NCBI GenBank assembly: GCA_900316245.1
Contig: ONCE01000001.1
Location: 1-64,000, forward strand
DNA length: 64,000 nucleotides
Reading direction: 5' to 3'
DNA from: an uncultured Bacteroidales bacterium
Lineage (GTDB): Bacteria; Bacteroidota; Bacteroidia; Bacteroidales; UBA932
The notes below the pieces were generated by a model, which saw only the letters and a program-made list of their open reading frames with translations, was not told the origin of the DNA and did not search any database. Each line of letters starts with the position of its first letter. The first letter of the stretch is position 1. Below, piece by piece: positions 1 to 64,000 of the stretch. Made by a program: the position numbers and the translations under genes.

Positions 1-17
1 AGGTACAAAAGATTGTA

Positions 18-56
18 AAAGGAGGACCTGTACCCTAGGGGACAGTCCTCCTTTAT
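18..56 (+). terminator. Intrinsic terminator upstream of serS
   Basis: A 10-bp perfect stem (18-27 with 45-54) is followed by a short T/A-rich tail. The five codons before it (1-15) run into a TAA at 16-18, so this probably ends an upstream gene lying outside the window. No T-box features (AGGGUGG-like antiterminator, specifier loop) are seen, so it is not read as serS regulation. Confidence 0.7.
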
Positions 57-73
57 CATTAATACTAAGGTAT

Positions 74-1345
74 ATGCTTACACTGAAACTCCTCCGCGAT
101 AATCCGGAGTTTGTTATCAAGAAGCTGGCTGTCAAGAACTTTGACGCCCGCGCCATTGTGGAGAATGTAATCGCCCTGGACGATAAGCGCAAGGCCCTGC
201 AGACCGAGAGCGACGCCCTGCTGGCAGAGCAGAAAAAGGCTGCCGCCGCCATCGGCCAGCTGATGAAGGAAGGCAAGAAGGCCGATGCCGAAGCCGCCAA
301 GGCTCAGGTAGGAACCCTGAAGGAGCGCTCCAACGCTCTCCTCAAGGAGGCCGATGAGACCATCGAGCAGCTGCAGAACCAGCTGGTGCTCCTTCCCAAC
401 ATCCCCTGCGACCTGGTCCCCGAAGGAAAGGGCGCCGAGGACAACCTGGTGGTGAAGATGGGCGGTCCCGAGGTAAACCTCCCGGAAAATGCCCTCCCGC
501 ACTGGGAACTGGCCAAGAAGTACGACATCATCGACTTCGACCTGGGTGTCAAGATTACCGGCGCCGGTTTCCCTGTATATAAAGGTAAGGGTGCCAAACT
601 TCAGCGCGCCCTCATCAACTACTTCCTGGACCGCAACACCGCAGCCGGTTACAAGGAAGTGGAGCCTCCCGTGATGGTAAATGCCGCTTCCGGTTTCGGT
701 ACCGGTCAGCTGCCGGACAAGGAAGGCCAGATGTACCACGCCAACCTGGACGATTTCTATATGGTTCCTACCGCCGAGGTCCCCGTTACCAACATTTTCC
801 GTGACGTGATCCTGAGCGCAGACCAGTTCCCCCAGAAGCTTACCGCTTACACGCCCTGCTTCCGCCGCGAGGCCGGTTCCTACGGCAAGGACGTGCGCGG
901 TCTCAACCGCCTGCACCAGTTTGACAAGGTGGAGATTGTGCGTGTAGAGAAGCCCGAGAACAGCTACGCCGCCCTGGACGAGATGGTAGCCCACGTGGAG
1001 AGCCTGGTGAACGAGCTGGGCCTGAAGTACCGTATCCTTCGCCTCTGCGGCGGTGATATGAGCTTCACCAGCGCCATCACCTACGACTTCGAGCTCTGGA
1101 GCGCCGCTCAGGGCCGCTGGCTGGAGATTTCTTCCGTGTCCAACTTCGAGAGCTACCAGGCCAACCGACTCAAGTGCCGCTATAAGGATGAAGACGGCAA
1201 GATGCAGCTGGTCCACACGCTCAACGGCAGTTCCCTGGCCCTGCCCCGCGTAGTGGCCGCCCTGCTGGAAGACAACCAGAAAGACGGATACATCGAGATT
1301 CCCGCCTGTCTCCGTCCTTACACCGGTTTTGACCGGATTGACTAA
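74..1345 (+). CDS. serS: Seryl-tRNA synthetase
   Basis: Charges tRNA-Ser with serine in the cytoplasm. The 423-aa length is normal for bacterial SerRS. The N-terminal ~100 residues are Lys/Glu/Ala-rich and form the expected antiparallel coiled-coil arm. The class II catalytic core follows: motif 2 is seen as FRREAGSYG...GLNRLHQF and motif 3 as LNGSSLALPR near the C-terminus. The ATG at 74 follows a terminator by about 20 nt, with no clear TAnnTTTG box, so the exact promoter is uncertain. The 3' end overlaps the convergent rluD stop by 4 nt. A tRNA-Ser gene lies in the same window at 48.4 kb. Confidence 0.97.
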   Translation: MLTLKLLRDNPEFVIKKLAVKNFDARAIVENVIALDDKRKALQTESDALLAEQKKAAAAIGQLMKEGKKADAEAAKAQVGTLKERSNALLKEADETIEQLQNQLVLLPNIPCDLVPEGKGAEDNLVVKMGGPEVNLPENALPHWELAKKYDIIDFDLGVKITGAGFPVYKGKGAKLQRALINYFLDRNTAAGYKEVEPPVMVNAASGFGTGQLPDKEGQMYHANLDDFYMVPTAEVPVTNIFRDVILSADQFPQKLTAYTPCFRREAGSYGKDVRGLNRLHQFDKVEIVRVEKPENSYAALDEMVAHVESLVNELGLKYRILRLCGGDMSFTSAITYDFELWSAAQGRWLEISSVSNFESYQANRLKCRYKDEDGKMQLVHTLNGSSLALPRVVAALLEDNQKDGYIEIPACLRPYTGFDRID

Positions 1346-2424
1346 TTACTTTGAATGTAATTCCGCCACTTTTCGATGAGGGCGGACATATCTTCCGGGA
1401 GAGGGACTTCGAAATGAAGTCTCTCTCCTGTTTTTGGATGGGTGAAGCCCAGGGTGCGGGCGTGGAGGGCCTGCCTGGGGCAGATGGCAAAGCAGTTCTG
1501 GATAAACTGCTTGTATTTGGCGTAGATGGTGCCCTGGCGGATTTCGGAGCCGCCGTATCTTTCGTCGTTGAAGAGGGGATGGCCGATGGACGACATATGC
1601 ACGCGGATCTGGTGCGTACGGCCGGTCTCCAGGCGGCATTCCACCACGGTGATGAAGCCGAAGCGCTCCAGCACGCGCCAGTGCGTCACGGCCCATTTGC
1701 CTTTCTCCGGATCGTCGTACACGCGGAAGCGCAGGCGGTCGTTGGGGTCCCGGCCGATGGTGCCCTCGATGGTGCCTTCGTCCTCGGTAATGTTGCCCCA
1801 CACCACCGCCGTGTAGATGCGGTCTATGGAATGGACAAAGAATTGGTCGGCCAGGTTGAGCTGGGCCGAAGGATTCTTGGCCACCACCAGAAGACCGCTG
1901 GTGTCTTTGTCGATGCGGTGCACCAGTACGCCCATCCGCTCGTCCTCCACGTCGGGGGAGAGGTTCAGGTAATACGCCAGGGCATTGACCAGCGTCCCGT
2001 TGTAGTTGCCGTGCCCGGGGTGCACCACCATCCCGGCGGGCTTGTTAACCACCAGCACGTCATCGTCTTCGTAGACTATGTCCAGGGGAATGTTCTCCGG
2101 AAGAATCTCCGTACCGCGTCGCTCGTAGGGCATTACGAACTTGACCACGTCCAGGGGGCGGACGATATAGTTGGCCTTGACCACCTTGTCATTGACCAGC
2201 ACATAGCCCAGCTTGATGGCCTGCTGCACCCGGTTGCGGGAGGTGTCTTCCTGATGGTCGGCTATATATTTGTCTATCCGGACCGGCTCCTGACCTCTGT
2301 CCACAACCATCCTGAAATGTTCAAACATTTCGTCGGAAGATGCCCGATCGGTGTCGGGCATGACGTCATAGTCATCCCCGGCTTGACCGGGGATCTCTAC
2401 CTTTTTGAGAAGGTCTTCGGACAT
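1342..2424 (-). CDS. rluD: RluD-type 23S rRNA pseudouridine synthase with a repeat-derived N-terminus
   Basis: Isomerises uridines in rRNA. An S4 RNA-binding domain (about residues 46-100) is followed by the RluA/RluD catalytic domain. The catalytic Asp is D172 in HRIDKDTSG. At 360 aa it is near family length. Oddity: residues about 9-29 are encoded by a two-hairpin palindromic repeat (2339-2396) that also occurs in frame in purL, so this part of the N-terminus is probably acquired and non-catalytic. The gene overlaps the upstream PASTA gene by one base (TAATG), so the two are probably translationally coupled. Which of RluA, RluC or RluD it matches in specificity cannot be told by eye; RluD is the best guess. 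Confidence 0.9.
   Translation of the reverse strand: MSEDLLKKVEIPGQAGDDYDVMPDTDRASSDEMFEHFRMVVDRGQEPVRIDKYIADHQEDTSRNRVQQAIKLGYVLVNDKVVKANYIVRPLDVVKFVMPYERRGTEILPENIPLDIVYEDDDVLVVNKPAGMVVHPGHGNYNGTLVNALAYYLNLSPDVEDERMGVLVHRIDKDTSGLLVVAKNPSAQLNLADQFFVHSIDRIYTAVVWGNITEDEGTIEGTIGRDPNDRLRFRVYDDPEKGKWAVTHWRVLERFGFITVVECRLETGRTHQIRVHMSSIGHPLFNDERYGGSEIRQGTIYAKYKQFIQNCFAICPRQALHARTLGFTHPKTGERLHFEVPLPEDMSALIEKWRNYIQSN
2339..2396 (-). repeat. Two-hairpin palindromic repeat, copy 1 (inside rluD)
   Basis: On the minus strand the first hairpin (2394-2374) has an 8-bp stem ATCCCCGG/CCGGGGAT with loop TCAAG. The second (2361-2340) has an 8-bp stem ATGCCCGA/TCGGGCAT with loop CACCGA. It is read in frame as EIPGQAGDD...MPDTDRAS. 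The purL copy at 60888 keeps both loops and the reading frame but has compensatory stem changes. Confidence 0.85.
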
Positions 2425-3233
2425 TATTTGTTGGCGGGGAGTTTGGTCTGGTCCAGGGTGAGGGCAAAGTTGACGTTGGCCCCCAGGGAACGGCCGGCTC
2501 CAGCCGGATCCTGCTTATAGACCACGGCGTTCATAGAGTCTGCGTAGGTTTTGATATCGGGGTCGAACGTAATCTTACCCACGTTGAGGAAACGCTCGTG
2601 AATGGCGTCGATGGCGTTGACGTACTTCATTCCGGTGAGCTTGGGAACCGTGGTCTGGTTGTCCTGGGCGCCCACGCCCACAATGAGGTCTATGACCGAA
2701 CCGCTCACCACCAGGTCTCCGGCGGCCACTTCCAGTCCTTCACAGCTCTGACCCAGCACATTGTTGGTGGCTATGTCTTTCACATAGTTGAGACGGCCCA
2801 GGTTGAGACCGCGGTTGCGGAGTTCGGACCGGGCTTCCGTAACGGAATAACCGAAGAGGTTGGGCATCACCACCTTGCGGGGTATCACCGAGTTGATGGT
2901 GAGGAAGATGCTGCGGCCCTTCTTGACCGTGGCACCGGCCTTGGGCTGCTGGCGGTAGACCACGCCGCCGGCCAGACGCCGCACAAACACGGAGTCCACT
3001 ACCTTCACGGTCACGTGCGAACGGGAAGCCAGTTCCTGTGCCTGGGGAACGGTGAGGTTGGCAAAGTCCGGGGTCTTGACCACCTGTCCGTGGCGGGTGA
3101 TGATGTTCAGGGCCCAAGCGGCCAGAATACCCAGTGCCAGTACAAAGGCCAATCCCAGAAAGAGGTTCTTCCAAATCCACCTCTCTTTCTTTACTATCGC
3201 TTTGGCTTTAGCGGCGTTGATTTTTGAAGCCAT
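2424..3233 (-). CDS. Membrane-anchored PASTA-domain protein
   Basis: The 269-aa protein has a short basic cytoplasmic N-terminus, one transmembrane helix (about residues 20-45) and an exported part made of three PASTA-like repeats (roughly 50-115, 115-190, 190-265), recognisable by the recurring VPxLxGxxxxxA pattern and PxAGxxV turns. PASTA domains bind muropeptides or penicillin-like ligands in other proteins. Here there is no kinase or transpeptidase domain, so the protein may act as a cell-wall binding or sensing module. It is co-transcribed with rluD (1-nt overlap). A near-consensus -7 box (TATCTTCG, 3258-3265 on the minus strand) lies about 25 nt upstream, divergent from lnt. Its exact role is unknown. 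Confidence 0.85.
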   Translation of the reverse strand: MASKINAAKAKAIVKKERWIWKNLFLGLAFVLALGILAAWALNIITRHGQVVKTPDFANLTVPQAQELASRSHVTVKVVDSVFVRRLAGGVVYRQQPKAGATVKKGRSIFLTINSVIPRKVVMPNLFGYSVTEARSELRNRGLNLGRLNYVKDIATNNVLGQSCEGLEVAAGDLVVSGSVIDLIVGVGAQDNQTTVPKLTGMKYVNAIDAIHERFLNVGKITFDPDIKTYADSMNAVVYKQDPAGAGRSLGANVNFALTLDQTKLPANK

Positions 3234-3257
3234 AAACTCAGTTCTAGATTATCTCTG

Positions 3258-3265
3258 CGAAGATA
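3258..3265 (-). promoter_or_regulatory. -7 promoter box for the PASTA-rluD operon
   Basis: Minus-strand TATCTTCG is one mismatch from the Bacteroidota TAnnTTTG box and is back-to-back with the lnt promoter. Confidence 0.45.
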
Positions 3266-3278
3266 CGAAAAATATTTA

Positions 3279-3286
3279 TACCTTTG
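3279..3286 (+). promoter_or_regulatory. -7 promoter box for lnt
   Basis: TACCTTTG matches TAnnTTTG exactly. Only 5 nt separate it from the GTG at 3292, which suggests a leaderless or nearly leaderless mRNA. Confidence 0.65.
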
Positions 3287-3291
3287 CGTTG

Positions 3292-4911
3292 GTGAAAAGA
3301 CAAACCCTCATATTCGGGGCCCTCACACTGGCCTTCGCCCTGCTGATGAGCCTTCCCTGGCTGGTTCCTCACGTGGGCTGGCTGGCGCTTGTTGGCTTTC
3401 TTCCTCTCCTGATCCTGGAGCGGCTGGCCACGGAGTACAAAGTGAAGCACTTCTGGTGGTGGCATTATGGCGCGTTCGTGCTCTGGAATGCCGCAACCAC
3501 CTGGTGGGTGGGAGGTGCCACCGTAGGGGGAGCCGTCTTTGCCATCCTGGCCAACGCCCTGCAGATGAGCGTGGTCTTTGGGGCCTTCCGCTGGGTCAAG
3601 CGCCGCACCCGGGGCGTGCTGCCCTACGTGTTCCTGGCCGCCGCCTGGATAGCGTGGGAGCGGTATTACCTCACGGTGGCGGAGATTTCCTGGCCCTGGC
3701 TGGTGCTGGGCAATGCCTTTGCCGACACCACCGGCCTCATCCAGTGGTACGAGATTCTGGGCACTCTGGGCGGTTCGCTGTGGGTTTGGGTTAGCAACCT
3801 GAGCCTCTTCGGCCTGATGGTGGCCCTGTCCGATGGCCGCGTGGCTAATTGGAATGCCAAGGCCCGCGTAGCAGCCCTGGGAGGAACGCTCCTGGCCCTT
3901 TTCGGGCCGATGGTCTGGTCTGCCTTTGAAAAGCCGGAACCCTCCGAGCCCACCTTGAAGGTGGTCATCGGCCAGCCCAACTATGACCCTTACGAGAAAT
4001 TCCAGTCCCTCTCCCGCGCGGATCAGGACAAGCGCTATCTGGCTTTAATAGAACAGGCCGATTGGACCTCCGATGAGCCCACCCTGGTGCTGGCTCCCGA
4101 GACCTTCACTTCGCGCGTGTTCACGGACCGGGTCCTGGAGCACGAGACCTTCCTCCGCTTCCAGCAGTTCCTGAGGAAGCATCCGCAGGCCACCTTCCTG
4201 TATGGCGCCTCCACCATTGAACGCCTCTTTTCTTATGCCAGGCCTCACGACTGCGCCTATGACCTGGGCCAGGAAGCCGACGGCAAGCACCTGTGGGCGC
4301 TCACGCACAATTCGGCCTTCGTGACCGATACCGCCGGCGTGTATCAGATGTACCACAAGTCTAAACTGGTGGTGGGCACGGAACTCACGCCCTATCCCAA
4401 GGTGTTTATCCCGCTGGAGAACCTCCTGGGTGGCAATCTGATGGCCAAGGATGTGGGACAGAAAGAGATTTCCTGCCTGACGATGAAATCCCCGAACGGG
4501 AATCTTCCCATCGGCACGGCCATTTGTTACGAATCCGTCTACGGTGAATTCTGCACGGGCTATGTGCGAAAAGGTGCGCAGCTGCTGGCGGTCATCACCA
4601 ACGATGCCTGGTGGGGCAACACCCCCGGTTACCGGCAGCACCTCAATTACAGCCGCCTGCGGGCCATCGAGACCCGCCGCTGGGTGGCCCGCTGCGCCAA
4701 TACGGGCATATCGGCCTTCATCAGCCCTGATGGTAAAATCGTAGACCGCACCCCCTGGTGGGAGCCCGCCCTCCTCGAAGGCCGCGTGGGACTCTCCACC
4801 GAGCAGACCTTCTTCGTACGCTATGGGGATGTTGTAGGCCGCACCTCCGTCTTCCTCTTCCTCCTCCTCCTCGCCGCCGCCCTCTTCAGAGGCTCCACTC
4901 GGAAACAATAA
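3292..4911 (+). CDS. lnt: Apolipoprotein N-acyltransferase
   Basis: Transfers the third acyl chain to the N-terminal Cys of lipoproteins in the inner membrane. About six transmembrane segments fill the first ~200 residues and a nitrilase-type periplasmic domain follows. The catalytic triad is visible as Glu in LAPETF, Lys in YHKSKLV and Cys in AICYES. A C-terminal membrane helix ends the protein. The frame is open upstream to 3052, but that part overlaps the divergent PASTA gene and the promoter, so GTG 3292 (539 aa) is preferred. lspA, the preceding step of lipoprotein maturation, is also in the window (45463). Downstream lies a palindromic element rather than a gene. Confidence 0.93.
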   Translation: MKRQTLIFGALTLAFALLMSLPWLVPHVGWLALVGFLPLLILERLATEYKVKHFWWWHYGAFVLWNAATTWWVGGATVGGAVFAILANALQMSVVFGAFRWVKRRTRGVLPYVFLAAAWIAWERYYLTVAEISWPWLVLGNAFADTTGLIQWYEILGTLGGSLWVWVSNLSLFGLMVALSDGRVANWNAKARVAALGGTLLALFGPMVWSAFEKPEPSEPTLKVVIGQPNYDPYEKFQSLSRADQDKRYLALIEQADWTSDEPTLVLAPETFTSRVFTDRVLEHETFLRFQQFLRKHPQATFLYGASTIERLFSYARPHDCAYDLGQEADGKHLWALTHNSAFVTDTAGVYQMYHKSKLVVGTELTPYPKVFIPLENLLGGNLMAKDVGQKEISCLTMKSPNGNLPIGTAICYESVYGEFCTGYVRKGAQLLAVITNDAWWGNTPGYRQHLNYSRLRAIETRRWVARCANTGISAFISPDGKIVDRTPWWEPALLEGRVGLSTEQTFFVRYGDVVGRTSVFLFLLLLAAALFRGSTRKQ

Positions 4912-4928
4912 TTCTATATTTTGGATGG

Positions 4929-5114
4929 GTGCCCTTCAAGGAGAGCCTCCTGAAGGTACGGACCTTCGGTCCTATCCCTCCCACCGCTTCGCGGCGGGCC
5001 CCTCTCCCATACTGGGAGATCCCCACCCTTTCCCCCTATAGTCCCCCAGGGGACATCTGCCCTTACGGGGGCCATGGGCGGCTACGCCTTCAGGAGGCTC
5101 TCCCTGAAGGGCAC
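4929..5114. repeat. 186-bp palindromic element bounded by 27-bp inverted repeats
   Basis: Left arm 4929-4955 and right arm 5088-5114 are inverted copies, 26 of 27 positions matching. Between them are nested GC-rich hairpins (for example around CCGCTTCGCGG, and GTCCCCCAGGGGAC at 5041-5054). There is no coding potential. It looks like a non-autonomous MITE-like or terminator-derived intergenic repeat. No target-site duplication was recognised. Confidence 0.7.
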
Positions 5115-5138
5115 TACTTCTTTCCGGAAGATGTTTTT

Positions 5139-5372
5139 CTAGAAAAGTGTAGGATGATTCTCTTCTAATTCAGAGAGAACCTTGGACATAATGGCTTCGC
5201 GGAAGAGCGTGGCCTTGGCGTGGACCTTGAAACGGGAACAATACTCGTCAATGGCTGCCAGTTCACTGTCATTAAAATAGAGCATATAGCGATTCTTCCG
5301 GAGAAGCATCTCCTTCTGCTTCTCCAGGTACGCGGGATCTACCCCCGGTATGCTCTTTTTCTTCCGCGGCAT
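5139..5372 (-). CDS. Small conserved ribbon-helix-helix-like protein
   Basis: This 77-aa protein has a basic N-terminus (MPRKKKSIPG), then KNRYMLYFNDSELAAIDEY, a strand-helix pattern like that of ribbon-helix-helix DNA-binding proteins, and the acidic tail LEENHPTLF. I recall similar small proteins in Bacteroidales but cannot assign a function. The GTG at 5381 overlaps the -7 box, so ATG 5372 is preferred; it lies 8 nt after TATCTTTG (5388-5381), suggesting a very short leader. It stands alone, between a palindromic element and the tandem thioredoxin gene. An antitoxin-like or nucleoid regulatory role is possible, but no toxin neighbour is present. Confidence 0.7.
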   Translation of the reverse strand: MPRKKKSIPGVDPAYLEKQKEMLLRKNRYMLYFNDSELAAIDEYCSRFKVHAKATLFREAIMSKVLSELEENHPTLF

Positions 5373-5380
5373 GACGGTCA

Positions 5381-5388
5381 CAAAGATA
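5381..5388 (-). promoter_or_regulatory. -7 promoter box for the RHH-like gene
   Basis: Minus-strand TATCTTTG, 8 nt before the ATG at 5372. Confidence 0.6.
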
Positions 5389-5393
5389 ACGAA

Positions 5394-6851
5394 TTATTTC
5401 AAGAGTTGCACATAACGGTGCTGCACAATGCCTTTGCGGTCCAGTTCTATCACGAACGGTAACACGGAAAGGTCAAAATGGTCCAGCAGTTCGTTGGCCA
5501 TTTCGGGCTTGTCGCTGTACAGGGCGTCCATATCTATGAGCAGGACCTTGGCCTTCCGGTTTTCCTGGACAATGGTGTCCACGGCTCCCAGGAGTTCCTT
5601 GCAGGCGGAGCAACTGGGGGTGTAGAATACTATAAAGGTAGGATTGCCTTTGAGCTTGCGGAACTTGAACGTGCCCTCCTTGCGGGCTTTCCGGAACAGG
5701 CCGGGCTTGCGCCTCAGGACGCCGTCGGCGGAAAGGTCCGGGACCTCTGAACCTACCGGGGTGCGATTGGCCAGGGCCACCATCAGTTCTCCGAGGGAAG
5801 TGATCTGGGCCTTGTCGGCCTCGGTATTCCAAATCTCGGGCTGCTCTATGTACTTCTGGATGAAGGGGACACTGGCGTCCCGGTACACCTCCGTCCGCTG
5901 GGAGAAGAGGTAGTACAGCAGGTCTCCGAAGGTTTGCTTGTAGGCGTTGACGTCTCCTTCTCCGAAGGTCCTCTGGGCCATATAATCGGCCACGGACATT
6001 ACGTCGGAAACTTTGAGGGTATCTCCGTAGGCGGAGAAGAGCTGCTGCAGGCGCTCCATTTCCCCTTCTTCGCCATAGATGTAATCTTCCTTGGAGAATT
6101 CCCGGTTGAGGAGGATTTCCAGGGCCGATGTATCCAGCCCGCGGCCCACGATTTCGCCGCCGCCATTCACCAGGAACATCCGGGGCGTCTGAAGGACGCC
6201 GTAGAGAATCTGCCAGTCCGAACTGACGGCGGGATCCCAGAGATGGGTGACGCCTTCAAAGTTCTCGCGGTAGGCGGCCCATTCTTGGGCCGATGCCCCT
6301 ACATAGATGGCGTAAACGGTGATGGGATACTTTTCGGAGGCCACCAGTTTCTGCAGTTTGGGGGTTTCCCGCTTGCAGGTGGCGCAGCCGGTGTCGTAGA
6401 AATACAGGACGGAGTACGTGTCCTTGGCCGGGATGCGCAGCGTGGTGCTGTCCGGGGCAAAGAGCGTAAGGGCCGGTGCCGGGCAGCCGATGAGGGAAGA
6501 CTCGTTGAACTTTACGTAAATCTGCGCGTTCAGAAGGTCCTCGTCCGTTTTCATCTTGACGTCTCCGGAGAGGAACCACTTGCGGGCCACGTGGACGGCC
6601 ACGGCATCGTCTCCCATAATCTTGGACTTGAGATAGTGGTCGTAAATCTTGAGAGCCGTATACTGCCGCACCAGGGAGTCCTGGCAGGTTTCAATGAGGA
6701 AATCGCATTCTTCGTTCTGCACGGCGGCCGGTTCGCCGGCCAGGGCAATGAAATACTGGTCCAGCTTGGCCCCCAGTTCCGGATAGGGCTGTTGGGCAAA
6801 GGCCCCCAGGCCCAGCAGCAGGGCAGACAGGCTTAGCAGAAGCTTTCTCAT
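5394..6851 (-). CDS. Exported protein with two thioredoxin-like domains
   Basis: A Sec signal peptide (about residues 1-19, cleaved near AFAQ) precedes 485 aa in total. A helical region of roughly 100 residues, a TlpA-like domain with C156-A-T-C159, a second helical linker (about 245-375) and a C-terminal thioredoxin fold with C414-S-A-C417 follow in order. Both CxxC pairs are intact, so it could reduce or exchange disulfides in the periplasm. The first domain resembles the Bacteroidales DUF5106/TlpA lipoprotein family, although here there is no lipobox. It overlaps coaD by ATGA, so it is the last gene of the ung-coaD transcript. Its substrate is unknown. Confidence 0.85.
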   Translation of the reverse strand: MRKLLLSLSALLLGLGAFAQQPYPELGAKLDQYFIALAGEPAAVQNEECDFLIETCQDSLVRQYTALKIYDHYLKSKIMGDDAVAVHVARKWFLSGDVKMKTDEDLLNAQIYVKFNESSLIGCPAPALTLFAPDSTTLRIPAKDTYSVLYFYDTGCATCKRETPKLQKLVASEKYPITVYAIYVGASAQEWAAYRENFEGVTHLWDPAVSSDWQILYGVLQTPRMFLVNGGGEIVGRGLDTSALEILLNREFSKEDYIYGEEGEMERLQQLFSAYGDTLKVSDVMSVADYMAQRTFGEGDVNAYKQTFGDLLYYLFSQRTEVYRDASVPFIQKYIEQPEIWNTEADKAQITSLGELMVALANRTPVGSEVPDLSADGVLRRKPGLFRKARKEGTFKFRKLKGNPTFIVFYTPSCSACKELLGAVDTIVQENRKAKVLLIDMDALYSDKPEMANELLDHFDLSVLPFVIELDRKGIVQHRYVQLLK

Positions 6852-7306
6852 AAGACCACGCCCTCCGGAACAAAGGTGGAGAGGTCTCCGCCGTGACGCA
6901 GGATGTCCCGCACGGCCGAGGAGCTGATGTGCGCAAACTCCTGGGCGGTAGGGATGATGATGGTCTCGATCTCCGGGGCCAGGCGGCGGTTGGCGTCTGC
7001 GATGGAACGCTCCGTCTCGAAGTCGATCATATTGCGGACACCCCTCACAATGTGGTGGATGCCCATCTGGCGGCAGGCTTCGATGGTGAGGTTTTCGTAC
7101 TGGGTAATGGAAACGCCTTCCATCCCTTGGGTGGCCTGCCGGATAATGTCCAGGCGCTTTTCCATAGAGAAAAAGCCCGGTTTGTCCTGGTTGATACCTA
7201 CGGCCACCACTACCTCGTCAAACATGGTGAGGGCGCGCCTTAGGATATTCAGATGGCCGGCCGTAAACGGGTCAAAAGAGCCGGGGAAAAGTGCAACGTG
7301 TTTCAT
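6848..7306 (-). CDS. coaD: Phosphopantetheine adenylyltransferase
   Basis: Catalyses the penultimate step of CoA synthesis, 4'-phosphopantetheine + ATP to dephospho-CoA. The nucleotidyltransferase start motif PGSFDPFTAGHLNIL is at the N-terminus and HISSSAVRDIL near the C-terminus. The 152-aa length from ATG 7306 is typical. A frame extension upstream lies inside ung and is not used. The ATG overlaps the ung stop (ATGA) and the coaD stop overlaps the next start in the same way, giving a tightly coupled ung-coaD-thioredoxin unit. Confidence 0.95.
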   Translation of the reverse strand: MKHVALFPGSFDPFTAGHLNILRRALTMFDEVVVAVGINQDKPGFFSMEKRLDIIRQATQGMEGVSITQYENLTIEACRQMGIHHIVRGVRNMIDFETERSIADANRRLAPEIETIIIPTAQEFAHISSSAVRDILRHGGDLSTFVPEGVVL

Positions 7307-7971
7307 AACTGCCAGTCTATGGGCTCGAGGCCCTCGGATTGAAGAATTTGATTGGTCTTGGAAAAATGCCGGCACCCGAAGAAGGCTCCCCGGGCCAGCG
7401 GAGAAGGATGGGCCGCCAGCAGCACGTGGTGCCGCGTGGTGTCAATGAGGGCCGATTTTTCCTGCGCATACCGGCCCCACAGCAGGAAGACGAGGCCGCT
7501 GCGCTCCGCCGACAGGTAGCGGATGACGGCATCGGTGAACTCCTGCCAGCCGATGCGGCTGTGGGAGGTGGGCATACCGGCCAACACGGTGAGGACGCTG
7601 TTGAGGAGCAGCACTCCCTGCCGGGCCCAGGGCTCCAGGTTGGTGGCTCCACTCATCCGGACACCCAGGTCGCTCTCAATCTCCTTGAAGATGTTCTTGA
7701 GGGAGGGGGGCGCCAGGATGCCGTCCGGAACCGAGAAGGAGAGGCCCATGGCCTGTCCGGGTCCGTGGTAGGGATCCTGCCCCAGGATCACGACCTTGAC
7801 TTTGTCTACGGGCGTAAGGTCGAAGGCGTGGAAAATCTGGCTTCCGGGCGGGTATATGACCTTCCCTTCGGCCTTTTCCTGATGCAGAAAGCGCACCAGC
7901 TGCTCAAAGTACGGTTTCCCGAACTCCGGCGCCAGTGCGTCTTTCCAACTTTGTTCGATTTTTACGTCCAT
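7303..7971 (-). CDS. ung: Uracil-DNA glycosylase, family 1
   Basis: Removes uracil from DNA to start base excision repair. The 222-aa protein carries the water-activating motif GQDPYHGPGQAMGLSFSV with the catalytic Asp, and the HPSPLA motif with the DNA-intercalation loop near the C-terminus. Length and both motifs are standard for family 1. It lies downstream of lon, separated by 33 nt that contain a palindromic repeat half-copy, and overlaps coaD by 4 nt. Confidence 0.96.
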   Translation of the reverse strand: MDVKIEQSWKDALAPEFGKPYFEQLVRFLHQEKAEGKVIYPPGSQIFHAFDLTPVDKVKVVILGQDPYHGPGQAMGLSFSVPDGILAPPSLKNIFKEIESDLGVRMSGATNLEPWARQGVLLLNSVLTVLAGMPTSHSRIGWQEFTDAVIRYLSAERSGLVFLLWGRYAQEKSALIDTTRHHVLLAAHPSPLARGAFFGCRHFSKTNQILQSEGLEPIDWQL

Positions 7972-7974
7972 GCC

Positions 7975-8005
7975 TTTTCGTCATGCCCGGCTCCGACCGG
8001 GCATC
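7975..8005 (-). repeat. Palindromic repeat half-copy abutting the lon stop codon
   Basis: On the minus strand the stem ATGCCCGG/CCGGGCAT (8004-7997 with 7990-7983) has loop TCGGAG and is followed by the same tail (GACGAA) as the first hairpin of the purL copy. Only the first hairpin of the two-hairpin element is present. The stem starts directly after the lon stop codon. Confidence 0.7.
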
Positions 8006-10410
8006 TAAAAGATGAAGTTGATAACGTCTGCTATCGTTTTCACATAGACAAAGATAAGTCCTTTTATGTAAATTTCCTTGATATCTTCTACATCTTTTCG
8101 GTTTTCTTCCGAAATCACGATGGTGTGGACGCCGGCCCGTTTGGCCGCCAGGATCTTCTCCTTGATGCCACCCACCGGCAGCACGCGGCCGCGGAGGGTC
8201 ATCTCGCCGGTCATGGCTATGCCCTTCTTGGGCGCCTGGCCGCGCAGGGCGCTCACCATTGAACTGACCATCGTAATGCCGGCCGAAGGACCGTCCTTGG
8301 GCGTGGCGCCTTCCGGCACGTGCAGGTGGATGTCCTTCTTCATAAACTCCTCGGTGGTGATGCCGGCCAGTTCGGGATGGGCCTTGATGTACTGCCAGGC
8401 AATCTGGGCGCTTTCCTTCATCACGTCTCCCAGGTTACCGGTCATGGACAGGTTGCCCTTGCCGTCCGAAACCTGGCTTTCCACAAAGAGGACTTCTCCT
8501 CCCATCTCGGTCCAGGCCAGGCCGGTTACCACGCCTACGCCTTCGTTGCCGGCCACATCGTCGTGGAAGGCGGTGGGCAGGCCCAGGTACTCGCGCAGGT
8601 GCTCCGGGCCAATGGTGCGGGGGAACTCCTGCTCCATGGCCATCTTCTTGGCCGTCACGCGGGCTATCTTGGCAATCTGCTTCTCCAGGCCGCGGACACC
8701 GCTCTCGTGGGTGTACTTGTCTACAATCTCCTTGAGGGCTTCGTCGGAGATGGAGAGTTCATCGGCCCTCAAGCCGTGCTCCGTGAGCTGCTTGGGAACC
8801 AGGTACTGGTGGGCAATCTGGAGCTTTTCTTCGGCCAGATAACCGGACACGTTGATCATCTCCATACGGTCCTTGAGGGCCGGCTGGATGGTGCCAATTC
8901 CGTTGGCCGTGGTGATGAACAGGACGTTGGAGAGGTCGTAGTCGATGTCCAGGTAGTTGTCGTGGAAGGTGCTGTTCTGCTCGGGGTCCAGGGCTTCCAG
9001 CAGGGCGCTGGACGGGTCTCCCTTGAAGTCCGAAGCCAGTTTGTCAATCTCGTCCAGGACTATTACCGGATTGGAGGTGCCGGCACGCTGGATACCGCTG
9101 AGGATACGGCCCGGAAGCGCTCCTACATAGGTTTTGCGGTGGCCTCTGATCTCTGCCTCGTCGTGCATACCGCCCAGCGAGATGCGGATATATTTTCTGC
9201 CCAGGGCCCTTGCGATGGACTTGCCCAGGGAGGTCTTGCCCACTCCGGGAGGGCCCCACAGGCACAGGATGGGCGATTTCATATTGCCCTTGAGTTTCAG
9301 GACAGCCAGGTACTCGATGATACGGTCCTTGACCTGGTCCAGGCCAAAGTGGTCCTGGTCCAGCACTTCCTGGGCGTGGGCCAGATCCAGGTTGTCGTCC
9401 GACATCTCTCCCCAGGGGAGGTCCAGCATAAACTGGATGTACGCAAACTGGATGCTGTAGTCCGGAGAGGTGGGGTTGTACTTCTCCAGGCGGGCCATTT
9501 CCTTGTCAAAGATGGCGCGGACTTCCTTGGACCACTTCTTTTCATCGGCCCTTCTGCGCATCTTTTCAAACTCTTCTCCCTCGTCCATACCCAGCTCTTC
9601 CTGGATGGTGCGGAGCTGGTTGTTGAGGTAGTACTCTCTCTGCTGCTGGTCTATGTCCGTCTTGACCTTCTGGTTGATCTCCTGCTTGATCTGCAGGAGC
9701 TGGGTCTGGGCGTCCAGCACCCGGAGGAGGGACATACCGCGCTCGTGGATGTCCGTGATGGACAGCAGGGCGGTGCGCTCCTGGAAGTTCTCCACCTCGA
9801 TGGTGGTGGCAATGAAGTTGACCAGGAAGTGGAAGTTCTCTATGCTGCGGAGGGCGCCGATGGCTTCCTTGGGAGCAAACGAAGAGGACTTCACTACCAT
9901 AGCGGCCTTTTCCTTCAGGGATTCGGCCAGGACGCGAAGTTCCCGCTCGTCGATTCCGGTGGGAACCGACTCCTCCAGGTACGTCACGCGGGCCATCATA
10001 TAAGGGTCGTAGCTGATGACGCTCTCCAGGGCGGCGAGCTGCGAACCCTGCAGGATGGCGGTTACGCTGCCGTCGGGCATCTCCAGCGTCTTGATGAGCT
10101 TACAGACGGTGCCGTGGCTGCAGAGGTCTGCCTCCGTGGGTTCTTCTACGGAAATATCGGCCTGGGGAATGGCCACCAGCCAGCCGGTTCCGGACTCTAC
10201 GTCGGACACCAGCTTGATGCTCTTTTCCCGCCCCACGGTAACGGGGAAGACCGTTCCCGGGAAGATGACGGCGTTGCGCAGGGGCAGCACCGGCAGGGCA
10301 GGGGGGAGCTGGGAAGTGTCCACTTTCATGGATGCGGCTTCTCCCACCACAGGCATAATGTTAACTTCGACGCCGGCGGGCGTATTCATATTGTCTAAAA
10401 AATCAATCAT
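8005..10410 (-). CDS. lon: ATP-dependent protease Lon
   Basis: An AAA+ cytoplasmic protease for damaged and regulatory proteins. From ATG 10410 it is 801 aa. The N-terminal LON substrate-binding domain (LPVLPLRNAVIFPG) and a coiled-coil region are followed by Walker A GPPGVGKTSLGKS, Walker B VIVLDEIDKL, and the protease domain with catalytic Ser in GPSAGITM and Lys in VGGIKEKILAAKRAG. The frame is open about 36 codons further upstream, but ATG 10410 is preferred because the extension is low-complexity and overlaps the divergent HU promoter region. The stop codon abuts a palindromic repeat half-copy. Confidence 0.96.
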   Translation of the reverse strand: MIDFLDNMNTPAGVEVNIMPVVGEAASMKVDTSQLPPALPVLPLRNAVIFPGTVFPVTVGREKSIKLVSDVESGTGWLVAIPQADISVEEPTEADLCSHGTVCKLIKTLEMPDGSVTAILQGSQLAALESVISYDPYMMARVTYLEESVPTGIDERELRVLAESLKEKAAMVVKSSSFAPKEAIGALRSIENFHFLVNFIATTIEVENFQERTALLSITDIHERGMSLLRVLDAQTQLLQIKQEINQKVKTDIDQQQREYYLNNQLRTIQEELGMDEGEEFEKMRRRADEKKWSKEVRAIFDKEMARLEKYNPTSPDYSIQFAYIQFMLDLPWGEMSDDNLDLAHAQEVLDQDHFGLDQVKDRIIEYLAVLKLKGNMKSPILCLWGPPGVGKTSLGKSIARALGRKYIRISLGGMHDEAEIRGHRKTYVGALPGRILSGIQRAGTSNPVIVLDEIDKLASDFKGDPSSALLEALDPEQNSTFHDNYLDIDYDLSNVLFITTANGIGTIQPALKDRMEMINVSGYLAEEKLQIAHQYLVPKQLTEHGLRADELSISDEALKEIVDKYTHESGVRGLEKQIAKIARVTAKKMAMEQEFPRTIGPEHLREYLGLPTAFHDDVAGNEGVGVVTGLAWTEMGGEVLFVESQVSDGKGNLSMTGNLGDVMKESAQIAWQYIKAHPELAGITTEEFMKKDIHLHVPEGATPKDGPSAGITMVSSMVSALRGQAPKKGIAMTGEMTLRGRVLPVGGIKEKILAAKRAGVHTIVISEENRKDVEDIKEIYIKGLIFVYVKTIADVINFIF

Positions 10411-10541
10411 ATCTGCCAAAATGTCATACTTTGGGGCACAATTTGCCCGGTCCCTTATATGGTCAATCTTTGTGCCAAAGAAAGATGCTGACAGGAAAAA
10501 GATTTTTGGGCCTAACATTTTGAAATCTCAAAAATTAAGTC

Positions 10542-10549
10542 TAATTTTG
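10542..10549 (+). promoter_or_regulatory. -7 promoter box for HU
   Basis: TAATTTTG, 49 nt before the HU start. The 188-nt lon-HU interval is otherwise AT-rich and non-coding. Confidence 0.6.
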
Positions 10550-10598
10550 CCAAGTTTTTCCGCTAGAGTAAAAACTAAATTTTTAAACTATAAAAACT

Positions 10599-10877
10599 AT
10601 GACTAAGGCAGAGATTGTAAACGAAGTAGCAAAGACTACAGGTTTTGAGAAGGCTCAGGTATTGGCCGTAATTGAAGAATTCACCAACGTGGTTAAGGGT
10701 TCCCTTATTGCTGGCACCCCCGTGTATATGCGTGGCTTCGGTAGCTTCATCATCAAGCACCGCGCTCAGAAGGCCGCCCGCAACATCACCCGCAAGACCA
10801 CGATGACCATTCCGGCTCACGATATCCCCGCTTTCAAGCCCGCCAAGAGCTTCGTAAATGCTGTCAAGGAGAAATAA
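10599..10877 (+). CDS. hup: HU family DNA-binding protein
   Basis: A 92-aa nucleoid protein that bends DNA as a dimer. It starts MTKAEIVNEVAKTTG and has the HU pattern of two N-terminal helices and the beta arm with GFGSFIIKHR and ARNITRKT; the tip proline region reads TIPAHDIPAFKPAKSF. It is monocistronic or co-transcribed with the 29-aa basic peptide 20 nt downstream. HU paralogues are common in this phylum and which one this is cannot be told here. Confidence 0.95.
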   Translation: MTKAEIVNEVAKTTGFEKAQVLAVIEEFTNVVKGSLIAGTPVYMRGFGSFIIKHRAQKAARNITRKTTMTIPAHDIPAFKPAKSFVNAVKEK

Positions 10878-10897
10878 ACCTTTAATTTTTTTATATT

Positions 10898-10987
10898 ATG
10901 CCCAACGGTAAGAAGCATAAGAGACACAAGATGGCTACGCACAAGCGTAAAAAGCGCTTGCGCAAGAACCGCCACAAGAAGAAGTAA
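10898..10987 (+). CDS. 29-aa very basic AURKAIP1/COX24-like peptide
   Basis: The start ATG is at 10898 and the protein is only 29 residues, nearly all Lys, Arg and His, with the core MATHKRKKRLRKNRHKKK. I recognise this as the short Bacteroidota protein annotated with the AURKAIP1/COX24 domain, related to a mitochondrial small-subunit protein. It is therefore probably a ribosome-associated peptide, although that is inference. It lies 20 nt after HU and is followed by a terminator at 11005-11037. Gene finders often miss it because of its length. Confidence 0.85.
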   Translation: MPNGKKHKRHKMATHKRKKRLRKNRHKKK

Positions 10988-11004
10988 GAGCTTCTTCCAA
11001 GAGT

Positions 11005-11037
11005 AAAGGGCTTGCCTAAACGTCGCAGGCCCTTTTT
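11005..11037 (+). terminator. Terminator after the HU / basic peptide genes
   Basis: An 11-bp stem (AAAGGGCTTGC with GCAGGCCCTTT, one wobble) followed by a short T-run. Confidence 0.75.
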
Positions 11038-11060
11038 CATACCAAACCAACAATTTCCAC

Positions 11061-12626
11061 ATGGAGTCTGAAAAACCGGACAAGGATCTGATTGTTGACG
11101 TAACGCCAACAGAAGTACATATCGCCCTGATGGAGAACCATCGGCTGATAGAGTACAACACGGAGTCCAGCACTGGGAACCAGTTTTCGGTAGGAGACGT
11201 TTACCTGGGAAAGGTAAAGAAGATTCTCCCCAATCTCAATGCTGCCTTTGTGGATATCGGAGACAAGAAGGAAGCCTTCATCCACTATCTGGACCTGGGA
11301 TTATACTTCCCCGCCTTTGACCAGTTTGTACGGGAATCCAATGCGAATACCAACCTCAAGGACCTGTATTCGCGCATCAAGATTGGAGAGCCGCTCCCCA
11401 AGGAGGGCCGAATGGAGGAATTCCTCCGTCCCGGACAGATGGTAGTCGTTCAGATAGTGAAGGAGCCCATCTCCACAAAGGGTTCACGACTGACTGCGGA
11501 AATTTCATTGGCAGGCCGAAATATCGTACTTCTCCCCTTCGCAGAGAAAGTGTCCATCTCGCAGAAGATTGGCTCGAAGGAAGAGAAACGTAGACTTGAG
11601 ACACTGGTCAGGAGCATCCTTCCCAAAAACTACGGGGCCATCATCCGTACCGCCGCCGAAGGCAAAAACGCCGCCACGCTGGTAGGAGAGACGGAATCCC
11701 TCATCCAGAAATGGGAAGACTCCTGGAAGAAGATTGCCAGAAACAAGAATGTCCAGCTGCTCTTCACGGAGTACAGCAAAACCACTACCGTTCTGAGGGA
11801 CCTCCTCAACGACTCGTTCTCCAACATCTGGATCAACGACGAGCACGTGGCCGAAGAAGCCCGGAAGTACGTTTCGCTCATCTCTCCGGAACAGGAAAAG
11901 ATAGTCCACCTTTACGAAGGCAAGCAACCCATCTACGACCATTTTGAGGTCACCCGTCAGATCAAGGGTTCGTTCGGCAAGGTAGTACCTATGCGGCAGG
12001 GCGCCTATCTGGTAATCGAAACCACCGAAGCGCTGAATGTAATTGATGTAAACAGCGGCATCAGAACCAAAACCAACGACCAGGAGGAGAACTCCTTCGA
12101 GGTAAACAAGATAGCCGCAGAAGAAATTGCACGGCAGCTGAGGCTCCGCGATATGGGAGGCATCGTCATCATTGACTTCATCGATATGGAGACCAATGAG
12201 CACAAGAACGCCCTCCACAAATATATGCAGGAGCTGATGGAGGCCGACAGAGCCAAGCACAACGTGCTTCCGCTCACCAAGTTCGGGTTAATGCAGATTA
12301 CCCGTCAGCGCATCCGGCCGGTTACGGAAATCAATACTTCCGAGCAGTGTCCCGTGTGCCACGGCACCGGCAAAATCCACTCCAGTGTGGTCATTGACGA
12401 AGAGATCGAGCGCAAGATCGCCTTCTACGTCATTGAAAAGGGAGTCCGGGCCATCACACTCAAGACCAGCCCCATCCTGGGAGCCTATCTCAAACGGGGA
12501 CTGTTCAATTCCTACATCCAGCGGTGGCGCAAGCGCTACAAGGTAAAGCTGGAACTTCAGGAAGTGACCGATTTCACGGTCCTGCAGAATGAAATGTACA
12601 ATGAAAAGGGAGATAAACTGGAGTAG
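11061..12626 (+). CDS. rng: Ribonuclease E/G family protein
   Basis: A 521-aa endoribonuclease of the RNase G type for rRNA maturation and mRNA decay. An S1 domain (about residues 35-130: VGDVYLGKVKKILPNLNAAF, with FVDIGDKKEAF) is followed by the catalytic core with NVIDVNSG and GIVIIDFIDM (metal-binding Asp residues) and the Zn-link motif CPVCHGTGKI. There is no long C-terminal degradosome scaffold, so it is RNase G-like rather than RNase E-like. The end overlaps a bidirectional terminator shared with alr. Confidence 0.95.
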   Translation: MESEKPDKDLIVDVTPTEVHIALMENHRLIEYNTESSTGNQFSVGDVYLGKVKKILPNLNAAFVDIGDKKEAFIHYLDLGLYFPAFDQFVRESNANTNLKDLYSRIKIGEPLPKEGRMEEFLRPGQMVVVQIVKEPISTKGSRLTAEISLAGRNIVLLPFAEKVSISQKIGSKEEKRRLETLVRSILPKNYGAIIRTAAEGKNAATLVGETESLIQKWEDSWKKIARNKNVQLLFTEYSKTTTVLRDLLNDSFSNIWINDEHVAEEARKYVSLISPEQEKIVHLYEGKQPIYDHFEVTRQIKGSFGKVVPMRQGAYLVIETTEALNVIDVNSGIRTKTNDQEENSFEVNKIAAEEIARQLRLRDMGGIVIIDFIDMETNEHKNALHKYMQELMEADRAKHNVLPLTKFGLMQITRQRIRPVTEINTSEQCPVCHGTGKIHSSVVIDEEIERKIAFYVIEKGVRAITLKTSPILGAYLKRGLFNSYIQRWRKRYKVKLELQEVTDFTVLQNEMYNEKGDKLE

Positions 12627-12641
12627 TTTATCTCCCTTTTT
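12606..12641. terminator. Bidirectional terminator between rng and alr
   Basis: A 14-bp perfect stem AAAGGGAGATAAAC / GTTTATCTCCCTTT with A- and T-runs on the two sides serves both convergent genes. The left arm lies within the last rng codons. Confidence 0.85.
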
Positions 12642-13745
12642 CTATCTTCGTACCACCAGGCGGTGGATGCGGCGGGGTACGGAGGCCAGGATTTCGTAAG
12701 GGATGGTACCCAGGATGCCGGCCAGTTCGGAGACGGTGGGGTCTTCCCCGAAGACGGTGACGGTGTCTCCCACGGCGCAGGGTACGCCGGTTACGTCCAG
12801 CATACACATATCCATACAGATATTGCCGATGGTGGGCACGCGATGACCGTTGAGGGAGAAGGAGGCGGCGCCCCGGCCCAGGTGGCGGTCTATGCCGTCT
12901 GCATAGCCTACCGGGATGGTGGCGATGGTGGTGCCTTCGTGGGCCTGGCCCCATCGGCCATAACCTACCGTGTCACCGGTGCCCAGCTTCTTGATTTGCA
13001 GGATCTTCACCTTCAGGGAGGCCACGGGGGCCAGTTTTACGTTGGGCAGGGCGCTGATACCGTAGATGCCAATTCCCAGGCGCACCATATCGTACTGGTG
13101 GTCGTTGAATCTTTCGATACCGGCCGAATTGAGGATGTGCCGCATAGGCATATAGCCCAGGCCTTGGGCCAGCTGCTTCGTGCGCTCTTCAAAGAGATCC
13201 AACTGGGCGTGGGTAAAGGCGTCCTGGTCGGGTTCGTCGGCCACGCACAGGTGCGAGAAGAGGCCTTTGACACGGACCTCGGGGCTGTTTTTCAAGAAAT
13301 CGATGAGGGCGGGAATCTCATCTCCCATAAAGCCCAGGCGGTGCATACCCGTGTCCAGTTTGATGTGGATGGGGTAGTCCCTGAGGCCTTTTTCCTTCAG
13401 TACGGAAACCAGTTTCTGGAGGGAGTACAGATTGGGGATGGAAGGCTCCATTCGGGTCTCTATGATTTCCGGATAGAAATCCGTTCCGGCGGTGAGGACC
13501 AGAATGGGCAGGGAGATACCGTTGCGGCGCAGCTCCAAACCCTCCACAGGGTAGGCTACGGCCAGGTAATCTGCCCCGGCGCGCTGCATCATAGCCGCGA
13601 ACTCAACCCCGCCGTGACCGTACGCGTTGGCCTTGACCAAAACCAGCAGTTTGGTCTGGGGCGCCAGCAGGGAGCGGAAATATCTGAAATTCTCCGTGGC
13701 CGCTTTCAGATTAAGCTCCAACCGGGAGAAATCGTCCTCAATCAT
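12642..13745 (-). CDS. alr: Alanine racemase
   Basis: A PLP enzyme making D-alanine for peptidoglycan. The PLP lysine is in VLVKANAYGHGG near residue 38 and the C-terminal domain has GYGRWGQAHEG. At 367 aa it has normal length for a free-standing Alr, with no MurF fusion. The minus-strand -7 box TAAATTTG ends 4 nt before the ATG, so the transcript is predicted to be leaderless. The gene is divergent from the zinc peptidase gene and convergent with rng. Confidence 0.96.
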   Translation of the reverse strand: MIEDDFSRLELNLKAATENFRYFRSLLAPQTKLLVLVKANAYGHGGVEFAAMMQRAGADYLAVAYPVEGLELRRNGISLPILVLTAGTDFYPEIIETRMEPSIPNLYSLQKLVSVLKEKGLRDYPIHIKLDTGMHRLGFMGDEIPALIDFLKNSPEVRVKGLFSHLCVADEPDQDAFTHAQLDLFEERTKQLAQGLGYMPMRHILNSAGIERFNDHQYDMVRLGIGIYGISALPNVKLAPVASLKVKILQIKKLGTGDTVGYGRWGQAHEGTTIATIPVGYADGIDRHLGRGAASFSLNGHRVPTIGNICMDMCMLDVTGVPCAVGDTVTVFGEDPTVSELAGILGTIPYEILASVPRRIHRLVVRR

Positions 13746-13749
13746 AATG

Positions 13750-13757
13750 CAAATTTA
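13750..13757 (-). promoter_or_regulatory. -7 promoter box for alr
   Basis: Minus-strand TAAATTTG with a 4-nt gap to the ATG. Confidence 0.65.
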
Positions 13758-13790
13758 ACACTTTGGACTGACATATAGTCATAAAAATTG

Positions 13791-13798
13791 TAATTTTG
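13791..13798 (+). promoter_or_regulatory. -7 promoter box for the zinc peptidase gene
   Basis: TAATTTTG, 52 nt before the ATG at 13851. Confidence 0.65.
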
Positions 13799-13850
13799 CA
13801 GGAGGGCGCGGTATTTGATGGTGTCCCCGTGAAAATTAAAACTTAAGAAT

Positions 13851-14528
13851 ATGTCCAGTACATTCATATGGATTGTGATGATTGTGGTAATGGTTCTGAG
13901 TCTCCTGATCCAGAACATGCTGCAGCGTAGATTTGACAAGTACAGTGAGGTTCCCATTGGCATTACGGGGGCCGAGGTAGCCAGCCGTATGCTGGCGGCC
14001 CACGGCATCCGCGACGTGAAGATTGTCTCCATCCCGGGCAAACTCTCGGACCACTATGACCCCACCACCCGCACGGTGAACCTGAGCGAGGGCGTTTATT
14101 ATGGCCGATCGGTAGCCGCAGCCGCCGTGGCAGCCCACGAGTGCGGCCACGTGGTGCAGCACGCCACGGGCTATGCTCCGCTGAAGATGCGGTCGGCCCT
14201 GGTTCCGGTGGTGTCCTTCTCCAGCAATATCGTATCCTGGGTGCTGCTGGCCGGCGTAATCCTGATCAATGTGATGCCTTCGCTGCTTTGGCTGGGAATC
14301 GGCCTGTTTGCCCTTACCACCCTGTTCAGCTTCATCACCCTTCCGGTGGAAATCAATGCCAGCTCCCGTGCCGTGGCCTGGCTGGACAGCGCCGGCATCG
14401 TTGGCTACGAAACCAAGCCCATGGCACAGGACGCCCTCAAGTGGGCCGCCTACACGTACGTGATTGCAGCCCTTGGCTCCCTGGCTACGCTTCTCTATTA
14501 TATTTCCCTGGCTAACAGAAGGAACTAG
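13851..14528 (+). CDS. Membrane zinc metallopeptidase, YugP type
   Basis: A 225-aa membrane protein with an N-terminal helix (about 3-22), a soluble segment containing the zinc motif HECGH (AAHECGHVVQH), and three further hydrophobic segments up to the C-terminus. This matches the neutral zinc metallopeptidase family represented by YugP. Substrates are unknown. It stands alone on the plus strand and overlaps the convergent DJ-1 gene by 4 nt. The start is the first ATG after a clear promoter. Confidence 0.88.
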   Translation: MSSTFIWIVMIVVMVLSLLIQNMLQRRFDKYSEVPIGITGAEVASRMLAAHGIRDVKIVSIPGKLSDHYDPTTRTVNLSEGVYYGRSVAAAAVAAHECGHVVQHATGYAPLKMRSALVPVVSFSSNIVSWVLLAGVILINVMPSLLWLGIGLFALTTLFSFITLPVEINASSRAVAWLDSAGIVGYETKPMAQDALKWAAYTYVIAALGSLATLLYYISLANRRN

Positions 14529-15094
14529 AGCGTCAGTCCGGCTTTGACCTTTTCTGCGGCCTCGTCGCCCTTCAGATAACGGAGGATGGCGAGGCCGAAG
14601 TTGACGGCGTGCCCGGCTCCGCGACCGGTGATGAGGTTGCCGTCCGTGACGGTGCTTTCGGGTGTGAATACGGCTCCCTTGGCAATGAGGGCCTCCTCAA
14701 AGCCCGGGAAGCAGGTGAACTTCTTGCCTTCCAGGCTGGGCAGTTGGGAAACTACCAGACCGGGTGCGGCGCAGATGGCCGCCACGGTACCGCCGCGGGC
14801 CCAGTGGTCCTGGAGGATCTCCATCAGTTCGGCGTGCTGGGCCAGGTTCTTGCTGCCGGGCATTCCGCCGGGGAAGATCATCACGTCCGAGGCGTCCGTG
14901 CCGGGTTCCATTACTTCCACATCGGCCCAGCAGGTATCGGCCGATACCGCCACCCCGTGGGAACTTTCCACCAGATATTCATCCGTGATGGATACCGTCA
15001 AAACCTGTACGCCGCCCCTTACCAGCACATCGCGCGTGCCCAGGGCCTCCATATCTTCAAAGCCGTTGGCTAAAAACAAGGTTACACCTTTCAT
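14525..15094 (-). CDS. DJ-1/PfpI family protein
   Basis: 189 aa, starting MKGVTLFLANGFEDMEALG, the typical DJ-1/ThiJ N-terminus. The nucleophile-elbow Cys is in AAICAAPGLV and the conserved Glu in FLANGFEDME. Members include YajL-type chaperones and glyoxalases; the exact activity cannot be assigned. It has its own promoter (TATCTTTG, 15119-15112) about 17 nt upstream and is monocistronic. Confidence 0.9.
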   Translation of the reverse strand: MKGVTLFLANGFEDMEALGTRDVLVRGGVQVLTVSITDEYLVESSHGVAVSADTCWADVEVMEPGTDASDVMIFPGGMPGSKNLAQHAELMEILQDHWARGGTVAAICAAPGLVVSQLPSLEGKKFTCFPGFEEALIAKGAVFTPESTVTDGNLITGRGAGHAVNFGLAILRYLKGDEAAEKVKAGLTL

Positions 15095-15111
15095 ACGAAT
15101 TCAATTTTCCC

Positions 15112-15119
15112 CAAAGATA
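15112..15119 (-). promoter_or_regulatory. -7 promoter box for the DJ-1 gene
   Basis: Minus-strand TATCTTTG, 17 nt before the ATG at 15094. Confidence 0.6.
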
Positions 15120-15142
15120 GCACTTTTTCCAAAGAATTGTTA

Positions 15143-15150
15143 TATCTTTG
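15143..15150 (+). promoter_or_regulatory. -7 promoter box for tRNA-Gln
   Basis: TATCTTTG, 11 nt before the mature tRNA 5' end. Confidence 0.65.
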
Positions 15151-15161
15151 CAGCCCGGTAT

Positions 15162-15232
15162 TGAACTGTGGTGTAATGGTAGCACTAGGGATTTTGGTTC
15201 CCTCAGTCAGCGTTCGAATCGCTGCAGTTCAA
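15162..15232 (+). tRNA. tRNA-Gln (TTG)
   Basis: The acceptor stem TGAACTG/CAGTTCA is a full 7 bp. The anticodon stem AGGGA/TCCCT holds loop TTTTGGT with anticodon TTG, and the T-arm TTCGAAT loop is intact. The discriminator is A and CCA is not encoded. A terminator follows directly. Confidence 0.95.
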
Positions 15233-15234
15233 CA

Positions 15235-15268
15235 GAAAAAAGGAGCACCTATCGTGCTTCTTTTTTTT
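15235..15268 (+). terminator. Terminator of tRNA-Gln
   Basis: A 9-bp stem (15240-15248 with 15254-15262) followed by eight Ts. Confidence 0.85.
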
Positions 15269-15365
15269 ATGAACTGCATCGATAGAATCTTCGATTCATT
15301 GGTGAGAGGACTCCCCAAACCCCTCCCTCGTCGCTCCGCGCCGGAACTAAGGTCTCCGACAGACT

Positions 15366-15396
15366 GGGGGCCTAATCCCCCAGACCCCCTGGGTCG
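15366..15396. repeat. Dispersed 31-nt GC-rich repeat, copy A
   Basis: It matches 41013-41043 at 30 of 31 positions. It contains two overlapping hairpins (GGGGG...CCCCC and CCAG...CTGG). Confidence 0.8.
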
Positions 15397-15426
15397 GCCT
15401 TCGGCCTCCGGAATGAGTTTCCACCC

Positions 15427-15571
15427 CTCCCGAGCACGAAAACGACTCTCCTGGTGCTCGGAACCCGGTATTTTTTCCTCCCGAGCACGGAAATGGCCTT
15501 CCTGGTGCTCGGAACCCGGTTTTTCCCCCTCCCGAGCACGAATAGGGCCTTCCTGGTGCTCGGCCCCACCT
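15427..15571. repeat. Tandem array of three 51-nt units, each with one hairpin
   Basis: Units start at 15427, 15478 and 15529, exactly 51 nt apart; the third is cut short. Each has the perfect 8-bp stem CCGAGCAC/GTGCTCGG, first at 15430-15437 with 15454-15461. The period is a multiple of three but no credible protein uses it. Confidence 0.85.
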
Positions 15572-15645
15572 TCATCCCGACCTTAGCCGTCGTTATGGCC
15601 GACCTGATCGGCCATCTCCCACCCAGCCCGAGGTAGACGAGCCAT

Positions 15646-15714
15646 TTCTTGTCCCGTTTACCTCGAAAACCCATGTTTTTCGACCCTAACGTGCCTTTTC
15701 TTGTCCCGTTTACC
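15646..15714. repeat. Spaced 17-nt direct repeat
   Basis: The same 17 bases, TTCTTGTCCCGTTTACC, occur at 15646-15662 and 15698-15714, 52 nt apart. Confidence 0.75.
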
Positions 15715-16044
15715 GCACCTGACCGTTAATCTTGACGCCGCAACCAGCAAAAATCGCCAAAAGTGCAGGCTGTCAGGTTAAGGTTCGGTGGAGATAGAAG
15801 GATCAGAAGAAGCGCGGGAGACTGTGCAACGCCCAGAAAAGCTTTGGGTGCGGTGCGGGGGCCTGTGCCAGCGGTTACGCCTCGTTTGCCTGTGGGCAAA
15901 CGCCGCGCCCTTTTAAGGAACCTACACCCCACCAGCGGTGCCAATGGCAACGTTCATCACATGCCCATGGGTTCAAAGGTTGGCACACATTTATTCGGGG
16001 GTCGGGTGCCGGGCCTACGGCCCAGAAAGAAAAATACCGTGAGA

Positions 16045-16090
16045 AAGGTCAGAAATCGCTGGCGCTTAAGGTCAGAAATCGCTGGCGCTT
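16045..16090. repeat. Perfect 23-nt tandem duplication
   Basis: Two identical 23-nt copies, 16045-16067 and 16068-16090, lie next to each other without a spacer. Confidence 0.9.
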
Positions 16091-16412
16091 AAGTTGGTGA
16101 TCATGTGATAGTTAACCACTATAACCCCCTGTCTCGAGATGGGGGGTTATGTATCTATTCTGTTGATTTATTGTGTGTTAAGTGCCAGACCCAAACTCTG
16201 TCACTTCCTTTTTCTCTGCCTGAAGTGGGCAACGGGCAAGCCCTGCATGGGCCCTTTAATGGAGCCCGTGCAGGGGTTGATCCGTAGCAGCCGGAGGTCG
16301 TATACTCCGGCTGCGGTGCCTTCCGTTCCTCAACCTTTCCACTTCACCGGGCAACAGACGGAGTCTGTAGCCGCCGAGCCTCGTTACCGAGGCGGCGGTG
16401 CCCGTCAATCGG

Positions 16413-16492
16413 CCTAACGGTCCAAACTGTGGGACGTTAGGCGGAAATCCATACCCAAACCATACCTAACGGTCCAGTGGATGGGACGTTAG
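16413..16492. repeat. Pair of same-stem hairpins
   Basis: Hairpins 16413-16441 and 16465-16492 share CCTAACGGTCC on the left and GGGACGTTAG on the right but have different loops, so the stem rather than the loop is the repeated unit. Confidence 0.75.
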
Positions 16493-16581
16493 AACAGGGG
16501 TACTGATAAATCCGGAGGAAATTGGTTTTCCGTAGGATGGTGGTCTAGGTTTCCCTAGGATGTATGGTAAAAAAGGAGGGG

Positions 16582-17016
16582 CTACCTTTTGTCCTTGAAG
16601 AAGTCCAGCATCAGCTGGACGCATTCTTCCTGGAGGATGCCGCCGACGGCCTCCGTGCGGGGGTGGAGGAGGGAAGGGGAGAAGAGGGAGTAGCCGCGGC
16701 GCTGGTCGGGGGCGCCGTAGACCACGCGGCCCAGCTGGGACCAGGCCATGGCGCCGGCGCACATAGGGCAGGGCTCCACGGTAACGTAGAGGGTGCAGTC
16801 GCTCAGGTACTTGCCGCCCATGGCTTCGGTGGCGGCGGTGATGGCCAGCATTTCGGCGTGGGCGGTGGTGTCGTGCAGGCGCTCGGTCTGGTTGTGACCG
16901 CGGCCGATGATGCGGCCTTTCCACACCACAACGGCCCCGATGGGAATCTCTCCGGCCTCGGCGGCGGCGTACGCTTCACGAAGCGCTTCGCGCATGAATT
17001 TTTCATCCTCGTTCAT
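16582..17016 (-). CDS. tadA: tRNA(adenine34) deaminase
   Basis: Converts A34 to inosine in tRNA-Arg(ACG). The 144-aa protein has the zinc/catalytic motif HAEMLAI and PCPMCAGAMAW, and the N-terminus MNEDEKFMREALREAYAAAE typical of TadA. The -7 box TAAATTTG (17028-17021) ends 4 nt before the ATG, predicting a leaderless mRNA. A second minus-strand box (17109-17102) could drive a longer transcript. Its 3' side borders the stem-loop-rich gene-free region. Confidence 0.95.
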   Translation of the reverse strand: MNEDEKFMREALREAYAAAEAGEIPIGAVVVWKGRIIGRGHNQTERLHDTTAHAEMLAITAATEAMGGKYLSDCTLYVTVEPCPMCAGAMAWSQLGRVVYGAPDQRRGYSLFSPSLLHPRTEAVGGILQEECVQLMLDFFKDKR

Positions 17017-17020
17017 GCTG

Positions 17021-17028
17021 CAAATTTA
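17021..17028 (-). promoter_or_regulatory. -7 promoter box for tadA, proximal
   Basis: Minus-strand TAAATTTG with a 4-nt gap to the ATG. A distal TATCTTTG is at 17109-17102. Between them lies a G/C-rich stretch (17047-17080) without coding potential. Confidence 0.6.
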
Positions 17029-17145
17029 CATATTAATATTGAAAAGTCCCTTCCCCGAGGGGAGGGGTTTCGGGAGGGGGTAACGTAAAATACCCGAAGG
17101 GCAAAGATAACAGGGAAAAAGGTGGCGTAATTCTTTCTTTTTTGT

Positions 17146-17153
17146 TATCTTTG
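17146..17153 (+). promoter_or_regulatory. -7 promoter box for the engB operon
   Basis: TATCTTTG, 26 nt before the engB ATG. A GGAGG tract follows at about 17165, one of the few Shine-Dalgarno-like sites in the window. Confidence 0.65.
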
Positions 17154-17179
17154 CGTGATTCTTTGGAGGAGGCCAATAA

Positions 17180-17776
17180 ATGAAAATCAGCAAGGCGGAA
17201 TTTGCGGGCAGCAGTACCCGCGTAGGGCAGAAACCGGCTCAGAAATTGCCGGAGTTTGCCTTCATCGGCCGCTCCAACGTGGGCAAGAGTTCGCTCATCA
17301 ATATGCTCACCGGCAACTCCAAACTGGCCAAGACTTCCCAGACCCCCGGCAAAACGCAACTGGTCAACCATTTCCTCATCAACGACAAGTGGTACCTGGT
17401 AGACCTCCCCGGCTACGGCTACGCCAAACTGCCGGACAAGGACCGCGCCCGGCTGCGTCACATCATCTGGGATTACATCAACAACTCGCAGGAGCTCATT
17501 ATGCTCTTTGTCCTGCTGGATTCCCGCCACGACATGCAGGACGTAGACCTTCGCTTCATCTCCGAACTGGGAGAAAAAGGCATTCCCTTCGGCCTTATCT
17601 TTACCAAGGCCGACAAGCAGGGCCCGGAAGCCCTGAACGCCCAGGTGCTCAAGAACAAGGGCCGCCTGCTGGAAGACTGGGAAGAACTGCCGCCCGTATT
17701 CATCTCCTCCTCGGTGAAAGGCACCGGAAAAGAAGAAATTCTCAATTACATAGACTCTATACTCAAAACCCTATGA
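17180..17776 (+). CDS. engB: Ribosome biogenesis GTPase EngB/YsxC
   Basis: A 198-aa GTPase for late large-subunit assembly. G1 is GRSNVGKSSLINML, the G2 region SQTPGKTQ, G3 DLPGYGYAK and G4 TKADK; the length is standard. ATG 17180 follows a promoter and a GGAGG tract. The stop overlaps the prs ATG (ATGA). It is the first gene of a long plus-strand run that continues at least to eptA. Confidence 0.96.
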   Translation: MKISKAEFAGSSTRVGQKPAQKLPEFAFIGRSNVGKSSLINMLTGNSKLAKTSQTPGKTQLVNHFLINDKWYLVDLPGYGYAKLPDKDRARLRHIIWDYINNSQELIMLFVLLDSRHDMQDVDLRFISELGEKGIPFGLIFTKADKQGPEALNAQVLKNKGRLLEDWEELPPVFISSSVKGTGKEEILNYIDSILKTL

Positions 17777-18768
17777 TAAACGATGTCCATAAGCACCGGA
17801 TGGCGCTGTTTACTTGTGATGCCTCCCGCTATTTCGCGGAGAAGGTAGTTGAAGCTATGAATCGCATCAAGCCGGAGTCCGATCCGGAGGTCACCCTTGG
17901 CCCCCTGGAGGTTTCCCGCTTCAGCGATGGTGAATTCCAGCCCTACTACGCCGAGAGCGTAAGAGGTGCAACCTGCTTTATTATCCAGTCCACTTTCCCC
18001 ACGGCCGACAACCTGATGGAGCTGCTGCTCGTCATCGACGCTGCCAAGCGCGCATCGGCCAACAGGGTCATTGCCGTAATCCCTTATTATGGCTGGGCCC
18101 GTCAGGACCGTAAGGACAAGCCCCGTACTTCCATTGGCGCCAAGCTGGTGGCCAATATGCTCAAGGTGGCCGGCGCAGACGCCGTGATGACCTGCGACCT
18201 CCACGCAGACCAGATCCAGGGCTTCTTTGATATGCCCGTGAACCACCTCTACGCCAGCTACGATTTCCTGAACATCCTGGAAAAGATGGCCAAGGAGTAT
18301 CCGGACACACTCACCCTGGCTGCCCCCGATATGGGCGGTGCCAAGCGCGTGAACGCCTACGCCAAGAAGCTGCACACCCCTATGGTCATCTGCCACAAGA
18401 CCCGTGCAAAGGCCAACGTGATTGAGAAGATTGTCCCCATCGGAGAAGTGGAAGGCAGAGACATCGTCATCATCGACGACATCATTGACACCGCCGGTAC
18501 CCTTACCGAGGCTGCCAACGAACTGCTCAAGCGCGGAGCCCGCAGCGTGCGTGCCTTTGCTACGCACCCGGTGCTTTCCGGCCCTGCCTACGAGCGTATT
18601 GACAAGAGCGCCCTCTCCGAGGTTTACGTAACCGATACCATTCCCCTGGATCCTTCCAAGAAGGCCTTCCAGAGCAAGTTCCGCGTGGTCTCCCTGGCCG
18701 AAACCTTTGCCAGAATGATCCTCCGCGTATACAACTACCAGCCCATTTCCTCTGAATTCCCCCTGTAA
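17773..18768 (+). CDS. prs: Ribose-phosphate pyrophosphokinase (PRPP synthetase)
   Basis: Makes PRPP from ribose 5-phosphate and ATP for purine, pyrimidine, NAD, His and Trp synthesis. The 331-aa protein has the divalent-cation motif DLHADQIQGFF and the PRPP loop VIIDDIIDTAGTL. It starts at ATG 17773, overlapping engB; the longer open frame upstream lies within engB and is not used. PRPP is the substrate of purF, found 45 kb away. The stop shares a base with the next ATG. Confidence 0.95.
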   Translation: MINDVHKHRMALFTCDASRYFAEKVVEAMNRIKPESDPEVTLGPLEVSRFSDGEFQPYYAESVRGATCFIIQSTFPTADNLMELLLVIDAAKRASANRVIAVIPYYGWARQDRKDKPRTSIGAKLVANMLKVAGADAVMTCDLHADQIQGFFDMPVNHLYASYDFLNILEKMAKEYPDTLTLAAPDMGGAKRVNAYAKKLHTPMVICHKTRAKANVIEKIVPIGEVEGRDIVIIDDIIDTAGTLTEAANELLKRGARSVRAFATHPVLSGPAYERIDKSALSEVYVTDTIPLDPSKKAFQSKFRVVSLAETFARMILRVYNYQPISSEFPL

Positions 18769-19010
18769 TGAAAACATTGCTTGCCGCTATTTTGTTTGTT
18801 GGACTCGCCGTGCTGCTGCTGGGCGTGAACATCTTCTTTTTCAAGAGGCCGTTCCCCGATGGAGAAATCTCCACCAACCCGGAAATGCGAAAGCGGGGCA
18901 TCAAGTGCGCCAAGCAGGAAGAAATGGAAATGTTAGCGGCGCAGAAAGGCAAGAAGGGCTGTAGTGGAAACTACTCCGAAGCCTGCGAATCCTGCGCTTT
19001 AAAACCATGA
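18768..19010 (+). CDS. Small single-pass membrane protein with Cys-rich tail
   Basis: An 80-aa protein with one transmembrane helix (about residues 4-26) followed by FKRPFPDGEI and a Lys/Glu-rich tail with four cysteines (IKCAKQ, KGCSG, EACESC). The start overlaps the prs stop by one base (TAATG). I recognise the general type as a short Bacteroidota membrane protein, but no function is known to me. The cysteines could bind a metal or form disulfides. It is co-transcribed with prs and the lipid kinase. Confidence 0.75.
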   Translation: MKTLLAAILFVGLAVLLLGVNIFFFKRPFPDGEISTNPEMRKRGIKCAKQEEMEMLAAQKGKKGCSGNYSEACESCALKP

Positions 19011-19011
19011 T

Positions 19012-19902
19012 ATGCCAAGGAAAATAACTTTTATAGTTAATCCCATATCGGGGCAGAATGATAAGTCACAGGTGCTTTCCGCAATTGGAAAACACCTGGA
19101 CTTGTCCTTATACCAGCCCCAGATTCTGTTCACCTCCAGAGCCGGAGAAGCCCAGGAAATGGCTAAGGAAAGCCAGGCCGAAGTGGTAGTGGCTGTGGGA
19201 GGGGACGGAACCGTGAGCGAAGTAGCCCGCGGCCTCGTGGGAACCGACAAAATCCTTGGAATCATACCCTGCGGAAGCGGAGACGGCCTGGCCCTGCACC
19301 TGGGCATCAGCCGCCTGCCCCTCCTCGCCGTCAAAACCCTTAACAAGGGCTGCGAGGCCCGCATAGACGTAGCCCTGATGAACGGACAGCCTTTCTTCTG
19401 TACGGCAGGCTTCGGCCTGGATGCACGGGTGAGTATGGAGTTTGCCCGCTCTACCAAACGGGGCCTTCCGCGTTACATCGCCCTGGCCTGGGAAGAGTGG
19501 AAACAGCAGTCCCTGGCCCAGTACGCCATCCGCTCGGAAAAAGGCATCCTGTGGGAAGGAAAAGCCGTTTTTGTGACAGTGGCCAACGCCAACCAGTGGG
19601 GCAACCAGGCGCGGATTGCGCCTATGGCCTCCCTGCAGGACGGCCAGTTGGACATAGTGGTGGTGAACCCCTTCTCCACCCTGGAAATCCCGGACCTGGC
19701 CACCCGCCTGATGTTGGGACAGGCTCCCACCAGCAAGCATTTCCTGCACTTCAGGGGCAACCATTTCTTCATTTGGAGAAACGGCAGCGGAGCCGTGCAC
19801 TTTGACGGGGATCCCTTTGAAGGTGGCACCTCCTTTGAACTGAGTGTGCAGCCCGGCGCCCTCCGCGTGCTGGTGCCCTGTTCCAAAAGCGAGAAAATCT
19901 GA
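19012..19902 (+). CDS. Diacylglycerol kinase-family lipid kinase
   Basis: A 296-aa cytoplasmic or membrane-associated lipid kinase of the DagK/YegS/sphingosine-kinase superfamily. It has the N-terminal KITFIVNPISG nucleotide loop, the VVAVGGDGTVSE catalytic loop near residue 63 and IIPCGSGDGLALHLG. Substrates in this family include diacylglycerol, sphingoid bases and ceramide. The immediate downstream genes (PHP membrane protein, phosphoethanolamine transferase) suggest a phospholipid or sphingolipid headgroup role, which is inference. It overlaps the next ATG by 1 nt. Confidence 0.9.
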   Translation: MPRKITFIVNPISGQNDKSQVLSAIGKHLDLSLYQPQILFTSRAGEAQEMAKESQAEVVVAVGGDGTVSEVARGLVGTDKILGIIPCGSGDGLALHLGISRLPLLAVKTLNKGCEARIDVALMNGQPFFCTAGFGLDARVSMEFARSTKRGLPRYIALAWEEWKQQSLAQYAIRSEKGILWEGKAVFVTVANANQWGNQARIAPMASLQDGQLDIVVVNPFSTLEIPDLATRLMLGQAPTSKHFLHFRGNHFFIWRNGSGAVHFDGDPFEGGTSFELSVQPGALRVLVPCSKSEKI

Positions 19903-21104
19903 TGAAAAAGTTCTTTCATATCCTGTATGTGCTGGTAGCGTCGGTGGCGTTGCTCTTCCTGATGGCCGTTCTGGTTACCGGGGTGAGCCCCATCTACCGC
20001 TTCCGCGACCCCCGGCCTTTCAGCGGACCGGACATCTTCAATCCGTACAGCGCACTGGATACGGTTCAGGGCTGGAAGCGCGCCAACTTCCACACCCACA
20101 CCAGGGTCAAGGGACCGTTCCCGCCCAACGAGTGCGAGGCCGACGCCCTGGAAACCTACGGCGTCTACGAAGGCCTGGGTTACGACATCGTAACCTTCTC
20201 CAACCACAACGAGCTCACGGTGCACCCCTTCGACCAGGCCCTGCAGGTGAATGTGTACGAACAGGGCTACAGCCCCTTCAAGTTCCATAAACTGGTCTTC
20301 GGCAGCCAGAAAGTGATCCACTGGGACCCTCTGCTGCCCCTCCTTACCTCCCAGATGCAGTTTGAACTGGATTATCTGGGCAAGGGCTCGGACTTTATCC
20401 AGATCAACCATCCGTACCGCACCACCGGCCTTACAAAGACGGATATGGAGAAGCTTTCCGGGTACGAGATTATGGAACTGGACACCCACGTGAGCACCCA
20501 GAACGAGTACTGGGACCAGGCCCTCAGCGCCGGCCACTACAGCTTCGGCCTGGCCAACGATGACCTCCATCACGCCCGCAATCCGCATCTGATTGCCATC
20601 CGGTGCAACTTCCTCTGTACTCCATCGGCCCGCTATGAAGATATCAAGCATACCCTGCTCACCGGCTGCTACTACGCTATGCGCGTACCGGACTATGGCA
20701 ACGGAGACTGGGACGTGAAGCGGAAAGAGAACCACGACCTGCCGGCCATCAGCTGGATAGGCGTGGAGGGAGATACCATCCGGATGACGCTCACGGAAAG
20801 GGCTGACAGCATCCGCATCAACGGCCAGGAACACGCTACGCTGAAGCTGGAGAAAGATACGGACAGCATCCGCTATGTTTTGGGGGCCGATGTGCCCTAC
20901 GCCCGTCTCACGGCCTATTTCCCGGACGGGGAAGTGATTTATACCAACCCCTTCGCCCGCTACGACTCCTCCGTGAGTAGTAGCCCCGTCAACAACGAGC
21001 ACCAGCCGCTGGACCGCGTGCTCACCGTGCTGTGGAACCTCCTGCTGCTGGCACTGATGGCCGGCACCGTTTACCTGTTTGTAAGACTGTATAAGAGAAA
21101 ATGA
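19902..21104 (+). CDS. Membrane-anchored PHP-like phosphoesterase
   Basis: A 400-aa protein with a hydrophobic helix at each end (about 7-29 and 375-395) and a PHP-type metal-site pattern between them: NFHTHTRV, FSNHNELT, QINHPYR, ELDTHV and LANDDLHH. These supply the His/Asp ligands of PHP phosphoesterases. The orientation puts the domain outside or inside the membrane with a terminal anchor. It overlaps both neighbours by 1-4 nt (lipid kinase and phosphoethanolamine transferase), so it is probably part of the same envelope-lipid module. Its substrate is unknown. Confidence 0.8.
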   Translation: MKKFFHILYVLVASVALLFLMAVLVTGVSPIYRFRDPRPFSGPDIFNPYSALDTVQGWKRANFHTHTRVKGPFPPNECEADALETYGVYEGLGYDIVTFSNHNELTVHPFDQALQVNVYEQGYSPFKFHKLVFGSQKVIHWDPLLPLLTSQMQFELDYLGKGSDFIQINHPYRTTGLTKTDMEKLSGYEIMELDTHVSTQNEYWDQALSAGHYSFGLANDDLHHARNPHLIAIRCNFLCTPSARYEDIKHTLLTGCYYAMRVPDYGNGDWDVKRKENHDLPAISWIGVEGDTIRMTLTERADSIRINGQEHATLKLEKDTDSIRYVLGADVPYARLTAYFPDGEVIYTNPFARYDSSVSSSPVNNEHQPLDRVLTVLWNLLLLALMAGTVYLFVRLYKRK

Positions 21105-22630
21105 TTCCCCTGCCTCCCAAGAAAGCCCGTCTGAGCACTTACAGCCTGCTTCTGAGCCTCTACACCCTGGTGGCTTTCCACCTTCCGTTTGCGCGGCACG
21201 TCGCCGCCTGCCTGGAAGGGGGCTGGAACAGCGTGCTCCTCACGGTGATGGGCCTGGTGCTGCTGGTGGGGCTCAATTACCTGTTCTATTACCTGCTGGT
21301 TTACTGCTTCCGCCTGGTGGGCCGTATTATTGTGGCCTTCACCCTGGTGGGAGACGCCATTATGCTGTACTTCGTGAACAACTACGAGGTACTGGTAACC
21401 GACGAGATGATGGGCAACGTCTGGCGCACGCAGTTCTCGGAGGCCTCGGGCTTCTTCTCCTGGGCTTTCGTGTTTTACGTGTTGCTGCTGGGCGTGCTGC
21501 CGTCCGTCTACGTTATCAAGAGAAAACTGGATTACGGCTCCTTCAAACGCTTCCTGGGACAGGCCGGCATTACCGTGGCCGCCATCCTGGCCGTGGTCTT
21601 CGGCAATATGAAAAACTGGCCCTGGATAGACCGCAACTCCACGGAACTGGGCAGCCTTCTGATGCCCTGGTCGTATATCGTCAACACCGTCCGCTACTTT
21701 GACGGCGAGCGCAAGAAGAACGTCAAGGAAATCCTGCTGCCGGATCCTTCGGCCATCTCCGAGACGCGCGACGTGTGTGTCCTGATGATTGGGGAATCGG
21801 CCCGCCGGGACCATTATTCCCTGTACGGATACCCCAAGGAAACCAACCCCTACACCTCCAAGGACAGCGTAGTGGCCCTGGTGGCCGATGCCGCCGCCAC
21901 CTACACAGCAGCCGGCGTGCGGGCCATCCTGGAACCCACGGAAACCAGGGAACTGCACGAGATTCTGCCCAACTACCTGCAGCGCGCTGGGGTAGACGTG
22001 AGCTGGCGCACCAGCAACTGGGGAGAACCGCCGGTGCATACGGAAAAGTACTACAAGATAGACCAGCTGCGGGAGATGTATCCCAATGAAGAGGGCCGAT
22101 ACGACGGCATCCTCCTGGCCGGTCTGGAAGAAGAACTGAAGAACAGCCAGGCCGAAAAGATCTTCGTGGTCATCCACGGCTACACCAACCACGGCCCGGC
22201 CTACAACACCAATTATCCGCCGGAGTTCGAGGTGTTCAAACCCGTCTGCAATACGGTGGAAATGGCCAAGACCAGCCCCGAAGAGCTCAACAACGCCTAC
22301 GACAACAGTCTTGTATACACGGATTATCTTATGCACTCCGTGATAGAGATGGTAAGGAACCTGCCGGACCGCAGGGGCTGTGTGCTCTTTGTCTCCGACC
22401 ACGGAGAATCCCTGGGCGAAAACAACCTCTATATGCACGGCGTGCCGTATTCCATGGCTCCGCGCGAGCAGTTGGAGATTCCCTTCGTGGTTTGGACGGA
22501 TGCACCGGACCTTAAGGTAAAACCCCTGGACTGGGTGGGGCAACATCATGTATTTCACAGTGTTTTACGCTTCTTTGGCATTGAAAGCCCCGCTTTTGAC
22601 GAAGAAAAGTGTATCTTTGCAAAAAAATAG
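21101..22630 (+). CDS. Phosphoethanolamine transferase, EptA-like
   Basis: A 509-aa alkaline-phosphatase superfamily enzyme with four to five N-terminal transmembrane helices (within about residues 1-160) and a C-terminal sulfatase-like domain. Seen are LMIGESARRDHYSLYGY, the probable nucleophile-region TYTAAGV near residue 267, and VSDHGESLGE, the metal-binding Asp-His. The family transfers phosphoethanolamine from phosphatidylethanolamine to lipid A or other headgroups. It overlaps the PHP gene by ATGA. The der promoter lies inside its last codons. Confidence 0.88.
   Translation: MIPLPPKKARLSTYSLLLSLYTLVAFHLPFARHVAACLEGGWNSVLLTVMGLVLLVGLNYLFYYLLVYCFRLVGRIIVAFTLVGDAIMLYFVNNYEVLVTDEMMGNVWRTQFSEASGFFSWAFVFYVLLLGVLPSVYVIKRKLDYGSFKRFLGQAGITVAAILAVVFGNMKNWPWIDRNSTELGSLLMPWSYIVNTVRYFDGERKKNVKEILLPDPSAISETRDVCVLMIGESARRDHYSLYGYPKETNPYTSKDSVVALVADAAATYTAAGVRAILEPTETRELHEILPNYLQRAGVDVSWRTSNWGEPPVHTEKYYKIDQLREMYPNEEGRYDGILLAGLEEELKNSQAEKIFVVIHGYTNHGPAYNTNYPPEFEVFKPVCNTVEMAKTSPEELNNAYDNSLVYTDYLMHSVIEMVRNLPDRRGCVLFVSDHGESLGENNLYMHGVPYSMAPREQLEIPFVVWTDAPDLKVKPLDWVGQHHVFHSVLRFFGIESPAFDEEKCIFAKK
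22612..22619 (+). promoter_or_regulatory. -7 promoter box for der inside the eptA-like 3' end
   Basis: TATCTTTG, 17 nt before the der ATG. Confidence 0.6.
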
Positions 22631-22636
22631 AAAATT

Positions 22637-23944
22637 ATGGCTTTAGTTGCGATAGTCGGGAGACCGAACGTTGGAAAGTCAACGCTTTTTAACCGCCTGG
22701 TGGGAATGCGCCAGGCCATTGTAGATGAGACGGCGGGCGTAACCCGGGACCGTCATTACGGCAAGTGCGAGTGGAACGGCCGCGAATTCTCCGTAGTGGA
22801 TACGGGCGGATACACGTCCAATTCCGATGACGTCTTCGAAGACGCCATCCGCCGCCAGGTGGGCATAGCCATCGAAGAGGCCGATGTGGTACTCTTTATG
22901 TGCGAAGCCGCCACGGGCATCACGGACTACGATTCCGAGATTGCAGACCTCCTCCGCCGCTCCAAAAAGCCGGTGGTCCTGTGCGTGAACAAGGTGGACA
23001 GCGGAGAGAAGATGTACGACGCCTTCGACTTCTACAGCCTGGGTCTGGGAGAGGTCTGGACCATATCGGCCGCCAACGGAAGCGGCACCGGAGACCTCCT
23101 GGACGAGATTCTGAAGGTTCTTCCCGAAGACGACGCCCAGGCCGATGACCACGCCGACATCCCCCACATAGCCATCGTGGGCCGCCCCAACGTGGGCAAG
23201 AGCTCTCTCACCAACGCCCTGCTGGGAGAGGAACGCAACATTGTGACGCCGGTAGCCGGCACCACGCGCGATTCCATTTCCACCTACTATAACAAGTTCG
23301 GACACGAGTTCATGATTGTGGACACCGCCGGTATGCGCAAACGCGGCAAGGTCACGGAAGACCTGGAGTTCTACTCCGTGCTGCGCGCGATGCGCACCAT
23401 CGAGCATTCCGACGTGTGCATCCTTATGATTGACGCCAATCTGGGTATGGAAGCCCAGGATATGAACATCTTCAACGTGATCCAGAAAAACCGCAAGGGC
23501 TGCGTGATCGTGGTGAACAAATGGGACCTCTTTGAGAAGGATGTCAACACTATGCGGGACTATACGGAAGGCCTCAAGGCCCGCCTGGCCCCCTTCAACG
23601 ACATTCCCATCATCTTCACTTCCGTACTCAACAAACAGCGTATCCTGGATGTGCTGGATGCCGCCGCCCGCGTGGCAGACAATATGCGCCGGAAGATCTC
23701 CACATCGGCCCTTAACGATGCCCTGCTGCCGGAGATTGAAAACTACCCGCCGCCGGCGTGGAAGGGCAAATACATCAAGATCAAATACGTGACGCAGCTT
23801 CCCACCCGCACCCCGCAGTTTGCCTTCTTCTGCAACCTGCCGCAGTGGGTGAAAGACCCCTACAAGCGCTTCCTGGAGAACAAGCTCCGCGAGCACTTCG
23901 ATTTCGAGGGCTGCCCCATACAGGTATATACACGAGCTAAATAA
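22637..23944 (+). CDS. der: Ribosome assembly GTPase Der (EngA)
   Basis: A double GTPase of 435 aa, with two tandem G domains ([14 protein letters not shown] near residue 9 and [15 protein letters not shown] near residue 182) and a C-terminal KH-like domain. It acts in 50S assembly. It has its own promoter within the preceding gene and is followed after 3 nt by nadE. With EngB upstream this places two ribosome-assembly GTPases within 6 kb. Confidence 0.97.
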
Positions 23945-23947
23945 ACT

Positions 23948-24685
23948 ATGTTTGACGCAGTAAAAGTTAAAGACCAGTGCGTCCAATGGATTCGCGACTG
24001 GTTTGAAGAGAACGGCCCCGGCTGCAATGCTGTGCTGGGAATTTCCGGTGGAAAAGACAGCAGTGTTTGCGCCGCCCTTTGCGTGGAGGCGCTGGGTGTG
24101 GACCGCGTAATCGGTGTCACTATGCCCAATGGCGTCCAGCCGGACATTGACGATTCCGTCAAGCTCATCAATCACCTGGGGATCAAGCGCTACAATGTAA
24201 ACGTGGGTCCCGCCTTCAAGGCCCTGATGGCAGAAGTTGAGGCTCAGCTGGGCCACGAAGCCAGCCGCCAGACCTACGTCAATATGGCCCCGCGTCTGCG
24301 GATGACCACCCTCTATGCCGTTTCCCAGAGCAACAACGGCCGTGTGGTAAACACTTGCAACCTGTCCGAAGACTGGGTGGGTTACAGCACCCGCTACGGA
24401 GACGCCGCCGGCGATTTTTCGCCCCTCGGAGGCCTTACGGTGCAGGAAGTTGTTGCCATTGGCAAAGTGATGGGCCTGCCCATAGACCTGGTGGAGAAGG
24501 CCCCCTCGGACGGCCTTACCGGCAAGACGGACGAAGACAATCTGGGCTTTACCTACGCCGTCCTGGACAAGTACATCCGCACGGGCGTGTGTGAGGATCC
24601 GGCCACCAAGGCCCTCATCGACCGCAAGCACGTGACCAACCTGTTCAAGTTGAAGCCCATCCCTCATTTTGAACCGAAATTTTAA
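23948..24685 (+). CDS. nadE: NH3-dependent NAD synthetase
   Basis: Converts nicotinic acid adenine dinucleotide to NAD using ATP and ammonia. It has 245 aa with the P-loop GISGGKDSSVCAALC and the C-terminal NADS signature region. There is no N-terminal glutaminase (nitrilase) domain, so free ammonia is the expected nitrogen donor. A perfect palindromic terminator follows. Co-transcribed with der. Confidence 0.94.
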   Translation: MFDAVKVKDQCVQWIRDWFEENGPGCNAVLGISGGKDSSVCAALCVEALGVDRVIGVTMPNGVQPDIDDSVKLINHLGIKRYNVNVGPAFKALMAEVEAQLGHEASRQTYVNMAPRLRMTTLYAVSQSNNGRVVNTCNLSEDWVGYSTRYGDAAGDFSPLGGLTVQEVVAIGKVMGLPIDLVEKAPSDGLTGKTDEDNLGFTYAVLDKYIRTGVCEDPATKALIDRKHVTNLFKLKPIPHFEPKF

Positions 24686-24694
24686 AATATTCTG

Positions 24695-24724
24695 AAAATC
24701 CGCGGAATTCCGCGGATTTTTTGT
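24695..24724 (+). terminator. Terminator after nadE
   Basis: A perfect palindrome AAAATCCGCGG-AATT-CCGCGGATTTT followed by T-residues. Confidence 0.85.
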
Positions 24725-24739
24725 TATAATTGTAAAACT

Positions 24740-26080
24740 ATGGGAGAGAGGAATTATATCGATCTCCTGGCGCTCCAAACCAGGATTAAGGAGAGCATTA
24801 CGGATGCCTTTCCAGGAAGATACTGGGTCAAGGCGGAAATTGCCTCCTGGAGCCCCCGCTCCAACGGTCACTGCTACCTCTCCCTTTCCCAGAGCCGTTC
24901 CGGCAAGTCCATCGCGGAAATCCGCGCCATGATCTGGAAGTGGAAGTACCCTCTGCTAACCCAGTCCTTCGAATCCTCCACCGGCCAGCGCCTGCAGGCC
25001 GGCCTCACCGTACGGGTGCAGGTAACGGTAAGCTACAGCGAGCTTTACGGCATCAGCCTCTTCGTGGAAGACATAGATCCCGCCTTCACGCTGGGAGAAC
25101 AGGCCCTGGAGCGCAAGAAAGCCATCGAGAAACTGACGGCCCAGGGCTATATGGAAATGCAGAAGGAACTGGCCCTGCCGGACCTTCCGTACCGCCTGGC
25201 CGTCATCACTTCCAAAACGGCCGCCGGCTATCAGGACTTCTGCCACCACCTGCTGGACAACCCGGAGGGGTATGCGTTCCAGCTGGATCTGTTCGAGGCC
25301 CTGATGCAGGGAGAACAGGCCCCCGCCTCCATTATGGAAGCGCTGGAAGAAGCCGGAGAAAAGAACTACGACGCCGTCCTCCTCCTCCGGGGCGGCGGAT
25401 CGGAACTGGATCTGGCCTGCTTCGACGATTATGAACTGGCCGTGGCCATTGCCACCTGCCCCGTGCCGGTAGTTACCGCCATCGGCCACGACAAGGACGT
25501 GCACATTGCAGATATGGTGGCCCACGCCAGCGTGAAGACGCCCACCGCCCTGGCAGACCTCTTCCTGGAGGCCTACGAGGCGCAGGATGCCATCCTGGAC
25601 CGCCTGGCCCAGCGCATCGGCGGTTCCCTTCAGCGCCTGGTTTCCGGCAGCGAACTTCGGGTGGCCCAGGCAGATGCCGCCATCCGCCAGGCCGTACAGC
25701 GCCGCATCGGACAGTTGGATGTACTGCTTCAGCGCAGTATGGGCCGCATTTCCAGGGGGCTGCTGCACAAATACGCAGATGTGGCCCGTTTGAAGGACAA
25801 CGCCGTTCACCGCGTCCAGTTCGCCGCCCAGGCCCGCGTGAGCGCGGAGGTTTCCAAGGTGGCCCTCAAGGAGGCCCTTATCAAGGCTTCGGACCCTCGC
25901 AGCATCCTGGCCCTGGGATATGTGCTGGTAACCGGCAAAGACAACAAAGTGCTCAAGACCGTGGACAAGGTGTCCAGGGGAGACCGCATCGGAGTCCGCT
26001 TCTCGGACGGTTCCCTCACCGCCAAGGTGGATGAGATTTACAGTGACAAAATTGACAACAACCAAGTAAAAACCGCATAA
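24740..26080 (+). CDS. xseA: Exodeoxyribonuclease VII large subunit
   Basis: A 446-aa nuclease subunit for single-strand DNA. The N-terminal OB fold (residues ~10-110), the catalytic domain with AVITSKTAAGYQDF and LLRGGGSELDL (near residue 215), and a long coiled-coil region are seen in the family order. It begins 15 nt after the nadE terminator, with a weak -7 box (TATAATTG). xseB follows 5 nt downstream, making a normal xseAB pair. Confidence 0.95.
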   Translation: MGERNYIDLLALQTRIKESITDAFPGRYWVKAEIASWSPRSNGHCYLSLSQSRSGKSIAEIRAMIWKWKYPLLTQSFESSTGQRLQAGLTVRVQVTVSYSELYGISLFVEDIDPAFTLGEQALERKKAIEKLTAQGYMEMQKELALPDLPYRLAVITSKTAAGYQDFCHHLLDNPEGYAFQLDLFEALMQGEQAPASIMEALEEAGEKNYDAVLLLRGGGSELDLACFDDYELAVAIATCPVPVVTAIGHDKDVHIADMVAHASVKTPTALADLFLEAYEAQDAILDRLAQRIGGSLQRLVSGSELRVAQADAAIRQAVQRRIGQLDVLLQRSMGRISRGLLHKYADVARLKDNAVHRVQFAAQARVSAEVSKVALKEALIKASDPRSILALGYVLVTGKDNKVLKTVDKVSRGDRIGVRFSDGSLTAKVDEIYSDKIDNNQVKTA

Positions 26081-26085
26081 TTAGT

Positions 26086-26274
26086 ATGGCTCAGAAGTTT
26101 GATTACGCAAAGGCTATCGAAGAACTCGAGGTTATCGCTGCAAAAGTGGAGAACCCCGAGACCAAACTGGATGACATTGACGCGCTCATAAGCCGGAGCA
26201 AGGAACTTCTCAAACAGTGCCGGGAGTACCTGCGCACCGTAAAAGATAAGATTGATTCACTGGACAAGGAGTAA
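26086..26274 (+). CDS. xseB: Exodeoxyribonuclease VII small subunit
   Basis: A 62-aa helical partner of XseA, starting MAQKFDYAKAIEELEVIAAK and ending in a charged helix, which fits the XseB fold of paired helices. It sits 5 nt after xseA and 3 nt before glgB, so it may be transcribed into the glycogen cluster. Confidence 0.9.
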   Translation: MAQKFDYAKAIEELEVIAAKVENPETKLDDIDALISRSKELLKQCREYLRTVKDKIDSLDKE

Positions 26275-26277
26275 GGT

Positions 26278-28275
26278 ATGAAAAAGATCTACGAACAAGA
26301 CCCCTGGCTCATGCCGTACAAAGGCGCCATCGACGCCCGGCACGAGCACATCTGGCAAACGCTCAGGCACATTGCCGGAGACGGCCTCCTGAAGGATGCT
26401 GTGAACAACCATCTTTACTACGGCCTGCACAAACTGAAAGACGGCAGTTGGGTGTTCCGTGAATTTGCCCCCAACGCTTCCAAGATTTTCCTCATCGGAG
26501 ACTGCAACAACTGGAAGCGCACGGACGCCTATGCCCTCCAGCCCATCGGCAACGGCAACTGGGAACTCAAGATCCCCGCTATGTTCCTCAAGCACGGCCA
26601 GCTGTACAAACTCTATATCGAATGGCCGGGCGGCGGCGGAGAGCGCCTCCCTTCCTACGCCACGCGTGTGGTGCAGGACGATGTGACCAAGGTCTTCAGC
26701 GCTCAGGTGTGGGCCCCTGCCAAGCCCTTCCAGTGGAAGCACGGCCACGCCGGCAAGCGCCCGCATCCGCTCATCTACGAGTGCCATATAGGTATGGCCT
26801 CGGAGAAGGAGAAAGTGGGTACCTTCGATGAATTCCGCAAAGACGTACTGCCCAAGGTCAAGGCCCTGGGTTACGATACCATCCAGATCATGGCCCTGCA
26901 GGAGCACCCGTACTACGGCTCCTTCGGCTACCAGGTCTCCAATTTCTTCGCCCTGAGCTCCCGCTTCGGTACGCCGGAAGAGTTCAAGGCCCTGGTAGAC
27001 GATGCCCACGGCAAGGGCATAGCCGTAATTATGGACATCGTGCACAGCCACAGCGTAGAGAATACGCTGGAGGGCCTGAGCGAGTTTGACGGGACGGACC
27101 ACCTGTATTTCCACCAGGGTCCCGCCGGCCGCCATCCCGCCTGGGGTTCCCGTTGCTTCGATTATGGAAAAGATGAAACCCGTTACTTCCTGCTGTCCAA
27201 CGTCAAGTACTGGATGGAGGAGTACCACATAGACGGCTTCCGCTTTGACGGCGTCACCTCCATGCTGTACTGGGACCACGGCCTGGGCAAGGATTTCGTG
27301 GACTACAGCCTGTACTTTGACGGCGGAGTGGACGAGGATGCCGTCATCTACCTGGCCCTGGCCACCCGCCTGGTCAAGGAAATCAACCCCGCCGGCTTCT
27401 CCATCGCGGAGGATATGTCCGGTATGGCCGGCCTGGCCGCCCCGTTCGAGGCCTTCGGCGTGGGCTTTGACTTCCGTATGTCCATGGGCATAGCGGACCA
27501 CTGGATCAAGTGGATCAAGGAAAGAAGCGACGAGCAGTGGTCCATGGGAGAAATCTGGTGGGAGCTCAGCGGCAAGCGCGTAGACGAAAAGACCATTTCC
27601 TATGCGGAGTGCCACGACCAGGCCCTGGTGGGAGACAAGACCATCATCTTCCGCCTGATGGACAAGGAAATGTACTTTGCCATGCGCAAAGACAGCCAGA
27701 ACAGCATCGTGGACCGTGGCATAGCCCTCCACAAGCTCATCCGCCTGGTGACCGCCGGTACCGCCGGAGACGGCTACCTCACCTTTATGGGCAACGAATT
27801 CGGCCATCCCGAGTGGATAGACTTTCCCCGGGAAGGGAACGGCTGGTCGTTCAAGTATGCCCGCCGCCAGTGGTCCCTGGCAGACAACGAAGATCTCCGC
27901 TACGGAGACCTCCGCTGCTTCGATGCAGAAATGATCCATCTGTTTAAAAAAGAGAAACTTCTGAATGACCATCCAGAGCTTCTGGTGGCCGATGAGGAGA
28001 AGAAAATCTTGATTTTCAAACGGAAAAACTGTATCTTTGCACTGAATTTCTCGCCCGCGGGTTCGTTCGCAGACTATGGGGTCTCGGCGCCAGCGGGGGA
28101 GTACGTAGTTGTTTTGGACTCCGATGAACCTCGTTTCAACGGCTTCGGCCGTCTCAAGGAGGGAGAACGCCACGTAACCCTACCGGAAAGATGCCCCAAC
28201 GGCAATCAGGCGTACGACCACACCCTCAAGTTGTACCTGCCTGCCCGCACGGCGATTGTACTGAAGCAAATATAA
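26278..28275 (+). CDS. glgB: 1,4-alpha-glucan branching enzyme (GH13)
   Basis: Forms alpha-1,6 branches in glycogen. A CBM48-like N-terminal domain (SKIFLIGDCNNWKR) precedes a GH13 barrel with DIVHSHS, GFRFDGVTS (nucleophile Asp about residue 324), SIAEDMSG (acid/base Glu about 378) and YAECHDQA. A C-terminal beta domain ends the 665-aa chain. It resembles the eukaryotic-like branching enzymes common in Bacteroidales. It is the first of five genes for glucan metabolism. A TATCTTTG at 28032 lies inside the coding sequence and may be coincidental. Confidence 0.94.
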   Translation: MKKIYEQDPWLMPYKGAIDARHEHIWQTLRHIAGDGLLKDAVNNHLYYGLHKLKDGSWVFREFAPNASKIFLIGDCNNWKRTDAYALQPIGNGNWELKIPAMFLKHGQLYKLYIEWPGGGGERLPSYATRVVQDDVTKVFSAQVWAPAKPFQWKHGHAGKRPHPLIYECHIGMASEKEKVGTFDEFRKDVLPKVKALGYDTIQIMALQEHPYYGSFGYQVSNFFALSSRFGTPEEFKALVDDAHGKGIAVIMDIVHSHSVENTLEGLSEFDGTDHLYFHQGPAGRHPAWGSRCFDYGKDETRYFLLSNVKYWMEEYHIDGFRFDGVTSMLYWDHGLGKDFVDYSLYFDGGVDEDAVIYLALATRLVKEINPAGFSIAEDMSGMAGLAAPFEAFGVGFDFRMSMGIADHWIKWIKERSDEQWSMGEIWWELSGKRVDEKTISYAECHDQALVGDKTIIFRLMDKEMYFAMRKDSQNSIVDRGIALHKLIRLVTAGTAGDGYLTFMGNEFGHPEWIDFPREGNGWSFKYARRQWSLADNEDLRYGDLRCFDAEMIHLFKKEKLLNDHPELLVADEEKKILIFKRKNCIFALNFSPAGSFADYGVSAPAGEYVVVLDSDEPRFNGFGRLKEGERHVTLPERCPNGNQAYDHTLKLYLPARTAIVLKQI

Positions 28276-28285
28276 ACACATATTT

Positions 28286-30211
28286 ATGGCTTTTTTGAAA
28301 TTCAACAAGTCGGAACTGGTGAATCTCGAGTATTCCTTGAAGCGAGAGATTCTCCTGGCCAATAAGACCGGCGCGTTCTGCAGCACGTCCATCGTAACGT
28401 GCAATACGCGTCGCTATCATGGCCTGCTGGCGGTTCCGGTAGAAAAGTTCGATGGCTTCCGCCACCTGCTGCTGAGTTCCCTCGACGAGAGCCTTACCCT
28501 CCGTGGCAAGCGCTTCAATCTGGGAATCCACTGCTATGGGGACATCTATGAGCCCCGCGGCCACAAGTACATCGTGGACTTTGATGCCGATCCCGTCCCG
28601 TGTGTTACCTACAAAATCGGTGAAATCGTATTTCGCAAGCGCATAGCCCTCTCGCCGGACAGCGACCAGCTGCTCATCCAGTATGAGCTGGTCAACGCCC
28701 CGGCCAAGGTCAAGCTGGAGCTCAAGCCTTTCCTGGCTTTCCGCAGCGTTCACGGCCTCACCGGAGAAAACGCCACCGCCAACACGGGCTTTACCCCCGT
28801 GCAGAACGGCGCCGCTTTCTGCCTCTATGAAAACTTCCCGGTGCTTAATCTCCAGCTTAGCGCCGCCACTTCCTTCAAAGCCAATCCCGTATGGTACAAG
28901 GGCATCACGTATTCCGACGAGATGCGCCGAGGCTTCGACTGCAGGGAAGACCTCCTGGTCCCCGGCAGCTTTGAAGTGGAACTCCACAGCGGAGACACCC
29001 TGGTGGTAAGCGCCAACGCAGGCGAACCGGTGAAGGCCGGCACCCTCAAGCGCCGTTTCAACACCGTGGTGGAGAAGATTGGCCCCATTACGTCTTTCCA
29101 CGACCAACTGGTCCGTCAGGCCGATTCCCTCATCCGCGAAGATGGAGGCGTCAAGCGCATTGTGGCCGGCTACAGCTGGCTGTATACGGGCCTGCTGAGA
29201 GAAACCCTGGTTTCCCTGCCGGGCCTGACCCTCTACGGAAAGCACGATCCCAAGGAGTTTGAAGAAATCCTGGACAACCTCATCGCCGCCAACCAGGAGC
29301 GTCTGAGCAGCCGTACCACGCAGGTGGAGGCCCCGCTCTTTATGGCTGTTACCCTGCAGCAGTACATTGCTTACATCGGCCATTCCAAGGCCGTGTGGGA
29401 AAAGTACGGTCCGGTGATGAAGGCCATCATTGAAAGTTATCTCCCGGGCAGGCGCCAGGAGGTAGCCATGCAGCCCAACGGCCTCCTGTGGGCCCAGAAG
29501 GACGGCGTGGCCCTTACCTGGATGAACGCCTATATCAACGGCCGCGCCGTCACGGAGCGCGCCGGTTACCAGGTGGAGACCAATGCCCTTTGGTACAATG
29601 CCATCTGCTTTGCCCTGGAGCACGAAAAGAAAGGCAGTGCCTTTGCCAGGAAGTGGACGACGATCAAGGAAATCATCGAGCAGAACTTCGAACCTATGTT
29701 CTGGAACGCAGACGTGGGCTTCCTGGCAGACTACGTAGACAACAGCGGCCAGCACCTGGAACTGCGTCCCAACCAGCTTTGGGCCGTATCCCTGGACCAC
29801 CGCTGCGTGTCGGACGAGACGGTGAACGAGGTTATGCGCGTGGTTAACGCAGAGCTGGTGACCCGCCGCGGCATCCGCACGCTGAGTCCCCGCGACATCC
29901 GCTACAAGGGCGTGTACGAAGGCAACCAGCACCAGCGCGACGAAGCCTATATGAACGGCTGCGCCTGGCCTTTCCTGCTGGCCCAGTACTGCTATGCCGG
30001 TTTCAATATGATGGGCGCCAACTTTGTCAAGAAGGCCGAGTACGTTACGGAAGGTTTCTATGAAGACCTTTCCAAGCACGGCGTGGGCTGCTTCTCCGAG
30101 CTTTACGACGGAGACCCGCCGCACGAGCCGCACGGTGCCATCTCATCGGCCATGACCACTTCGGCCCTCCTTAACATCAATTGGCTCATCAGTAAATACA
30201 GGGAGGATTAA
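28286..30211 (+). CDS. Glycogen debranching enzyme, GDE/amylo-1,6-glucosidase type
   Basis: A 641-aa protein of the archaeal-type glycogen debranching family: an N-terminal domain (FNKSELVNLEYSLKREIL, CNTRRYHGLL) followed by a GH133-like catalytic domain with ETNALWYNA and EPHGAISSAMTTSALL. It would remove alpha-1,6 branches. It starts 10 nt after glgB and ends 4 nt before the GT4 gene. The reaction is inferred from family likeness; the two-step transferase/glucosidase split cannot be resolved here. Confidence 0.88.
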   Translation: MAFLKFNKSELVNLEYSLKREILLANKTGAFCSTSIVTCNTRRYHGLLAVPVEKFDGFRHLLLSSLDESLTLRGKRFNLGIHCYGDIYEPRGHKYIVDFDADPVPCVTYKIGEIVFRKRIALSPDSDQLLIQYELVNAPAKVKLELKPFLAFRSVHGLTGENATANTGFTPVQNGAAFCLYENFPVLNLQLSAATSFKANPVWYKGITYSDEMRRGFDCREDLLVPGSFEVELHSGDTLVVSANAGEPVKAGTLKRRFNTVVEKIGPITSFHDQLVRQADSLIREDGGVKRIVAGYSWLYTGLLRETLVSLPGLTLYGKHDPKEFEEILDNLIAANQERLSSRTTQVEAPLFMAVTLQQYIAYIGHSKAVWEKYGPVMKAIIESYLPGRRQEVAMQPNGLLWAQKDGVALTWMNAYINGRAVTERAGYQVETNALWYNAICFALEHEKKGSAFARKWTTIKEIIEQNFEPMFWNADVGFLADYVDNSGQHLELRPNQLWAVSLDHRCVSDETVNEVMRVVNAELVTRRGIRTLSPRDIRYKGVYEGNQHQRDEAYMNGCAWPFLLAQYCYAGFNMMGANFVKKAEYVTEGFYEDLSKHGVGCFSELYDGDPPHEPHGAISSAMTTSALLNINWLISKYRED

Positions 30212-30214
30212 GCT

Positions 30215-31504
30215 ATGCGTGTACTAATGTTCGGTTGGGAGTTCCCTCCCCATATTGCAGGCGGTCTGGGTACGGCCTGCGAAGGCATTGTCAAGGGCTT
30301 GGCCAACAATGGCGTCGAAACCCTGTTCGTGATGCCGTCGGCCTCCGGAGACGAAGACCAGAGCGCCACTACCATCATCAACGCTTCGGATGTGGCCGTG
30401 GAGACCGTGGCCGGAACGGTGGAAGAATACCTGGACAAGGTCAAGTTCATCCACATCGGCTCCAACCTGGTTCCCTACGCAGACCCCGAGGAGTTCGGCC
30501 AGTTGGTAGAAGAGGACAAGAAGCGTCAGGTAAAGGACTTCTCCATCAGCTTTGGCCAGAAATATAAGTTCTCCGGCAAGTACGGCGCCAACCTTATGGA
30601 AGAGGTGGCCCGCTACGCCATGGTGGGCGGCACCATCGCTATGCAGCGCAAGGATGAATTCGACGTCATCCACGCCCACGACTGGCTTACTTACTACGCC
30701 GGAATAGCCGCCAAGGAGCTTACCGGCAAACCGCTGGTAATCCACGTGCACGCCACGTCCTTCGACCGCGGCAGTGTAGACAACATTGACACCCGTGTCT
30801 TTGCCATTGAGCAAAAGGGCATGCAGGTGGCAGACCGTGTGGTCACGGTGAGTGACCTCACCCGCGCCACCGTCATCAACCGTTACGGAATAGATCCCGC
30901 CAAGGTGGTCACCGTGCACAACGCGGTAGACTTCAGCGGCCGCGAGAACATGGTGGTGGAACGCGGCGTCAAGGAACCCGTGGTTACGTTCCTGGGCCGA
31001 ATCACCTACCAGAAGGGCCCCGAGTACTTCATCGAGGCGGCAGCCCTGGTGCTCAAGCGCACCAAGAACGTCCGCTTTGTGATGGCCGGCAGCGGCGATA
31101 TGATGAACCGCGCCATCCGTCACGCCGCCCGCCTGGGCATCAGCGACCGTTTCCACTTTACCGGCTTCCTCCGCGGAGCAGACGTGCAGAAGATGTTCGC
31201 CCTCTCGGACGTTTACATCATGCCGTCCATCTCCGAGCCTTTCGGCATTTCTCCGCTGGAGGCCATGCGTACCGGTGTGCCGTCCATCATTTCCAAGCAG
31301 TCCGGCGCCGCAGAAATCCTCAAATACGCCTTCAAGGTGGACTTCTGGGACGTGGACGCGATGGCCGACGACATCTACGCCCTCCTCTCTTACCCGGCCC
31401 TCGCGGACTTCAGCGCCCGTATGGGATACGACGAGGTCAATGCCCTCAAATGGAACGGGGCATGCGCCAAGCTCAAGCAAGTTTATGAATCAGTAGTAAA
31501 ATAA
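30215..31504 (+). CDS. GT4 glycosyltransferase, glycogen-synthase-like
   Basis: A GT-B fold transferase of 429 aa. The N-terminal domain starts MFGWEFPPHIAGGLGTACEG (the GG donor-loop region); the C-terminal domain has VTFLGRITYQKGPEYFIEAA and the acidic EPFGISPLEAM nucleotide-sugar site. It lies 4 nt from both neighbours in the glucan cluster. It may synthesise or extend alpha-glucan primers. It is not the GT3-type synthase, which is fused to phosphorylase two genes downstream, so the cluster has two synthase-type enzymes. Confidence 0.85.
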   Translation: MRVLMFGWEFPPHIAGGLGTACEGIVKGLANNGVETLFVMPSASGDEDQSATTIINASDVAVETVAGTVEEYLDKVKFIHIGSNLVPYADPEEFGQLVEEDKKRQVKDFSISFGQKYKFSGKYGANLMEEVARYAMVGGTIAMQRKDEFDVIHAHDWLTYYAGIAAKELTGKPLVIHVHATSFDRGSVDNIDTRVFAIEQKGMQVADRVVTVSDLTRATVINRYGIDPAKVVTVHNAVDFSGRENMVVERGVKEPVVTFLGRITYQKGPEYFIEAAALVLKRTKNVRFVMAGSGDMMNRAIRHAARLGISDRFHFTGFLRGADVQKMFALSDVYIMPSISEPFGISPLEAMRTGVPSIISKQSGAAEILKYAFKVDFWDVDAMADDIYALLSYPALADFSARMGYDEVNALKWNGACAKLKQVYESVVK

Positions 31505-31510
31505 GATATT

Positions 31511-32773
31511 ATGGCATCCAAGAGTATCTGCCTGTATTTCCAGGTCCATCAGCCCACCCGTCTGCGCCTGTACAGATTCTTCGATATTGGCAAGGATTCG
31601 CACTACTACGACGATTTCGCCAACCGGACCATCCTGCGCCGCGTTGCCCAGAAGTGCTATCTTCCGATGAACCAGCTTATGCTGGAACTCATCGCCAAGA
31701 ACAAGGGTAAGTTCAAGATTGCCTATTCCATCTCCGGTAGCGCCCTGGAGCAGTTCCAGCGCTTTGCCCCGGAGGTCATCGATAGTTTCAAGGCCCTGGC
31801 CGCCACCGGTAAGGTGGAATTCCTGGCCGAGACCTACTACCACTCCCTGGCTTCCCTGGCTTCCGAGTCGGAGTTCCGTCACCAGGTGGTGAAACATTCG
31901 GCCCTCATTGAAGAGCTGTTCGGCGTCAAGCCCGTCACCTTCCGCAACACGGAGCTCATCTACTCCAACGGCATTGGAGAGATGGTGTATGATATGGGCT
32001 ACAAGACCATGCTCACCGAGGGCGCCCGCCACATCATGGGTTGGCAGAGCCCCAACTACGTATACACCGGGGAGACCCAGCCCAAGCTCAAGCTCCTTCT
32101 CCGCAACTATATGCTGTCGGACGACATAGCCTTCCGCTTCAACCAGAACAAGGTTACGGCCGATCAGTATGTGGGCTGGATGAAGGAAAGCGCCAAGGAA
32201 GGAGACATCGTGAACCTGTTTATGGATTACGAGACCTTCGGCGAGCACCAGAGCGAGGATACCGGCATTTTCGCCTTTATGAAGGCCCTGCCGGCCGCCG
32301 TGCTCAAGGACGGAACCTTCGGCTTCGCCACCCCTTCCGAGGTAGCCAAGAAGTACAAACCCGTCTCGGACATCGCCGTGGATGATCCCATCTCCTGGGC
32401 CGATGAAGAGAGAGACGTCACCGCCTGGCTGGGCAACGAACTCCAGAGCGAGGCCTTCAAGAAGGTCTATGCGATGACGGAGAAACTGGCCATCGTGAAC
32501 GACGAAGACCTGTACGCAGACTGGGGTCACCTCCAGGAAAGCGACCATTTCTATTATATGTGCACCAAGTTCTTCTCTGACGGAGAAGTGCACAAGTACT
32601 TTAACCCGTACGATACCCCGTACGAGGCATTTATCAACTATATGAACGTGATTTCCGACTTCCAGATCCGCCTGGATGAGAAGCGGGCGGCCCTGGATGT
32701 GAAGGAAACGGCCCAAGAGGAGCTCAAGAAGGCTCCCAAGCCTGTGCGGAAGAAAGTGGTGAAGAAGAAATAA
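31511..32773 (+). CDS. GH57 alpha-amylase/4-alpha-glucanotransferase
   Basis: A 420-aa GH57 barrel, starting MASKSICLYFQVHQP. Predicted nucleophile Glu is in RNTELIY (about residue 148) and acid/base Asp in LFMDYETFGE (about 239). There is no signal peptide, so it acts on cytoplasmic glucan. It ends in a Lys-rich tail (KKAPKPVRKKVVKKK). In the cluster it probably remodels short glucans. GH57 members also include branching enzymes and transferases, so the precise reaction is uncertain. Confidence 0.88.
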   Translation: MASKSICLYFQVHQPTRLRLYRFFDIGKDSHYYDDFANRTILRRVAQKCYLPMNQLMLELIAKNKGKFKIAYSISGSALEQFQRFAPEVIDSFKALAATGKVEFLAETYYHSLASLASESEFRHQVVKHSALIEELFGVKPVTFRNTELIYSNGIGEMVYDMGYKTMLTEGARHIMGWQSPNYVYTGETQPKLKLLLRNYMLSDDIAFRFNQNKVTADQYVGWMKESAKEGDIVNLFMDYETFGEHQSEDTGIFAFMKALPAAVLKDGTFGFATPSEVAKKYKPVSDIAVDDPISWADEERDVTAWLGNELQSEAFKKVYAMTEKLAIVNDEDLYADWGHLQESDHFYYMCTKFFSDGEVHKYFNPYDTPYEAFINYMNVISDFQIRLDEKRAALDVKETAQEELKKAPKPVRKKVVKKK

Positions 32774-32779
32774 GGCTCA

Positions 32780-35700
32780 ATGACAAAGAAAAAAGAGTTT
32801 TTACAGCCGGACTATCTATTTGAAGTCAGTTGGGAGGTTTGCAACAAGGTGGGCGGTATCTATACCGTGATTGCCACCAAGGCCCTCCATTTACAGTCCC
32901 AGCTGGGACGCCGTCATATTTTTATCGGCCCCGATGTGTGGATGCACCGCACCGGCAACCCCGATTTCCTGGAAGATACGCATCTGTACCGTTCCTGGAG
33001 GGAGCAGGCCCGCGGGGAAGGCCTGACCTTCCGCGTGGGTCGCTGGAACATCCCCGGCAGCCCGGTGGCCATCCTGGTAGACTACAAGCAGCACATCCCC
33101 CAGGCCGATGACATCCTGGGAGAACTGTGGAGAGATTACGGAGTGGACTCCCTCTCCGGCAACTGGGATTACAAGGAATCGGCCGTATTCGGTTACCTGG
33201 CCGGCCGCGTGGTGGAAAGCTTCTACCATTACAACCTCAAGGGAGGGGAGAAGGTAGTGGCCCAGTTCCACGAGTGGCAGACCGGCGCCGGCGTGCTGTA
33301 CCTAAAGAAGTCGGACGTCCCCGTGGCCACTGCGTTTACCACGCACGCCACTATGCTGGGCCGATGCCTGGCCGGCAACAACCTGCCCCTTTACAGCAAC
33401 CTTTCCCAGTATAACGGAGACGAGATGGCCCGCCGCTTCAACGTGATGGCCATCTATTCCCTGGAGAAGAAATCGGCCCAGAATGCAGATGTCTTCACCA
33501 CCGTGAGCGAGATTACCGCCAAGGAGTGCGCCCAGTTCCTGGAGCGTCCCGTGGATGTGGTGACGCCCAACGGCTTCGAGAACAGCTTCACGCCTGCCTC
33601 GGACAAGGAATACGTGCGCCTGCACGATGCCGCCAGAGAACGTCTGGCCCAAGTGGCATCGGCTATGTGCGCGGAGGAAGTGCCCTCCAATTCCGTTTTC
33701 ATCGGCATCGGCGGCCGCTACGAGTTCCGCAACAAGGGTATCGATGTGTTCATTGACGCCCTGAGCAAACTCAACCAGTCCGGTTATCAGGGAAGAAGCA
33801 TCCAGGCCTTCATTATGATTCCTTCCGGCCATCACGGCCCGGACAAGGAACTGGTGGCCAAACTGGCCGGGGAAGGCAATCCCGGCTACCAGACCCAGGT
33901 GTCGCATTACCTGATGAATGCGGAATACGACATGGTAACCCGCTACCTGCGGGAGAGGGGCCTGCAGAATGCCATTGGGGACAAGGTGAAGGTGTACTTC
34001 ATCCCTTCCTACCTCAATGGAGACGACGGCGTGTTCAATATGCCGTACTACGACATCCTCTGCGGCCTGGACCTGGCCATGTTCCCGTCGTACTACGAAC
34101 CTTGGGGCTACACCCCGCTGGAGGCCCTGGCCTTCCGCATTCCCACCCTTACCACCACCCTGGCCGGCTTTGGCATGTGGGTGCGTTCCCACTACAAGGG
34201 CAAACATCCCGGCATTACGGTCCTGGACCGCGACGACAACAACTACGATCAAGTGGTGGACGGCGTCGAGAAGCGCGTGGAAGAAGTGGCCGCTCTGGAT
34301 TTGGCAGAGCGCGAAAAGTACCGGGAGAATGCCCGGGAAGTGGCCCAGATTGCCCTCTGGGACAACCAGATCAAGTATTATCAGGAGGCCTATTCCATTG
34401 CCCTCGAGAAGGTGAAGGAACAGCTGGACTCCTACAAATCCCAAAAGAAGACTATGCAGTATTTTAAAGCCGACGTTACCAGCCCCAACTGGAGGAGCAT
34501 TCTGGTAACCCGACATCTCCCGGAAAAGCTTTCCCGTCTGGAGAAGCTTTCCAAGAACCTCTGGTGGTGCTGGAACGAGAGCGCCAAGGATCTCTTCAAG
34601 TCCATCGACCCTGAAGTTTGGCATACAAGCGGCCACAACCCGCTGGTGGTGCTGGATACCGTGAGCATCAAGCGTTTCCAGCAGCTCTCGGAAGACGAAG
34701 ACTTCCTCACCCGCATGAAGGCCGTCCTGGACGAGTTCGATACCTATATGGCTGCCAAGGCAGACCGCAAGGACCCTTCCATCGCCTATTTCTGCATGGA
34801 GTACGGTTTGGATACGTCCCTTAAGATTTACAGTGGCGGTCTGGGTATCCTGGCCGGCGACTATCTGAAGGAAACCTCCGATATGAACACCAACCTGGTG
34901 GCCGTGGGTCTGCTGTATCGCTATGGCTATTTCAACCAGATTATCAGCGCCCAGGGTTATCAGGTGGCCAATTACGACGCCCAGGACTTCACCAAGATTC
35001 CGGCTGTTCCCGTGCTGGACAAGGACGGCACCTGGGTCACCACTTCCGTGGCCTTCCCGGGCCGAAACCTCACCGCCCGTCTGTGGAAGGTGGAGGTAGG
35101 CAGAACCGACCTCTATCTGATGGACACCGACTATGAGGCCAACATCCCCGAAGACCGCGAGGTAACCTATCACCTCTACGGCGGCAGCTGGGAGAACCGC
35201 CTCAAGCAGGAACTCCTGCTGGGTGTGGGCGGTATCCGCGCCCTCCGCAGGCTGGGCCTGAACCCTCAGGTGTATCACTGCAACGAGGGTCACGCCGCTT
35301 TCATCGGCATGGAGCGTCTGCGCGAGTACATCGAGCAGGACAACCTGGACTTCTCCGAGGCCCTGGAGGTGGTCAAGGCCAGCTCCCTGTTCACCACCCA
35401 TACGCCGGTTCCCGCCGGTCACGATGCCTTTGACGAGGCCATGCTGCGCCAGTATATCGGCCACTATCCCGCCCGTCTCAAGGTAGACTGGGAGACGCTT
35501 ATGTCCCTGGGTAAGGACAATCCGCTGAACCCCGACGAGAAGTTCTCCATGAGCAACCTGGCCGCCAACATCTCCCAGAATGTGAACGGTGTATCCATGC
35601 TGCACGGCAAGGTGTCCCAGGATATCTTCTCCCATATGTATCCGGGCTATCTGCCGGAGGAACTCTTCGTGAGCTACGTCACCAACGGTGTGCATTATCC

Positions 35701-37018
35701 CACCTGGTGCGCCCCCGAGTGGAAGCCGGTACACGCCAAGGTCTTCGGCCCTGAGTTTGCCACCCACCACTACGACAAGAGATGCTTCGAGGGCATCTAC
35801 GAAGTTCCGGACAAGGAAGTCTGGTCCGTCAAGAAGGAGCTCAAGTCCAAGCTCATTGACTTTATCCGCGAGCGTCTGCAGGACAAGACCCTGTCCGACC
35901 ATTACAGCCCGTCCCAGATTGTCACCATTCTGGAAAACCTCCGCGACGATGTCCTCACCATCGGTTTCGCCCGTCGTTTTGCTACTTACAAGCGTGCCAC
36001 GCTGCTGTTCCGGGACCTCAACCGCCTGGACAAGATTGTGAACAACCCCACGCAGCCCGTGCAGTTCCTCTTTGCCGGTAAGGCCCATCCCGCCGACAAG
36101 GCCGGCCAGGACCTGATCAAGCAGATTGTGGACATCTCAAAGGATCCCCGCTTCATTGGCAAGATTGTGTTTGTGCCCGGTTACGACATTACCCTGGCCA
36201 AGCGCATGGTCCAGGGCGTGGATGTGTGGATGAACAACCCTACCCGTCCCCAGGAAGCCTCCGGTACTTCCGGTGAAAAGGCTGCGATGAACGGCACCAT
36301 GCACTTCTCCGTGCTGGACGGCTGGTGGGTAGAGGGCTACAAGGAAGGCGCCGGCTGGGCCCTTCCCATCGAGCAGGCCTATGAAGACGACAACTTCCAG
36401 AACGAACTGGATGCCGCCACTATCTACCAGATCCTGGAGAACGACATTGCCCCGGCTTACTACAATGTAGACCGCACCACGGGAAGAAGCTCCGAGTGGA
36501 TTGGCTACATCAAGAATACCATTGCCCAGGTGGCTTGCAATTTCACCACCAACCGTATGCTCACGGACTACATCAACCAGTACTACGAGCCCCAGTCCAA
36601 GGCTGCCGCCGCCATGGTGGCCCACGACTTCAAGAAGGCCCGCGAACTGGCTGCCTGGAAGAACCGTGTGCGCCGCGAGTGGGAGAATGTGATGCAGGTG
36701 TCCCGCACGGAGGCGGCTACCACCTACGATATCACGCAGTCTCAGCCGTATCACGCGGAGGCGGAACTCCAACTGGGCTCCCTGTCCCCGGATGAGGTGG
36801 GCGTTGAGGTGGTGTTTGCCCAGGCCGATGCCAAGGGCAAGCTGCACATCGTGAACGTACAGGAGTGCAAGGTAGTCAGCTTCAAGGACGGCGTGGCCAA
36901 GTACAGCGTGGATGTCCTTCCGGAAAAGACCGGTGCTTACAATGTGGGCGCCCGCGTCTTTGCCAAGAACGCCCTGCTGCCGCACCGTCAGAGCTTTGAG
37001 TGTGTCAAGTGGCTGTAG
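32780..37018 (+). CDS. Glycogen synthase (GT3)-alpha-glucan phosphorylase (GT35) fusion
   Basis: One 1412-aa chain with two enzymes. Residues about 1-550 are a GT3 glycogen synthase: EVSWEVCNKVGGIYTVIATK, HEWQTGAG, PSYYEPWGYTPLEAL. Residues about 559-1412 are a GT35 phosphorylase: a DUF3417-like start (LSKNLWWCWNESAKDLF), CNEGHAAF, FARRFATYKRA and the PLP lysine about K1167 in GTSGEKAAMNG. The internal ATG at 34454 (M559, MQYFKADVTSPNW) looks like a former phosphorylase start, so the fusion probably arose by loss of a stop. The chain starts 6 nt after GH57 and overlaps ribF. Fused forms of this kind may be present in other Bacteroidales; I cannot verify this here. Confidence 0.93.
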   Translation: MTKKKEFLQPDYLFEVSWEVCNKVGGIYTVIATKALHLQSQLGRRHIFIGPDVWMHRTGNPDFLEDTHLYRSWREQARGEGLTFRVGRWNIPGSPVAILVDYKQHIPQADDILGELWRDYGVDSLSGNWDYKESAVFGYLAGRVVESFYHYNLKGGEKVVAQFHEWQTGAGVLYLKKSDVPVATAFTTHATMLGRCLAGNNLPLYSNLSQYNGDEMARRFNVMAIYSLEKKSAQNADVFTTVSEITAKECAQFLERPVDVVTPNGFENSFTPASDKEYVRLHDAARERLAQVASAMCAEEVPSNSVFIGIGGRYEFRNKGIDVFIDALSKLNQSGYQGRSIQAFIMIPSGHHGPDKELVAKLAGEGNPGYQTQVSHYLMNAEYDMVTRYLRERGLQNAIGDKVKVYFIPSYLNGDDGVFNMPYYDILCGLDLAMFPSYYEPWGYTPLEALAFRIPTLTTTLAGFGMWVRSHYKGKHPGITVLDRDDNNYDQVVDGVEKRVEEVAALDLAEREKYRENAREVAQIALWDNQIKYYQEAYSIALEKVKEQLDSYKSQKKTMQYFKADVTSPNWRSILVTRHLPEKLSRLEKLSKNLWWCWNESAKDLFKSIDPEVWHTSGHNPLVVLDTVSIKRFQQLSEDEDFLTRMKAVLDEFDTYMAAKADRKDPSIAYFCMEYGLDTSLKIYSGGLGILAGDYLKETSDMNTNLVAVGLLYRYGYFNQIISAQGYQVANYDAQDFTKIPAVPVLDKDGTWVTTSVAFPGRNLTARLWKVEVGRTDLYLMDTDYEANIPEDREVTYHLYGGSWENRLKQELLLGVGGIRALRRLGLNPQVYHCNEGHAAFIGMERLREYIEQDNLDFSEALEVVKASSLFTTHTPVPAGHDAFDEAMLRQYIGHYPARLKVDWETLMSLGKDNPLNPDEKFSMSNLAANISQNVNGVSMLHGKVSQDIFSHMYPGYLPEELFVSYVTNGVHYPTWCAPEWKPVHAKVFGPEFATHHYDKRCFEGIYEVPDKEVWSVKKELKSKLIDFIRERLQDKTLSDHYSPSQIVTILENLRDDVLTIGFARRFATYKRATLLFRDLNRLDKIVNNPTQPVQFLFAGKAHPADKAGQDLIKQIVDISKDPRFIGKIVFVPGYDITLAKRMVQGVDVWMNNPTRPQEASGTSGEKAAMNGTMHFSVLDGWWVEGYKEGAGWALPIEQAYEDDNFQNELDAATIYQILENDIAPAYYNVDRTTGRSSEWIGYIKNTIAQVACNFTTNRMLTDYINQYYEPQSKAAAAMVAHDFKKARELAAWKNRVRREWENVMQVSRTEAATTYDITQSQPYHAEAELQLGSLSPDEVGVEVVFAQADAKGKLHIVNVQECKVVSFKDGVAKYSVDVLPEKTGAYNVGARVFAKNALLPHRQSFECVKWL

Positions 37019-37908
37019 TAACTACTGGATTTTTTGACGGGGTCCATCTGGGCCACCGTCACGTATTGGAGACTGTGGTCTCCTCTGCCCGTGAAAGGGG
37101 AGAGGAGGCCATCGTTGTCACTTTCTGGCCCCATCCCAGGACGGTCCTGCAGCAGGACGCCAGGGACTTCCGCATCCTTACTTCCCTGGAAGAGAAGAAG
37201 ATGCTCCTGGAGGCCAATGGCATAGACCGGGTAGAGGTGCTCCCGTTTACCAAGGAGTTTGCCGCTATGAAGGCCGAAGAGTACCTGCACTTCCTTCGAA
37301 AGACCTTCGGGACGACCCTTATGGTTATGGGCTATGACAACAGGATAGGGTCTGACAGAAAGACAGCCTTGGAAATAATAGAAGAGTCTTATCCATCGGC
37401 TCCGCAGGAAATTATTTTTTGCGACGGTGCGCAAAAAACCAATTTCCTGCAGAGCTCTTCCAGCCCTTCGCAAACAGTAGCTATATCGTCTACGCAGATT
37501 AGGAAAGCACTGGAAGAGGGGATGATTGAGCAGGCTAATGAAATGCTGGGCTATGAGTACGGGCTGTACGGCGTGGTAGTGGCTGGAAACCGCCTGGGAA
37601 GGACCATCGGGTTCCCTACGGCCAATATGCAGCTGTACGAGCCTCTCAAGCTGGTGCCTATGAACGGAGTGTACGCCGTGGAGGTGGAAGTGCTGGGCCA
37701 GAAGTATAAAGGAATGTGCAACATTGGCGTGCGGCCCACCGTGGACGGAAAGGTGCGCACCATTGAGACGCACATCCTGGATTTCGATCAGGATATCTAT
37801 GGCCTGCCGCTGCGGCTCCGTTTCCTGCGCCGCATCCGCGATGAACGCAAGTTCCCTTCGCTGGATGCGCTCAAGGAGCAGCTTGTGCAGGACAAGTTGA
37901 GCATTTAG
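37009..37908 (+). CDS. ribF: Bifunctional riboflavin kinase/FAD synthetase
   Basis: Phosphorylates riboflavin to FMN and adenylates it to FAD. The N-terminal adenylyltransferase domain starts VVTTGFFDGVHLGHRHVLE and the C-terminal kinase domain has GNRLGRTIGFPTANM. The 299-aa length fits RibF. GTG 37009 (MAVVTTGFF) is favoured over GTG 37000; either overlaps the fusion gene's stop at 37018. A terminator follows at 37939-37980. Confidence 0.93.
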   Translation: MAVVTTGFFDGVHLGHRHVLETVVSSARERGEEAIVVTFWPHPRTVLQQDARDFRILTSLEEKKMLLEANGIDRVEVLPFTKEFAAMKAEEYLHFLRKTFGTTLMVMGYDNRIGSDRKTALEIIEESYPSAPQEIIFCDGAQKTNFLQSSSSPSQTVAISSTQIRKALEEGMIEQANEMLGYEYGLYGVVVAGNRLGRTIGFPTANMQLYEPLKLVPMNGVYAVEVEVLGQKYKGMCNIGVRPTVDGKVRTIETHILDFDQDIYGLPLRLRFLRRIRDERKFPSLDALKEQLVQDKLSI

Positions 37909-37914
37909 CCCGGT

Positions 37915-37965
37915 TTTTTACTTATTGTCAAGTTTCGGAGAGCCTTTTTACTTATTGTCAAGTTT
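37915..37965. repeat. 21-nt direct repeat around the ribF terminator
   Basis: The same 21 bases occur at 37915-37935 and 37945-37965, 30 nt apart. The second copy forms the loop of the terminator. Confidence 0.8.
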
Positions 37966-37980
37966 AAGAGGCTCTTTTTG
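37939..37980 (+). terminator. Terminator after ribF
   Basis: Stem AGAGCC/GGCTCT (37939-37944 with 37970-37975) with a T-run after it; the loop is 25 nt. Confidence 0.65.
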
Positions 37981-38034
37981 TTTTTTGAATCGTGGGATTA
38001 TTTTTTTTAGCACTTAGGAGAACTGGATATGCGC

Positions 38035-38042
38035 TAATTTTG
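38035..38042 (+). promoter_or_regulatory. -7 promoter box for a candidate small RNA
   Basis: TAATTTTG followed by no gene but by a compact structured segment ending in a strong terminator at 38141-38177. Confidence 0.55.
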
Positions 38043-38046
38043 CACC

Positions 38047-38177
38047 AGTCGATTGTAGCAAGGAACAGACTAACACTGTTAGAAGTTTGAAACGTTCATC
38101 AGCTACACACACTTTGTGTTGATATTGATCCCTTAGCGTTGATACCTGCGCCGTGAGGCGCGGGTATCTATTTTTTA
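38047..38177 (+). ncRNA. Candidate small RNA bounded by promoter and terminator
   Basis: About 130 nt between the -7 box at 38035 and a 12-bp terminator stem (38141-38152 with 38157-38168, GTGA tetraloop, then TATTTTTTA). Internal hairpins include TAACACTGTTAG (38071-38082) and ACACA...TGTGT. No open frame fits. The family is unknown; a 6S-like closing stem was looked for and not found. The 5' end is inferred from the promoter spacing. Confidence 0.5.
38141..38177 (+). terminator. Terminator of the candidate small RNA
   Basis: A 12-bp stem with one G-T wobble, loop GTGA, then a T-rich tail. Confidence 0.8.
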
Positions 38178-38263
38178 TGGGCAAAGTTTTGGTATTCTCA
38201 GTCCCAAAGCCTTTGCCGCATTGAAAGAATATGAGCAGGCGTTGAAAAACAAAAAATAATTCC

Positions 38264-38271
38264 TATCTTTG
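38264..38271 (+). promoter_or_regulatory. -7 promoter box upstream of greA
   Basis: TATCTTTG, 12 nt before an intrinsic terminator-like hairpin and 74 nt before greA. Confidence 0.6.
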
Positions 38272-38282
38272 TAGGGAGATAA

Positions 38283-38319
38283 AGCTCGACGGCCTCCACC
38301 GGTCGTCGGCTGTTTTTTT
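38283..38319 (+). terminator. Attenuator-like terminator in the greA leader
   Basis: An 11-bp stem (38283-38294 with 38301-38311, one bulged base) followed by seven Ts. It sits between the promoter box at 38264 and greA, so transcripts starting there would be stopped early unless read-through occurs. Confidence 0.7.
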
Positions 38320-38345
38320 GACAAAACTAAAAACTATTTATATCC

Positions 38346-38813
38346 ATGCCCATCGAGATGATGACTCAGGCGGGTCTTGATAAGCTTAAGCAGGAACTCG
38401 CCGAAGCACTGGCCCAGCGGCCGGTGATTTCCGCAGCCATTGCGGAAGCCCGTGAGAAAGGAGACCTCTCCGAGAACGCAGAGTACGACGCTGCGCGCGA
38501 TGCGCAGGGTCTGCTGGAGGTAAAGATTGCCCGTCTCAAGGAAAAGGTGGCCAACGCCCGCGTGATTGACGAGAGCAAGCTGTCGGCCGATACGGTCCAG
38601 CTCCTTTCCAAGGTCAAGGTGCGCAATGCCGCCAACAAGATGGTGATGAACTTCCAGATTGTACCCGAGAGCGAGGCCGATTTCTCCAAGGGACTCCTGG
38701 CCGCCACCACGCCCATCGGCAAGGCCCTTATGGGTCACGGCAAAGGCGACATCGTTGAGGCCAAGGTGCCCAGCGGCGTTATAAAGTTTGAAATCCTGGA
38801 AATTTCCCTCTAG
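38346..38813 (+). CDS. greA: Transcription elongation factor GreA
   Basis: Binds in the RNA polymerase secondary channel and stimulates cleavage of backtracked RNA. The 155-aa protein has the N-terminal coiled coil with the acidic tip region ENAEYDAARDAQ and the C-terminal FKBP-like domain. It begins MPIEMMTQAGLDKLKQELAE. It is preceded by a promoter and a terminator-like hairpin, so its own level may be set by termination or antitermination. It is followed after 6 nt by a HIT gene. Confidence 0.95.
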   Translation: MPIEMMTQAGLDKLKQELAEALAQRPVISAAIAEAREKGDLSENAEYDAARDAQGLLEVKIARLKEKVANARVIDESKLSADTVQLLSKVKVRNAANKMVMNFQIVPESEADFSKGLLAATTPIGKALMGHGKGDIVEAKVPSGVIKFEILEISL

Positions 38814-38819
38814 TAAGTT

Positions 38820-39224
38820 ATGGCAACCATTTTCACCAAGATAGCCCAGGGAGAGATTCCCTCCTACAAGTGCGCGGAAAACGAAGATTTCTACGCTTTC
38901 CTGGATATTTCCCCGCTGGCCAAAGGACACACGCTGGTGATTCCCAAGCACGTGGAAGACGATTATATCTTCCACCTGGACGCCAAGACCTACGAAGGCC
39001 TCTGGGCCTTTGCCCGCAAGGTGGCAGTAGCCCTCAAGGCCGCCGTGCCCTGCCAGCGCGTGGGCGTGGCCGTGCTGGGGATGGAAGTGCCCCACACGCA
39101 CATCCACCTGGTCCCGCTCCAGACAGAAGGAGACCTGGACTTCCGCAAGGCCAAGCTCAAGCTGGAGCCCGAAGAGATGAAAACCATTGCCAATAAAATT
39201 CTTACCGAATATGAGAAGCTTTAA
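38820..39224 (+). CDS. HIT family nucleotide hydrolase/transferase
   Basis: A 134-aa protein starting MATIFTKIAQGEIPSYKCAE with the histidine triad HTHIHLVPL near the C-terminus, typical of HinT-like purine nucleoside phosphoramidases. It is cytoplasmic and in an operon with greA. Its stop overlaps the start of the following lipoprotein gene (ATG at 39211). Confidence 0.92.
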   Translation: MATIFTKIAQGEIPSYKCAENEDFYAFLDISPLAKGHTLVIPKHVEDDYIFHLDAKTYEGLWAFARKVAVALKAAVPCQRVGVAVLGMEVPHTHIHLVPLQTEGDLDFRKAKLKLEPEEMKTIANKILTEYEKL

Positions 39225-40320
39225 GCTTATGGCCGCCGCAGCCCTGGTGCTGCTTACCGCCGCCTGCGGAAAAAATACCCAGATTGAAGGAACCCTTTAT
39301 GAAACGCCCGACAGCCAGGTAATCGTGAAGCTGCTGGACGTAAACCGTTTCCAGGTGCTGGATTCCGTAAAGACAGACTCCAAGGGCCATTTCTCCTATG
39401 GACTGGATCTCAAGAAGGCCCAGCCCGAGTTTGTCTATCTCTTCTACGGAGACCGCCAGATTGCTTCCCTCCTTCTCCAGAAGGGAGACAAGGTGAAGGT
39501 GCAGACCGACACTTTGGGCGCATACAGCGTAGAAGGTTCCCAAGAATCCGAGAAACTGCAGAAGGTGGAGCAGGAGTACAACTCCTTTATGCGCGATATG
39601 GAGCATATCATGGCCCGCGAAATCGACCCTGAGGCTTCCCTGAGCCGCCGGTATGTGGCCTACTACAGAGACCGCATCGCCTACGTGATGGGTAACACCA
39701 AGTCCCTTACCGTGGTGCCCGTGCTGTTCCAGCAGGTGAACCCCACCTTCCCGGTGTTCGGCCAGCCCACGGACGGCATTATGATGCAGGCCGTCTGTGA
39801 TTCCCTCAAGACCGTTTATCCCGAGTCCCGTTACGTGAAGGCCCTGGAGAAGGAAGCCCAGCGCCGCATCAACATCCTGGACGTGAACGCCAGGCTCCAG
39901 GACGCCGAGGAAATCGGTTACATTGACATCAACCTCCCCGGCATTGACGGAAAGAACATCAAGCTCTCCGAGAACCTGGGCAAGGTTACTATGGTTTACT
40001 TCTGGCAGGCTACGGCCGGGCAGAAGATGTTCAACCTGGATGCCCTGGTTCCCATCTATGAGCAGTTCCACGGCAAGGGCTTCGAGGTGTACGCCGTATC
40101 CCTGGACAGCGACAAGGCTGCCTGGGCTTCGGCCATCCGCAACCAGAAACTTCCCTGGGTAAACGTCTGCGACACCCGCGGCGCCCAGTCTCCCTATGTG
40201 GTTTCTTACGGCATTGGCAGCCTGCCTATGGTTTGGTTCATCGTAGACGGCAACGTGGACGGCGAAGCCAAGGTGAGCAACGCTTCCGACATCCGCAATT
40301 ACCTGCGTAAAAAGCTGTAA
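39211..40320 (+). CDS. Lipoprotein with DUF4369-like and inactive TlpA-like domains
   Basis: A 369-aa protein with lipobox LTAAC (Cys19). An N-terminal beta domain like DUF4369 (IEGTLYETPDSQVIVKLLD), a helical middle and a C-terminal thioredoxin fold (about residues 225-369) follow. The active-site position reads FWQATAGQKMF where TlpA has WCxxC, so both redox cysteines are gone. It could be a binding or structural protein. Start ATG 39211 overlaps the HIT stop; an upstream in-frame start would lie inside the HIT gene. The next gene overlaps by one base (TAATG). Confidence 0.88.
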   Translation: MRSFKLMAAAALVLLTAACGKNTQIEGTLYETPDSQVIVKLLDVNRFQVLDSVKTDSKGHFSYGLDLKKAQPEFVYLFYGDRQIASLLLQKGDKVKVQTDTLGAYSVEGSQESEKLQKVEQEYNSFMRDMEHIMAREIDPEASLSRRYVAYYRDRIAYVMGNTKSLTVVPVLFQQVNPTFPVFGQPTDGIMMQAVCDSLKTVYPESRYVKALEKEAQRRINILDVNARLQDAEEIGYIDINLPGIDGKNIKLSENLGKVTMVYFWQATAGQKMFNLDALVPIYEQFHGKGFEVYAVSLDSDKAAWASAIRNQKLPWVNVCDTRGAQSPYVVSYGIGSLPMVWFIVDGNVDGEAKVSNASDIRNYLRKKL

Positions 40321-40997
40321 TGGCCCGCATTCTTCTCATCGAGACATCTACATCGGTCCTGTCCGTGGCGTTAGCCGTTGACGGGACCGTTGTGGCAGAA
40401 CGCATCTGCCGGGAGCCCCGTATGCAGGCTTCTCTCACGGCTCCGCTGGTGAAGGAAGTGCTGGACGAGGCCGGCCTCAAGGCCCCCGACTGCGACGCCG
40501 TTGCCGTGAGCTCCGGCCCGGGTTCCTACACGGGTCTGAGAGTGGGCGTATCCACCGCCAAGGGCCTGGCCTTCGGCGCCGGAAAACCCCTCATAGCCGT
40601 GGGCACCCTGGACATCCTCGTAGATGGATGTGAGGTGGAGCCGGGAATGACGGTTGTCCCTATGATCGACGCTCGACGGATGGAGGTATATACCGCCGTC
40701 TACAATGCTGAAGGAGAGCGGCTTACGGAGATCGAGGCCCATATCATCGGCCCGGATTCTTTTGCTCCTTATCTGGAAAAGGGAAAGGTCCTTTTTGTGG
40801 GGGACGGCGCCCTCAAGGGAAAGGACGTGATTACGCATCCCAACGCCTGCTTCCAGGAGGCTTTCCCGCTGGCCAGGCATATGGCTACAAGGGCCCAGAA
40901 GGCCTTTGAAGAGGGAAAATTTGAAAATCTGGCGTACTTTGAACCCTTCTATCTGAAGGATTTTATACCAACAATTCCAAAGAAATTGTTGGTATAG
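40320..40997 (+). CDS. tsaB: tRNA threonylcarbamoyladenosine biosynthesis protein TsaB
   Basis: Partner of TsaD and TsaE in t6A37 tRNA modification. It has 225 aa with the N-terminal ASKHA motif ILLIETSTSVLSVAL and SSGPGSYTGLRVG. The start overlaps the lipoprotein stop by one base. A dispersed GC-rich repeat lies just downstream. Confidence 0.93.
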   Translation: MARILLIETSTSVLSVALAVDGTVVAERICREPRMQASLTAPLVKEVLDEAGLKAPDCDAVAVSSGPGSYTGLRVGVSTAKGLAFGAGKPLIAVGTLDILVDGCEVEPGMTVVPMIDARRMEVYTAVYNAEGERLTEIEAHIIGPDSFAPYLEKGKVLFVGDGALKGKDVITHPNACFQEAFPLARHMATRAQKAFEEGKFENLAYFEPFYLKDFIPTIPKKLLV

Positions 40998-41012
40998 TAC
41001 GTTGCACGTACA

Positions 41013-41043
41013 GGGGGACTAATCCCCCAGACCCCCTGGGTCG
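41013..41043. repeat. Dispersed 31-nt GC-rich repeat, copy B
   Basis: It matches 15366-15396 at 30 of 31 positions and sits between tsaB and cvpA, where it could act as a bidirectional terminator. Confidence 0.8.
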
Positions 41044-41070
41044 CTTCGCTCCTAAGTGCTAAGATCAAGA

Positions 41071-41568
41071 TTAGGAGACAGATGTAAGCAGTTTCTTGAG
41101 GTAGGGGAAAACGAAATAGCCAAAGTCTTTGAGGGCTCCGTAGAGCAGGGAATCCTGCAATGCGGAGCCTTTTACCAGGCTGAACTTGCCGTTGATGGTG
41201 TCAAACATAATGATGATCAGGCCGATGACCACGGCCGTGACGGCCAGGCTGAACACCAGTCCCAGCACCTTGTTGATCCATCCCAGGGAGGCTTTTTCTA
41301 CGGCGGCGGTTATGAGTTTGGCCACGAACAGGACCGCCAGCAGGACCAAAATGAGCACCAACGCAAACCCCAGGATGTTGAGGACGGTAGGGGAAACATT
41401 GAGGTATTGGGAAAGCCAAGTGCAGGCGGCGCCGGAAAACTTGAAGGCCAGGTATACGCTTAACACTATGCCTATCAAGGAGATAGCCTGCTCCAGGAGT
41501 CCCTTGGAAATGCCGCGGAGAATGCCCGGAATAAAGAGAACTAGGATAATGATATCCAGTGTGTTCAT
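41071..41568 (-). CDS. cvpA: CvpA family membrane protein
   Basis: A 165-aa protein with four predicted transmembrane helices, starting MNTLDIIILVLFIPGILRGI, the characteristic CvpA N-terminus with the GxxxG-like RGISKGL. Homologues are linked to colicin V production, biofilm and envelope stress in other bacteria. Its role here is unknown. It is divergent from ileS, with its start 70 nt from the ileS ATG. Confidence 0.88.
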   Translation of the reverse strand: MNTLDIIILVLFIPGILRGISKGLLEQAISLIGIVLSVYLAFKFSGAACTWLSQYLNVSPTVLNILGFALVLILVLLAVLFVAKLITAAVEKASLGWINKVLGLVFSLAVTAVVIGLIIIMFDTINGKFSLVKGSALQDSLLYGALKDFGYFVFPYLKKLLTSVS

Positions 41569-41594
41569 GGCTTGCCTAAATCAGTATTTATTTT

Positions 41595-41602
41595 TAACTT
41601 TG
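41595..41602 (+). promoter_or_regulatory. -7 promoter box for ileS
   Basis: TAACTTTG, 35 nt before the ileS ATG at 41638. Confidence 0.6.
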
Positions 41603-41637
41603 TGAAATATTTTTACGATACAAAATTAGCAAAAAAT

Positions 41638-44600
41638 ATGACATTCAAAGAATACAAGGGGCTGGATTTGACCGAATGTGGGAACAATGTCCTGCAGCGC
41701 TGGAAGCAGATGCACGCTTTCGAGCGCTCGCTGGAACTGCGTGAGGGGGCCCCTGCGTTCATTTTCTTCGAGGGTCCGCCCAGCGCCAACGGCATGCCCG
41801 GCATCCACCACGTGATGGCCCGTTCCATCAAGGATGCCATCTGCCGCTACAAGACGCAGACCGGCTACAAGGTGAACCGCCGCGCCGGCTGGGATACCCA
41901 CGGCCTCCCCGTAGAACTGGGAGTGGAGAAGAAACTGGGCATCACCAAGGCCGATATCGGAACCAAGGTTTCCGTGGCGGAATACAACGCCACCTGCCGC
42001 AAAGAGGTGATGAAATATACCAAGGAGTGGGTCAATATGACCGAGCGTGTGGGTTACTGGGTAGATATGCAGGACCCGTACATCACCTACGACAACCGCT
42101 ACATCGAGACCCTCTGGTATCTCCTCAAGAAGATTTACAACAAGGGCCTGCTGTACAAGGGCTATACCATTCAGCCGTATTCTCCCACGGACGGTACGGG
42201 CCTGAGCTCCCACGAGCTCAACCAGCCCGGCTGCTACAAGGACGTGAGCGACACCACGGCCACCGTCCAGTTTGAGGTCATCAAGGACGGCGCTTCCCAG
42301 CCGCTGTACGGCACGTACGTGTTCCCGGTCTATTTCCTGGCCTGGACCACCACGCCCTGGACCCTCCCGTCCAATACCGCCCTGTGCGTAGGACCGGACA
42401 TCGAATATGTCCGTGTCCTTTCCCTGAACCCTTACACCGGAGAACCCGCCGTATATGTGCTGGCTCAGGATCTGGTGGGCACCTGGTTCAACCCCAAGGG
42501 AGAGAATCTCCCGCTGGAGGGTTATCAGAAGGGAGACAAGGTAGTTCCCTGGAAACTCCTGGGCGGCAGCTGGAAAGGCTCCGAGCTCGTAGGCATCCGC
42601 TATCACCAGCTCATTCCCTGGTTCAAACCGGACGGGGACGCCTTCCGCGTCATCTCCGGAGACTATGTGACCACTTCCGAGGGTACGGGCATCGTACACA
42701 TCGCCCCCACCTTCGGCGCAGACGATAAGCGTGTGGCCGCCGCTGCCGGCATCGGCGCCATTATGCCCATAGACAAGGACGGCAATCCCCAGGCCCAGGT
42801 AGACCGCCAGGGTCGCTTCTTCCGCCTGGAAGATATGGATCCCGCCTATGCCGCCACCGTAGACCCTTCCTACAAGGAGTATTCGGGCCGATACGTAAAA
42901 GCCGGCTACAAGCAGTACTTCGAGCACGTAGAGGAAGAAGGAACGCTGGACATTGACCTTTGCGTAATGATGAAGGCCGACGGCAGAGCCTTCAAGGTGC
43001 TCAAGCACGTGCACAGCTATCCGCACAGCTGGAGAACGGACCTTCCCGTCCTCTACTATCCGCTGGACAGCTGGTTCATCAAGGCATCGGCCGTGAAGGA
43101 TGAAATGGTGAAGCTGAACCAGCAGATTGTCTGGAAGCCCGCCTCCACCGGTACCGGCCGCTTCGGCCAGTGGCTGGAGAACATCCAGGACTGGAACCTG
43201 AGCCGCAGCCGCTACTGGGGCACTCCGCTGCCCATCTGGCGCACGGAAGACGGCAAGGAAGAGATTTGCATCGGCTCCGTCAAGGAACTTTACGCAGAGA
43301 TAGAGAAGGCCGTGGCCGCCGGCGTTATGCCCTCCAATCCGCTCAAGGACAAGGGCTTCAACCCGGAGGATATGAGCCTGGACAACTACAACAAGATAGA
43401 CCTTCACCGCCCGGTGGTGGATGAGATTTTCCTGGTATCGGCCAGTGGCAAGAAGATGACCCGCGAAACCGACCTCATTGACGTATGGTTCGATTCCGGA
43501 GCCATGCCCTATGCCCAGGAAGGCCTCCGCAACCTGGAAAGCCCTGCTTTTGGCTCCACGGCAGACTTCATCGCAGAAGGCGTGGACCAGACCCGCGGCT
43601 GGTTCTATACCCTGCACGCCATCCACACCATGATTTCCGGAACGCCCGCCTTCAAGCGCGTGATTTCCAACGGCCTGGTGCTGGACAAGAACGGCAACAA
43701 GATGAGCAAGCGCCTGGGCAATGCGGTAGACCCGTTCATGGCCCTGGATACGTACGGTGCAGACGCCCTGCGCTGGTATATGCTCACCAACGCCGAGCCT
43801 TGGGACAACCTCAAGTTTGATGAGACTGGCGTGGCAGACGTGCGCCGCAAGTTCTTCGGCACGCTCTACAACACCTACGCCTTCTTTGCCCGCTACGCCA
43901 ACATCGACGGCTGGCAGCCCGCTGCTGAGGGCAAGGCCTGCACGGAACTGGACGCCTGGATCCTGTCCAAGCTCAATTCCGTGATCCGCGACGTCCGTGC
44001 CGCCTACGAAGACTACGATGTAAAGAGCGCCGGCCGTATCCTGGAGAACTTCGTCTGCGACGACGTCTCCAACTGGTACGTGCGCCTGAACCGCGCCCGC
44101 TTCTGGGCCGGAGAAATGACGGAAGACAAGAAGACCGCCTACAGCACCCTGTACACGGTGCTCAAGGACGTAGCCATCCTGGCCGCCCCCATTGCTCCGT
44201 TCTATATGGACCAGCTGTACTGCGACCTCGTGCCCGGCGCCGAGTCCGTGCACTTTGTCCTGATGCCGGAAGTGAACGCCGCCCTCATCGACGGCGCCCT
44301 GGAAGAGCGGATGTCGCTGGCCCAGCTGGCCACCTCCCTCATCCTGGGCATTCGCAAGAAGGTGAACATCCCGGTAAGACAGCCCCTGCAGAAGGTGATG
44401 ATTCCCGTCATCTCCGAGAAAGTCCGCACGGCGCTGGATTCCGTCAAAGACATTGTGCTGCCGGAAGTGAACGTGAAGGAGATGGAGTTCGTGGAGGACA
44501 CCACCGGCATTATGACCCTCCGTATCAAGCCCAACTTCAAGGTGCTGGGCAAGACGTACGGAGCCCGTATGAAAGAGATTGCCGCCGCTTTCGGCGCCCT

Positions 44601-45057
44601 GGAGCAGCCCGTGATTGCCGCCATCCAGAAGGCCGAAACCGAAGGCACTGCTTACACCCTCGCTCTCCCCGGAGGAGATGTAATCCTCAATCCCGGAGAC
44701 TATGCCATTTCCTCGGAAGACGTGGAAGGCTGGCAGGTAGCCTCCGAGGGCTCGCTCACCGTGGCCCTGGATGTGGAAGTAACCCCTGAACTCAGGAAGG
44801 AAGGCCTTTCCAGAGAACTGGTGAACCGCATCCAGAACCTCCGCAAGAGCTCCGGATTCGAGGTTACGGACCGCATCAACACCGTGGTCTACTCCAACGA
44901 CGGAGGGCTGACCGAAGCCCTGAAGGTCTTCGGAGACTATGTGAAGGCCCAGACGCTTTCGCTTTCCATCGGCCTGGAAGCCTTTGAAAAGGCTCCGGCA
45001 GATGCCGCGGAGGTAGAATGGACCGAAGGAACCATCAAGCTAACTATCAATCGCTAA
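41638..45057 (+). CDS. ileS: Isoleucyl-tRNA synthetase
   Basis: A class I synthetase, 1139 aa, with the HIGH equivalent PGIHHVMARS, an editing CP1 domain with TTTPWTLPSNTALCV, and NKMSKRLGNAVDP. The C-terminal domain resembles the long IleRS2-like type rather than the short bacterial zinc form. The frame is open upstream to 41572, but that part includes the promoter, so ATG 41638 is chosen. It is the first gene of the ileS-dksA-lspA group. Confidence 0.96.
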   Translation: MTFKEYKGLDLTECGNNVLQRWKQMHAFERSLELREGAPAFIFFEGPPSANGMPGIHHVMARSIKDAICRYKTQTGYKVNRRAGWDTHGLPVELGVEKKLGITKADIGTKVSVAEYNATCRKEVMKYTKEWVNMTERVGYWVDMQDPYITYDNRYIETLWYLLKKIYNKGLLYKGYTIQPYSPTDGTGLSSHELNQPGCYKDVSDTTATVQFEVIKDGASQPLYGTYVFPVYFLAWTTTPWTLPSNTALCVGPDIEYVRVLSLNPYTGEPAVYVLAQDLVGTWFNPKGENLPLEGYQKGDKVVPWKLLGGSWKGSELVGIRYHQLIPWFKPDGDAFRVISGDYVTTSEGTGIVHIAPTFGADDKRVAAAAGIGAIMPIDKDGNPQAQVDRQGRFFRLEDMDPAYAATVDPSYKEYSGRYVKAGYKQYFEHVEEEGTLDIDLCVMMKADGRAFKVLKHVHSYPHSWRTDLPVLYYPLDSWFIKASAVKDEMVKLNQQIVWKPASTGTGRFGQWLENIQDWNLSRSRYWGTPLPIWRTEDGKEEICIGSVKELYAEIEKAVAAGVMPSNPLKDKGFNPEDMSLDNYNKIDLHRPVVDEIFLVSASGKKMTRETDLIDVWFDSGAMPYAQEGLRNLESPAFGSTADFIAEGVDQTRGWFYTLHAIHTMISGTPAFKRVISNGLVLDKNGNKMSKRLGNAVDPFMALDTYGADALRWYMLTNAEPWDNLKFDETGVADVRRKFFGTLYNTYAFFARYANIDGWQPAAEGKACTELDAWILSKLNSVIRDVRAAYEDYDVKSAGRILENFVCDDVSNWYVRLNRARFWAGEMTEDKKTAYSTLYTVLKDVAILAAPIAPFYMDQLYCDLVPGAESVHFVLMPEVNAALIDGALEERMSLAQLATSLILGIRKKVNIPVRQPLQKVMIPVISEKVRTALDSVKDIVLPEVNVKEMEFVEDTTGIMTLRIKPNFKVLGKTYGARMKEIAAAFGALEQPVIAAIQKAETEGTAYTLALPGGDVILNPGDYAISSEDVEGWQVASEGSLTVALDVEVTPELRKEGLSRELVNRIQNLRKSSGFEVTDRINTVVYSNDGGLTEALKVFGDYVKAQTLSLSIGLEAFEKAPADAAEVEWTEGTIKLTINR

Positions 45058-45061
45058 GGAT

Positions 45062-45463
45062 ATGGAAGAGAACAACAAAACCCGCTATTCTGACGAGGAA
45101 CTCGAGGAGTTCCGCGGCATTATCAACGAGATGTTGGAGAAGGCGCGCGCAGAGTACAACACCCTGAGGGATGCCATGACCCACGCCGGTGGCAATGACA
45201 TCCTGGACACCGCCCCCACCTTTAAGACGGTAGAGGACGACGGCGCTTTCCAGCTTTCCAAGGAAGAAGCCGGTGCACTGGCCCAGCGTCAGTACAAGTT
45301 TATCCAGAACCTGGAAGCCGCCCTGGTGCGCATCGAGAACAAGACGTACGGCATCTGCCGTGTTACGGGCAAGCTTATCCCCAAGGAGCGCCTGCGTCTG
45401 GTTCCGCACGCCACCACTACGGTAGAAGGTAAAGCCATCCTGGAAAAGACGGGCAAGAAGTAA
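45062..45463 (+). CDS. DksA/TraR-type regulator lacking the zinc cysteines
   Basis: A 133-aa protein with an N-terminal coiled coil (EELEEFRGIINEMLEKARAE) and a DksA-like C-terminal region YGICRVTGKLIPKERL. DksA proteins bind RNA polymerase together with ppGpp. Here the four-Cys zinc site is reduced to a single Cys, so it is a zinc-less DksA type. It lies 4 nt after ileS and overlaps lspA by one base, the order common in Bacteroidota. Confidence 0.88.
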   Translation: MEENNKTRYSDEELEEFRGIINEMLEKARAEYNTLRDAMTHAGGNDILDTAPTFKTVEDDGAFQLSKEEAGALAQRQYKFIQNLEAALVRIENKTYGICRVTGKLIPKERLRLVPHATTTVEGKAILEKTGKK

Positions 45464-46062
45464 TGGCTGTACGTCTTTCCAAAGGCGTCCGGCTGCTCCT
45501 TCTGGGTCTTGTGCTGGTTGTGATTGATCAGGTCATCAAAGTCCTGGTCAAGACCCATATGACGCTGGGGGAGAGCATTCCGGTGCTGGGCAACTGGTTT
45601 CAGCTTTTCTTTGTGGAAAACAAAGGAATGGCCTTTGGCATGGCCTTCGGCGGCGTAATAGGGAAGTACCTGCTTACCCTTTTCCGCCTGGCCCTTTTTG
45701 GCTTCCTTACCTGGTGGATATCGGCCCTTATCAAAAGGGAAACGGTCCCTACCGGGGTGCTGGTGGGCCTTACGCTCATTACGGCGGGAGCCTTGGGCAA
45801 CATCATTGATTGCCTCTTTTACGGACTCATCTTCAGTGAGTCCACCTTCCAGACGGTGGCCACGCTGGGCTCCTACGCCCCCTTTATGCAGGGCAAAGTG
45901 GTAGATATGTTCTACTTCCCGCTCTGGGTCTGGCCAGACTGGGTGCCCGGCCTGGGAGGCCACATCTTCTTTGAACCGGTGTTCAATTTTGCAGACAGTT
46001 GCGTCACTTGCGGCGCCATCTATCTCATCCTATTCCATTGGAAGTTCTTCGCCAAAGAATAA
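45463..46062 (+). CDS. lspA: Lipoprotein signal peptidase II
   Basis: Cleaves the signal peptide of prolipoproteins at the lipidated Cys in the inner membrane. At 199 aa it is a little longer than the usual ~160-170 aa. The catalytic Asp pair is seen in GALGNIIDCLFYG and FNFADSCVTCG, and four transmembrane segments are present. It overlaps the DksA-like stop by one base. Together with lnt (3292) it forms two of the three lipoprotein maturation steps seen here. Confidence 0.92.
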   Translation: MAVRLSKGVRLLLLGLVLVVIDQVIKVLVKTHMTLGESIPVLGNWFQLFFVENKGMAFGMAFGGVIGKYLLTLFRLALFGFLTWWISALIKRETVPTGVLVGLTLITAGALGNIIDCLFYGLIFSESTFQTVATLGSYAPFMQGKVVDMFYFPLWVWPDWVPGLGGHIFFEPVFNFADSCVTCGAIYLILFHWKFFAKE

Positions 46063-46073
46063 TCCCCAGCTCT

Positions 46074-47495
46074 ATGTCGGAACAAATCCTCAGACCTTTA
46101 TTTGAATCCTATACCGGAAAGAAACTCACGGAAATCCTGGAGCTTCCCGCCTCGGGCAGCAACCGCCGGTATTTCCGCTTGAAGAGTGGCCAGCTCTCGC
46201 TCATTGGCGCCGTGGGCACCAATCTGCAGGAAAACCACAGTTTCATCTATCTGGCCAACCATTTCAAGGAGAAAGGCCTGAAGGTCCCCACGGTGCTGGC
46301 CGTGAGCGAGGACGGCAGCGCATACATCCAGGAGGATCTGGGAGACCAGGTGCTCTTCGGGATGGTGGCCCAGGGCCGCGAGAGCGGCTTCTACAGCCCG
46401 GAAGAAACCGCCCTTCTCAAGAGTGCCATGGCCCAGCTCCCCAAGATTCAGTTTGTGGGGGCCGAAGGATTGGACTGGAAGAACTGCTACCCCCAGGAGG
46501 CGTTCGACGCCCGTATGGTGGACTTTGACCTGAATTACTTCAAATACTGCTTCCTCAAGGCTACCGGCCTGGAGTTTAACGAGGTCCTCCTGCAGGACGA
46601 TTTCGAGAAGTTTAAGGCCGATTTGCTGCAGGAAGACGACAATACCTTCATGTACCGGGACTTCCAGGCCCGCAACGTGATGGTCAAGGACGGCGAGCCT
46701 TGGTTCATCGATTTCCAGGGCGGCCGCCGCGGTCCCATCTACTATGATGTGGCTTCCTTCATCTGGCAGGCCCGTTCCCGCTTCCCGGAAGACCTCAAGC
46801 AGGAACTTATCGCCACCTATCTGCAGGCTCTTCAGCAGTACAAGAAGGTAGACGAGGACCATTTCCGCAGCCGCCTGCGTCTGTTTGTGCTGTTCCGCAC
46901 CCTGCAGGTGCTGGGAGCCTACGGTTTCCGCGGTTACTTTGAAAAGAAGCCCCACTTCCTGGCCAGCGTTCCCTATGCCCTGAGCAACCTGCGCAAACTG
47001 CTGCAGACGCCCTTCGCCGATTACCCTTATATGAACGACCTCCTCACCAAGATGGCCTCCCTGCCGGAACTCAACGAGATTGCGCAGGACCACCGTCTGT
47101 CCGTTCATATCTACAGTTTCGCCTACAAGAAAGGCATTCCGGCCGATACCACCGGCAACGGTGGCGGCTACGTCTTCGACTGCCGCAGTGTCAACAACCC
47201 CGGCAAATACGAGTATTACCGTCAGTTCAACGGAATGGATCCCGAGGTGATCAAGTTCCTGGAGGACGATGGAGAAATCAAGGTGTTCCTGGACAGTGTC
47301 TACAATCTGGTAGATGCCCACGTAAAGCGTTTTATGGAGCGCAAGTTCACCAACCTGCAGGTGTGCTTCGGTTGCACCGGCGGCCAGCACCGTTCCGTCT
47401 ACAGCGCCGAGCATCTGGCCCGTCACCTGATGGACAAGTTTGATGTCAAGGTCACGGTTACCCACCGGGAACTCAATATCGAAAAAATGCTCTAA
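46074..47495 (+). CDS. AmgK-like sugar kinase fused to a RapZ C-terminal domain
   Basis: A 473-aa fusion. Residues about 1-330 are an APH/ChoK-fold kinase similar to AmgK (N-acetylmuramate/GlcNAc 1-kinase), with MYRDFQARNVMV (catalytic loop, about 193) and FIDFQGG (about 211). Residues about 340-473 match the RapZ C-terminal domain, ending FGCTGGQHRSVYSAEHLA. In enteric RapZ this part binds glucosamine-6-phosphate. The neighbour at 47498 is a MurU-like nucleotidyltransferase, so the pair is probably a cell-wall sugar salvage module. The upstream in-frame start lies inside lspA and is rejected. Fusions of this type are known in Bacteroidota by annotation name. Confidence 0.88.
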   Translation: MSEQILRPLFESYTGKKLTEILELPASGSNRRYFRLKSGQLSLIGAVGTNLQENHSFIYLANHFKEKGLKVPTVLAVSEDGSAYIQEDLGDQVLFGMVAQGRESGFYSPEETALLKSAMAQLPKIQFVGAEGLDWKNCYPQEAFDARMVDFDLNYFKYCFLKATGLEFNEVLLQDDFEKFKADLLQEDDNTFMYRDFQARNVMVKDGEPWFIDFQGGRRGPIYYDVASFIWQARSRFPEDLKQELIATYLQALQQYKKVDEDHFRSRLRLFVLFRTLQVLGAYGFRGYFEKKPHFLASVPYALSNLRKLLQTPFADYPYMNDLLTKMASLPELNEIAQDHRLSVHIYSFAYKKGIPADTTGNGGGYVFDCRSVNNPGKYEYYRQFNGMDPEVIKFLEDDGEIKVFLDSVYNLVDAHVKRFMERKFTNLQVCFGCTGGQHRSVYSAEHLARHLMDKFDVKVTVTHRELNIEKML

Positions 47496-47497
47496 TT

Positions 47498-48235
47498 ATG
47501 AAGGCGATGATCTTTGCGGCTGGTCTGGGAACCCGCCTGAAGCCCATCACCGATACTATGCCCAAGGCCCTGGTGCCCGTGGGTGGAGAGCCGCTGCTGC
47601 ATCACGTGATAGTGAAACTGCGCGCAGCAGGTTATGACCATCTGGTGGTCAATGTGCACCACTTCGCCTCCCAGATCCGGGAGTATCTGGCCACCCACGA
47701 TTACGGTATAGACATTCAGATTTCTGATGAGACGGAGGAGTTGCTGGAGACCGGCGGCGGCATTGCCCACGCTAAGGACCTCCTGCTTCCTTCGGAGGAG
47801 CCCATCCTGATTCATAATGTAGATATCCTGTCCAACCTGGACCTTTCCTGGTTCCGTTCCCAGGTGCGTCCTTCGGCCCTTTCCACCCTCCTGGTAAGCG
47901 AGCGGGAAACCAGCCGGTATCTTCTCTTTGGCCCTGATATGAGGCTGATGGGCTGGACCAATGTGGCTACAGGAGAAGTCCGTTCCCCTTATCCTTTGGA
48001 AGAACTGTCCGGCTGCCGCAAATATGCCTTTTCCGGCATCCACAACGTATCCCCGGCCATTTTCCAGGCCTTTGAAGAGTCCGGTTTCTCGGGCCGGTTC
48101 CCCATTATGGATTTCTATATCCGGCAGTGCGCCCGCTATCCCATCTACGGTGCTGTGGCCCCTTCCCTCCAACTGGTGGACGTGGGCAAACTGGATTCCC
48201 TGGAGCAGGCGGAAGAGATGGTGAGATTGCTTTAG
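47498..48235 (+). CDS. murU: MurU-like sugar-1-phosphate nucleotidyltransferase
   Basis: A 245-aa NTP_transferase-fold protein starting MKAMIFAAGLGTRLKP, the UTP-binding loop. MurU makes UDP-N-acetylmuramate from MurNAc-1-P. The adjacency (2 nt) to the AmgK-like kinase supports that role; other sugar-1-phosphate uridylyltransferases cannot be excluded from the sequence. The gene ends before a GC-rich stretch and a long perfect inverted repeat. Confidence 0.82.
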   Translation: MKAMIFAAGLGTRLKPITDTMPKALVPVGGEPLLHHVIVKLRAAGYDHLVVNVHHFASQIREYLATHDYGIDIQISDETEELLETGGGIAHAKDLLLPSEEPILIHNVDILSNLDLSWFRSQVRPSALSTLLVSERETSRYLLFGPDMRLMGWTNVATGEVRSPYPLEELSGCRKYAFSGIHNVSPAIFQAFEESGFSGRFPIMDFYIRQCARYPIYGAVAPSLQLVDVGKLDSLEQAEEMVRLL

Positions 48236-48307
48236 GTATTTCTTCCCTCCGCCTCCAAGGGATTTCGTCGCTTCGTTCCGACATCCCTCCCCGCTGCGCG
48301 GGGCTTT

Positions 48308-48370
48308 GCAAAAAGCTACCAAAAAGTCCAGTCAAGCTTGTTTGATCTGGACTTTTTGGTAGCTTTTTGC
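48308..48370. terminator. Perfect 23-bp inverted repeat, terminator of tRNA-Ser
   Basis: Arms 48308-48330 and 48348-48370 are perfect reverse complements around a 17-nt loop, with A-runs and T-runs inside. The right arm includes the tRNA-Ser discriminator base. It probably terminates tRNA-Ser and, from the other side, murU. An unusually long and perfect stem. Confidence 0.8.
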
Positions 48371-48454
48371 GGAGGCGGAGGGATTCGAACCCCCGGTACC
48401 TTTCGGTACAACAGTTTTCAAGACTGCCGCCATCGACCACTCGGCCACACCTCC
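48370..48454 (-). tRNA. tRNA-Ser (TGA)
   Basis: Class II tRNA on the minus strand. The acceptor GGAGGTG pairs with CGCCTCC; the anticodon stem-loop reads CAGTCTTGAAAACTG with anticodon TGA; the long variable arm TGTACCGAAAGGTACC is present. Discriminator G, as expected for Ser; CCA not encoded. Confidence 0.95.
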
Positions 48455-48465
48455 GGAAAGGATTG

Positions 48466-48473
48466 CAAAGTTA
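48466..48473 (-). promoter_or_regulatory. -7 promoter box for tRNA-Ser
   Basis: Minus-strand TAACTTTG, 11 nt before the tRNA 5' end. Confidence 0.6.
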
Positions 48474-48505
48474 CGGAAAATATTTGTTTTTTTTGCTTTT
48501 CTTCG

Positions 48506-48513
48506 TACTTTTG
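48506..48513 (+). promoter_or_regulatory. -7 promoter box for the carboxypeptidase-regulatory-like gene
   Basis: TACTTTTG, 7 nt before the ATG at 48521; predicted leaderless or nearly so. Confidence 0.55.
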
Positions 48514-48520
48514 CTTTTGT

Positions 48521-49735
48521 ATGCGCAAGTGGTTGATGCTCATAGTTTTTGCCCTCCTGTCCCTGGTTGCCTGGGGCCAGACGGATTCCGTGCGTCTCGG
48601 GTATTCCGTGCGGGGTAAGGTCAAAGACGCCCAGACGGGCCGTGCGCTGGAGTCGGTGCACGTTTCGGTGCCCGGGCGCCATTATGCCACCGTCACCAAT
48701 GCAGACGGTGAGTTTGTCTTGAAGAGCGATACCAGAATTGACGCCGTCCTGTTCACCTATCTGGGCTACAAGTCCCAGCGGGTGCCGGCCAAAGACAAGA
48801 TGACGGTTTCCCTGGTACGGGAAGCCATCTCCCTGCCGGAGGCCCTCATCATTGGCGGTGACCCTATCGATATCTTGCAGGAAGCCCTGGAACGGCTGCC
48901 CCATACGTATTGCCCGGAGCCCGAACTCCTGGAATGCTTCTACCGGGAAACCGTCCAGAAGAGAAGCCGGTATACTTATGTGGCCGAAGCAGTGGCCCGC
49001 CTGTACCGCCAGGAGTTTGAGCAGGCTTTCTACAACCCGGATGCATCGGCCCTTGAAAAGAGCCGCCTGCTGGTGAGCCAGCGCCGCTCCGATACCTTGA
49101 GCGTTAAAACGCAGGGTGGCCCCCAGATGGCTCTCAACTGCGATTTCCTGAAGAATCCGGATCTGATGTTCGCTCCCGACGAGCTGGATCATTACCGTCT
49201 GGAGATGCAGACGCCCGTGCGCATCGGAGACCGCCTGCAGTACGTGATCAAGCTCACGCCCGCCGTGGATGCTCCTTATGCCCTCTATCACGCCCTGGTA
49301 TACATTGACAGAGAGCGTCTCACGTTCACCCGTATAGAAGCCTCCCTGGATATGAGCGACCGCGCCAAGGCCATCAAGGCCGTCCTGGTGTCCAAGCCTA
49401 TGAGCCTTCGCTTCTTCCCGGAAGAAGCCAGCGTAGTGCTCAACTACAGGCCGGTAGGAGATAAAATCAGACTGGAATACTTCCGCTCCACCATCCGCTT
49501 TGCCTGCGACTGGAGAAAGCGCCTGTTCAAGACGCACTACACCGCTGTGAACGAACTTGTGGTAACGGATGTAAGGCCCGAGGCCATCCCCATTCCCCGC
49601 AAGGAACGCTTCCGCACCACGGATTATCTGAACGACAAGGCCCAGGAATTCATGGACCCGGATTTCTGGAAAGACTACAATATCATAGAGCCCTCCGAGA
49701 GCCTTGAGCACGCCATTGGACGCCTGAAGAAATAA
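48521..49735 (+). CDS. Exported carboxypeptidase-regulatory-like (DUF5686-like) protein
   Basis: A 404-aa protein with a signal peptide (about 1-19) followed by a CarboxypepD_reg-like beta-sandwich ([20 protein letters not shown], residues ~27-100), then a long beta-rich region with no recognised catalytic motif. Such domains occur in outer-membrane or periplasmic proteins of Bacteroidota. A function cannot be assigned. The frame is open upstream over tRNA-Ser, so the first ATG after the promoter (48521) is chosen. No operon partner. Confidence 0.85.
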
Positions 49736-49769
49736 AGACGAAAAATTTTGCAAGGATTAATTTTTTTAC

Positions 49770-49777
49770 TACCTTTG
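49770..49777 (+). promoter_or_regulatory. -7 promoter box for tRNA-Val
   Basis: TACCTTTG, 13 nt before the tRNA. Confidence 0.65.
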
Positions 49778-49790
49778 CAATCCCAATCAT

Positions 49791-49865
49791 AGGGGCGTAG
49801 CTCAGCTGGTTTAGAGCGCTTCAGTCACATTGAAGAGGTCATCGGTTCGAATCCGATCGTCCCTA
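49791..49865 (+). tRNA. tRNA-Val (CAC)
   Basis: Acceptor AGGGGCG/CGTCCCT (7 bp with one G-T), D-arm GCTC/GAGC, anticodon stem CTTCA/TGAAG with loop GTCACAT giving anticodon CAC, T-arm ATCGG/CCGAT with TTCGAAT. Discriminator A; CCA not encoded. The A1-T72 first pair is unusual for Val; structure and anticodon otherwise support the call. Confidence 0.85.
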
Positions 49866-49866
49866 C

Positions 49867-49905
49867 AAAAAAGAACCCGGATCTTAGGACCCGGGTTCTT
49901 TTTTG
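49867..49905 (+). terminator. Terminator after tRNA-Val
   Basis: Stem AAGAACCCGG/CCGGGTTCTT with A-run before and T-run after. Confidence 0.85.
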
Positions 49906-49915
49906 TGTAGAGCCG

Positions 49916-50458
49916 TTATTTCTTGAGTTTGAACAGATCGCGGCAGAACCAGTTCATGGTCTTGGGGAAGCGGTCGGTTTCTACGAAGTCCGTGTCTCCT
50001 TTTACGTTGTTCACCTGAACCTCCAGGGCCGTTTCTCCGGTGGCGGTATCCACCACGGTGAAAGTGCCGTAGATGCTGATGTAGCAGCTGCCCATCACGC
50101 CGGGGCCCTGGCTGCGCTCGAAGGTGTTCACCTTGAGAACCACCTTGTACGGGGCATCCCCCTCGTTCACCAGCTTAAGACCCTTGCTGTACTGGTTGAA
50201 AGCCTCGAAGAAGGATTCGTTCATCAGGCGTACGCGCTCGTCGTAGTCGCCTTCGCACCAGGTCTTGAAATCTCCCTTGTTCTCTTTGGCAAATACGCCG
50301 TTGTTGACAAACTGGGCCTCGGAAAGATCGATGCTCCAAGTGGCGGTAGCATCCTGCTTAAGAACATCCAGGCTGCCATTGGTTACCTTGAAAGGCTTGG
50401 CGGCAAAGAGGGAAACGGAGGCCAGCAAAAGGGCCGAAACAAGTAAAAATCTTTTCAT
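49916..50458 (-). CDS. Small exported protein of unknown function
   Basis: A 180-aa protein with signal peptide MKRFLLVSALLLASVSLFA and a predicted mature part of beta/alpha mixture. Start ATG 50458 follows a promoter (TATCTTTG, 50489-50482); the longer frame contains the promoter and is rejected. No recognised domain. It lies 45 nt downstream of the exporter's last gene but has its own promoter. Homologues may exist in Bacteroidales; I do not recognise one. Confidence 0.7.
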   Translation of the reverse strand: MKRFLLVSALLLASVSLFAAKPFKVTNGSLDVLKQDATATWSIDLSEAQFVNNGVFAKENKGDFKTWCEGDYDERVRLMNESFFEAFNQYSKGLKLVNEGDAPYKVVLKVNTFERSQGPGVMGSCYISIYGTFTVVDTATGETALEVQVNNVKGDTDFVETDRFPKTMNWFCRDLFKLKK

Positions 50459-50481
50459 GGTCGTAGTATTACTAATTGACA

Positions 50482-50489
50482 CAAAGATA
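50482..50489 (-). promoter_or_regulatory. -7 promoter box for the small exported protein
   Basis: Minus-strand TATCTTTG, 23 nt before ATG 50458. Confidence 0.6.
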
Positions 50490-50502
50490 GTAAACTTTCC
50501 CA

Positions 50503-51693
50503 TTAGTTGGCCACATTCTTATGAAAGTTGTGCAGCCGGTTCTCCACCATCATAGCCACGGAGGCCAGGATATAGTAGACTACGGTCTGAAGGGTCATAT
50601 ACCACAGTTCCGGGGCAATGGCGCTGAGCGACCCCGTATTGCTGAGGGTCATATAGGCCCGGCACCCGAAGGTTGTAGGGAATACATAGGAGATGACCTT
50701 CCAGAAGGGGGAGAAGTTGCTGGCGGGCCAGGTGAAGCCGGTGAGGAACACGGCGATGGGGCACACGAACAGCAGCAATACCAGCACCGTCTCACGCTTG
50801 GTGATGGCCGATGACCAGGTGAAACTGAACACGATGATATCGGCCACGAAGAAGGCCAGGAGCAGGAGCGTATCCCAGAACGAGGCCTGGATGGGCATAT
50901 GGAACAGCCAGGGAATGAGGATGGCGCCATAGACTCCCAGGAACATAAAGATGAGGAAGTAGGCGGCTCCCCGGCCCAGGACAATGCGGCCGGCCCCGTT
51001 GCCTCCCACCAGTCTGGCAAAACTGCGCCCTTCTTCGCGCTGCGTTCCGGCCAGGGTGGTGGATCCGTAGAACATCACCTGCTGCAGAATCATAAACAGG
51101 CACATATACACGAAGAACATGGTGAAGGAGATGTTGGGGTTGTACAGGCGGGTATCGTCGTACTGGATGGGCTCCACCAGCTGAAGGGCGTCCTGCCCGG
51201 TAAAACCGGAAGCCGCGTACCGCTCCGTCTGGATGGTGTGCACCTCGTCCAGCATCACCAGGTTGGTCCCTATGGTAAGGGCCTTGTAATACAGGAAAGT
51301 GGACATATCGGCGTACGTGCTTACGGTGGCCTGCTCCCCGTGGACAATGCGGGTGTCAAAATCTTCGGGGATGAGCACCACGCCGTGCACCTTACCGGAG
51401 GCCATCAGGTTGCGGGCTTCCTCCAGGGAGATGCAGTTGTAGGCCAGTTCGCACTCACGGGTGGCGTCCAGCTTCTGCAGATAGCGGCGGCTGTAGCTTC
51501 CCTGGGACAGGTCCACCACGGCCACGGGCATCTCGTCCACCGAGCCGATGGAGTAAATCCAGTTGTAAAGGGGCGGATACACCAGGCCGGCAAAGCAGAA
51601 GATGATCATCACGCCGCTGTCGTGGAACACTTCCCGCAGCTCGTTGATAAAGATTTGCCAGGTTCCACTGAACCATTTGCTAATGTAACTCAT
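50503..51693 (-). CDS. ABC-2 type exporter permease (second)
   Basis: A 396-aa inner-membrane permease with one N-terminal helix, a large periplasmic segment and about five C-terminal helices, the ABC2_membrane_3 layout. It starts MSYISKWFSGTWQIFINELR at ATG 51693, one base after the previous stop; the longer frame is antisense to nothing useful. Last gene of the tolC-hlyD-permease-permease operon. There is no nucleotide-binding partner in the operon. Confidence 0.87.
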   Translation of the reverse strand: MSYISKWFSGTWQIFINELREVFHDSGVMIIFCFAGLVYPPLYNWIYSIGSVDEMPVAVVDLSQGSYSRRYLQKLDATRECELAYNCISLEEARNLMASGKVHGVVLIPEDFDTRIVHGEQATVSTYADMSTFLYYKALTIGTNLVMLDEVHTIQTERYAASGFTGQDALQLVEPIQYDDTRLYNPNISFTMFFVYMCLFMILQQVMFYGSTTLAGTQREEGRSFARLVGGNGAGRIVLGRGAAYFLIFMFLGVYGAILIPWLFHMPIQASFWDTLLLLAFFVADIIVFSFTWSSAITKRETVLVLLLFVCPIAVFLTGFTWPASNFSPFWKVISYVFPTTFGCRAYMTLSNTGSLSAIAPELWYMTLQTVVYYILASVAMMVENRLHNFHKNVAN

Positions 51694-51694
51694 A

Positions 51695-52861
51695 TTAGTT
51701 CCTGGGATAATTCTGATACTTATAGGCGTTGTACAGGCGCTTGTACAGGAAGAGGGGCAGCAGCTGGAATCCCAGCAGGGCAATCAGGTACGGCCACCAG
51801 GCGGCGAAACCGTTTCCAAAGTAGACCACCTGCGTGTAAATCAAGTAGTAGAAGCGGAGCGGGAAGAGCACGCTGAGTCCCTGGACACCGGCCGGCAGGG
51901 CCGATATGGGCAGGGTGAATCCGGCAAAGGAGAAGCCCAGCACGCTGTAAAGGGCACTCAGGCAGACGCCCAGACGCAGGGTAGGTACTGCGGACACGAT
52001 GAACACCGCAATGGCTTCATAGGCCAGGATCATGGCAAAAGTGGCCAGGATGAGCCAGCCCACGGACCCGGCGCAGGGGTAATGGAGCGGGCCGAAGAGC
52101 AGCAGCTGCAGGCAGACGCCCAGCACGGTGAAGAGCACGGTGTAAGGCACCAGTTTCCCCATAATGGCCGTCCAGAGGTCGTCTCCGGTGGTCTCCAGTA
52201 GCTGCTTGGAAGTACCGTACTTGAGCTCGGAGCCCACGGAGTAGGCCACTACCAGCGTGACGCACATCCCCAGAATGCCCGCCAGGATCATATTGATCAG
52301 GTAATAGGCATAATTGGTGGGGGCGTTGCCGATATAGTGGGCGTCCAGGGTAACGGGCTGCAGGCGTCCCATAATTTCGCTTTCGGGGACTCCCTTGGCC
52401 CTCAGGACCTGCCGCTGCACGGCGCCGTTGGTGAGGTTGACCATATACAGGATGTCCTTGTAGGCCAGAGCCCCTCCGATGACCGGATACATCAGGTTCA
52501 CCTGGACCTGCATCTTGGGGCAGTGGAAAGCCTGCACCTCCCGGTCAAAATGTTCCGGAACCACCACGTAGCCGTTGATGCGGCCGGTCTCCAACTCCCG
52601 CTGGGCAGCCGACAGGGAGGCAAACTCCACTACCTGGCCCATCTGGGTGGCATCCAGCTGCTGGCGGAAGTTGCGGGACGTGGACGAATTGTCCAAGTCC
52701 ACAACCCCAATCCGCAGTTTCTGCGGGAAGCCTTCCTTCATAAAGGTGGTGAAGAACAGCGTGGCGGCCAGCATCACGCCCACCGAGCCCAGGAAGTAGA
52801 TGGGCCGATTGCACCAGATGCGGATTTCACGCCGGATTACGTTATAAAGATTCTGTAGCAT
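51695..52861 (-). CDS. ABC-2 type exporter permease (first)
   Basis: A 388-aa permease paralogous in layout to the next gene: N-terminal helix (residues ~18-36), long periplasmic part, then five helices including VYYGNGFAAWWPYL-like hydrophobic segments near the end. It shares a base with the hlyD-like stop (52861). In enteric YhiI/YhhJ-type systems such permeases work with an ATPase, not present here. Confidence 0.87.
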   Translation of the reverse strand: MLQNLYNVIRREIRIWCNRPIYFLGSVGVMLAATLFFTTFMKEGFPQKLRIGVVDLDNSSTSRNFRQQLDATQMGQVVEFASLSAAQRELETGRINGYVVVPEHFDREVQAFHCPKMQVQVNLMYPVIGGALAYKDILYMVNLTNGAVQRQVLRAKGVPESEIMGRLQPVTLDAHYIGNAPTNYAYYLINMILAGILGMCVTLVVAYSVGSELKYGTSKQLLETTGDDLWTAIMGKLVPYTVLFTVLGVCLQLLLFGPLHYPCAGSVGWLILATFAMILAYEAIAVFIVSAVPTLRLGVCLSALYSVLGFSFAGFTLPISALPAGVQGLSVLFPLRFYYLIYTQVVYFGNGFAAWWPYLIALLGFQLLPLFLYKRLYNAYKYQNYPRN

Positions 52862-53850
52862 TATTTTTCTTTGGCAATCATAATGGCACTCATGCCGGGA
52901 CGGAGACCCTCCACGGGGGCCAGGGGGCGGCAGCGTACTTCGAAGGTGCGGGTGTCAAATTCACCCATTTCCTTGGTGGCGCGCCAGGTGGCGTAGGATT
53001 CACGGACAGCCAGGTAGTAGACCACGGCTTCCACTTCGCGGTTATCGAGGGCGGGAATCTTCAGGCTTACGTGCTGGCCGGACTGCAGGCTGTGCAGGCG
53101 GTCTTCCCGGATGTTGAAGGTGAACCACATATCGCTGAGGTCCTGGATGGTCATAATGGGGGAACCCTGTCCCACCAGTTCACCCACCTTGGGGTAACGG
53201 GCGGCAATGACACCGTCGGAAGGGGAGGTGAGGTTGATTTCGTCCAGATAGGCGTTCACCAGTTCCACGGCGGCGTTGGCCCGTTCCACCAGGGCCACGG
53301 CGGCATCCTTGTCTTCCTGACGGGCGCCCTTCACGGCCATATCGTACTGGCTCTTGGCGGCGTGGGCCGTAGCAACGGCAGCCTTGTACTGGGCTTCCAC
53401 CTCGTCAAACTTCTGGTCGGAGACCACTTTCTCTTCGTGCAGGGCCTTGATGCGCTCATAGGATTTGCGCATCACGTCTTCGCCCACCAGGGCTTTCTGC
53501 CAGATTTCGTAAGCGCCGGTGATCTGTTCCTGCTGGGCGCCGTTGTAAGCCTTGTTGCGCTGGGCCACGGCGGCGGCCTTGGCGGCGTTGGCTTCGGCTA
53601 TCTTGGAACGGATCTCAGGAGAGTCGATGACCACCAGGGTGTCGCCCTTGTGCACCATCTGTCCTTCCTGGGCCCGGAAGGACTCAATACGGCCGGGAAC
53701 CTTGCCGGACACGCGGTATTCGGTGGCTTCCGCCTCGCCCTGGATGACTTTGTCCTTGGGGCGGGATACCATATAGCCAATGACGGCCACTACCAGGACC
53801 AGGCCCACGAGGCCGGCCACACCTGCAATCAGATTGTAATTCTTTTTCAT
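52861..53850 (-). CDS. HlyD-family periplasmic adaptor
   Basis: A 329-aa membrane-fusion protein, starting MKKNYNLIAGVAGLVGLVLV (N-terminal anchor), followed by the half-lipoyl motif VSGKVPGRIESF, an alpha-helical hairpin (about 95-215) and the second half-lipoyl/beta-barrel region INLTSPSDGVIAARYPKVG. It links the permeases to TolC. It starts 12 nt before the tolC-like stop and overlaps the first permease start by one base. Confidence 0.92.
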   Translation of the reverse strand: MKKNYNLIAGVAGLVGLVLVVAVIGYMVSRPKDKVIQGEAEATEYRVSGKVPGRIESFRAQEGQMVHKGDTLVVIDSPEIRSKIAEANAAKAAAVAQRNKAYNGAQQEQITGAYEIWQKALVGEDVMRKSYERIKALHEEKVVSDQKFDEVEAQYKAAVATAHAAKSQYDMAVKGARQEDKDAAVALVERANAAVELVNAYLDEINLTSPSDGVIAARYPKVGELVGQGSPIMTIQDLSDMWFTFNIREDRLHSLQSGQHVSLKIPALDNREVEAVVYYLAVRESYATWRATKEMGEFDTRTFEVRCRPLAPVEGLRPGMSAIMIAKEK

Positions 53851-53862
53851 AATTTATATTTC

Positions 53863-55437
53863 TTATTTGATATTTCCTTGGGCTTTGTTCAAAGATGCTG
53901 CGGCCATCTGGTATTCGATGCCGGCATCGATATATTCACTGTGGGCACTGAGCCAGGCTGTCTGGGCTCCCAGCACCGTATTGGTGGGAAGGACGCCGGC
54001 CTCGTAGGCCAGGTTGGCCTTGCGGAGGTTCTCCTCGGCGCTCTCCAGGTTGGAGAGGGTCATCTCCACTTTCTCGCGGGCTTCCACGAAGACCTTCCGC
54101 TGCTGGGCCACCTGCAGGCCGATGAGCTCGCGGGCATCTTCGTACTGGGTCCGGTACAGACCGGCTTCGGCCTTGGCTTTCTTATAGCGGTTCACGTTTT
54201 CCAGGCCGTGGAAGATGGGGACGTTGACCATCACGCCGGCCACCACCGTGCCGCCGTTCCAGGTGTTCTGGATGCCGTTGAAGGCATTGGGGTTGGAGAT
54301 GAGGTAGTTGGCGGTGAGGGCTACCTGGGGCATCAGGTCGGCCCGTACCACTTTGGCCTTCTTTTCATAGATCTGCTGGGCCAGCTGGAGGCTGCGGGTC
54401 TCGGGACGGTCGGCGTAGATGTCTTCCAGGGACTTGTCCGCCGGGCACTCCGGCTCGGGAATCACCTCGATGGTTTCATCGGCCAGGATAATCTCGCTGT
54501 CCAGGGGCAGGCCGATGCGCTTGCAAAGCAGCATCTTGGAAAGCGTGAGGCCGTTGTCGGCCTTGGTGAGGAGCATCTGCGCCTCGTTGGCTTTCACCTT
54601 CACCTGCAGGGCGTCGGATTCGGTGGCTACGCCGGCAGATATGGATTTCTCCACATCGGTCTGCATCTCCTGCAGGAGGGCCAGGTAGCTTTCGGCCAGT
54701 TTCTTCTTGTTGGCGATGGAGATGATCTGCCAGTAGGCCTGGTCCACGTCCATCACCACATCTGCGTACTTCATTTCGTATTTGCTCTGGGCCAGGTCCT
54801 GGGCCAGGGCGGCCATCTGGTTGCTGTAGATGATCTTACCGCCCACGAATACGGGCTGCTTGACGGTGACGGCTCCTACCCAGATGTTGTGGAGGTCCGG
54901 GTGCAGGGCTTTGTCAATGTCGGTCCCGATGGCGTTCACCGGTTCGGCAATGTTGGGAACCAGTCCGGCCAGGGAGGAGGGGTCTACGCCCTGGAGCATT
55001 TGCAGGACCGTCTGCCACATAGGGCTGCCCATATAGTCGAGGGCCAGGGCGGGGTTGGTCTTGATGGCGGTCATCAGCTCGGTCATCTTCTGGGTCATGG
55101 CGGCGCTCATCTGCTGGGTGGCTCCGGCCATGGCGGCATCCAGCTGGCCCTGTACCAGGGTTCCGGCGTTCTGCAGGAGGGCGCTCTGGCCGTCGCTGAT
55201 GAGGGCTATGTCGCGACTGTTATATAGGTACGCGCCCGTAGCGCTTACATTGGGGAAGTAGTTGGCCAGGGCAATCTTGCGGTCGTAGGAGGCCATCTCA
55301 ATCTGGCCACGGGCCTGCTCCAGGTCTTTGCTTTGCTGGACGGCCATCTGCCGGCAGTCTTCCAGGGTCAGGGTCTGCTGGGCGGAAGCCGTGAGGGCTG
55401 CCAATCCCAGAAGGGTTACAAGAAGAGTTTTTTTCAT
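53863..55437 (-). CDS. TolC-like outer-membrane efflux protein
   Basis: A 524-aa exported protein with signal peptide MKKTLLVTLLGLAALTASAQ and the OEP helical repeat structure of TolC. It is longer than E. coli TolC by an insertion around 85-180 rich in Met, Gln and Thr. It starts the exporter operon and has its own promoter about 50 nt upstream. The AraC regulator is divergent across a 180-nt gap. Confidence 0.9.
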   Translation of the reverse strand: MKKTLLVTLLGLAALTASAQQTLTLEDCRQMAVQQSKDLEQARGQIEMASYDRKIALANYFPNVSATGAYLYNSRDIALISDGQSALLQNAGTLVQGQLDAAMAGATQQMSAAMTQKMTELMTAIKTNPALALDYMGSPMWQTVLQMLQGVDPSSLAGLVPNIAEPVNAIGTDIDKALHPDLHNIWVGAVTVKQPVFVGGKIIYSNQMAALAQDLAQSKYEMKYADVVMDVDQAYWQIISIANKKKLAESYLALLQEMQTDVEKSISAGVATESDALQVKVKANEAQMLLTKADNGLTLSKMLLCKRIGLPLDSEIILADETIEVIPEPECPADKSLEDIYADRPETRSLQLAQQIYEKKAKVVRADLMPQVALTANYLISNPNAFNGIQNTWNGGTVVAGVMVNVPIFHGLENVNRYKKAKAEAGLYRTQYEDARELIGLQVAQQRKVFVEAREKVEMTLSNLESAEENLRKANLAYEAGVLPTNTVLGAQTAWLSAHSEYIDAGIEYQMAAASLNKAQGNIK

Positions 55438-55491
55438 ATAATTGTCATTTTGTCAAATTGTCGTTTTGGGAAACGTTATTCTTTCGGGTTG

Positions 55492-55499
55492 CAAAATTA
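55492..55499 (-). promoter_or_regulatory. -7 promoter box for the exporter operon
   Basis: Minus-strand TAATTTTG, 54 nt before the tolC-like ATG. The 180-nt gap to the AraC gene is AT-rich and is the likely regulator binding region. Confidence 0.6.
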
Positions 55500-55593
55500 C
55501 TGCCATTTTTGCACAATGTTGGGAGCTTTTAGGGGACAGAATTATTCAAAAGGTCGAATTATGCGTCTTTTTGCAAATATCGAATAAAAGCAT

Positions 55594-55601
55594 TACCTTT
55601 G
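55594..55601 (+). promoter_or_regulatory. -7 promoter box for the AraC-type regulator
   Basis: TACCTTTG, 16 nt before the ATG at 55618. Confidence 0.6.
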
Positions 55602-55617
55602 TCAAAAATTCGCATCT

Positions 55618-56550
55618 ATGGAGAAAGAAACCCTGCAAACCATTGATATCAAGCGCATCCTGGCGCTGGCTCCCATCATTGATGAGTACTCCCTGGGAAC
55701 CGACTTCATTATGGGAGAGGTGAGCGGTAAAAAGGTTGAAAAGAGCGAGGCCATCCTGTCCATGCTCAAGTACCCCGTGCGCTTTGACGGCCATATCATC
55801 TTCTTCCTCAAGAAGGGGCACTTCTCCATGGACCTTAATCTTAATACGTACGAGTTAAAGCCCCAGTCGCTGCTGGTCTGCGTGCCGGGGAACATCATCA
55901 AGCTCTCGTCCTATGACGAAGACCACATCGGGGATGCGGAACTCTATTTCGTGCTGGCTTCGCAGGAGTTTATGAACGGCATCCGCTTTGACTTCAACAA
56001 GATCTTCCAGGAGACGCTGAGCCTCTGGAAGAATCCCTGCATCACGTTAAGCGAGGGAGATTTGTATTTGGCCGAAGAATATTTCAAGCTGGGCCGAAGC
56101 ATCGTGCTGGGAGAGCAGCTGAACAAGAAGGAAATCCTGGGTTCGCTGCTAACCTCTTTCACCTATGCGGTCCTGGATGTCTGGACCCGTAGAATCAACG
56201 AGGCCAAGGAGGATGAGAATCCCTCATCGGCCCGCGTGAACCAGCTCTTCGAGCGGTTTATGTCGCTGGTGACGGAGTACCACATCACGCAGCGGGGGAT
56301 GGCGTTCTATGCAGAGAAGCTCTGCCTTACGCCCAAGTATCTGTCCAAACTGGTAAAACAGGCAAGCGGACGCAGTGCGCCCGCCTGGATAGATTCGTTT
56401 GTGATTCTGGAAGCCAAGAATATGCTCAAGTACTCAGACAAGAGCATCAAGGAAATCGTCTATGAACTCCATTTCCCCAACCAGTCCGTCTTTTACAAGT
56501 TCTTCAAGGCCCATACGGGTATGACTCCCTCGGAATACCGGAGAGGCTAG
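55618..56550 (+). CDS. AraC family transcriptional regulator
   Basis: A 310-aa protein with an N-terminal cupin-like sensing domain and a C-terminal double helix-turn-helix (about 205-308): LCLTPKYLSKLVKQASGRS, then SIKEIVYELHFPNQSVFYK and FFKAHTGMTPSEYRRG. It is divergent from the tolC operon, so it probably controls it. Its inducer is unknown. Its stop overlaps the convergent metallopeptidase by 4 nt. Confidence 0.92.
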   Translation: MEKETLQTIDIKRILALAPIIDEYSLGTDFIMGEVSGKKVEKSEAILSMLKYPVRFDGHIIFFLKKGHFSMDLNLNTYELKPQSLLVCVPGNIIKLSSYDEDHIGDAELYFVLASQEFMNGIRFDFNKIFQETLSLWKNPCITLSEGDLYLAEEYFKLGRSIVLGEQLNKKEILGSLLTSFTYAVLDVWTRRINEAKEDENPSSARVNQLFERFMSLVTEYHITQRGMAFYAEKLCLTPKYLSKLVKQASGRSAPAWIDSFVILEAKNMLKYSDKSIKEIVYELHFPNQSVFYKFFKAHTGMTPSEYRRG

Positions 56551-57413
56551 AGCTGGCTGTCGGAGAGGCTGAAGGTGTCTCCCTGGCGGATGTCTCCGGT
56601 GGTGAGGCCCTTCTTGAGCCAGCGCATACGCTGGGCGGCCGTCCCGTGGGTGAAGGATTCCTCCACGGCGAAGCCCTGGGCCTTCTTCTGGAGATAGTCG
56701 TCTCCGATGACCTGGGCGCAGCGGATGGCTTCTTCCAGGTCTCCGTCTTCCAGCGAGCCGAAGAGGGCGTTCTCGTAGTGGCCCCATACGCCGGCGTAGA
56801 AATCGGCCTGTAACTCTATGCGCACGCTCATATGGTTGGCTTCGGCCTTGGACATCCGGGCCATCTTGGCGTGGGCCTGGTCCAGGGTGCCCAGCAGGTG
56901 CTGGACGTGGTGGCCTACCTCATGAGCTATTACGTACGCGTACGCGAAGTCGCCGTCGGCCCCCAGTTGCTGGCGCATACTGGAGAAGAAGGAAAGGTCT
57001 ATGTAGAGGTTTTCATCGGCCGAACAGTAGAAGGGTCCCATGGCGGCTTGGCCCTGCCCGCAGGAGGTGGAGGTGCTGCCGGTGTAGAGAACCAGGGTAG
57101 GGGCCTTGTAGGCACCCAGGCCGTTGTCTGCGAAGTACTGGGTCCAGACGTCTTCCGTAGAAGCCAGGATCTGGCGGGAGAATTTGGCCAGGGCTTCGTT
57201 TTCCGGAGTGGGCTCGTAGCTGGTGACGGTCTTGCCCACGCCCATACCGCCGGATTTTTCTACATTTTGAATCACGTCTCCCAGGTCTCCTCCCATCAGG
57301 AAAGTAACCAGAGCTACTACCAATACGCCGCCAATGCCCAGGCCGGCAGCCTTGCCGGTGATGCCTCTGCGGTCTTCTACGTGGATGCTTTCGCGTCTTC
57401 CGTCCAGTCTCAT
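56547..57413 (-). CDS. YpfJ-type neutral zinc metallopeptidase
   Basis: A 288-aa protein starting MRLDGRRES, with one transmembrane helix (about residues 21-45), and the zinc motif HEVGHHVQHLLG around residue 166. It matches the putative neutral zinc metallopeptidase (YpfJ) family, of unknown substrate. It has its own promoter (TAACTTTG, 57445-57438), divergent from purE. Confidence 0.9.
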   Translation of the reverse strand: MRLDGRRESIHVEDRRGITGKAAGLGIGGVLVVALVTFLMGGDLGDVIQNVEKSGGMGVGKTVTSYEPTPENEALAKFSRQILASTEDVWTQYFADNGLGAYKAPTLVLYTGSTSTSCGQGQAAMGPFYCSADENLYIDLSFFSSMRQQLGADGDFAYAYVIAHEVGHHVQHLLGTLDQAHAKMARMSKAEANHMSVRIELQADFYAGVWGHYENALFGSLEDGDLEEAIRCAQVIGDDYLQKKAQGFAVEESFTHGTAAQRMRWLKKGLTTGDIRQGDTFSLSDSQL

Positions 57414-57437
57414 AGATATCAGTTTTAGTTGTTGTCA

Positions 57438-57445
57438 CAAAGTTA
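57438..57445 (-). promoter_or_regulatory. -7 promoter box for the YpfJ-type peptidase
   Basis: Minus-strand TAACTTTG, 24 nt before the ATG. Confidence 0.6.
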
Positions 57446-57501
57446 ATAAAAATGTTGGTAAAATTCTTCTTGCCTTTCTTGTAAGAATGCCGGATTCGGT
57501 T

Positions 57502-57509
57502 TAACTTTG
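57502..57509 (+). promoter_or_regulatory. -7 promoter box for the purine operon
   Basis: TAACTTTG, 32 nt before purE. The leader is too short for a purine riboswitch. Confidence 0.65.
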
Positions 57510-57541
57510 CAACTTGTTTTTTGGGTTAGTTTTTGTAAAAT

Positions 57542-58009
57542 ATGAAGGTTGCTATTATTATGGGTAGTGCCAGCGACTACGAAGTAATGTCGCCGGCTAT
57601 GTCCACCCTCGATGAATTTGGCATTTCCTACGAGAAAAAAGTGCTTTCCGCCCACCGCAATCCGGGCCCCCTGGCAGAGTATGTGAGCTCCCTCAAGGAC
57701 AAAGGCTGCGAGATTGTGATTGCGGGCGCCGGCGGTGCCGCCCATCTGCCTGGAGTCATAGCCGCCCTCACCACGCTCCCTGTAATCGGGGTGCCGGTGA
57801 AATCCAAGGCTCTGATGGGAATGGACTCCCTCCTGTCCATTGTGCAGATGCCCTCCGGAATCCCTGTAGCCACCATGGCCATCGACGGTTCCAAGAATGC
57901 TGCCCTCTACGCAGTAGCCATCATGGCCCTCCACGACCAGACCCTCGCGCAGAAACTGGAACAGTTCCGCAAACAGCAGAGCGAAAAAGTACTCAATACA
58001 GTAATATAG
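57542..58009 (+). CDS. purE: N5-carboxyaminoimidazole ribonucleotide mutase
   Basis: Class I PurE, 155 aa, converting N5-CAIR to CAIR. MGSASDYEVMSPA is the phosphate-binding loop and SAHRNP the catalytic His motif. First gene of the operon. A terminator lies between it and purL, so PurE may be made in excess. Confidence 0.95.
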   Translation: MKVAIIMGSASDYEVMSPAMSTLDEFGISYEKKVLSAHRNPGPLAEYVSSLKDKGCEIVIAGAGGAAHLPGVIAALTTLPVIGVPVKSKALMGMDSLLSIVQMPSGIPVATMAIDGSKNAALYAVAIMALHDQTLAQKLEQFRKQQSEKVLNTVI

Positions 58010-58013
58010 AATT

Positions 58014-58053
58014 GTGCCCACCACCGCATACGCGCTGGTGGGCACTGCTTTTT
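58014..58053 (+). terminator. Terminator or attenuator between purE and purL
   Basis: A 10-bp perfect stem GTGCCCACCA/TGGTGGGCAC (58014-58023 with 58036-58045) followed by TGCTTTTTAA. It ends 6 nt before the purL ATG. Confidence 0.8.
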
Positions 58054-58058
58054 AATTT

Positions 58059-61000
58059 ATGGAAAGACCCCGGAGAATATTTGTAGAGAAGCGGGAAGGC
58101 TTCCGCGTTGAGGCTGCCAGCCTCCTCAAGGATTTCAACGAGAACCTCTCGCTGTCTCTTCGTTCACTCAGCCTTTACAATGTTTACGACCTCTTCGGCT
58201 TTTCCGACGAGCTGTTGGAGAAGTGCCGTTACACCGTCTTTGGAGAAACGGTGACGGATGAGGTAAGCGACAACGCCCCTGCGGGCAAGAAATACCTGGC
58301 CGTGGAGTACCTGCCCGGACAGTTTGACCAGCGCGCCTCTTCGGCCGTGGACTGCGTCCACCTCATCGACCCTGAGGCCGATGTCCAGATCAAGAGCGCC
58401 CGCCTGCTGGTCTTCGGAGAAGAGATTACCCCCGAAGAGCTGGACCGTGTGGCCCACTACTTCATCAACCCGGTGGAGAGTCGCCGCAAAGACCTGAGCG
58501 TCCTCTCCCTGGCCGAGAAAGCAGACGTCAAGCCCCTGGAAGACCTGACGGGCTTCATCGATATGAAGGAAGAAGCCTTCGGCCCCTTCTGCAAGAGCCA
58601 CGGACTGGCTATGAATACGGACGACCTCCGCGAGGTGGTGAATTACTTCCGCAAGGAAGGCCGCAACCCCTCCGAGACCGAACTCCGCATCCTGGACACA
58701 TACTGGAGCGACCATTGCCGCCACACCACCTTCACCTCCCAGTTGGAGGAAATCACGGTGGACGAGTCCTTCATCAAGGCCGAACTGCAGGAATCCCTGG
58801 ACCTCTTCCATAAGATGCGCAAGGAGTTGGGCCGAAGCGAAAAGCCCCTCTGCCTGATGGAACTGGCTACCATCGGAGCCCGCTGGCTCAGAAAGAACGG
58901 CAAGCTGGAGGACCTGGAGCAGAGTGAAGAGAACAACGCCTGCAGCATCTTCGTGAACGTGGACGTGGACGGCCAGATGGAAAAGTGGCTGCTCCAGTTC
59001 AAGAACGAAACGCATAACCATCCCACGGAGATTGAGCCTTTCGGCGGCGCTGCCACTTGCCTGGGCGGTGCCATTCGTGACCCTCTTTCCGGGCGTGCCT
59101 ATGTGTACCAGGCCATGCGCGTGACGGGCGCCGGTGACATCTGCGCCCCCGTGAGCGCCACCATCCCCGGCAAACTGCCCCAGCGGATGATTTCCAAGAA
59201 GGCCGCCGCCGGTTATTCCAGCTACGGAAACCAGATTGGTCTGGCCACCACGCACGTGCGCGAGATCTATTCTCCCGGCTACACCGCCAAGAGAATGGAG
59301 ATTGGCGCCGTAGTGGGCGCCGTGAAGGCTTCCAACGTACGCCGTGAGAGCCCCGCTCCGGGAGACGTGATCCTGCTGCTGGGCGGCCGCACCGGCCGAG
59401 ACGGCATTGGCGGAGCCACGGGTTCTTCCAAGCAGCACACCGAGGCCTCCCTGGAGAGTTGCGGCAGCGAGGTGCAGAAGGGTAACGCCCCCGAGGAGCG
59501 CCAGCTCCAGCGCCTGTTCCGCCGTCCGGAAGTGACCCGCCTCATCAAGAAGTCCAACGACTTCGGCGCCGGCGGCGTGAGCGTAGCCATCGGCGAACTG
59601 GCCGACGGCCTGGACATCTACCTGGACCGCGTTCCCGCCAAGTATGCCGGCCTCAATGCCACCGAGCTGGCCATCTCCGAATCCCAGGAGCGTATGGCCG
59701 TGGTGGTGGAAGCCAAGGATAAGGAAAAGTTCGAAGCCCTCTGCGGGGCCGATAATATAGAAGTAACCCACGTGGCCGATGTCACCGCATCCGGCCGGAT
59801 GAGAATGTTCTTCCACGGGGAGGAGGTCTGCAACCTTGCCCGCACCTTCATTGACAGCGCCGGTGCCAAGCACTACGCCAAGGCTGCTATGGGTACCGTG
59901 GAGAATCAGAATCCCTTCATCCGCAAACCGGAAGGCGCCGGCCTGGAAGAGAAGCTGGTGGCCGTGATGAGCAGCCCCAACGTGGCTTCCCAGAAGGGCC
60001 TGGTGGAGATGTTCGACTCCACCATTGGCCGTTCTACCGTTCTGATGCCTTACGGCGGAGCCCGTCAGGCCACCGAGACCCAGGTCTCCGTGCAGAAACT
60101 GCCGGTAGACGGTTACACCGATACCGCCAGCGTGATGGCTTTCGGTTACAACCCGGACCTGGCTCTGTGGAGCCCCTACCACAGCGCTGCCTATGCCGTG
60201 GTGGAGGCCTGCACCAAGGTCTCCTGCGCCGGAGCTGACTATTCCAAGATGCGTTTCTCCTACCAGGAGTACTTCGAGCGGATGACTTCCGACCCTCACA
60301 GTTGGGGCAAGCCCCTTTCGGCCCTCCTGGGTACCCTCAAGATGCAGGCAGCCCTGGGCCTTCCCTCCATTGGCGGCAAGGACTCCATGAGCGGCACCTT
60401 CGAGCACCTGAACGTTCCTCCCACCCTGGTGGCCTTCGGTATCACCACCGTGAATGCCGGAACGGTCATTTCTCCGGAATTCAAGAAAGCGGGCAACAAG
60501 ATTTACCTGCTTAAGCATACGCCCCTGGCCAATTATATGCCCAACACGGACCAGCTCCAGAGCAACTGGACCTGGCTGCGCAGGCAGATTGAGGCCGGAA
60601 AGGTGGTTTCGGCCTGGTCCCTGAGCTACGGCGGCGTGGCCGAGGCCCTGGTCAAGATGTCCCTGGGCAATGCCCTGGGCGTAAACGTCAAACTTCCCGA
60701 GGACGACCTCTTCTCTTTGGGCTACGGATCGGTCGTATTTGAATCTACCGAATCTTTTGAAGAGGCCGTCCTTTTGGGCGAAGTTACCGCTGCCGGCATC
60801 TGCATCAACGGCACCTGCGTGTCGCTGGAGAAGCTGGAAGCGGCTTATGAAGGCAAGTACTTCAAGCTCTATCCTCCCAGAGTGGAGATGCCCGGTCAAG
60901 CCGGGCATGACGAAGGGGTCAATACCATCATGGCCGACACCGATCGGCCCTCCAACCTGGTGTACGCCGGGGCTCCGGTGGAGCATCCCGTTGTGTGTAT

Positions 61001-61757
61001 GCCGGTGTTTCCGGGCACCAACTGCGACTACGATACCGCCAAGGCTTTCCGCACTGCCGGCGCCGAGGTCCGTCCCTTCGTATTCCGCAACCTGACCCCT
61101 GCCGACGTCCTTTCCTCCATCGACGAGCTGGCTGCCCGCATCTCCGAAAGCCACATCCTGGCTTTCTGCGGCGGCTTCTCCTCCGGTGACGAACCGGATG
61201 GCAGCGGCAAGTTCATTGCCAGCGTCATCGGCAATGCCAAGGTGGGCGCTGCCATATCGGCTCTCCAAAAGCGCGGAGGCCTTATCCTGGGCATCTGCAA
61301 CGGCTTCCAGGCCCTGGTCAAGAGCGGCCTGCTGCCTTATGGCAAGCTGGGCTGCGTGACGCCGGATTCGCCCACTCTTTTCCGCAACGACATCAACCGC
61401 CACATCTCCCTGGTGGCTACCACCGAGGTGGCTTCCGTGAATTCTCCCTGGCTGGCCGGCTTCCGCAAAGGCGAGCGGCACAGCATTGCCTTCAGCCACG
61501 GCGAGGGCAAGTTTGTGGTAGGGGAGAAACTGGCCAGGGAACTCTTTGCCAACGGTCAGGTGGCCTTCCGCTACGTGGACAACCCCAACGGCTCCCATTA
61601 TGACATCGAGGGCATCCTGAGCCCCGACGGCCATATCCTGGGCAAGATGGGCCACTCCGAGCGTTACGAGAACAACGTCTTCAAGAACATCAGCGGCAAC
61701 CGCTGCCAACCCCTTTTCCAAAACGCAGTGAATTATTTCCGTAAAACGAACGCATAA
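58059..61757 (+). CDS. purL: Phosphoribosylformylglycinamidine synthase, single-chain PurL
   Basis: A 1232-aa fusion of FGAM synthetase and glutaminase (PurQ) domains. The ATP-binding FGAM part has QFKNETHNHPTEIEPFGGAA and SDPHSWGKP regions. The glutaminase domain (about 965 to the end) has the nucleophile in GICNGFQALV and the final GHSER, both intact. Between them, at about residues 944-965, lies an in-frame palindromic repeat (60888-60950) in place of the usual linker. The start is 6 nt after a terminator. purC follows 1 nt after the stop. Confidence 0.96.
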   Translation: MERPRRIFVEKREGFRVEAASLLKDFNENLSLSLRSLSLYNVYDLFGFSDELLEKCRYTVFGETVTDEVSDNAPAGKKYLAVEYLPGQFDQRASSAVDCVHLIDPEADVQIKSARLLVFGEEITPEELDRVAHYFINPVESRRKDLSVLSLAEKADVKPLEDLTGFIDMKEEAFGPFCKSHGLAMNTDDLREVVNYFRKEGRNPSETELRILDTYWSDHCRHTTFTSQLEEITVDESFIKAELQESLDLFHKMRKELGRSEKPLCLMELATIGARWLRKNGKLEDLEQSEENNACSIFVNVDVDGQMEKWLLQFKNETHNHPTEIEPFGGAATCLGGAIRDPLSGRAYVYQAMRVTGAGDICAPVSATIPGKLPQRMISKKAAAGYSSYGNQIGLATTHVREIYSPGYTAKRMEIGAVVGAVKASNVRRESPAPGDVILLLGGRTGRDGIGGATGSSKQHTEASLESCGSEVQKGNAPEERQLQRLFRRPEVTRLIKKSNDFGAGGVSVAIGELADGLDIYLDRVPAKYAGLNATELAISESQERMAVVVEAKDKEKFEALCGADNIEVTHVADVTASGRMRMFFHGEEVCNLARTFIDSAGAKHYAKAAMGTVENQNPFIRKPEGAGLEEKLVAVMSSPNVASQKGLVEMFDSTIGRSTVLMPYGGARQATETQVSVQKLPVDGYTDTASVMAFGYNPDLALWSPYHSAAYAVVEACTKVSCAGADYSKMRFSYQEYFERMTSDPHSWGKPLSALLGTLKMQAALGLPSIGGKDSMSGTFEHLNVPPTLVAFGITTVNAGTVISPEFKKAGNKIYLLKHTPLANYMPNTDQLQSNWTWLRRQIEAGKVVSAWSLSYGGVAEALVKMSLGNALGVNVKLPEDDLFSLGYGSVVFESTESFEEAVLLGEVTAAGICINGTCVSLEKLEAAYEGKYFKLYPPRVEMPGQAGHDEGVNTIMADTDRPSNLVYAGAPVEHPVVCMPVFPGTNCDYDTAKAFRTAGAEVRPFVFRNLTPADVLSSIDELAARISESHILAFCGGFSSGDEPDGSGKFIASVIGNAKVGAAISALQKRGGLILGICNGFQALVKSGLLPYGKLGCVTPDSPTLFRNDINRHISLVATTEVASVNSPWLAGFRKGERHSIAFSHGEGKFVVGEKLARELFANGQVAFRYVDNPNGSHYDIEGILSPDGHILGKMGHSERYENNVFKNISGNRCQPLFQNAVNYFRKTNA
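60886..60951 (+). repeat. Two-hairpin palindromic repeat, copy 2 (inside purL)
   Basis: First hairpin 60888-60908: stem ATGCCCGG/CCGGGCAT, loop TCAAG. Second 60932-60949: stem GGCCGA/TCGGCC, loop CACCGA. It is read in frame as EMPGQAGHD...MADTDRPS, in the linker before the glutaminase domain. Same order, loops and frame as the rluD copy. Confidence 0.85.
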
Positions 61758-61758
61758 T

Positions 61759-62475
61759 ATGCAAAAAAGAGAACTCATCTTCAAAGGAAACGAAAAAGAG
61801 GTCTTTGCTACCGACAACCCCAATCAAGTGATTTTCCGGTACACGGATGTCACGGTGGCCTACAACAACATCAAGCGCGCCCGCTTCGTTGGAAAGGGCG
61901 TGCTGGACAACCAGATTTCGGCCATTCTGCTGGACTATCTGAACCAGCACGGGATTGAAACCCACTTCATCGAAGTGGTGGGACCGGATGAGCAGCTGTG
62001 CCGCAAAATTGAGATCATCCCCCTGCAGGTGGTGGTTCGCAACCGCCTGGTGAACTCCGAAGCGGTACGTCTGGGTGTTGAGGACGGATTCAAGCCCGGC
62101 AACACCATCGTGGAAATGCGTTACAACAACTCCGAGCTGGGAGACCCGCTCATCAACAAACACCACGCGGTGGCCCTGGGCTTGATGACTTACGAAGAGC
62201 TGGCCCATGTGAAGCAGGTGGCTCTGAGGACCAACGAGCTGCTGGGAGAACTCCTGCACACGGTGGGCATTGAGCTGGTGGATATGCGGCTGGAATTTGG
62301 CCGCGCCTCCGACAACGGCCACATCATCATTTCCGATGAGATTTCCCCGGATACCTGCCGTTTCTGGGACGAGGCCACCGGCGAGAAACTGGACAAGGAC
62401 CGTTTCCGTCTGGACCTGAGCGATGTAGTGGCCAGCTACCGGGTAGTACTTGACAGACTTAATTCTATTGAATAA
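61759..62475 (+). CDS. purC: Phosphoribosylaminoimidazole-succinocarboxamide synthase
   Basis: Condenses CAIR with aspartate. 238 aa, starting MQKRELIFKGNEKEVFATD, with SAICAR-synthase motifs VVRNRLVN and EISPDTCRFWD (ATP/Asp-binding). Length is standard. The start is 1 nt after the purL stop and the end shares a base with the purF ATG. Confidence 0.95.
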   Translation: MQKRELIFKGNEKEVFATDNPNQVIFRYTDVTVAYNNIKRARFVGKGVLDNQISAILLDYLNQHGIETHFIEVVGPDEQLCRKIEIIPLQVVVRNRLVNSEAVRLGVEDGFKPGNTIVEMRYNNSELGDPLINKHHAVALGLMTYEELAHVKQVALRTNELLGELLHTVGIELVDMRLEFGRASDNGHIIISDEISPDTCRFWDEATGEKLDKDRFRLDLSDVVASYRVVLDRLNSIE

Positions 62476-63833
62476 TGGGCGTACTTGCAGTATACGGCGT
62501 TCAGGACGCATCTACTCTCATCTATTACGGGCTTCACAACCTCCAGCACAGAGGTCAGGAAGGAGCCGGCATCATTACCTTTGACGAGGAAGGCCTTCCT
62601 CATTCTTACAGGGGACAGGGCCTTCTGAGTGAAGTATTCACCAACGGGGAGCTCAAGAAACTCCCCGGTAACCTGGGACTGGGCAGCGTCAAGTACGCCA
62701 ATGCCTCCAAGGGCGGTCTCCAGAACGTGGAGCCGCTGTTCTTCCGCCACTATACCGGAGACTTTGCCATGGCCGGCGAAGGCAATCTGGTCAATGCTCC
62801 CCAGCTCACCGCCTATCTGGAGAAGCAGGGCAGCCTGTTCCAAACCAGCACGGACAGTGAGATTCTGGCCCACCTGATCAAGAAGACGGGCAAGGAAGAT
62901 CGCATTACCCGCCTCATCAAGGCTCTCAATATGCTGGAAGGCGGCTTCACCTTTGTGATCGTTACCAAGAACCGCATCTACGCCTGCCGGGACAAATACG
63001 GCATCAAGCCCCTGTGCCTGGGTAAACTGGGAGACGGCTACGTGGTCTCCAGCGAATCCTGTGCCTTTGGCATTATGGGGGCCGAATTTATCCGCGACAT
63101 CAACCCCGGCGAGGTTATTTGCCTGGACGAACACGGCGTTCGCAGCAACCTGTATTCCAAGTTCTCGCGCCACCGTATGTGCGCTATGGAATACATCTAT
63201 TTTGCCCGCCCGGACAGCGACATAGACGGCTGCAACGTGCACGCCTATAGAAAAGAGGCCGGCCGGCGCCTGGCCCGCGAATGCCCCGCCGAGGCCGATA
63301 TCGTAGTAGGTGTGCCGGAGTCCAGCCTCAGCGCCGCCATGGGCTATGCCGAGGAAAGCGGCCTCCCGTACGAGATGGGCCTCGTGAAGCACAAATATGT
63401 GGGCCGAACCTTCATCCAGCCCGTGCAGTCGATGCGCGAACTGGGCGTGAAGATGAAACTTTCTCCCGTTCGCAGCATCGTGGCCGGCAAGCGGATCGTC
63501 CTGGTGGATGATTCCATCGTGCGCGGTACCACTTCCCTGAAGATAGTCCGTATGCTGCGGGAGGCCGGTGCCAAGGAAGTGCACGTGCGCATTGCCAGCC
63601 CTATGATGAAGTACACCTGCCACTACGGAGTGGATACTTCTACCCCTGAGGAACTCCTCTGCTCTCACCGCACCCTGGAAGAGGCCTGCGAGGCCATCCA
63701 GGCCGATTCCCTGGGCTACCTGAGCCCGGAAAGCACCCGCGACTCCTGCTTTGGCTGCGCCGATCCCTGCCAGGCCTGCTTCACGGGCGAGTATCCTACC
63801 TTATTGTATGACGACTTTAACAGCGAAAACTAG
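62475..63833 (+). CDS. purF: Amidophosphoribosyltransferase with a degenerate glutaminase site
   Basis: Makes phosphoribosylamine from PRPP. 452 aa, Bacillus-like type: NLQHRGQEGAGI, PRPP loop IVLVDDSIVRGTTSLK and probable Fe-S cysteines in TCHYG and DSCFGCADPC. The N-terminus is M-GVLAVYG where PurF needs Cys after processing; an in-frame TGA two codons upstream blocks a longer start. The conserved Arg is Lys (GSVKYAN) and the oxyanion Asn is Glu (AGEGNL), while the Asp in TDSEILAHL is kept. The PRTase half is intact. It overlaps purC by one base and purM follows 4 nt downstream. Confidence 0.92.
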   Translation: MGVLAVYGVQDASTLIYYGLHNLQHRGQEGAGIITFDEEGLPHSYRGQGLLSEVFTNGELKKLPGNLGLGSVKYANASKGGLQNVEPLFFRHYTGDFAMAGEGNLVNAPQLTAYLEKQGSLFQTSTDSEILAHLIKKTGKEDRITRLIKALNMLEGGFTFVIVTKNRIYACRDKYGIKPLCLGKLGDGYVVSSESCAFGIMGAEFIRDINPGEVICLDEHGVRSNLYSKFSRHRMCAMEYIYFARPDSDIDGCNVHAYRKEAGRRLARECPAEADIVVGVPESSLSAAMGYAEESGLPYEMGLVKHKYVGRTFIQPVQSMRELGVKMKLSPVRSIVAGKRIVLVDDSIVRGTTSLKIVRMLREAGAKEVHVRIASPMMKYTCHYGVDTSTPEELLCSHRTLEEACEAIQADSLGYLSPESTRDSCFGCADPCQACFTGEYPTLLYDDFNSEN

Positions 63834-63836
63834 TAT

Positions 63837-64000
63837 ATGGCAAAATCTTACGAACAGTCCGGCGTAAATCTGGAAGCCGGTTACGAAGTGGTGCGACGCA
63901 TCAAGCAGCACGTGGCTTCGACCTCCCGTGTGGGCTCGATGGGCAACATCGGTTCTTTTGGCGGTATGTTTGACCTTTCCGTCCTGGGCATCAAGGAGCC
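63837..64000 (+). CDS. purM: Phosphoribosylaminoimidazole synthetase, 5' part
   Basis: The first ~54 codons only: [19 protein letters not shown], then [14 protein letters not shown], which is the PurM (AIR synthetase) N-terminus. The gene runs off the window end. It starts 3 nt after the purF stop and continues the pur operon. Confidence 0.9.

Follow-up and report, generated by a model that had tools for sequence, protein, structure and literature searches.

At least 109 units of a short palindromic repeat (R1) are present in the 2.24 Mb genome of an uncultured Bacteroidales bacterium, of which 46 lie inside predicted coding sequences (CDS), 7 extend across a CDS end and 56 are located outside. 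They probably represent a family of short non-autonomous CGTC-type REPs, occurring as single units or head-to-head dimers, which has spread through a Bacteroidales genus and would be moved in trans and filtered by selection. The R1 search of the genome yielded 115 matches at E ≤ 1, and the 109 matches at E ≤ 1.1e-3 were kept. This number is a lower bound, with 150 of 2430 candidates scored in an incomplete assembly of 35 contigs.

Each unit is 28–29 nt long and consists of a CGTC tag, an 8-bp stem starting with AT and a loop of either 5 nt (CTTGA) or 6 nt (CACCGA). A dimer is a head-to-head pair of a unit with a 5-nt loop (five-loop unit) and one with a 6-nt loop (six-loop unit), close dimers being about 61 nt long. 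Among 52 units, the tag was CGTC in 45, CCTC in 5 and TGTC or AGTC in one each, as counted with a pattern that demanded [CTA][GC]TCAT and thus tilts toward CGTC. Six-nucleotide loops were found in 19 of the 52 units, and the 3 nt past the stem were CTC (27), CTT (10), CTA (7), CCC (5) or CTG (3). The stem comprised 8 bp with AT first in all 34 seed rows, which had been preselected for ..TCAT and 8/8 pairs. Less biased support for the stem comes from the free positions of a degenerate one-unit pattern, which gave 48 matches in the genome and none with the reversed control; in the 23 of these 48 with at most one mismatch, both unspecified stem pairs were complementary in every case (23/23). In the seed rows, both partners vary in four of the eight pairs; the 100% pairing of this covariation set is uninformative because the seeds were picked for full pairing. 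With Rfam at gathering thresholds, only three tRNAs and no known RNA family over the repeat were found in the window, i.e. the whole stretch of 64,000 nt that was analysed.

Two genes in the window, rluD and purL, contain a dimer (Table 1). A two-hairpin repeat with the loops TCAAG and CACCGA, translated in the same frame in both genes, had been described in an earlier note, and this description holds: both loops are present in each copy, which encodes EIPGQAGDDYDVMPDTDRAS in RluD and EMPGQAGHDEGVNTIMADTDRPS in PurL. On the sense (minus) strand, the rluD copy reads ATCCCCGG-TCAAG-CCGGGGAT, then ATGCCCGA-CACCGA-TCGGGCAT, forming two perfect 8-bp stems (2340-2394). The rluD product scored 263.4 bits with the RluD equivalog model NF008385, below the cut-off of 351. 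The units are located 27 to 87 nt downstream of the predicted start (2424), which gains support from its overlap with the stop codon of the preceding gene; translation may, however, begin further inside, at the ATG of MFEHFR. In purL, the first hairpin (ATGCCCGG-TCAAG-CCGGGCAT, 60888-60908) is perfect, while the second one (GGCCGA-CACCGA-TCGGCC) has a 6-bp stem and CATC replaces CGTC. This degenerate unit reached 17.6 bits compared to 43.5–49.6 bits for the three other units of the two dimers; its E value refers to the window with filters off, and it is absent from the genome-wide match set. A third, half copy had been claimed to abut the stop codon of lon. The abutment is correct, the TAG stop (8005-8007) of lon, identified by its family model, forming the tail of the unit, but the copy is a full single unit. 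The other single unit of the window adjoins a 51-nt tandem array.

Table 1. Repeat units and host genes in the window
Feature	Position	Strand	Score and remarks
rluD (RluA-family pseudouridine synthase), host gene	1342..2424	-	NCBIfam TIGR00005, 299.9 bits (cut-off 192.7)
Six-loop unit (CACCGA), 3' half of rluD dimer	2337..2365	-	R1 43.5 bits; encodes VMPDTDRAS
Five-loop unit (CTTGA; gene strand TCAAG), 5' half of rluD dimer	2370..2397	+	R1 44.6 bits; encodes EIPGQAGDD
Single six-loop unit (CTCCGA), gap between lon and next gene	7979..8007	+	R1 45.2 bits
Single five-loop unit (CCTGA), outside predicted CDS	15591..15618	+	R1 37.7 bits
purL (phosphoribosylformylglycinamidine synthase), host gene	58059..61757	+	TIGR01857, 1669.9 bits (over cut-off)
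Five-loop unit in purL	60885..60912	-	R1 49.6 bits, joint best of the genome; encodes EMPGQAGHDE
Degenerate six-loop unit, second half of purL dimer	60926..60954	+	R1 17.6 bits, E 0.0023; encodes IMADTDRPS

The 46 units inside CDS are spread over 32 host genes predicted by a simple gene finder, among them clpX, dnaG, dnaX, mutL, metG, truB, mnmA, purL and rluD. An NCBIfam match at E ≤ 1e-5 was obtained for 24 of the 29 host proteins scanned and likewise for RluD, PurL and ClpX. The EMPGQAGHD frame (antisense frame 0) is the one used by 22 of 28 five-loop units, with four frames open, and the VMPGSDRAS frame (sense frame 2) by 14 of 18 six-loop units, with four or five frames open. The binomial probabilities of this bias are 4e-9 and 2e-7, respectively, assuming independent units and equally likely open frames. 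In all nine heterodimers with both units in CDS, the five-loop unit lies toward the 5' side of the gene. The location in open frames is partly given by construction, because the gene finder sees open frames only and would assign units in broken genes to the non-CDS class; the choice of frame is not. The same orientation bias is found in gaps between codirectional genes, where it is weaker (8 of 13 28-nt units antisense, 14 of 19 29-nt units sense; Fisher p of 0.11 and 0.046, respectively, compared to CDS), so that the bias may stem from insertion instead of selection. In four relatives, 11 of 20 hand-picked five-loop units were located in predicted CDS, seven of these 11 in the same frame. From alignments, we infer that the insertion sites are surface loops or linkers.

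Neighbouring units at a distance of up to 200 bp (25 pairs) were arranged head-to-head in 14, head-to-tail in 10 and tail-to-tail in one case. The head-to-head pairs combine a 28-nt with a 29-nt unit in 12 of 14 cases, and the spacing is 3–7 nt in 9 of 14. Outside CDS, 33 of 49 units measured are found within 60 bp of the 3' end of a gene; by gap type, 51 units were assigned to codirectional (32), convergent (17) and divergent (2) gaps. A second repeat type, TGTCATACCGAGCGAAGCGAG(C/T)GTATCTC, gave eight matches with a simple pattern in the regions of the same genome that were examined, and a guessed pattern for it gave none.

Twenty host genes were compared with up to four relatives of the same genus each. 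In the resulting 63 comparisons, no repeat was detected in 44, an R1 unit was present in 15 and another repeat in four, and at least one repeat-free relative was found for 19 of the 20 genes. At 12 of the 20 host loops an R1 unit is present in at least one relative, and some insertions may therefore be inherited and later lost. The same loop is occupied by other repeats in some relatives in metG and hutI; across five species, the metG linker contains R1-type units in two and, in the remaining three, three other kinds of repeat. Empty sites and other repeats in the same loop together point to repeated insertions into tolerant loops. As to the empty sites in purL and rluD for which the earlier note had proposed to look, an R1 unit was detected inside purL in one of 80 named relatives (L073), and by eye the repeat peptide was seen in none of the 25 RluD N-termini listed from same-genus relatives. 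No repeat was seen, again by eye, among 15 ClpX sequences listed from the same genus, and of the 49 genomes that represent the genus, 15 gave no R1 match. What was found is thus the opposite of a peptide shared by all relatives with the pattern absent elsewhere, the outcome that the note had named as speaking against its reading. A more far-reaching and tentative reading is that a CGTC repeat was shaped in dense genomes into a 'protein-compatible' mobile hairpin, which in its favoured orientation codes for a short flexible Gly/Pro/Asp peptide and can thereby enter genes of core proteins. Their loops and linkers would be docking sites common to unrelated repeats that replace each other from one sister species to the next, and loops in the genus would evolve chiefly through this turnover.

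It is doubtful, though conceivable, that no transposase is involved and that the units were copied from one another through replication slippage, gene conversion or template switching. Such copying would explain why the native loop is replaced and not merely split, and the small net changes in length are in line with it. Most of the nearest relatives listed have a purL linker of 94 nt; here it measures 106 nt, a gain of 12 nt despite a dimer of about 70 nt, and the ClpX linker changes little as well. Single units add 5 to 11 residues net compared to repeat-free relatives (leaving out MetG, in which G019 has a different long insert), which suggests a loss of some native sequence; SodB is longer by 5 and 2 residues at two sites than the best PDB chain, 1ues, and the RfbB loop is no longer than in PDB chain 8du1. 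Neither a transposition event nor a target duplication was seen. A strong transposase link is also missing in the genus, and a dedicated transposase of CGTC repeats is reported absent in the main-text parts of Di Nocera et al. 2013 (PMC3733652). Copying is at odds, however, with the constant tags bounding the units at many unrelated sites and with TruB, where a near-clean gain of 30 nt compared to three of four relatives was found.

RAYT-like genes track the repeats weakly across the genus. The search for such a transposase, suggested in the earlier note, led to three Y1_Tnp genes in the genome; units within about 1.5 kb were found at one of the ten Y1 loci examined and at none of the other nine. 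Around the Y1 gene on C22 (C22:30120 to about 31040), units occur at distances of 284 bp and about 0.9 kb, and the gene product scored 33.5 bits with NF047646 (REP_Tyr_transpos, cut-off 80). A direct repeat near this gene (47-nt pattern, up to 3 mismatches) was rejected as a member of the repeat family, with two copies only in the genome; these are 2.1 kb apart and flank a DNA-alkylation-repair gene and the Y1 gene. A Y1 gene is present in 30 of the 34 genomes with units and in 7 of the 15 without (Fisher p 0.0036; p 0.018 and 0.089 when at least 5 or at least 10 units are required), and the correlation of Y1 with unit number is low (Spearman 0.29, p 0.041), kinship and completeness being ignored in all these statistics. 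G070, a genome with 99% completeness, has 39 units and no Y1 match.

If the repeats are CGTC-type REPs moved in trans, as we favour, the unit would serve, in hairpin form, as the substrate of a trans-acting enzyme, for which an IS200/Y1-type, RAYT-like transposase would be the natural candidate. Units would land at many places and most would be removed by selection. The survivors would be intergenic or would combine a length change by a multiple of three, an open hydrophilic frame and a surface loop or linker as the site. Peptides such as EMPGQAGHDE and VMPGSDRAS would take the place of native loops or make them a few residues longer, and would be tolerated, without usefulness being implied. 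That the hairpins or peptides are useful, and are kept for mRNA stability, translation or as protein linkers, is unlikely. The proximity of non-CDS units to 3' ends and their scarcity in divergent gaps resemble REPs proposed as RNA elements, and the strong frame bias within genes and the frequent RNA-modification and DNA replication-repair hosts (RluD, TruB, TrmB, MnmA, RsmE, DnaG, DnaX, MutL) would be compatible with a use; transporters, glycosidases and metabolic enzymes are hosts as well, however, and the repeat-free close relatives of nearly all host genes and the genomes without a match argue against it. Artefacts of gene calling or metagenome binning, to which the home-made gene finder, the fragmented assembly and the closeness of the rluD copy to its start codon might point, are extremely improbable, since family models span the insertion in AtpG, HutI, TrmB, MetG, RfbB, SodB and MutL, PDB chains align on both sides of it in all six cases tried, and in-frame units occur in other genomes of the genus as well.

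Among in-frame palindromes in conserved proteins, those of Rickettsia are best known, and the REP literature contains further cases. The Rickettsia palindromic elements (RPEs) are said to go back to Ogata et al. (2000, 2002). No account of in-frame palindromes in Bacteroidales was recognised in titles and abstract starts among the matches listed from the openly licensed literature. By its sequence, the repeat described here fits the published CGTC-tagged REP class. In its main-text parts, PMC3733652 describes this class with the tag CGTC (or TGTC, CCTC), a stem of 8–9 bp with AT at positions 1–2, a loop of 4–5 nt (other lengths in some species) and a 3-nt tail that is mostly CCA. Bacteroidetes are listed there as one of five phyla with CGTC repeats, G. 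forsetii being CGTC-positive, and RNA-modification and DNA replication/repair genes are frequent hosts in other species; an intragenic Bacteroidetes set is not described in these parts. The repeat agrees with this class in tag, 8-bp AT stem, 5-nt loop (five-loop units match the 4–5 nt range), head-to-head pairs that are often heterodimers, codirectional or convergent gaps and intragenic copies, including those in tRNA pseudouridine synthases. It differs in that one dimer partner usually has a 6-nt loop, that head-to-tail pairs (10 of 25) are commoner than the 'negligible' number given there, and that about 42% of the units (46/109) are located in predicted CDS with strongly biased frame and orientation. 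The tail is mostly CTC instead of CCA, a mismatch which alone leaves membership possible, because the paper says 'most'.

The likeness to Rickettsia proposed in the earlier note is valid at the level of kind: RPE-4 and RPE-6 are CGTC repeats according to the same parts of PMC3733652, and RPEs are likewise palindromes in frame in many unrelated genes, including a tRNA pseudouridine synthase. In contrast to the 28–29-nt units and ~61-nt dimers found here, RPEs measure about 150 bp in the part of PMC10969869 used; the host here is a Bacteroidales bacterium. With GTAG REPs and their RAYTs (REPtrons), as far as covered by the parts of PMC3733652 and PMC6006769 used, the repeat shares short palindromes, head-to-head pairs and RAYT-like Y1 genes, while the tag is CGTC instead of GTAG and units lie near one of the ten Y1 loci examined. 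Compared by description, Coxiella burnetii MITEs (PMC5896051) are also said to bear on protein-coding sequence in another organism, and the palindromes of nematomorph mitochondria (PMC6649704) are likewise described as coding, with inverted repeats of up to 284 bp.

The kind of repeat is already known, including from Bacteroidetes, while the coding load, the frame bias and the shared landing loops look new. A Bacteroidales genus, probably of gut or rumen origin, carries in-frame palindromes on a scale similar to Rickettsia. Dozens of sequenced sister species with empty, filled and differently filled sites are available, which opens three questions to testing: the way in which CGTC repeats move although no transposase is known for them, what determines the frame that survives in a protein, and whether the inserted peptides have a cost. 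Annotators should regard unusual linkers, for instance EMPGQAGHDE or VIPSEASVSP, as likely products of a repeat instead of conserved domains. A spreading DNA repeat probably rewrites protein loops in this bacterium, much as in Rickettsia.

The repeat copies described earlier in rluD and purL are both real, as a check of the sequence confirmed. Each consists of two hairpins with the CGTC tags facing each other, one of 28 nt (five-loop unit; 5-nt loop CTTGA, which reads TCAAG along the gene strand) and one of 29 nt (six-loop unit; 6-nt loop CACCGA). With R1, a covariance model of the CGTC-tagged REP-like unit trained on 34 distinct units, the second purL hairpin scored as decayed (17.6 bits compared to 43.5–49.6 bits for the other three units). 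The supposed half-copy at lon does lie at the gene's end, but is a full single unit providing the lon stop codon. A 51-nt palindromic unit (CCCGAGCACG...GTGCTCGG) occurs as three tandem copies directly before another single unit of the window, and this flank recurs before a unit on a second contig. A 34-nt repeat (GGGGG..TAATCCCCCAGACCCCCTGGGTCG) is found twice in the window with 94% identity (see table).

The host genome comprises 2.24 Mb on 35 contigs (completeness 92.8%), and the window covers positions 1–64000 of contig C27. Its closest named PurL relative, in a set possibly excluding the window's own species, is a Bacteroidales MAG from dairy-cattle reticulum (89% identity), and ruminant stomach is the titled source of many of the next-best PurL relatives, also MAGs. 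A pattern with free stem positions matched 48 times in this genome and not at all when reversed. R1 gave 115 matches at E ≤ 1, of which 109 were kept at E ≤ 1.1e-3 and six weaker ones discarded; 109 is a lower bound, since 150 of 2430 candidates were scored, and this set lacks the decayed half of the purL copy. Among 25 neighbour pairs within 200 bp, 14 were head-to-head (12 of them combining a 28-nt and a 29-nt unit), 10 head-to-tail and one tail-to-tail. Regular tandem runs of R1-type units, spaced about 48–51 nt, were seen in this genome and in two relatives.

Coordinates of the repeats and related features (contigs of the own genome unless a relative's genome, G, is named)
Feature	Location	Remark
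Single R1 unit	window 15591–15618	R1 match
51-nt palindromic unit	window 15426–15578	three tandem copies
R1 unit with the same flank	C1:4906–4933	
34-nt dispersed repeat	window 15363–15396; window 41010–41043	
R1-type tandem run	C4:669–748	
R1-type tandem run	G014:C13:32–160	
R1-type tandem run	G039:C18:272915–273038	
Second short repeat	C22:33585; C22:33609; C13:37889; C16:27335; C16:27392; C23:47528; C27:81676; C33:45835	pattern matches
Direct repeat with hairpin (L173)	C22:29209–29255; C22:31350–31396	
Similar-looking hairpin	window ~15630–15720	

According to genes called by a simple, window-trained codon-usage score around all 109 units, 46 units lie inside a predicted CDS, 7 over a CDS end and 56 outside. 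The 46 units are distributed over 32 host genes. Family models were matched over cut-off by PurL, an RluA-family synthase (RluD), ClpX, DnaG, DnaX, MutL, MetG, TruB, TrmB, MnmA, an RsmE-family methyltransferase, RnfG, PBP1C, RfbB, HutI, a MATE transporter, alpha-2-macroglobulin domains and a DNA-alkylation-repair protein. Significant matches under cut-off were obtained for AtpG (187.2 vs 194.45 bits), SodB, LacZ and BglX-like, FtsK-like, LolC/E-type, AddB-like and uracil-glycosylase-like proteins. NCBIfam matches at E ≤ 1e-5 were found for 24 of the 29 hosts of the main scan; of the remaining five, two exceeded a Pfam cut-off and one had a weak Pfam match. Outside coding sequences, 33 of 49 units with both neighbours predicted lie within 60 bp of a gene's 3' end, and the gaps are codirectional (32 of 51) or convergent (17), rarely divergent (2), which is also the published placement of REPs.

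Inside genes, five-loop units are read in antisense frame 0 in 22 of 28 cases, with four frames open (usual peptide E-M/I-P-G/D-Q-A/V-G-x-D), and six-loop units in sense frame 2 in 14 of 18, with four or five frames open depending on the loop (V-M/I-P-x-x-D-R-A/P/E-S). An open frame at the unit is a built-in consequence of the gene finder, while the choice among open frames is not. Binomial values for this bias (4e-9 and 2e-7, respectively) assume independent units and equally likely open frames; units within one dimer are linked, which makes the bias less surprising than these values suggest. All nine heterodimers (one unit of each type) with both units in a CDS have their five-loop unit nearer the 5' end of the gene. 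The bias may arise from insertion itself, as units between genes show the same directional bias, though weaker. Selection for tolerable linkers is nevertheless the simplest reading, since the favoured frames are devoid of stops and cysteine and yield Gly, Pro and Asp.

Empty sites in relatives are in line with the insertion suggested for purL and rluD. Among 80 named relatives, only one (L073, 79% identity) carries an R1 unit within purL, in the same linker and with its own sequence; the linker has 106 nt in the window and 94 nt in most of the 24 closest relatives listed. Other, longer in-frame inserts occupy this linker in L072, L074, L076 and L079, some with clear inverted repeats, and those of L076 and L079 have a near-identical stretch of >120 nt in common. 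By eye, the repeat peptide was absent from the 25 same-genus RluD N-termini listed and was not seen in the 15 same-genus ClpX sequences listed; the RluD N-terminus of the relative G005 reads TPSEVEES, perhaps another repeat. For 20 further host genes, 63 comparisons were made with four relatives (G003, G005, G019, G028): no repeat was detected in 44, an R1 unit was present in 15 and another repeat in four. "No repeat" here means none by R1 and patterns; long unclassified inserts occur in some of these loops (TrmB in G005 and G019, MATE in G005, MetG in G019). At least one repeat-free relative was found for 19 of the 20 genes, the exception being SodB (one relative compared, unit present), and for 12 genes an R1 unit was present in one or more relatives.

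Reuse of a site by different repeats is seen most clearly in the metG linker, which holds one R1 unit in the own genome, an R1-kind dimer in G003, TGTCATACCGAGCGAAGCGAGTGTATCTC in G005, TGTCATTCTGAGCGCAGCGAAGAATCT in G028 and another inverted repeat in G019. Excluding MetG, a single unit adds net 5 to 11 residues compared to repeat-free relatives. Set against PDB chains, the insertions of all six proteins tried (SodB, RfbB, HutI, MnmA, AtpG, TruB) lie either in alignment gaps or where the match is poor, flanked by well-aligned segments, and the RfbB loop, repeat included, does not exceed that of the PDB homologue in length. Another short repeat, TGTCATACCGAGCGAAGCGAG(C/T)GTATCTC, with R1-like ends and a different core, is in frame in AtpG, DnaX and TruB (peptide VIPSEASVS) and has eight pattern matches in 57 own-genome regions around units.

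Units at E ≤ 0.001 were found in 33 of 48 same-genus relatives (1 to at least 94 each; 15 without a match) and in 4 of 32 genomes from other genera of the order; with 93 candidates scored per genome, the counts are lower bounds and the absences depend on filters that were stricter. In a phylum sample with 19 candidates scored per genome, 56 of 395 genomes, the own included, matched at E ≤ 1e-6 (35 of 171 genera). Of 20 hand-picked five-loop units from G003, G019, G037 and G039, 11 lie in a predicted CDS, 7 of these in the same frame; the in-frame habit is therefore not confined to one genome.

Besides being dispersed, missing at corresponding sites in relatives, biased in frame and placed in reused loops, the unit probably moves in trans as a hairpin. 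The search for a RAYT-like transposase yielded three Y1_Tnp (IS200/Y1-type) genes in the own genome, two of them distantly matching the model for REP-associated tyrosine transposases (33.5 and 31.9 bits against a cut-off of 80). The one on C22 is flanked by units about 0.28 and 0.9 kb away, and both of its neighbours (the DNA-alkylation-repair gene and the weak uracil-glycosylase match) have units within their predicted CDS; nearby units were not found at the other two own Y1 loci or at seven Y1 loci of relatives. A direct repeat with a hairpin (GCGGTAGACG...CGTCTACCGC), of which two copies were found in the genome, flanks the DNA-alkylation-repair and Y1 genes; a hairpin of similar appearance lies in the window. 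Among 49 genomes of the genus, Y1 genes occur in 30 of 34 with units and 7 of 15 without (Fisher p 0.0036; 0.018 at ≥5 and 0.089 at ≥10 units, all uncorrected for kinship and completeness). The association is weak, however, and 39 units without any Y1 match were found in G070, a 99% complete genome of another genus, so that the link of Y1 genes to repeat movement is suggestive only.

The repeat is filed as a CGTC REP family working like Rickettsia palindromic elements (RPEs), which are in-frame insertions in unrelated genes according to the summary in PMC10969869; the likeness proposed in the earlier note holds for the kind of repeat, and the family is not claimed to be an RPE family. CGTC REPs, as defined in PMC3733652, occur in five phyla including Bacteroidetes, form head-to-head dimers, often heterodimers, have no reported transposase and include intragenic copies, among them those in tRNA pseudouridine synthases of several species. 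The own-genome units share most of these marks, but differ from that description in their 6-nt loops, CTC tails and head-to-tail share; the TruB unit extends its tRNA pseudouridine synthase B pattern to another phylum. The observation of repeats within genes is confirmed for a repeat class already known. What is unusual is how many conserved proteins are affected, how strongly the frames are biased and that different repeats reuse the same loops.
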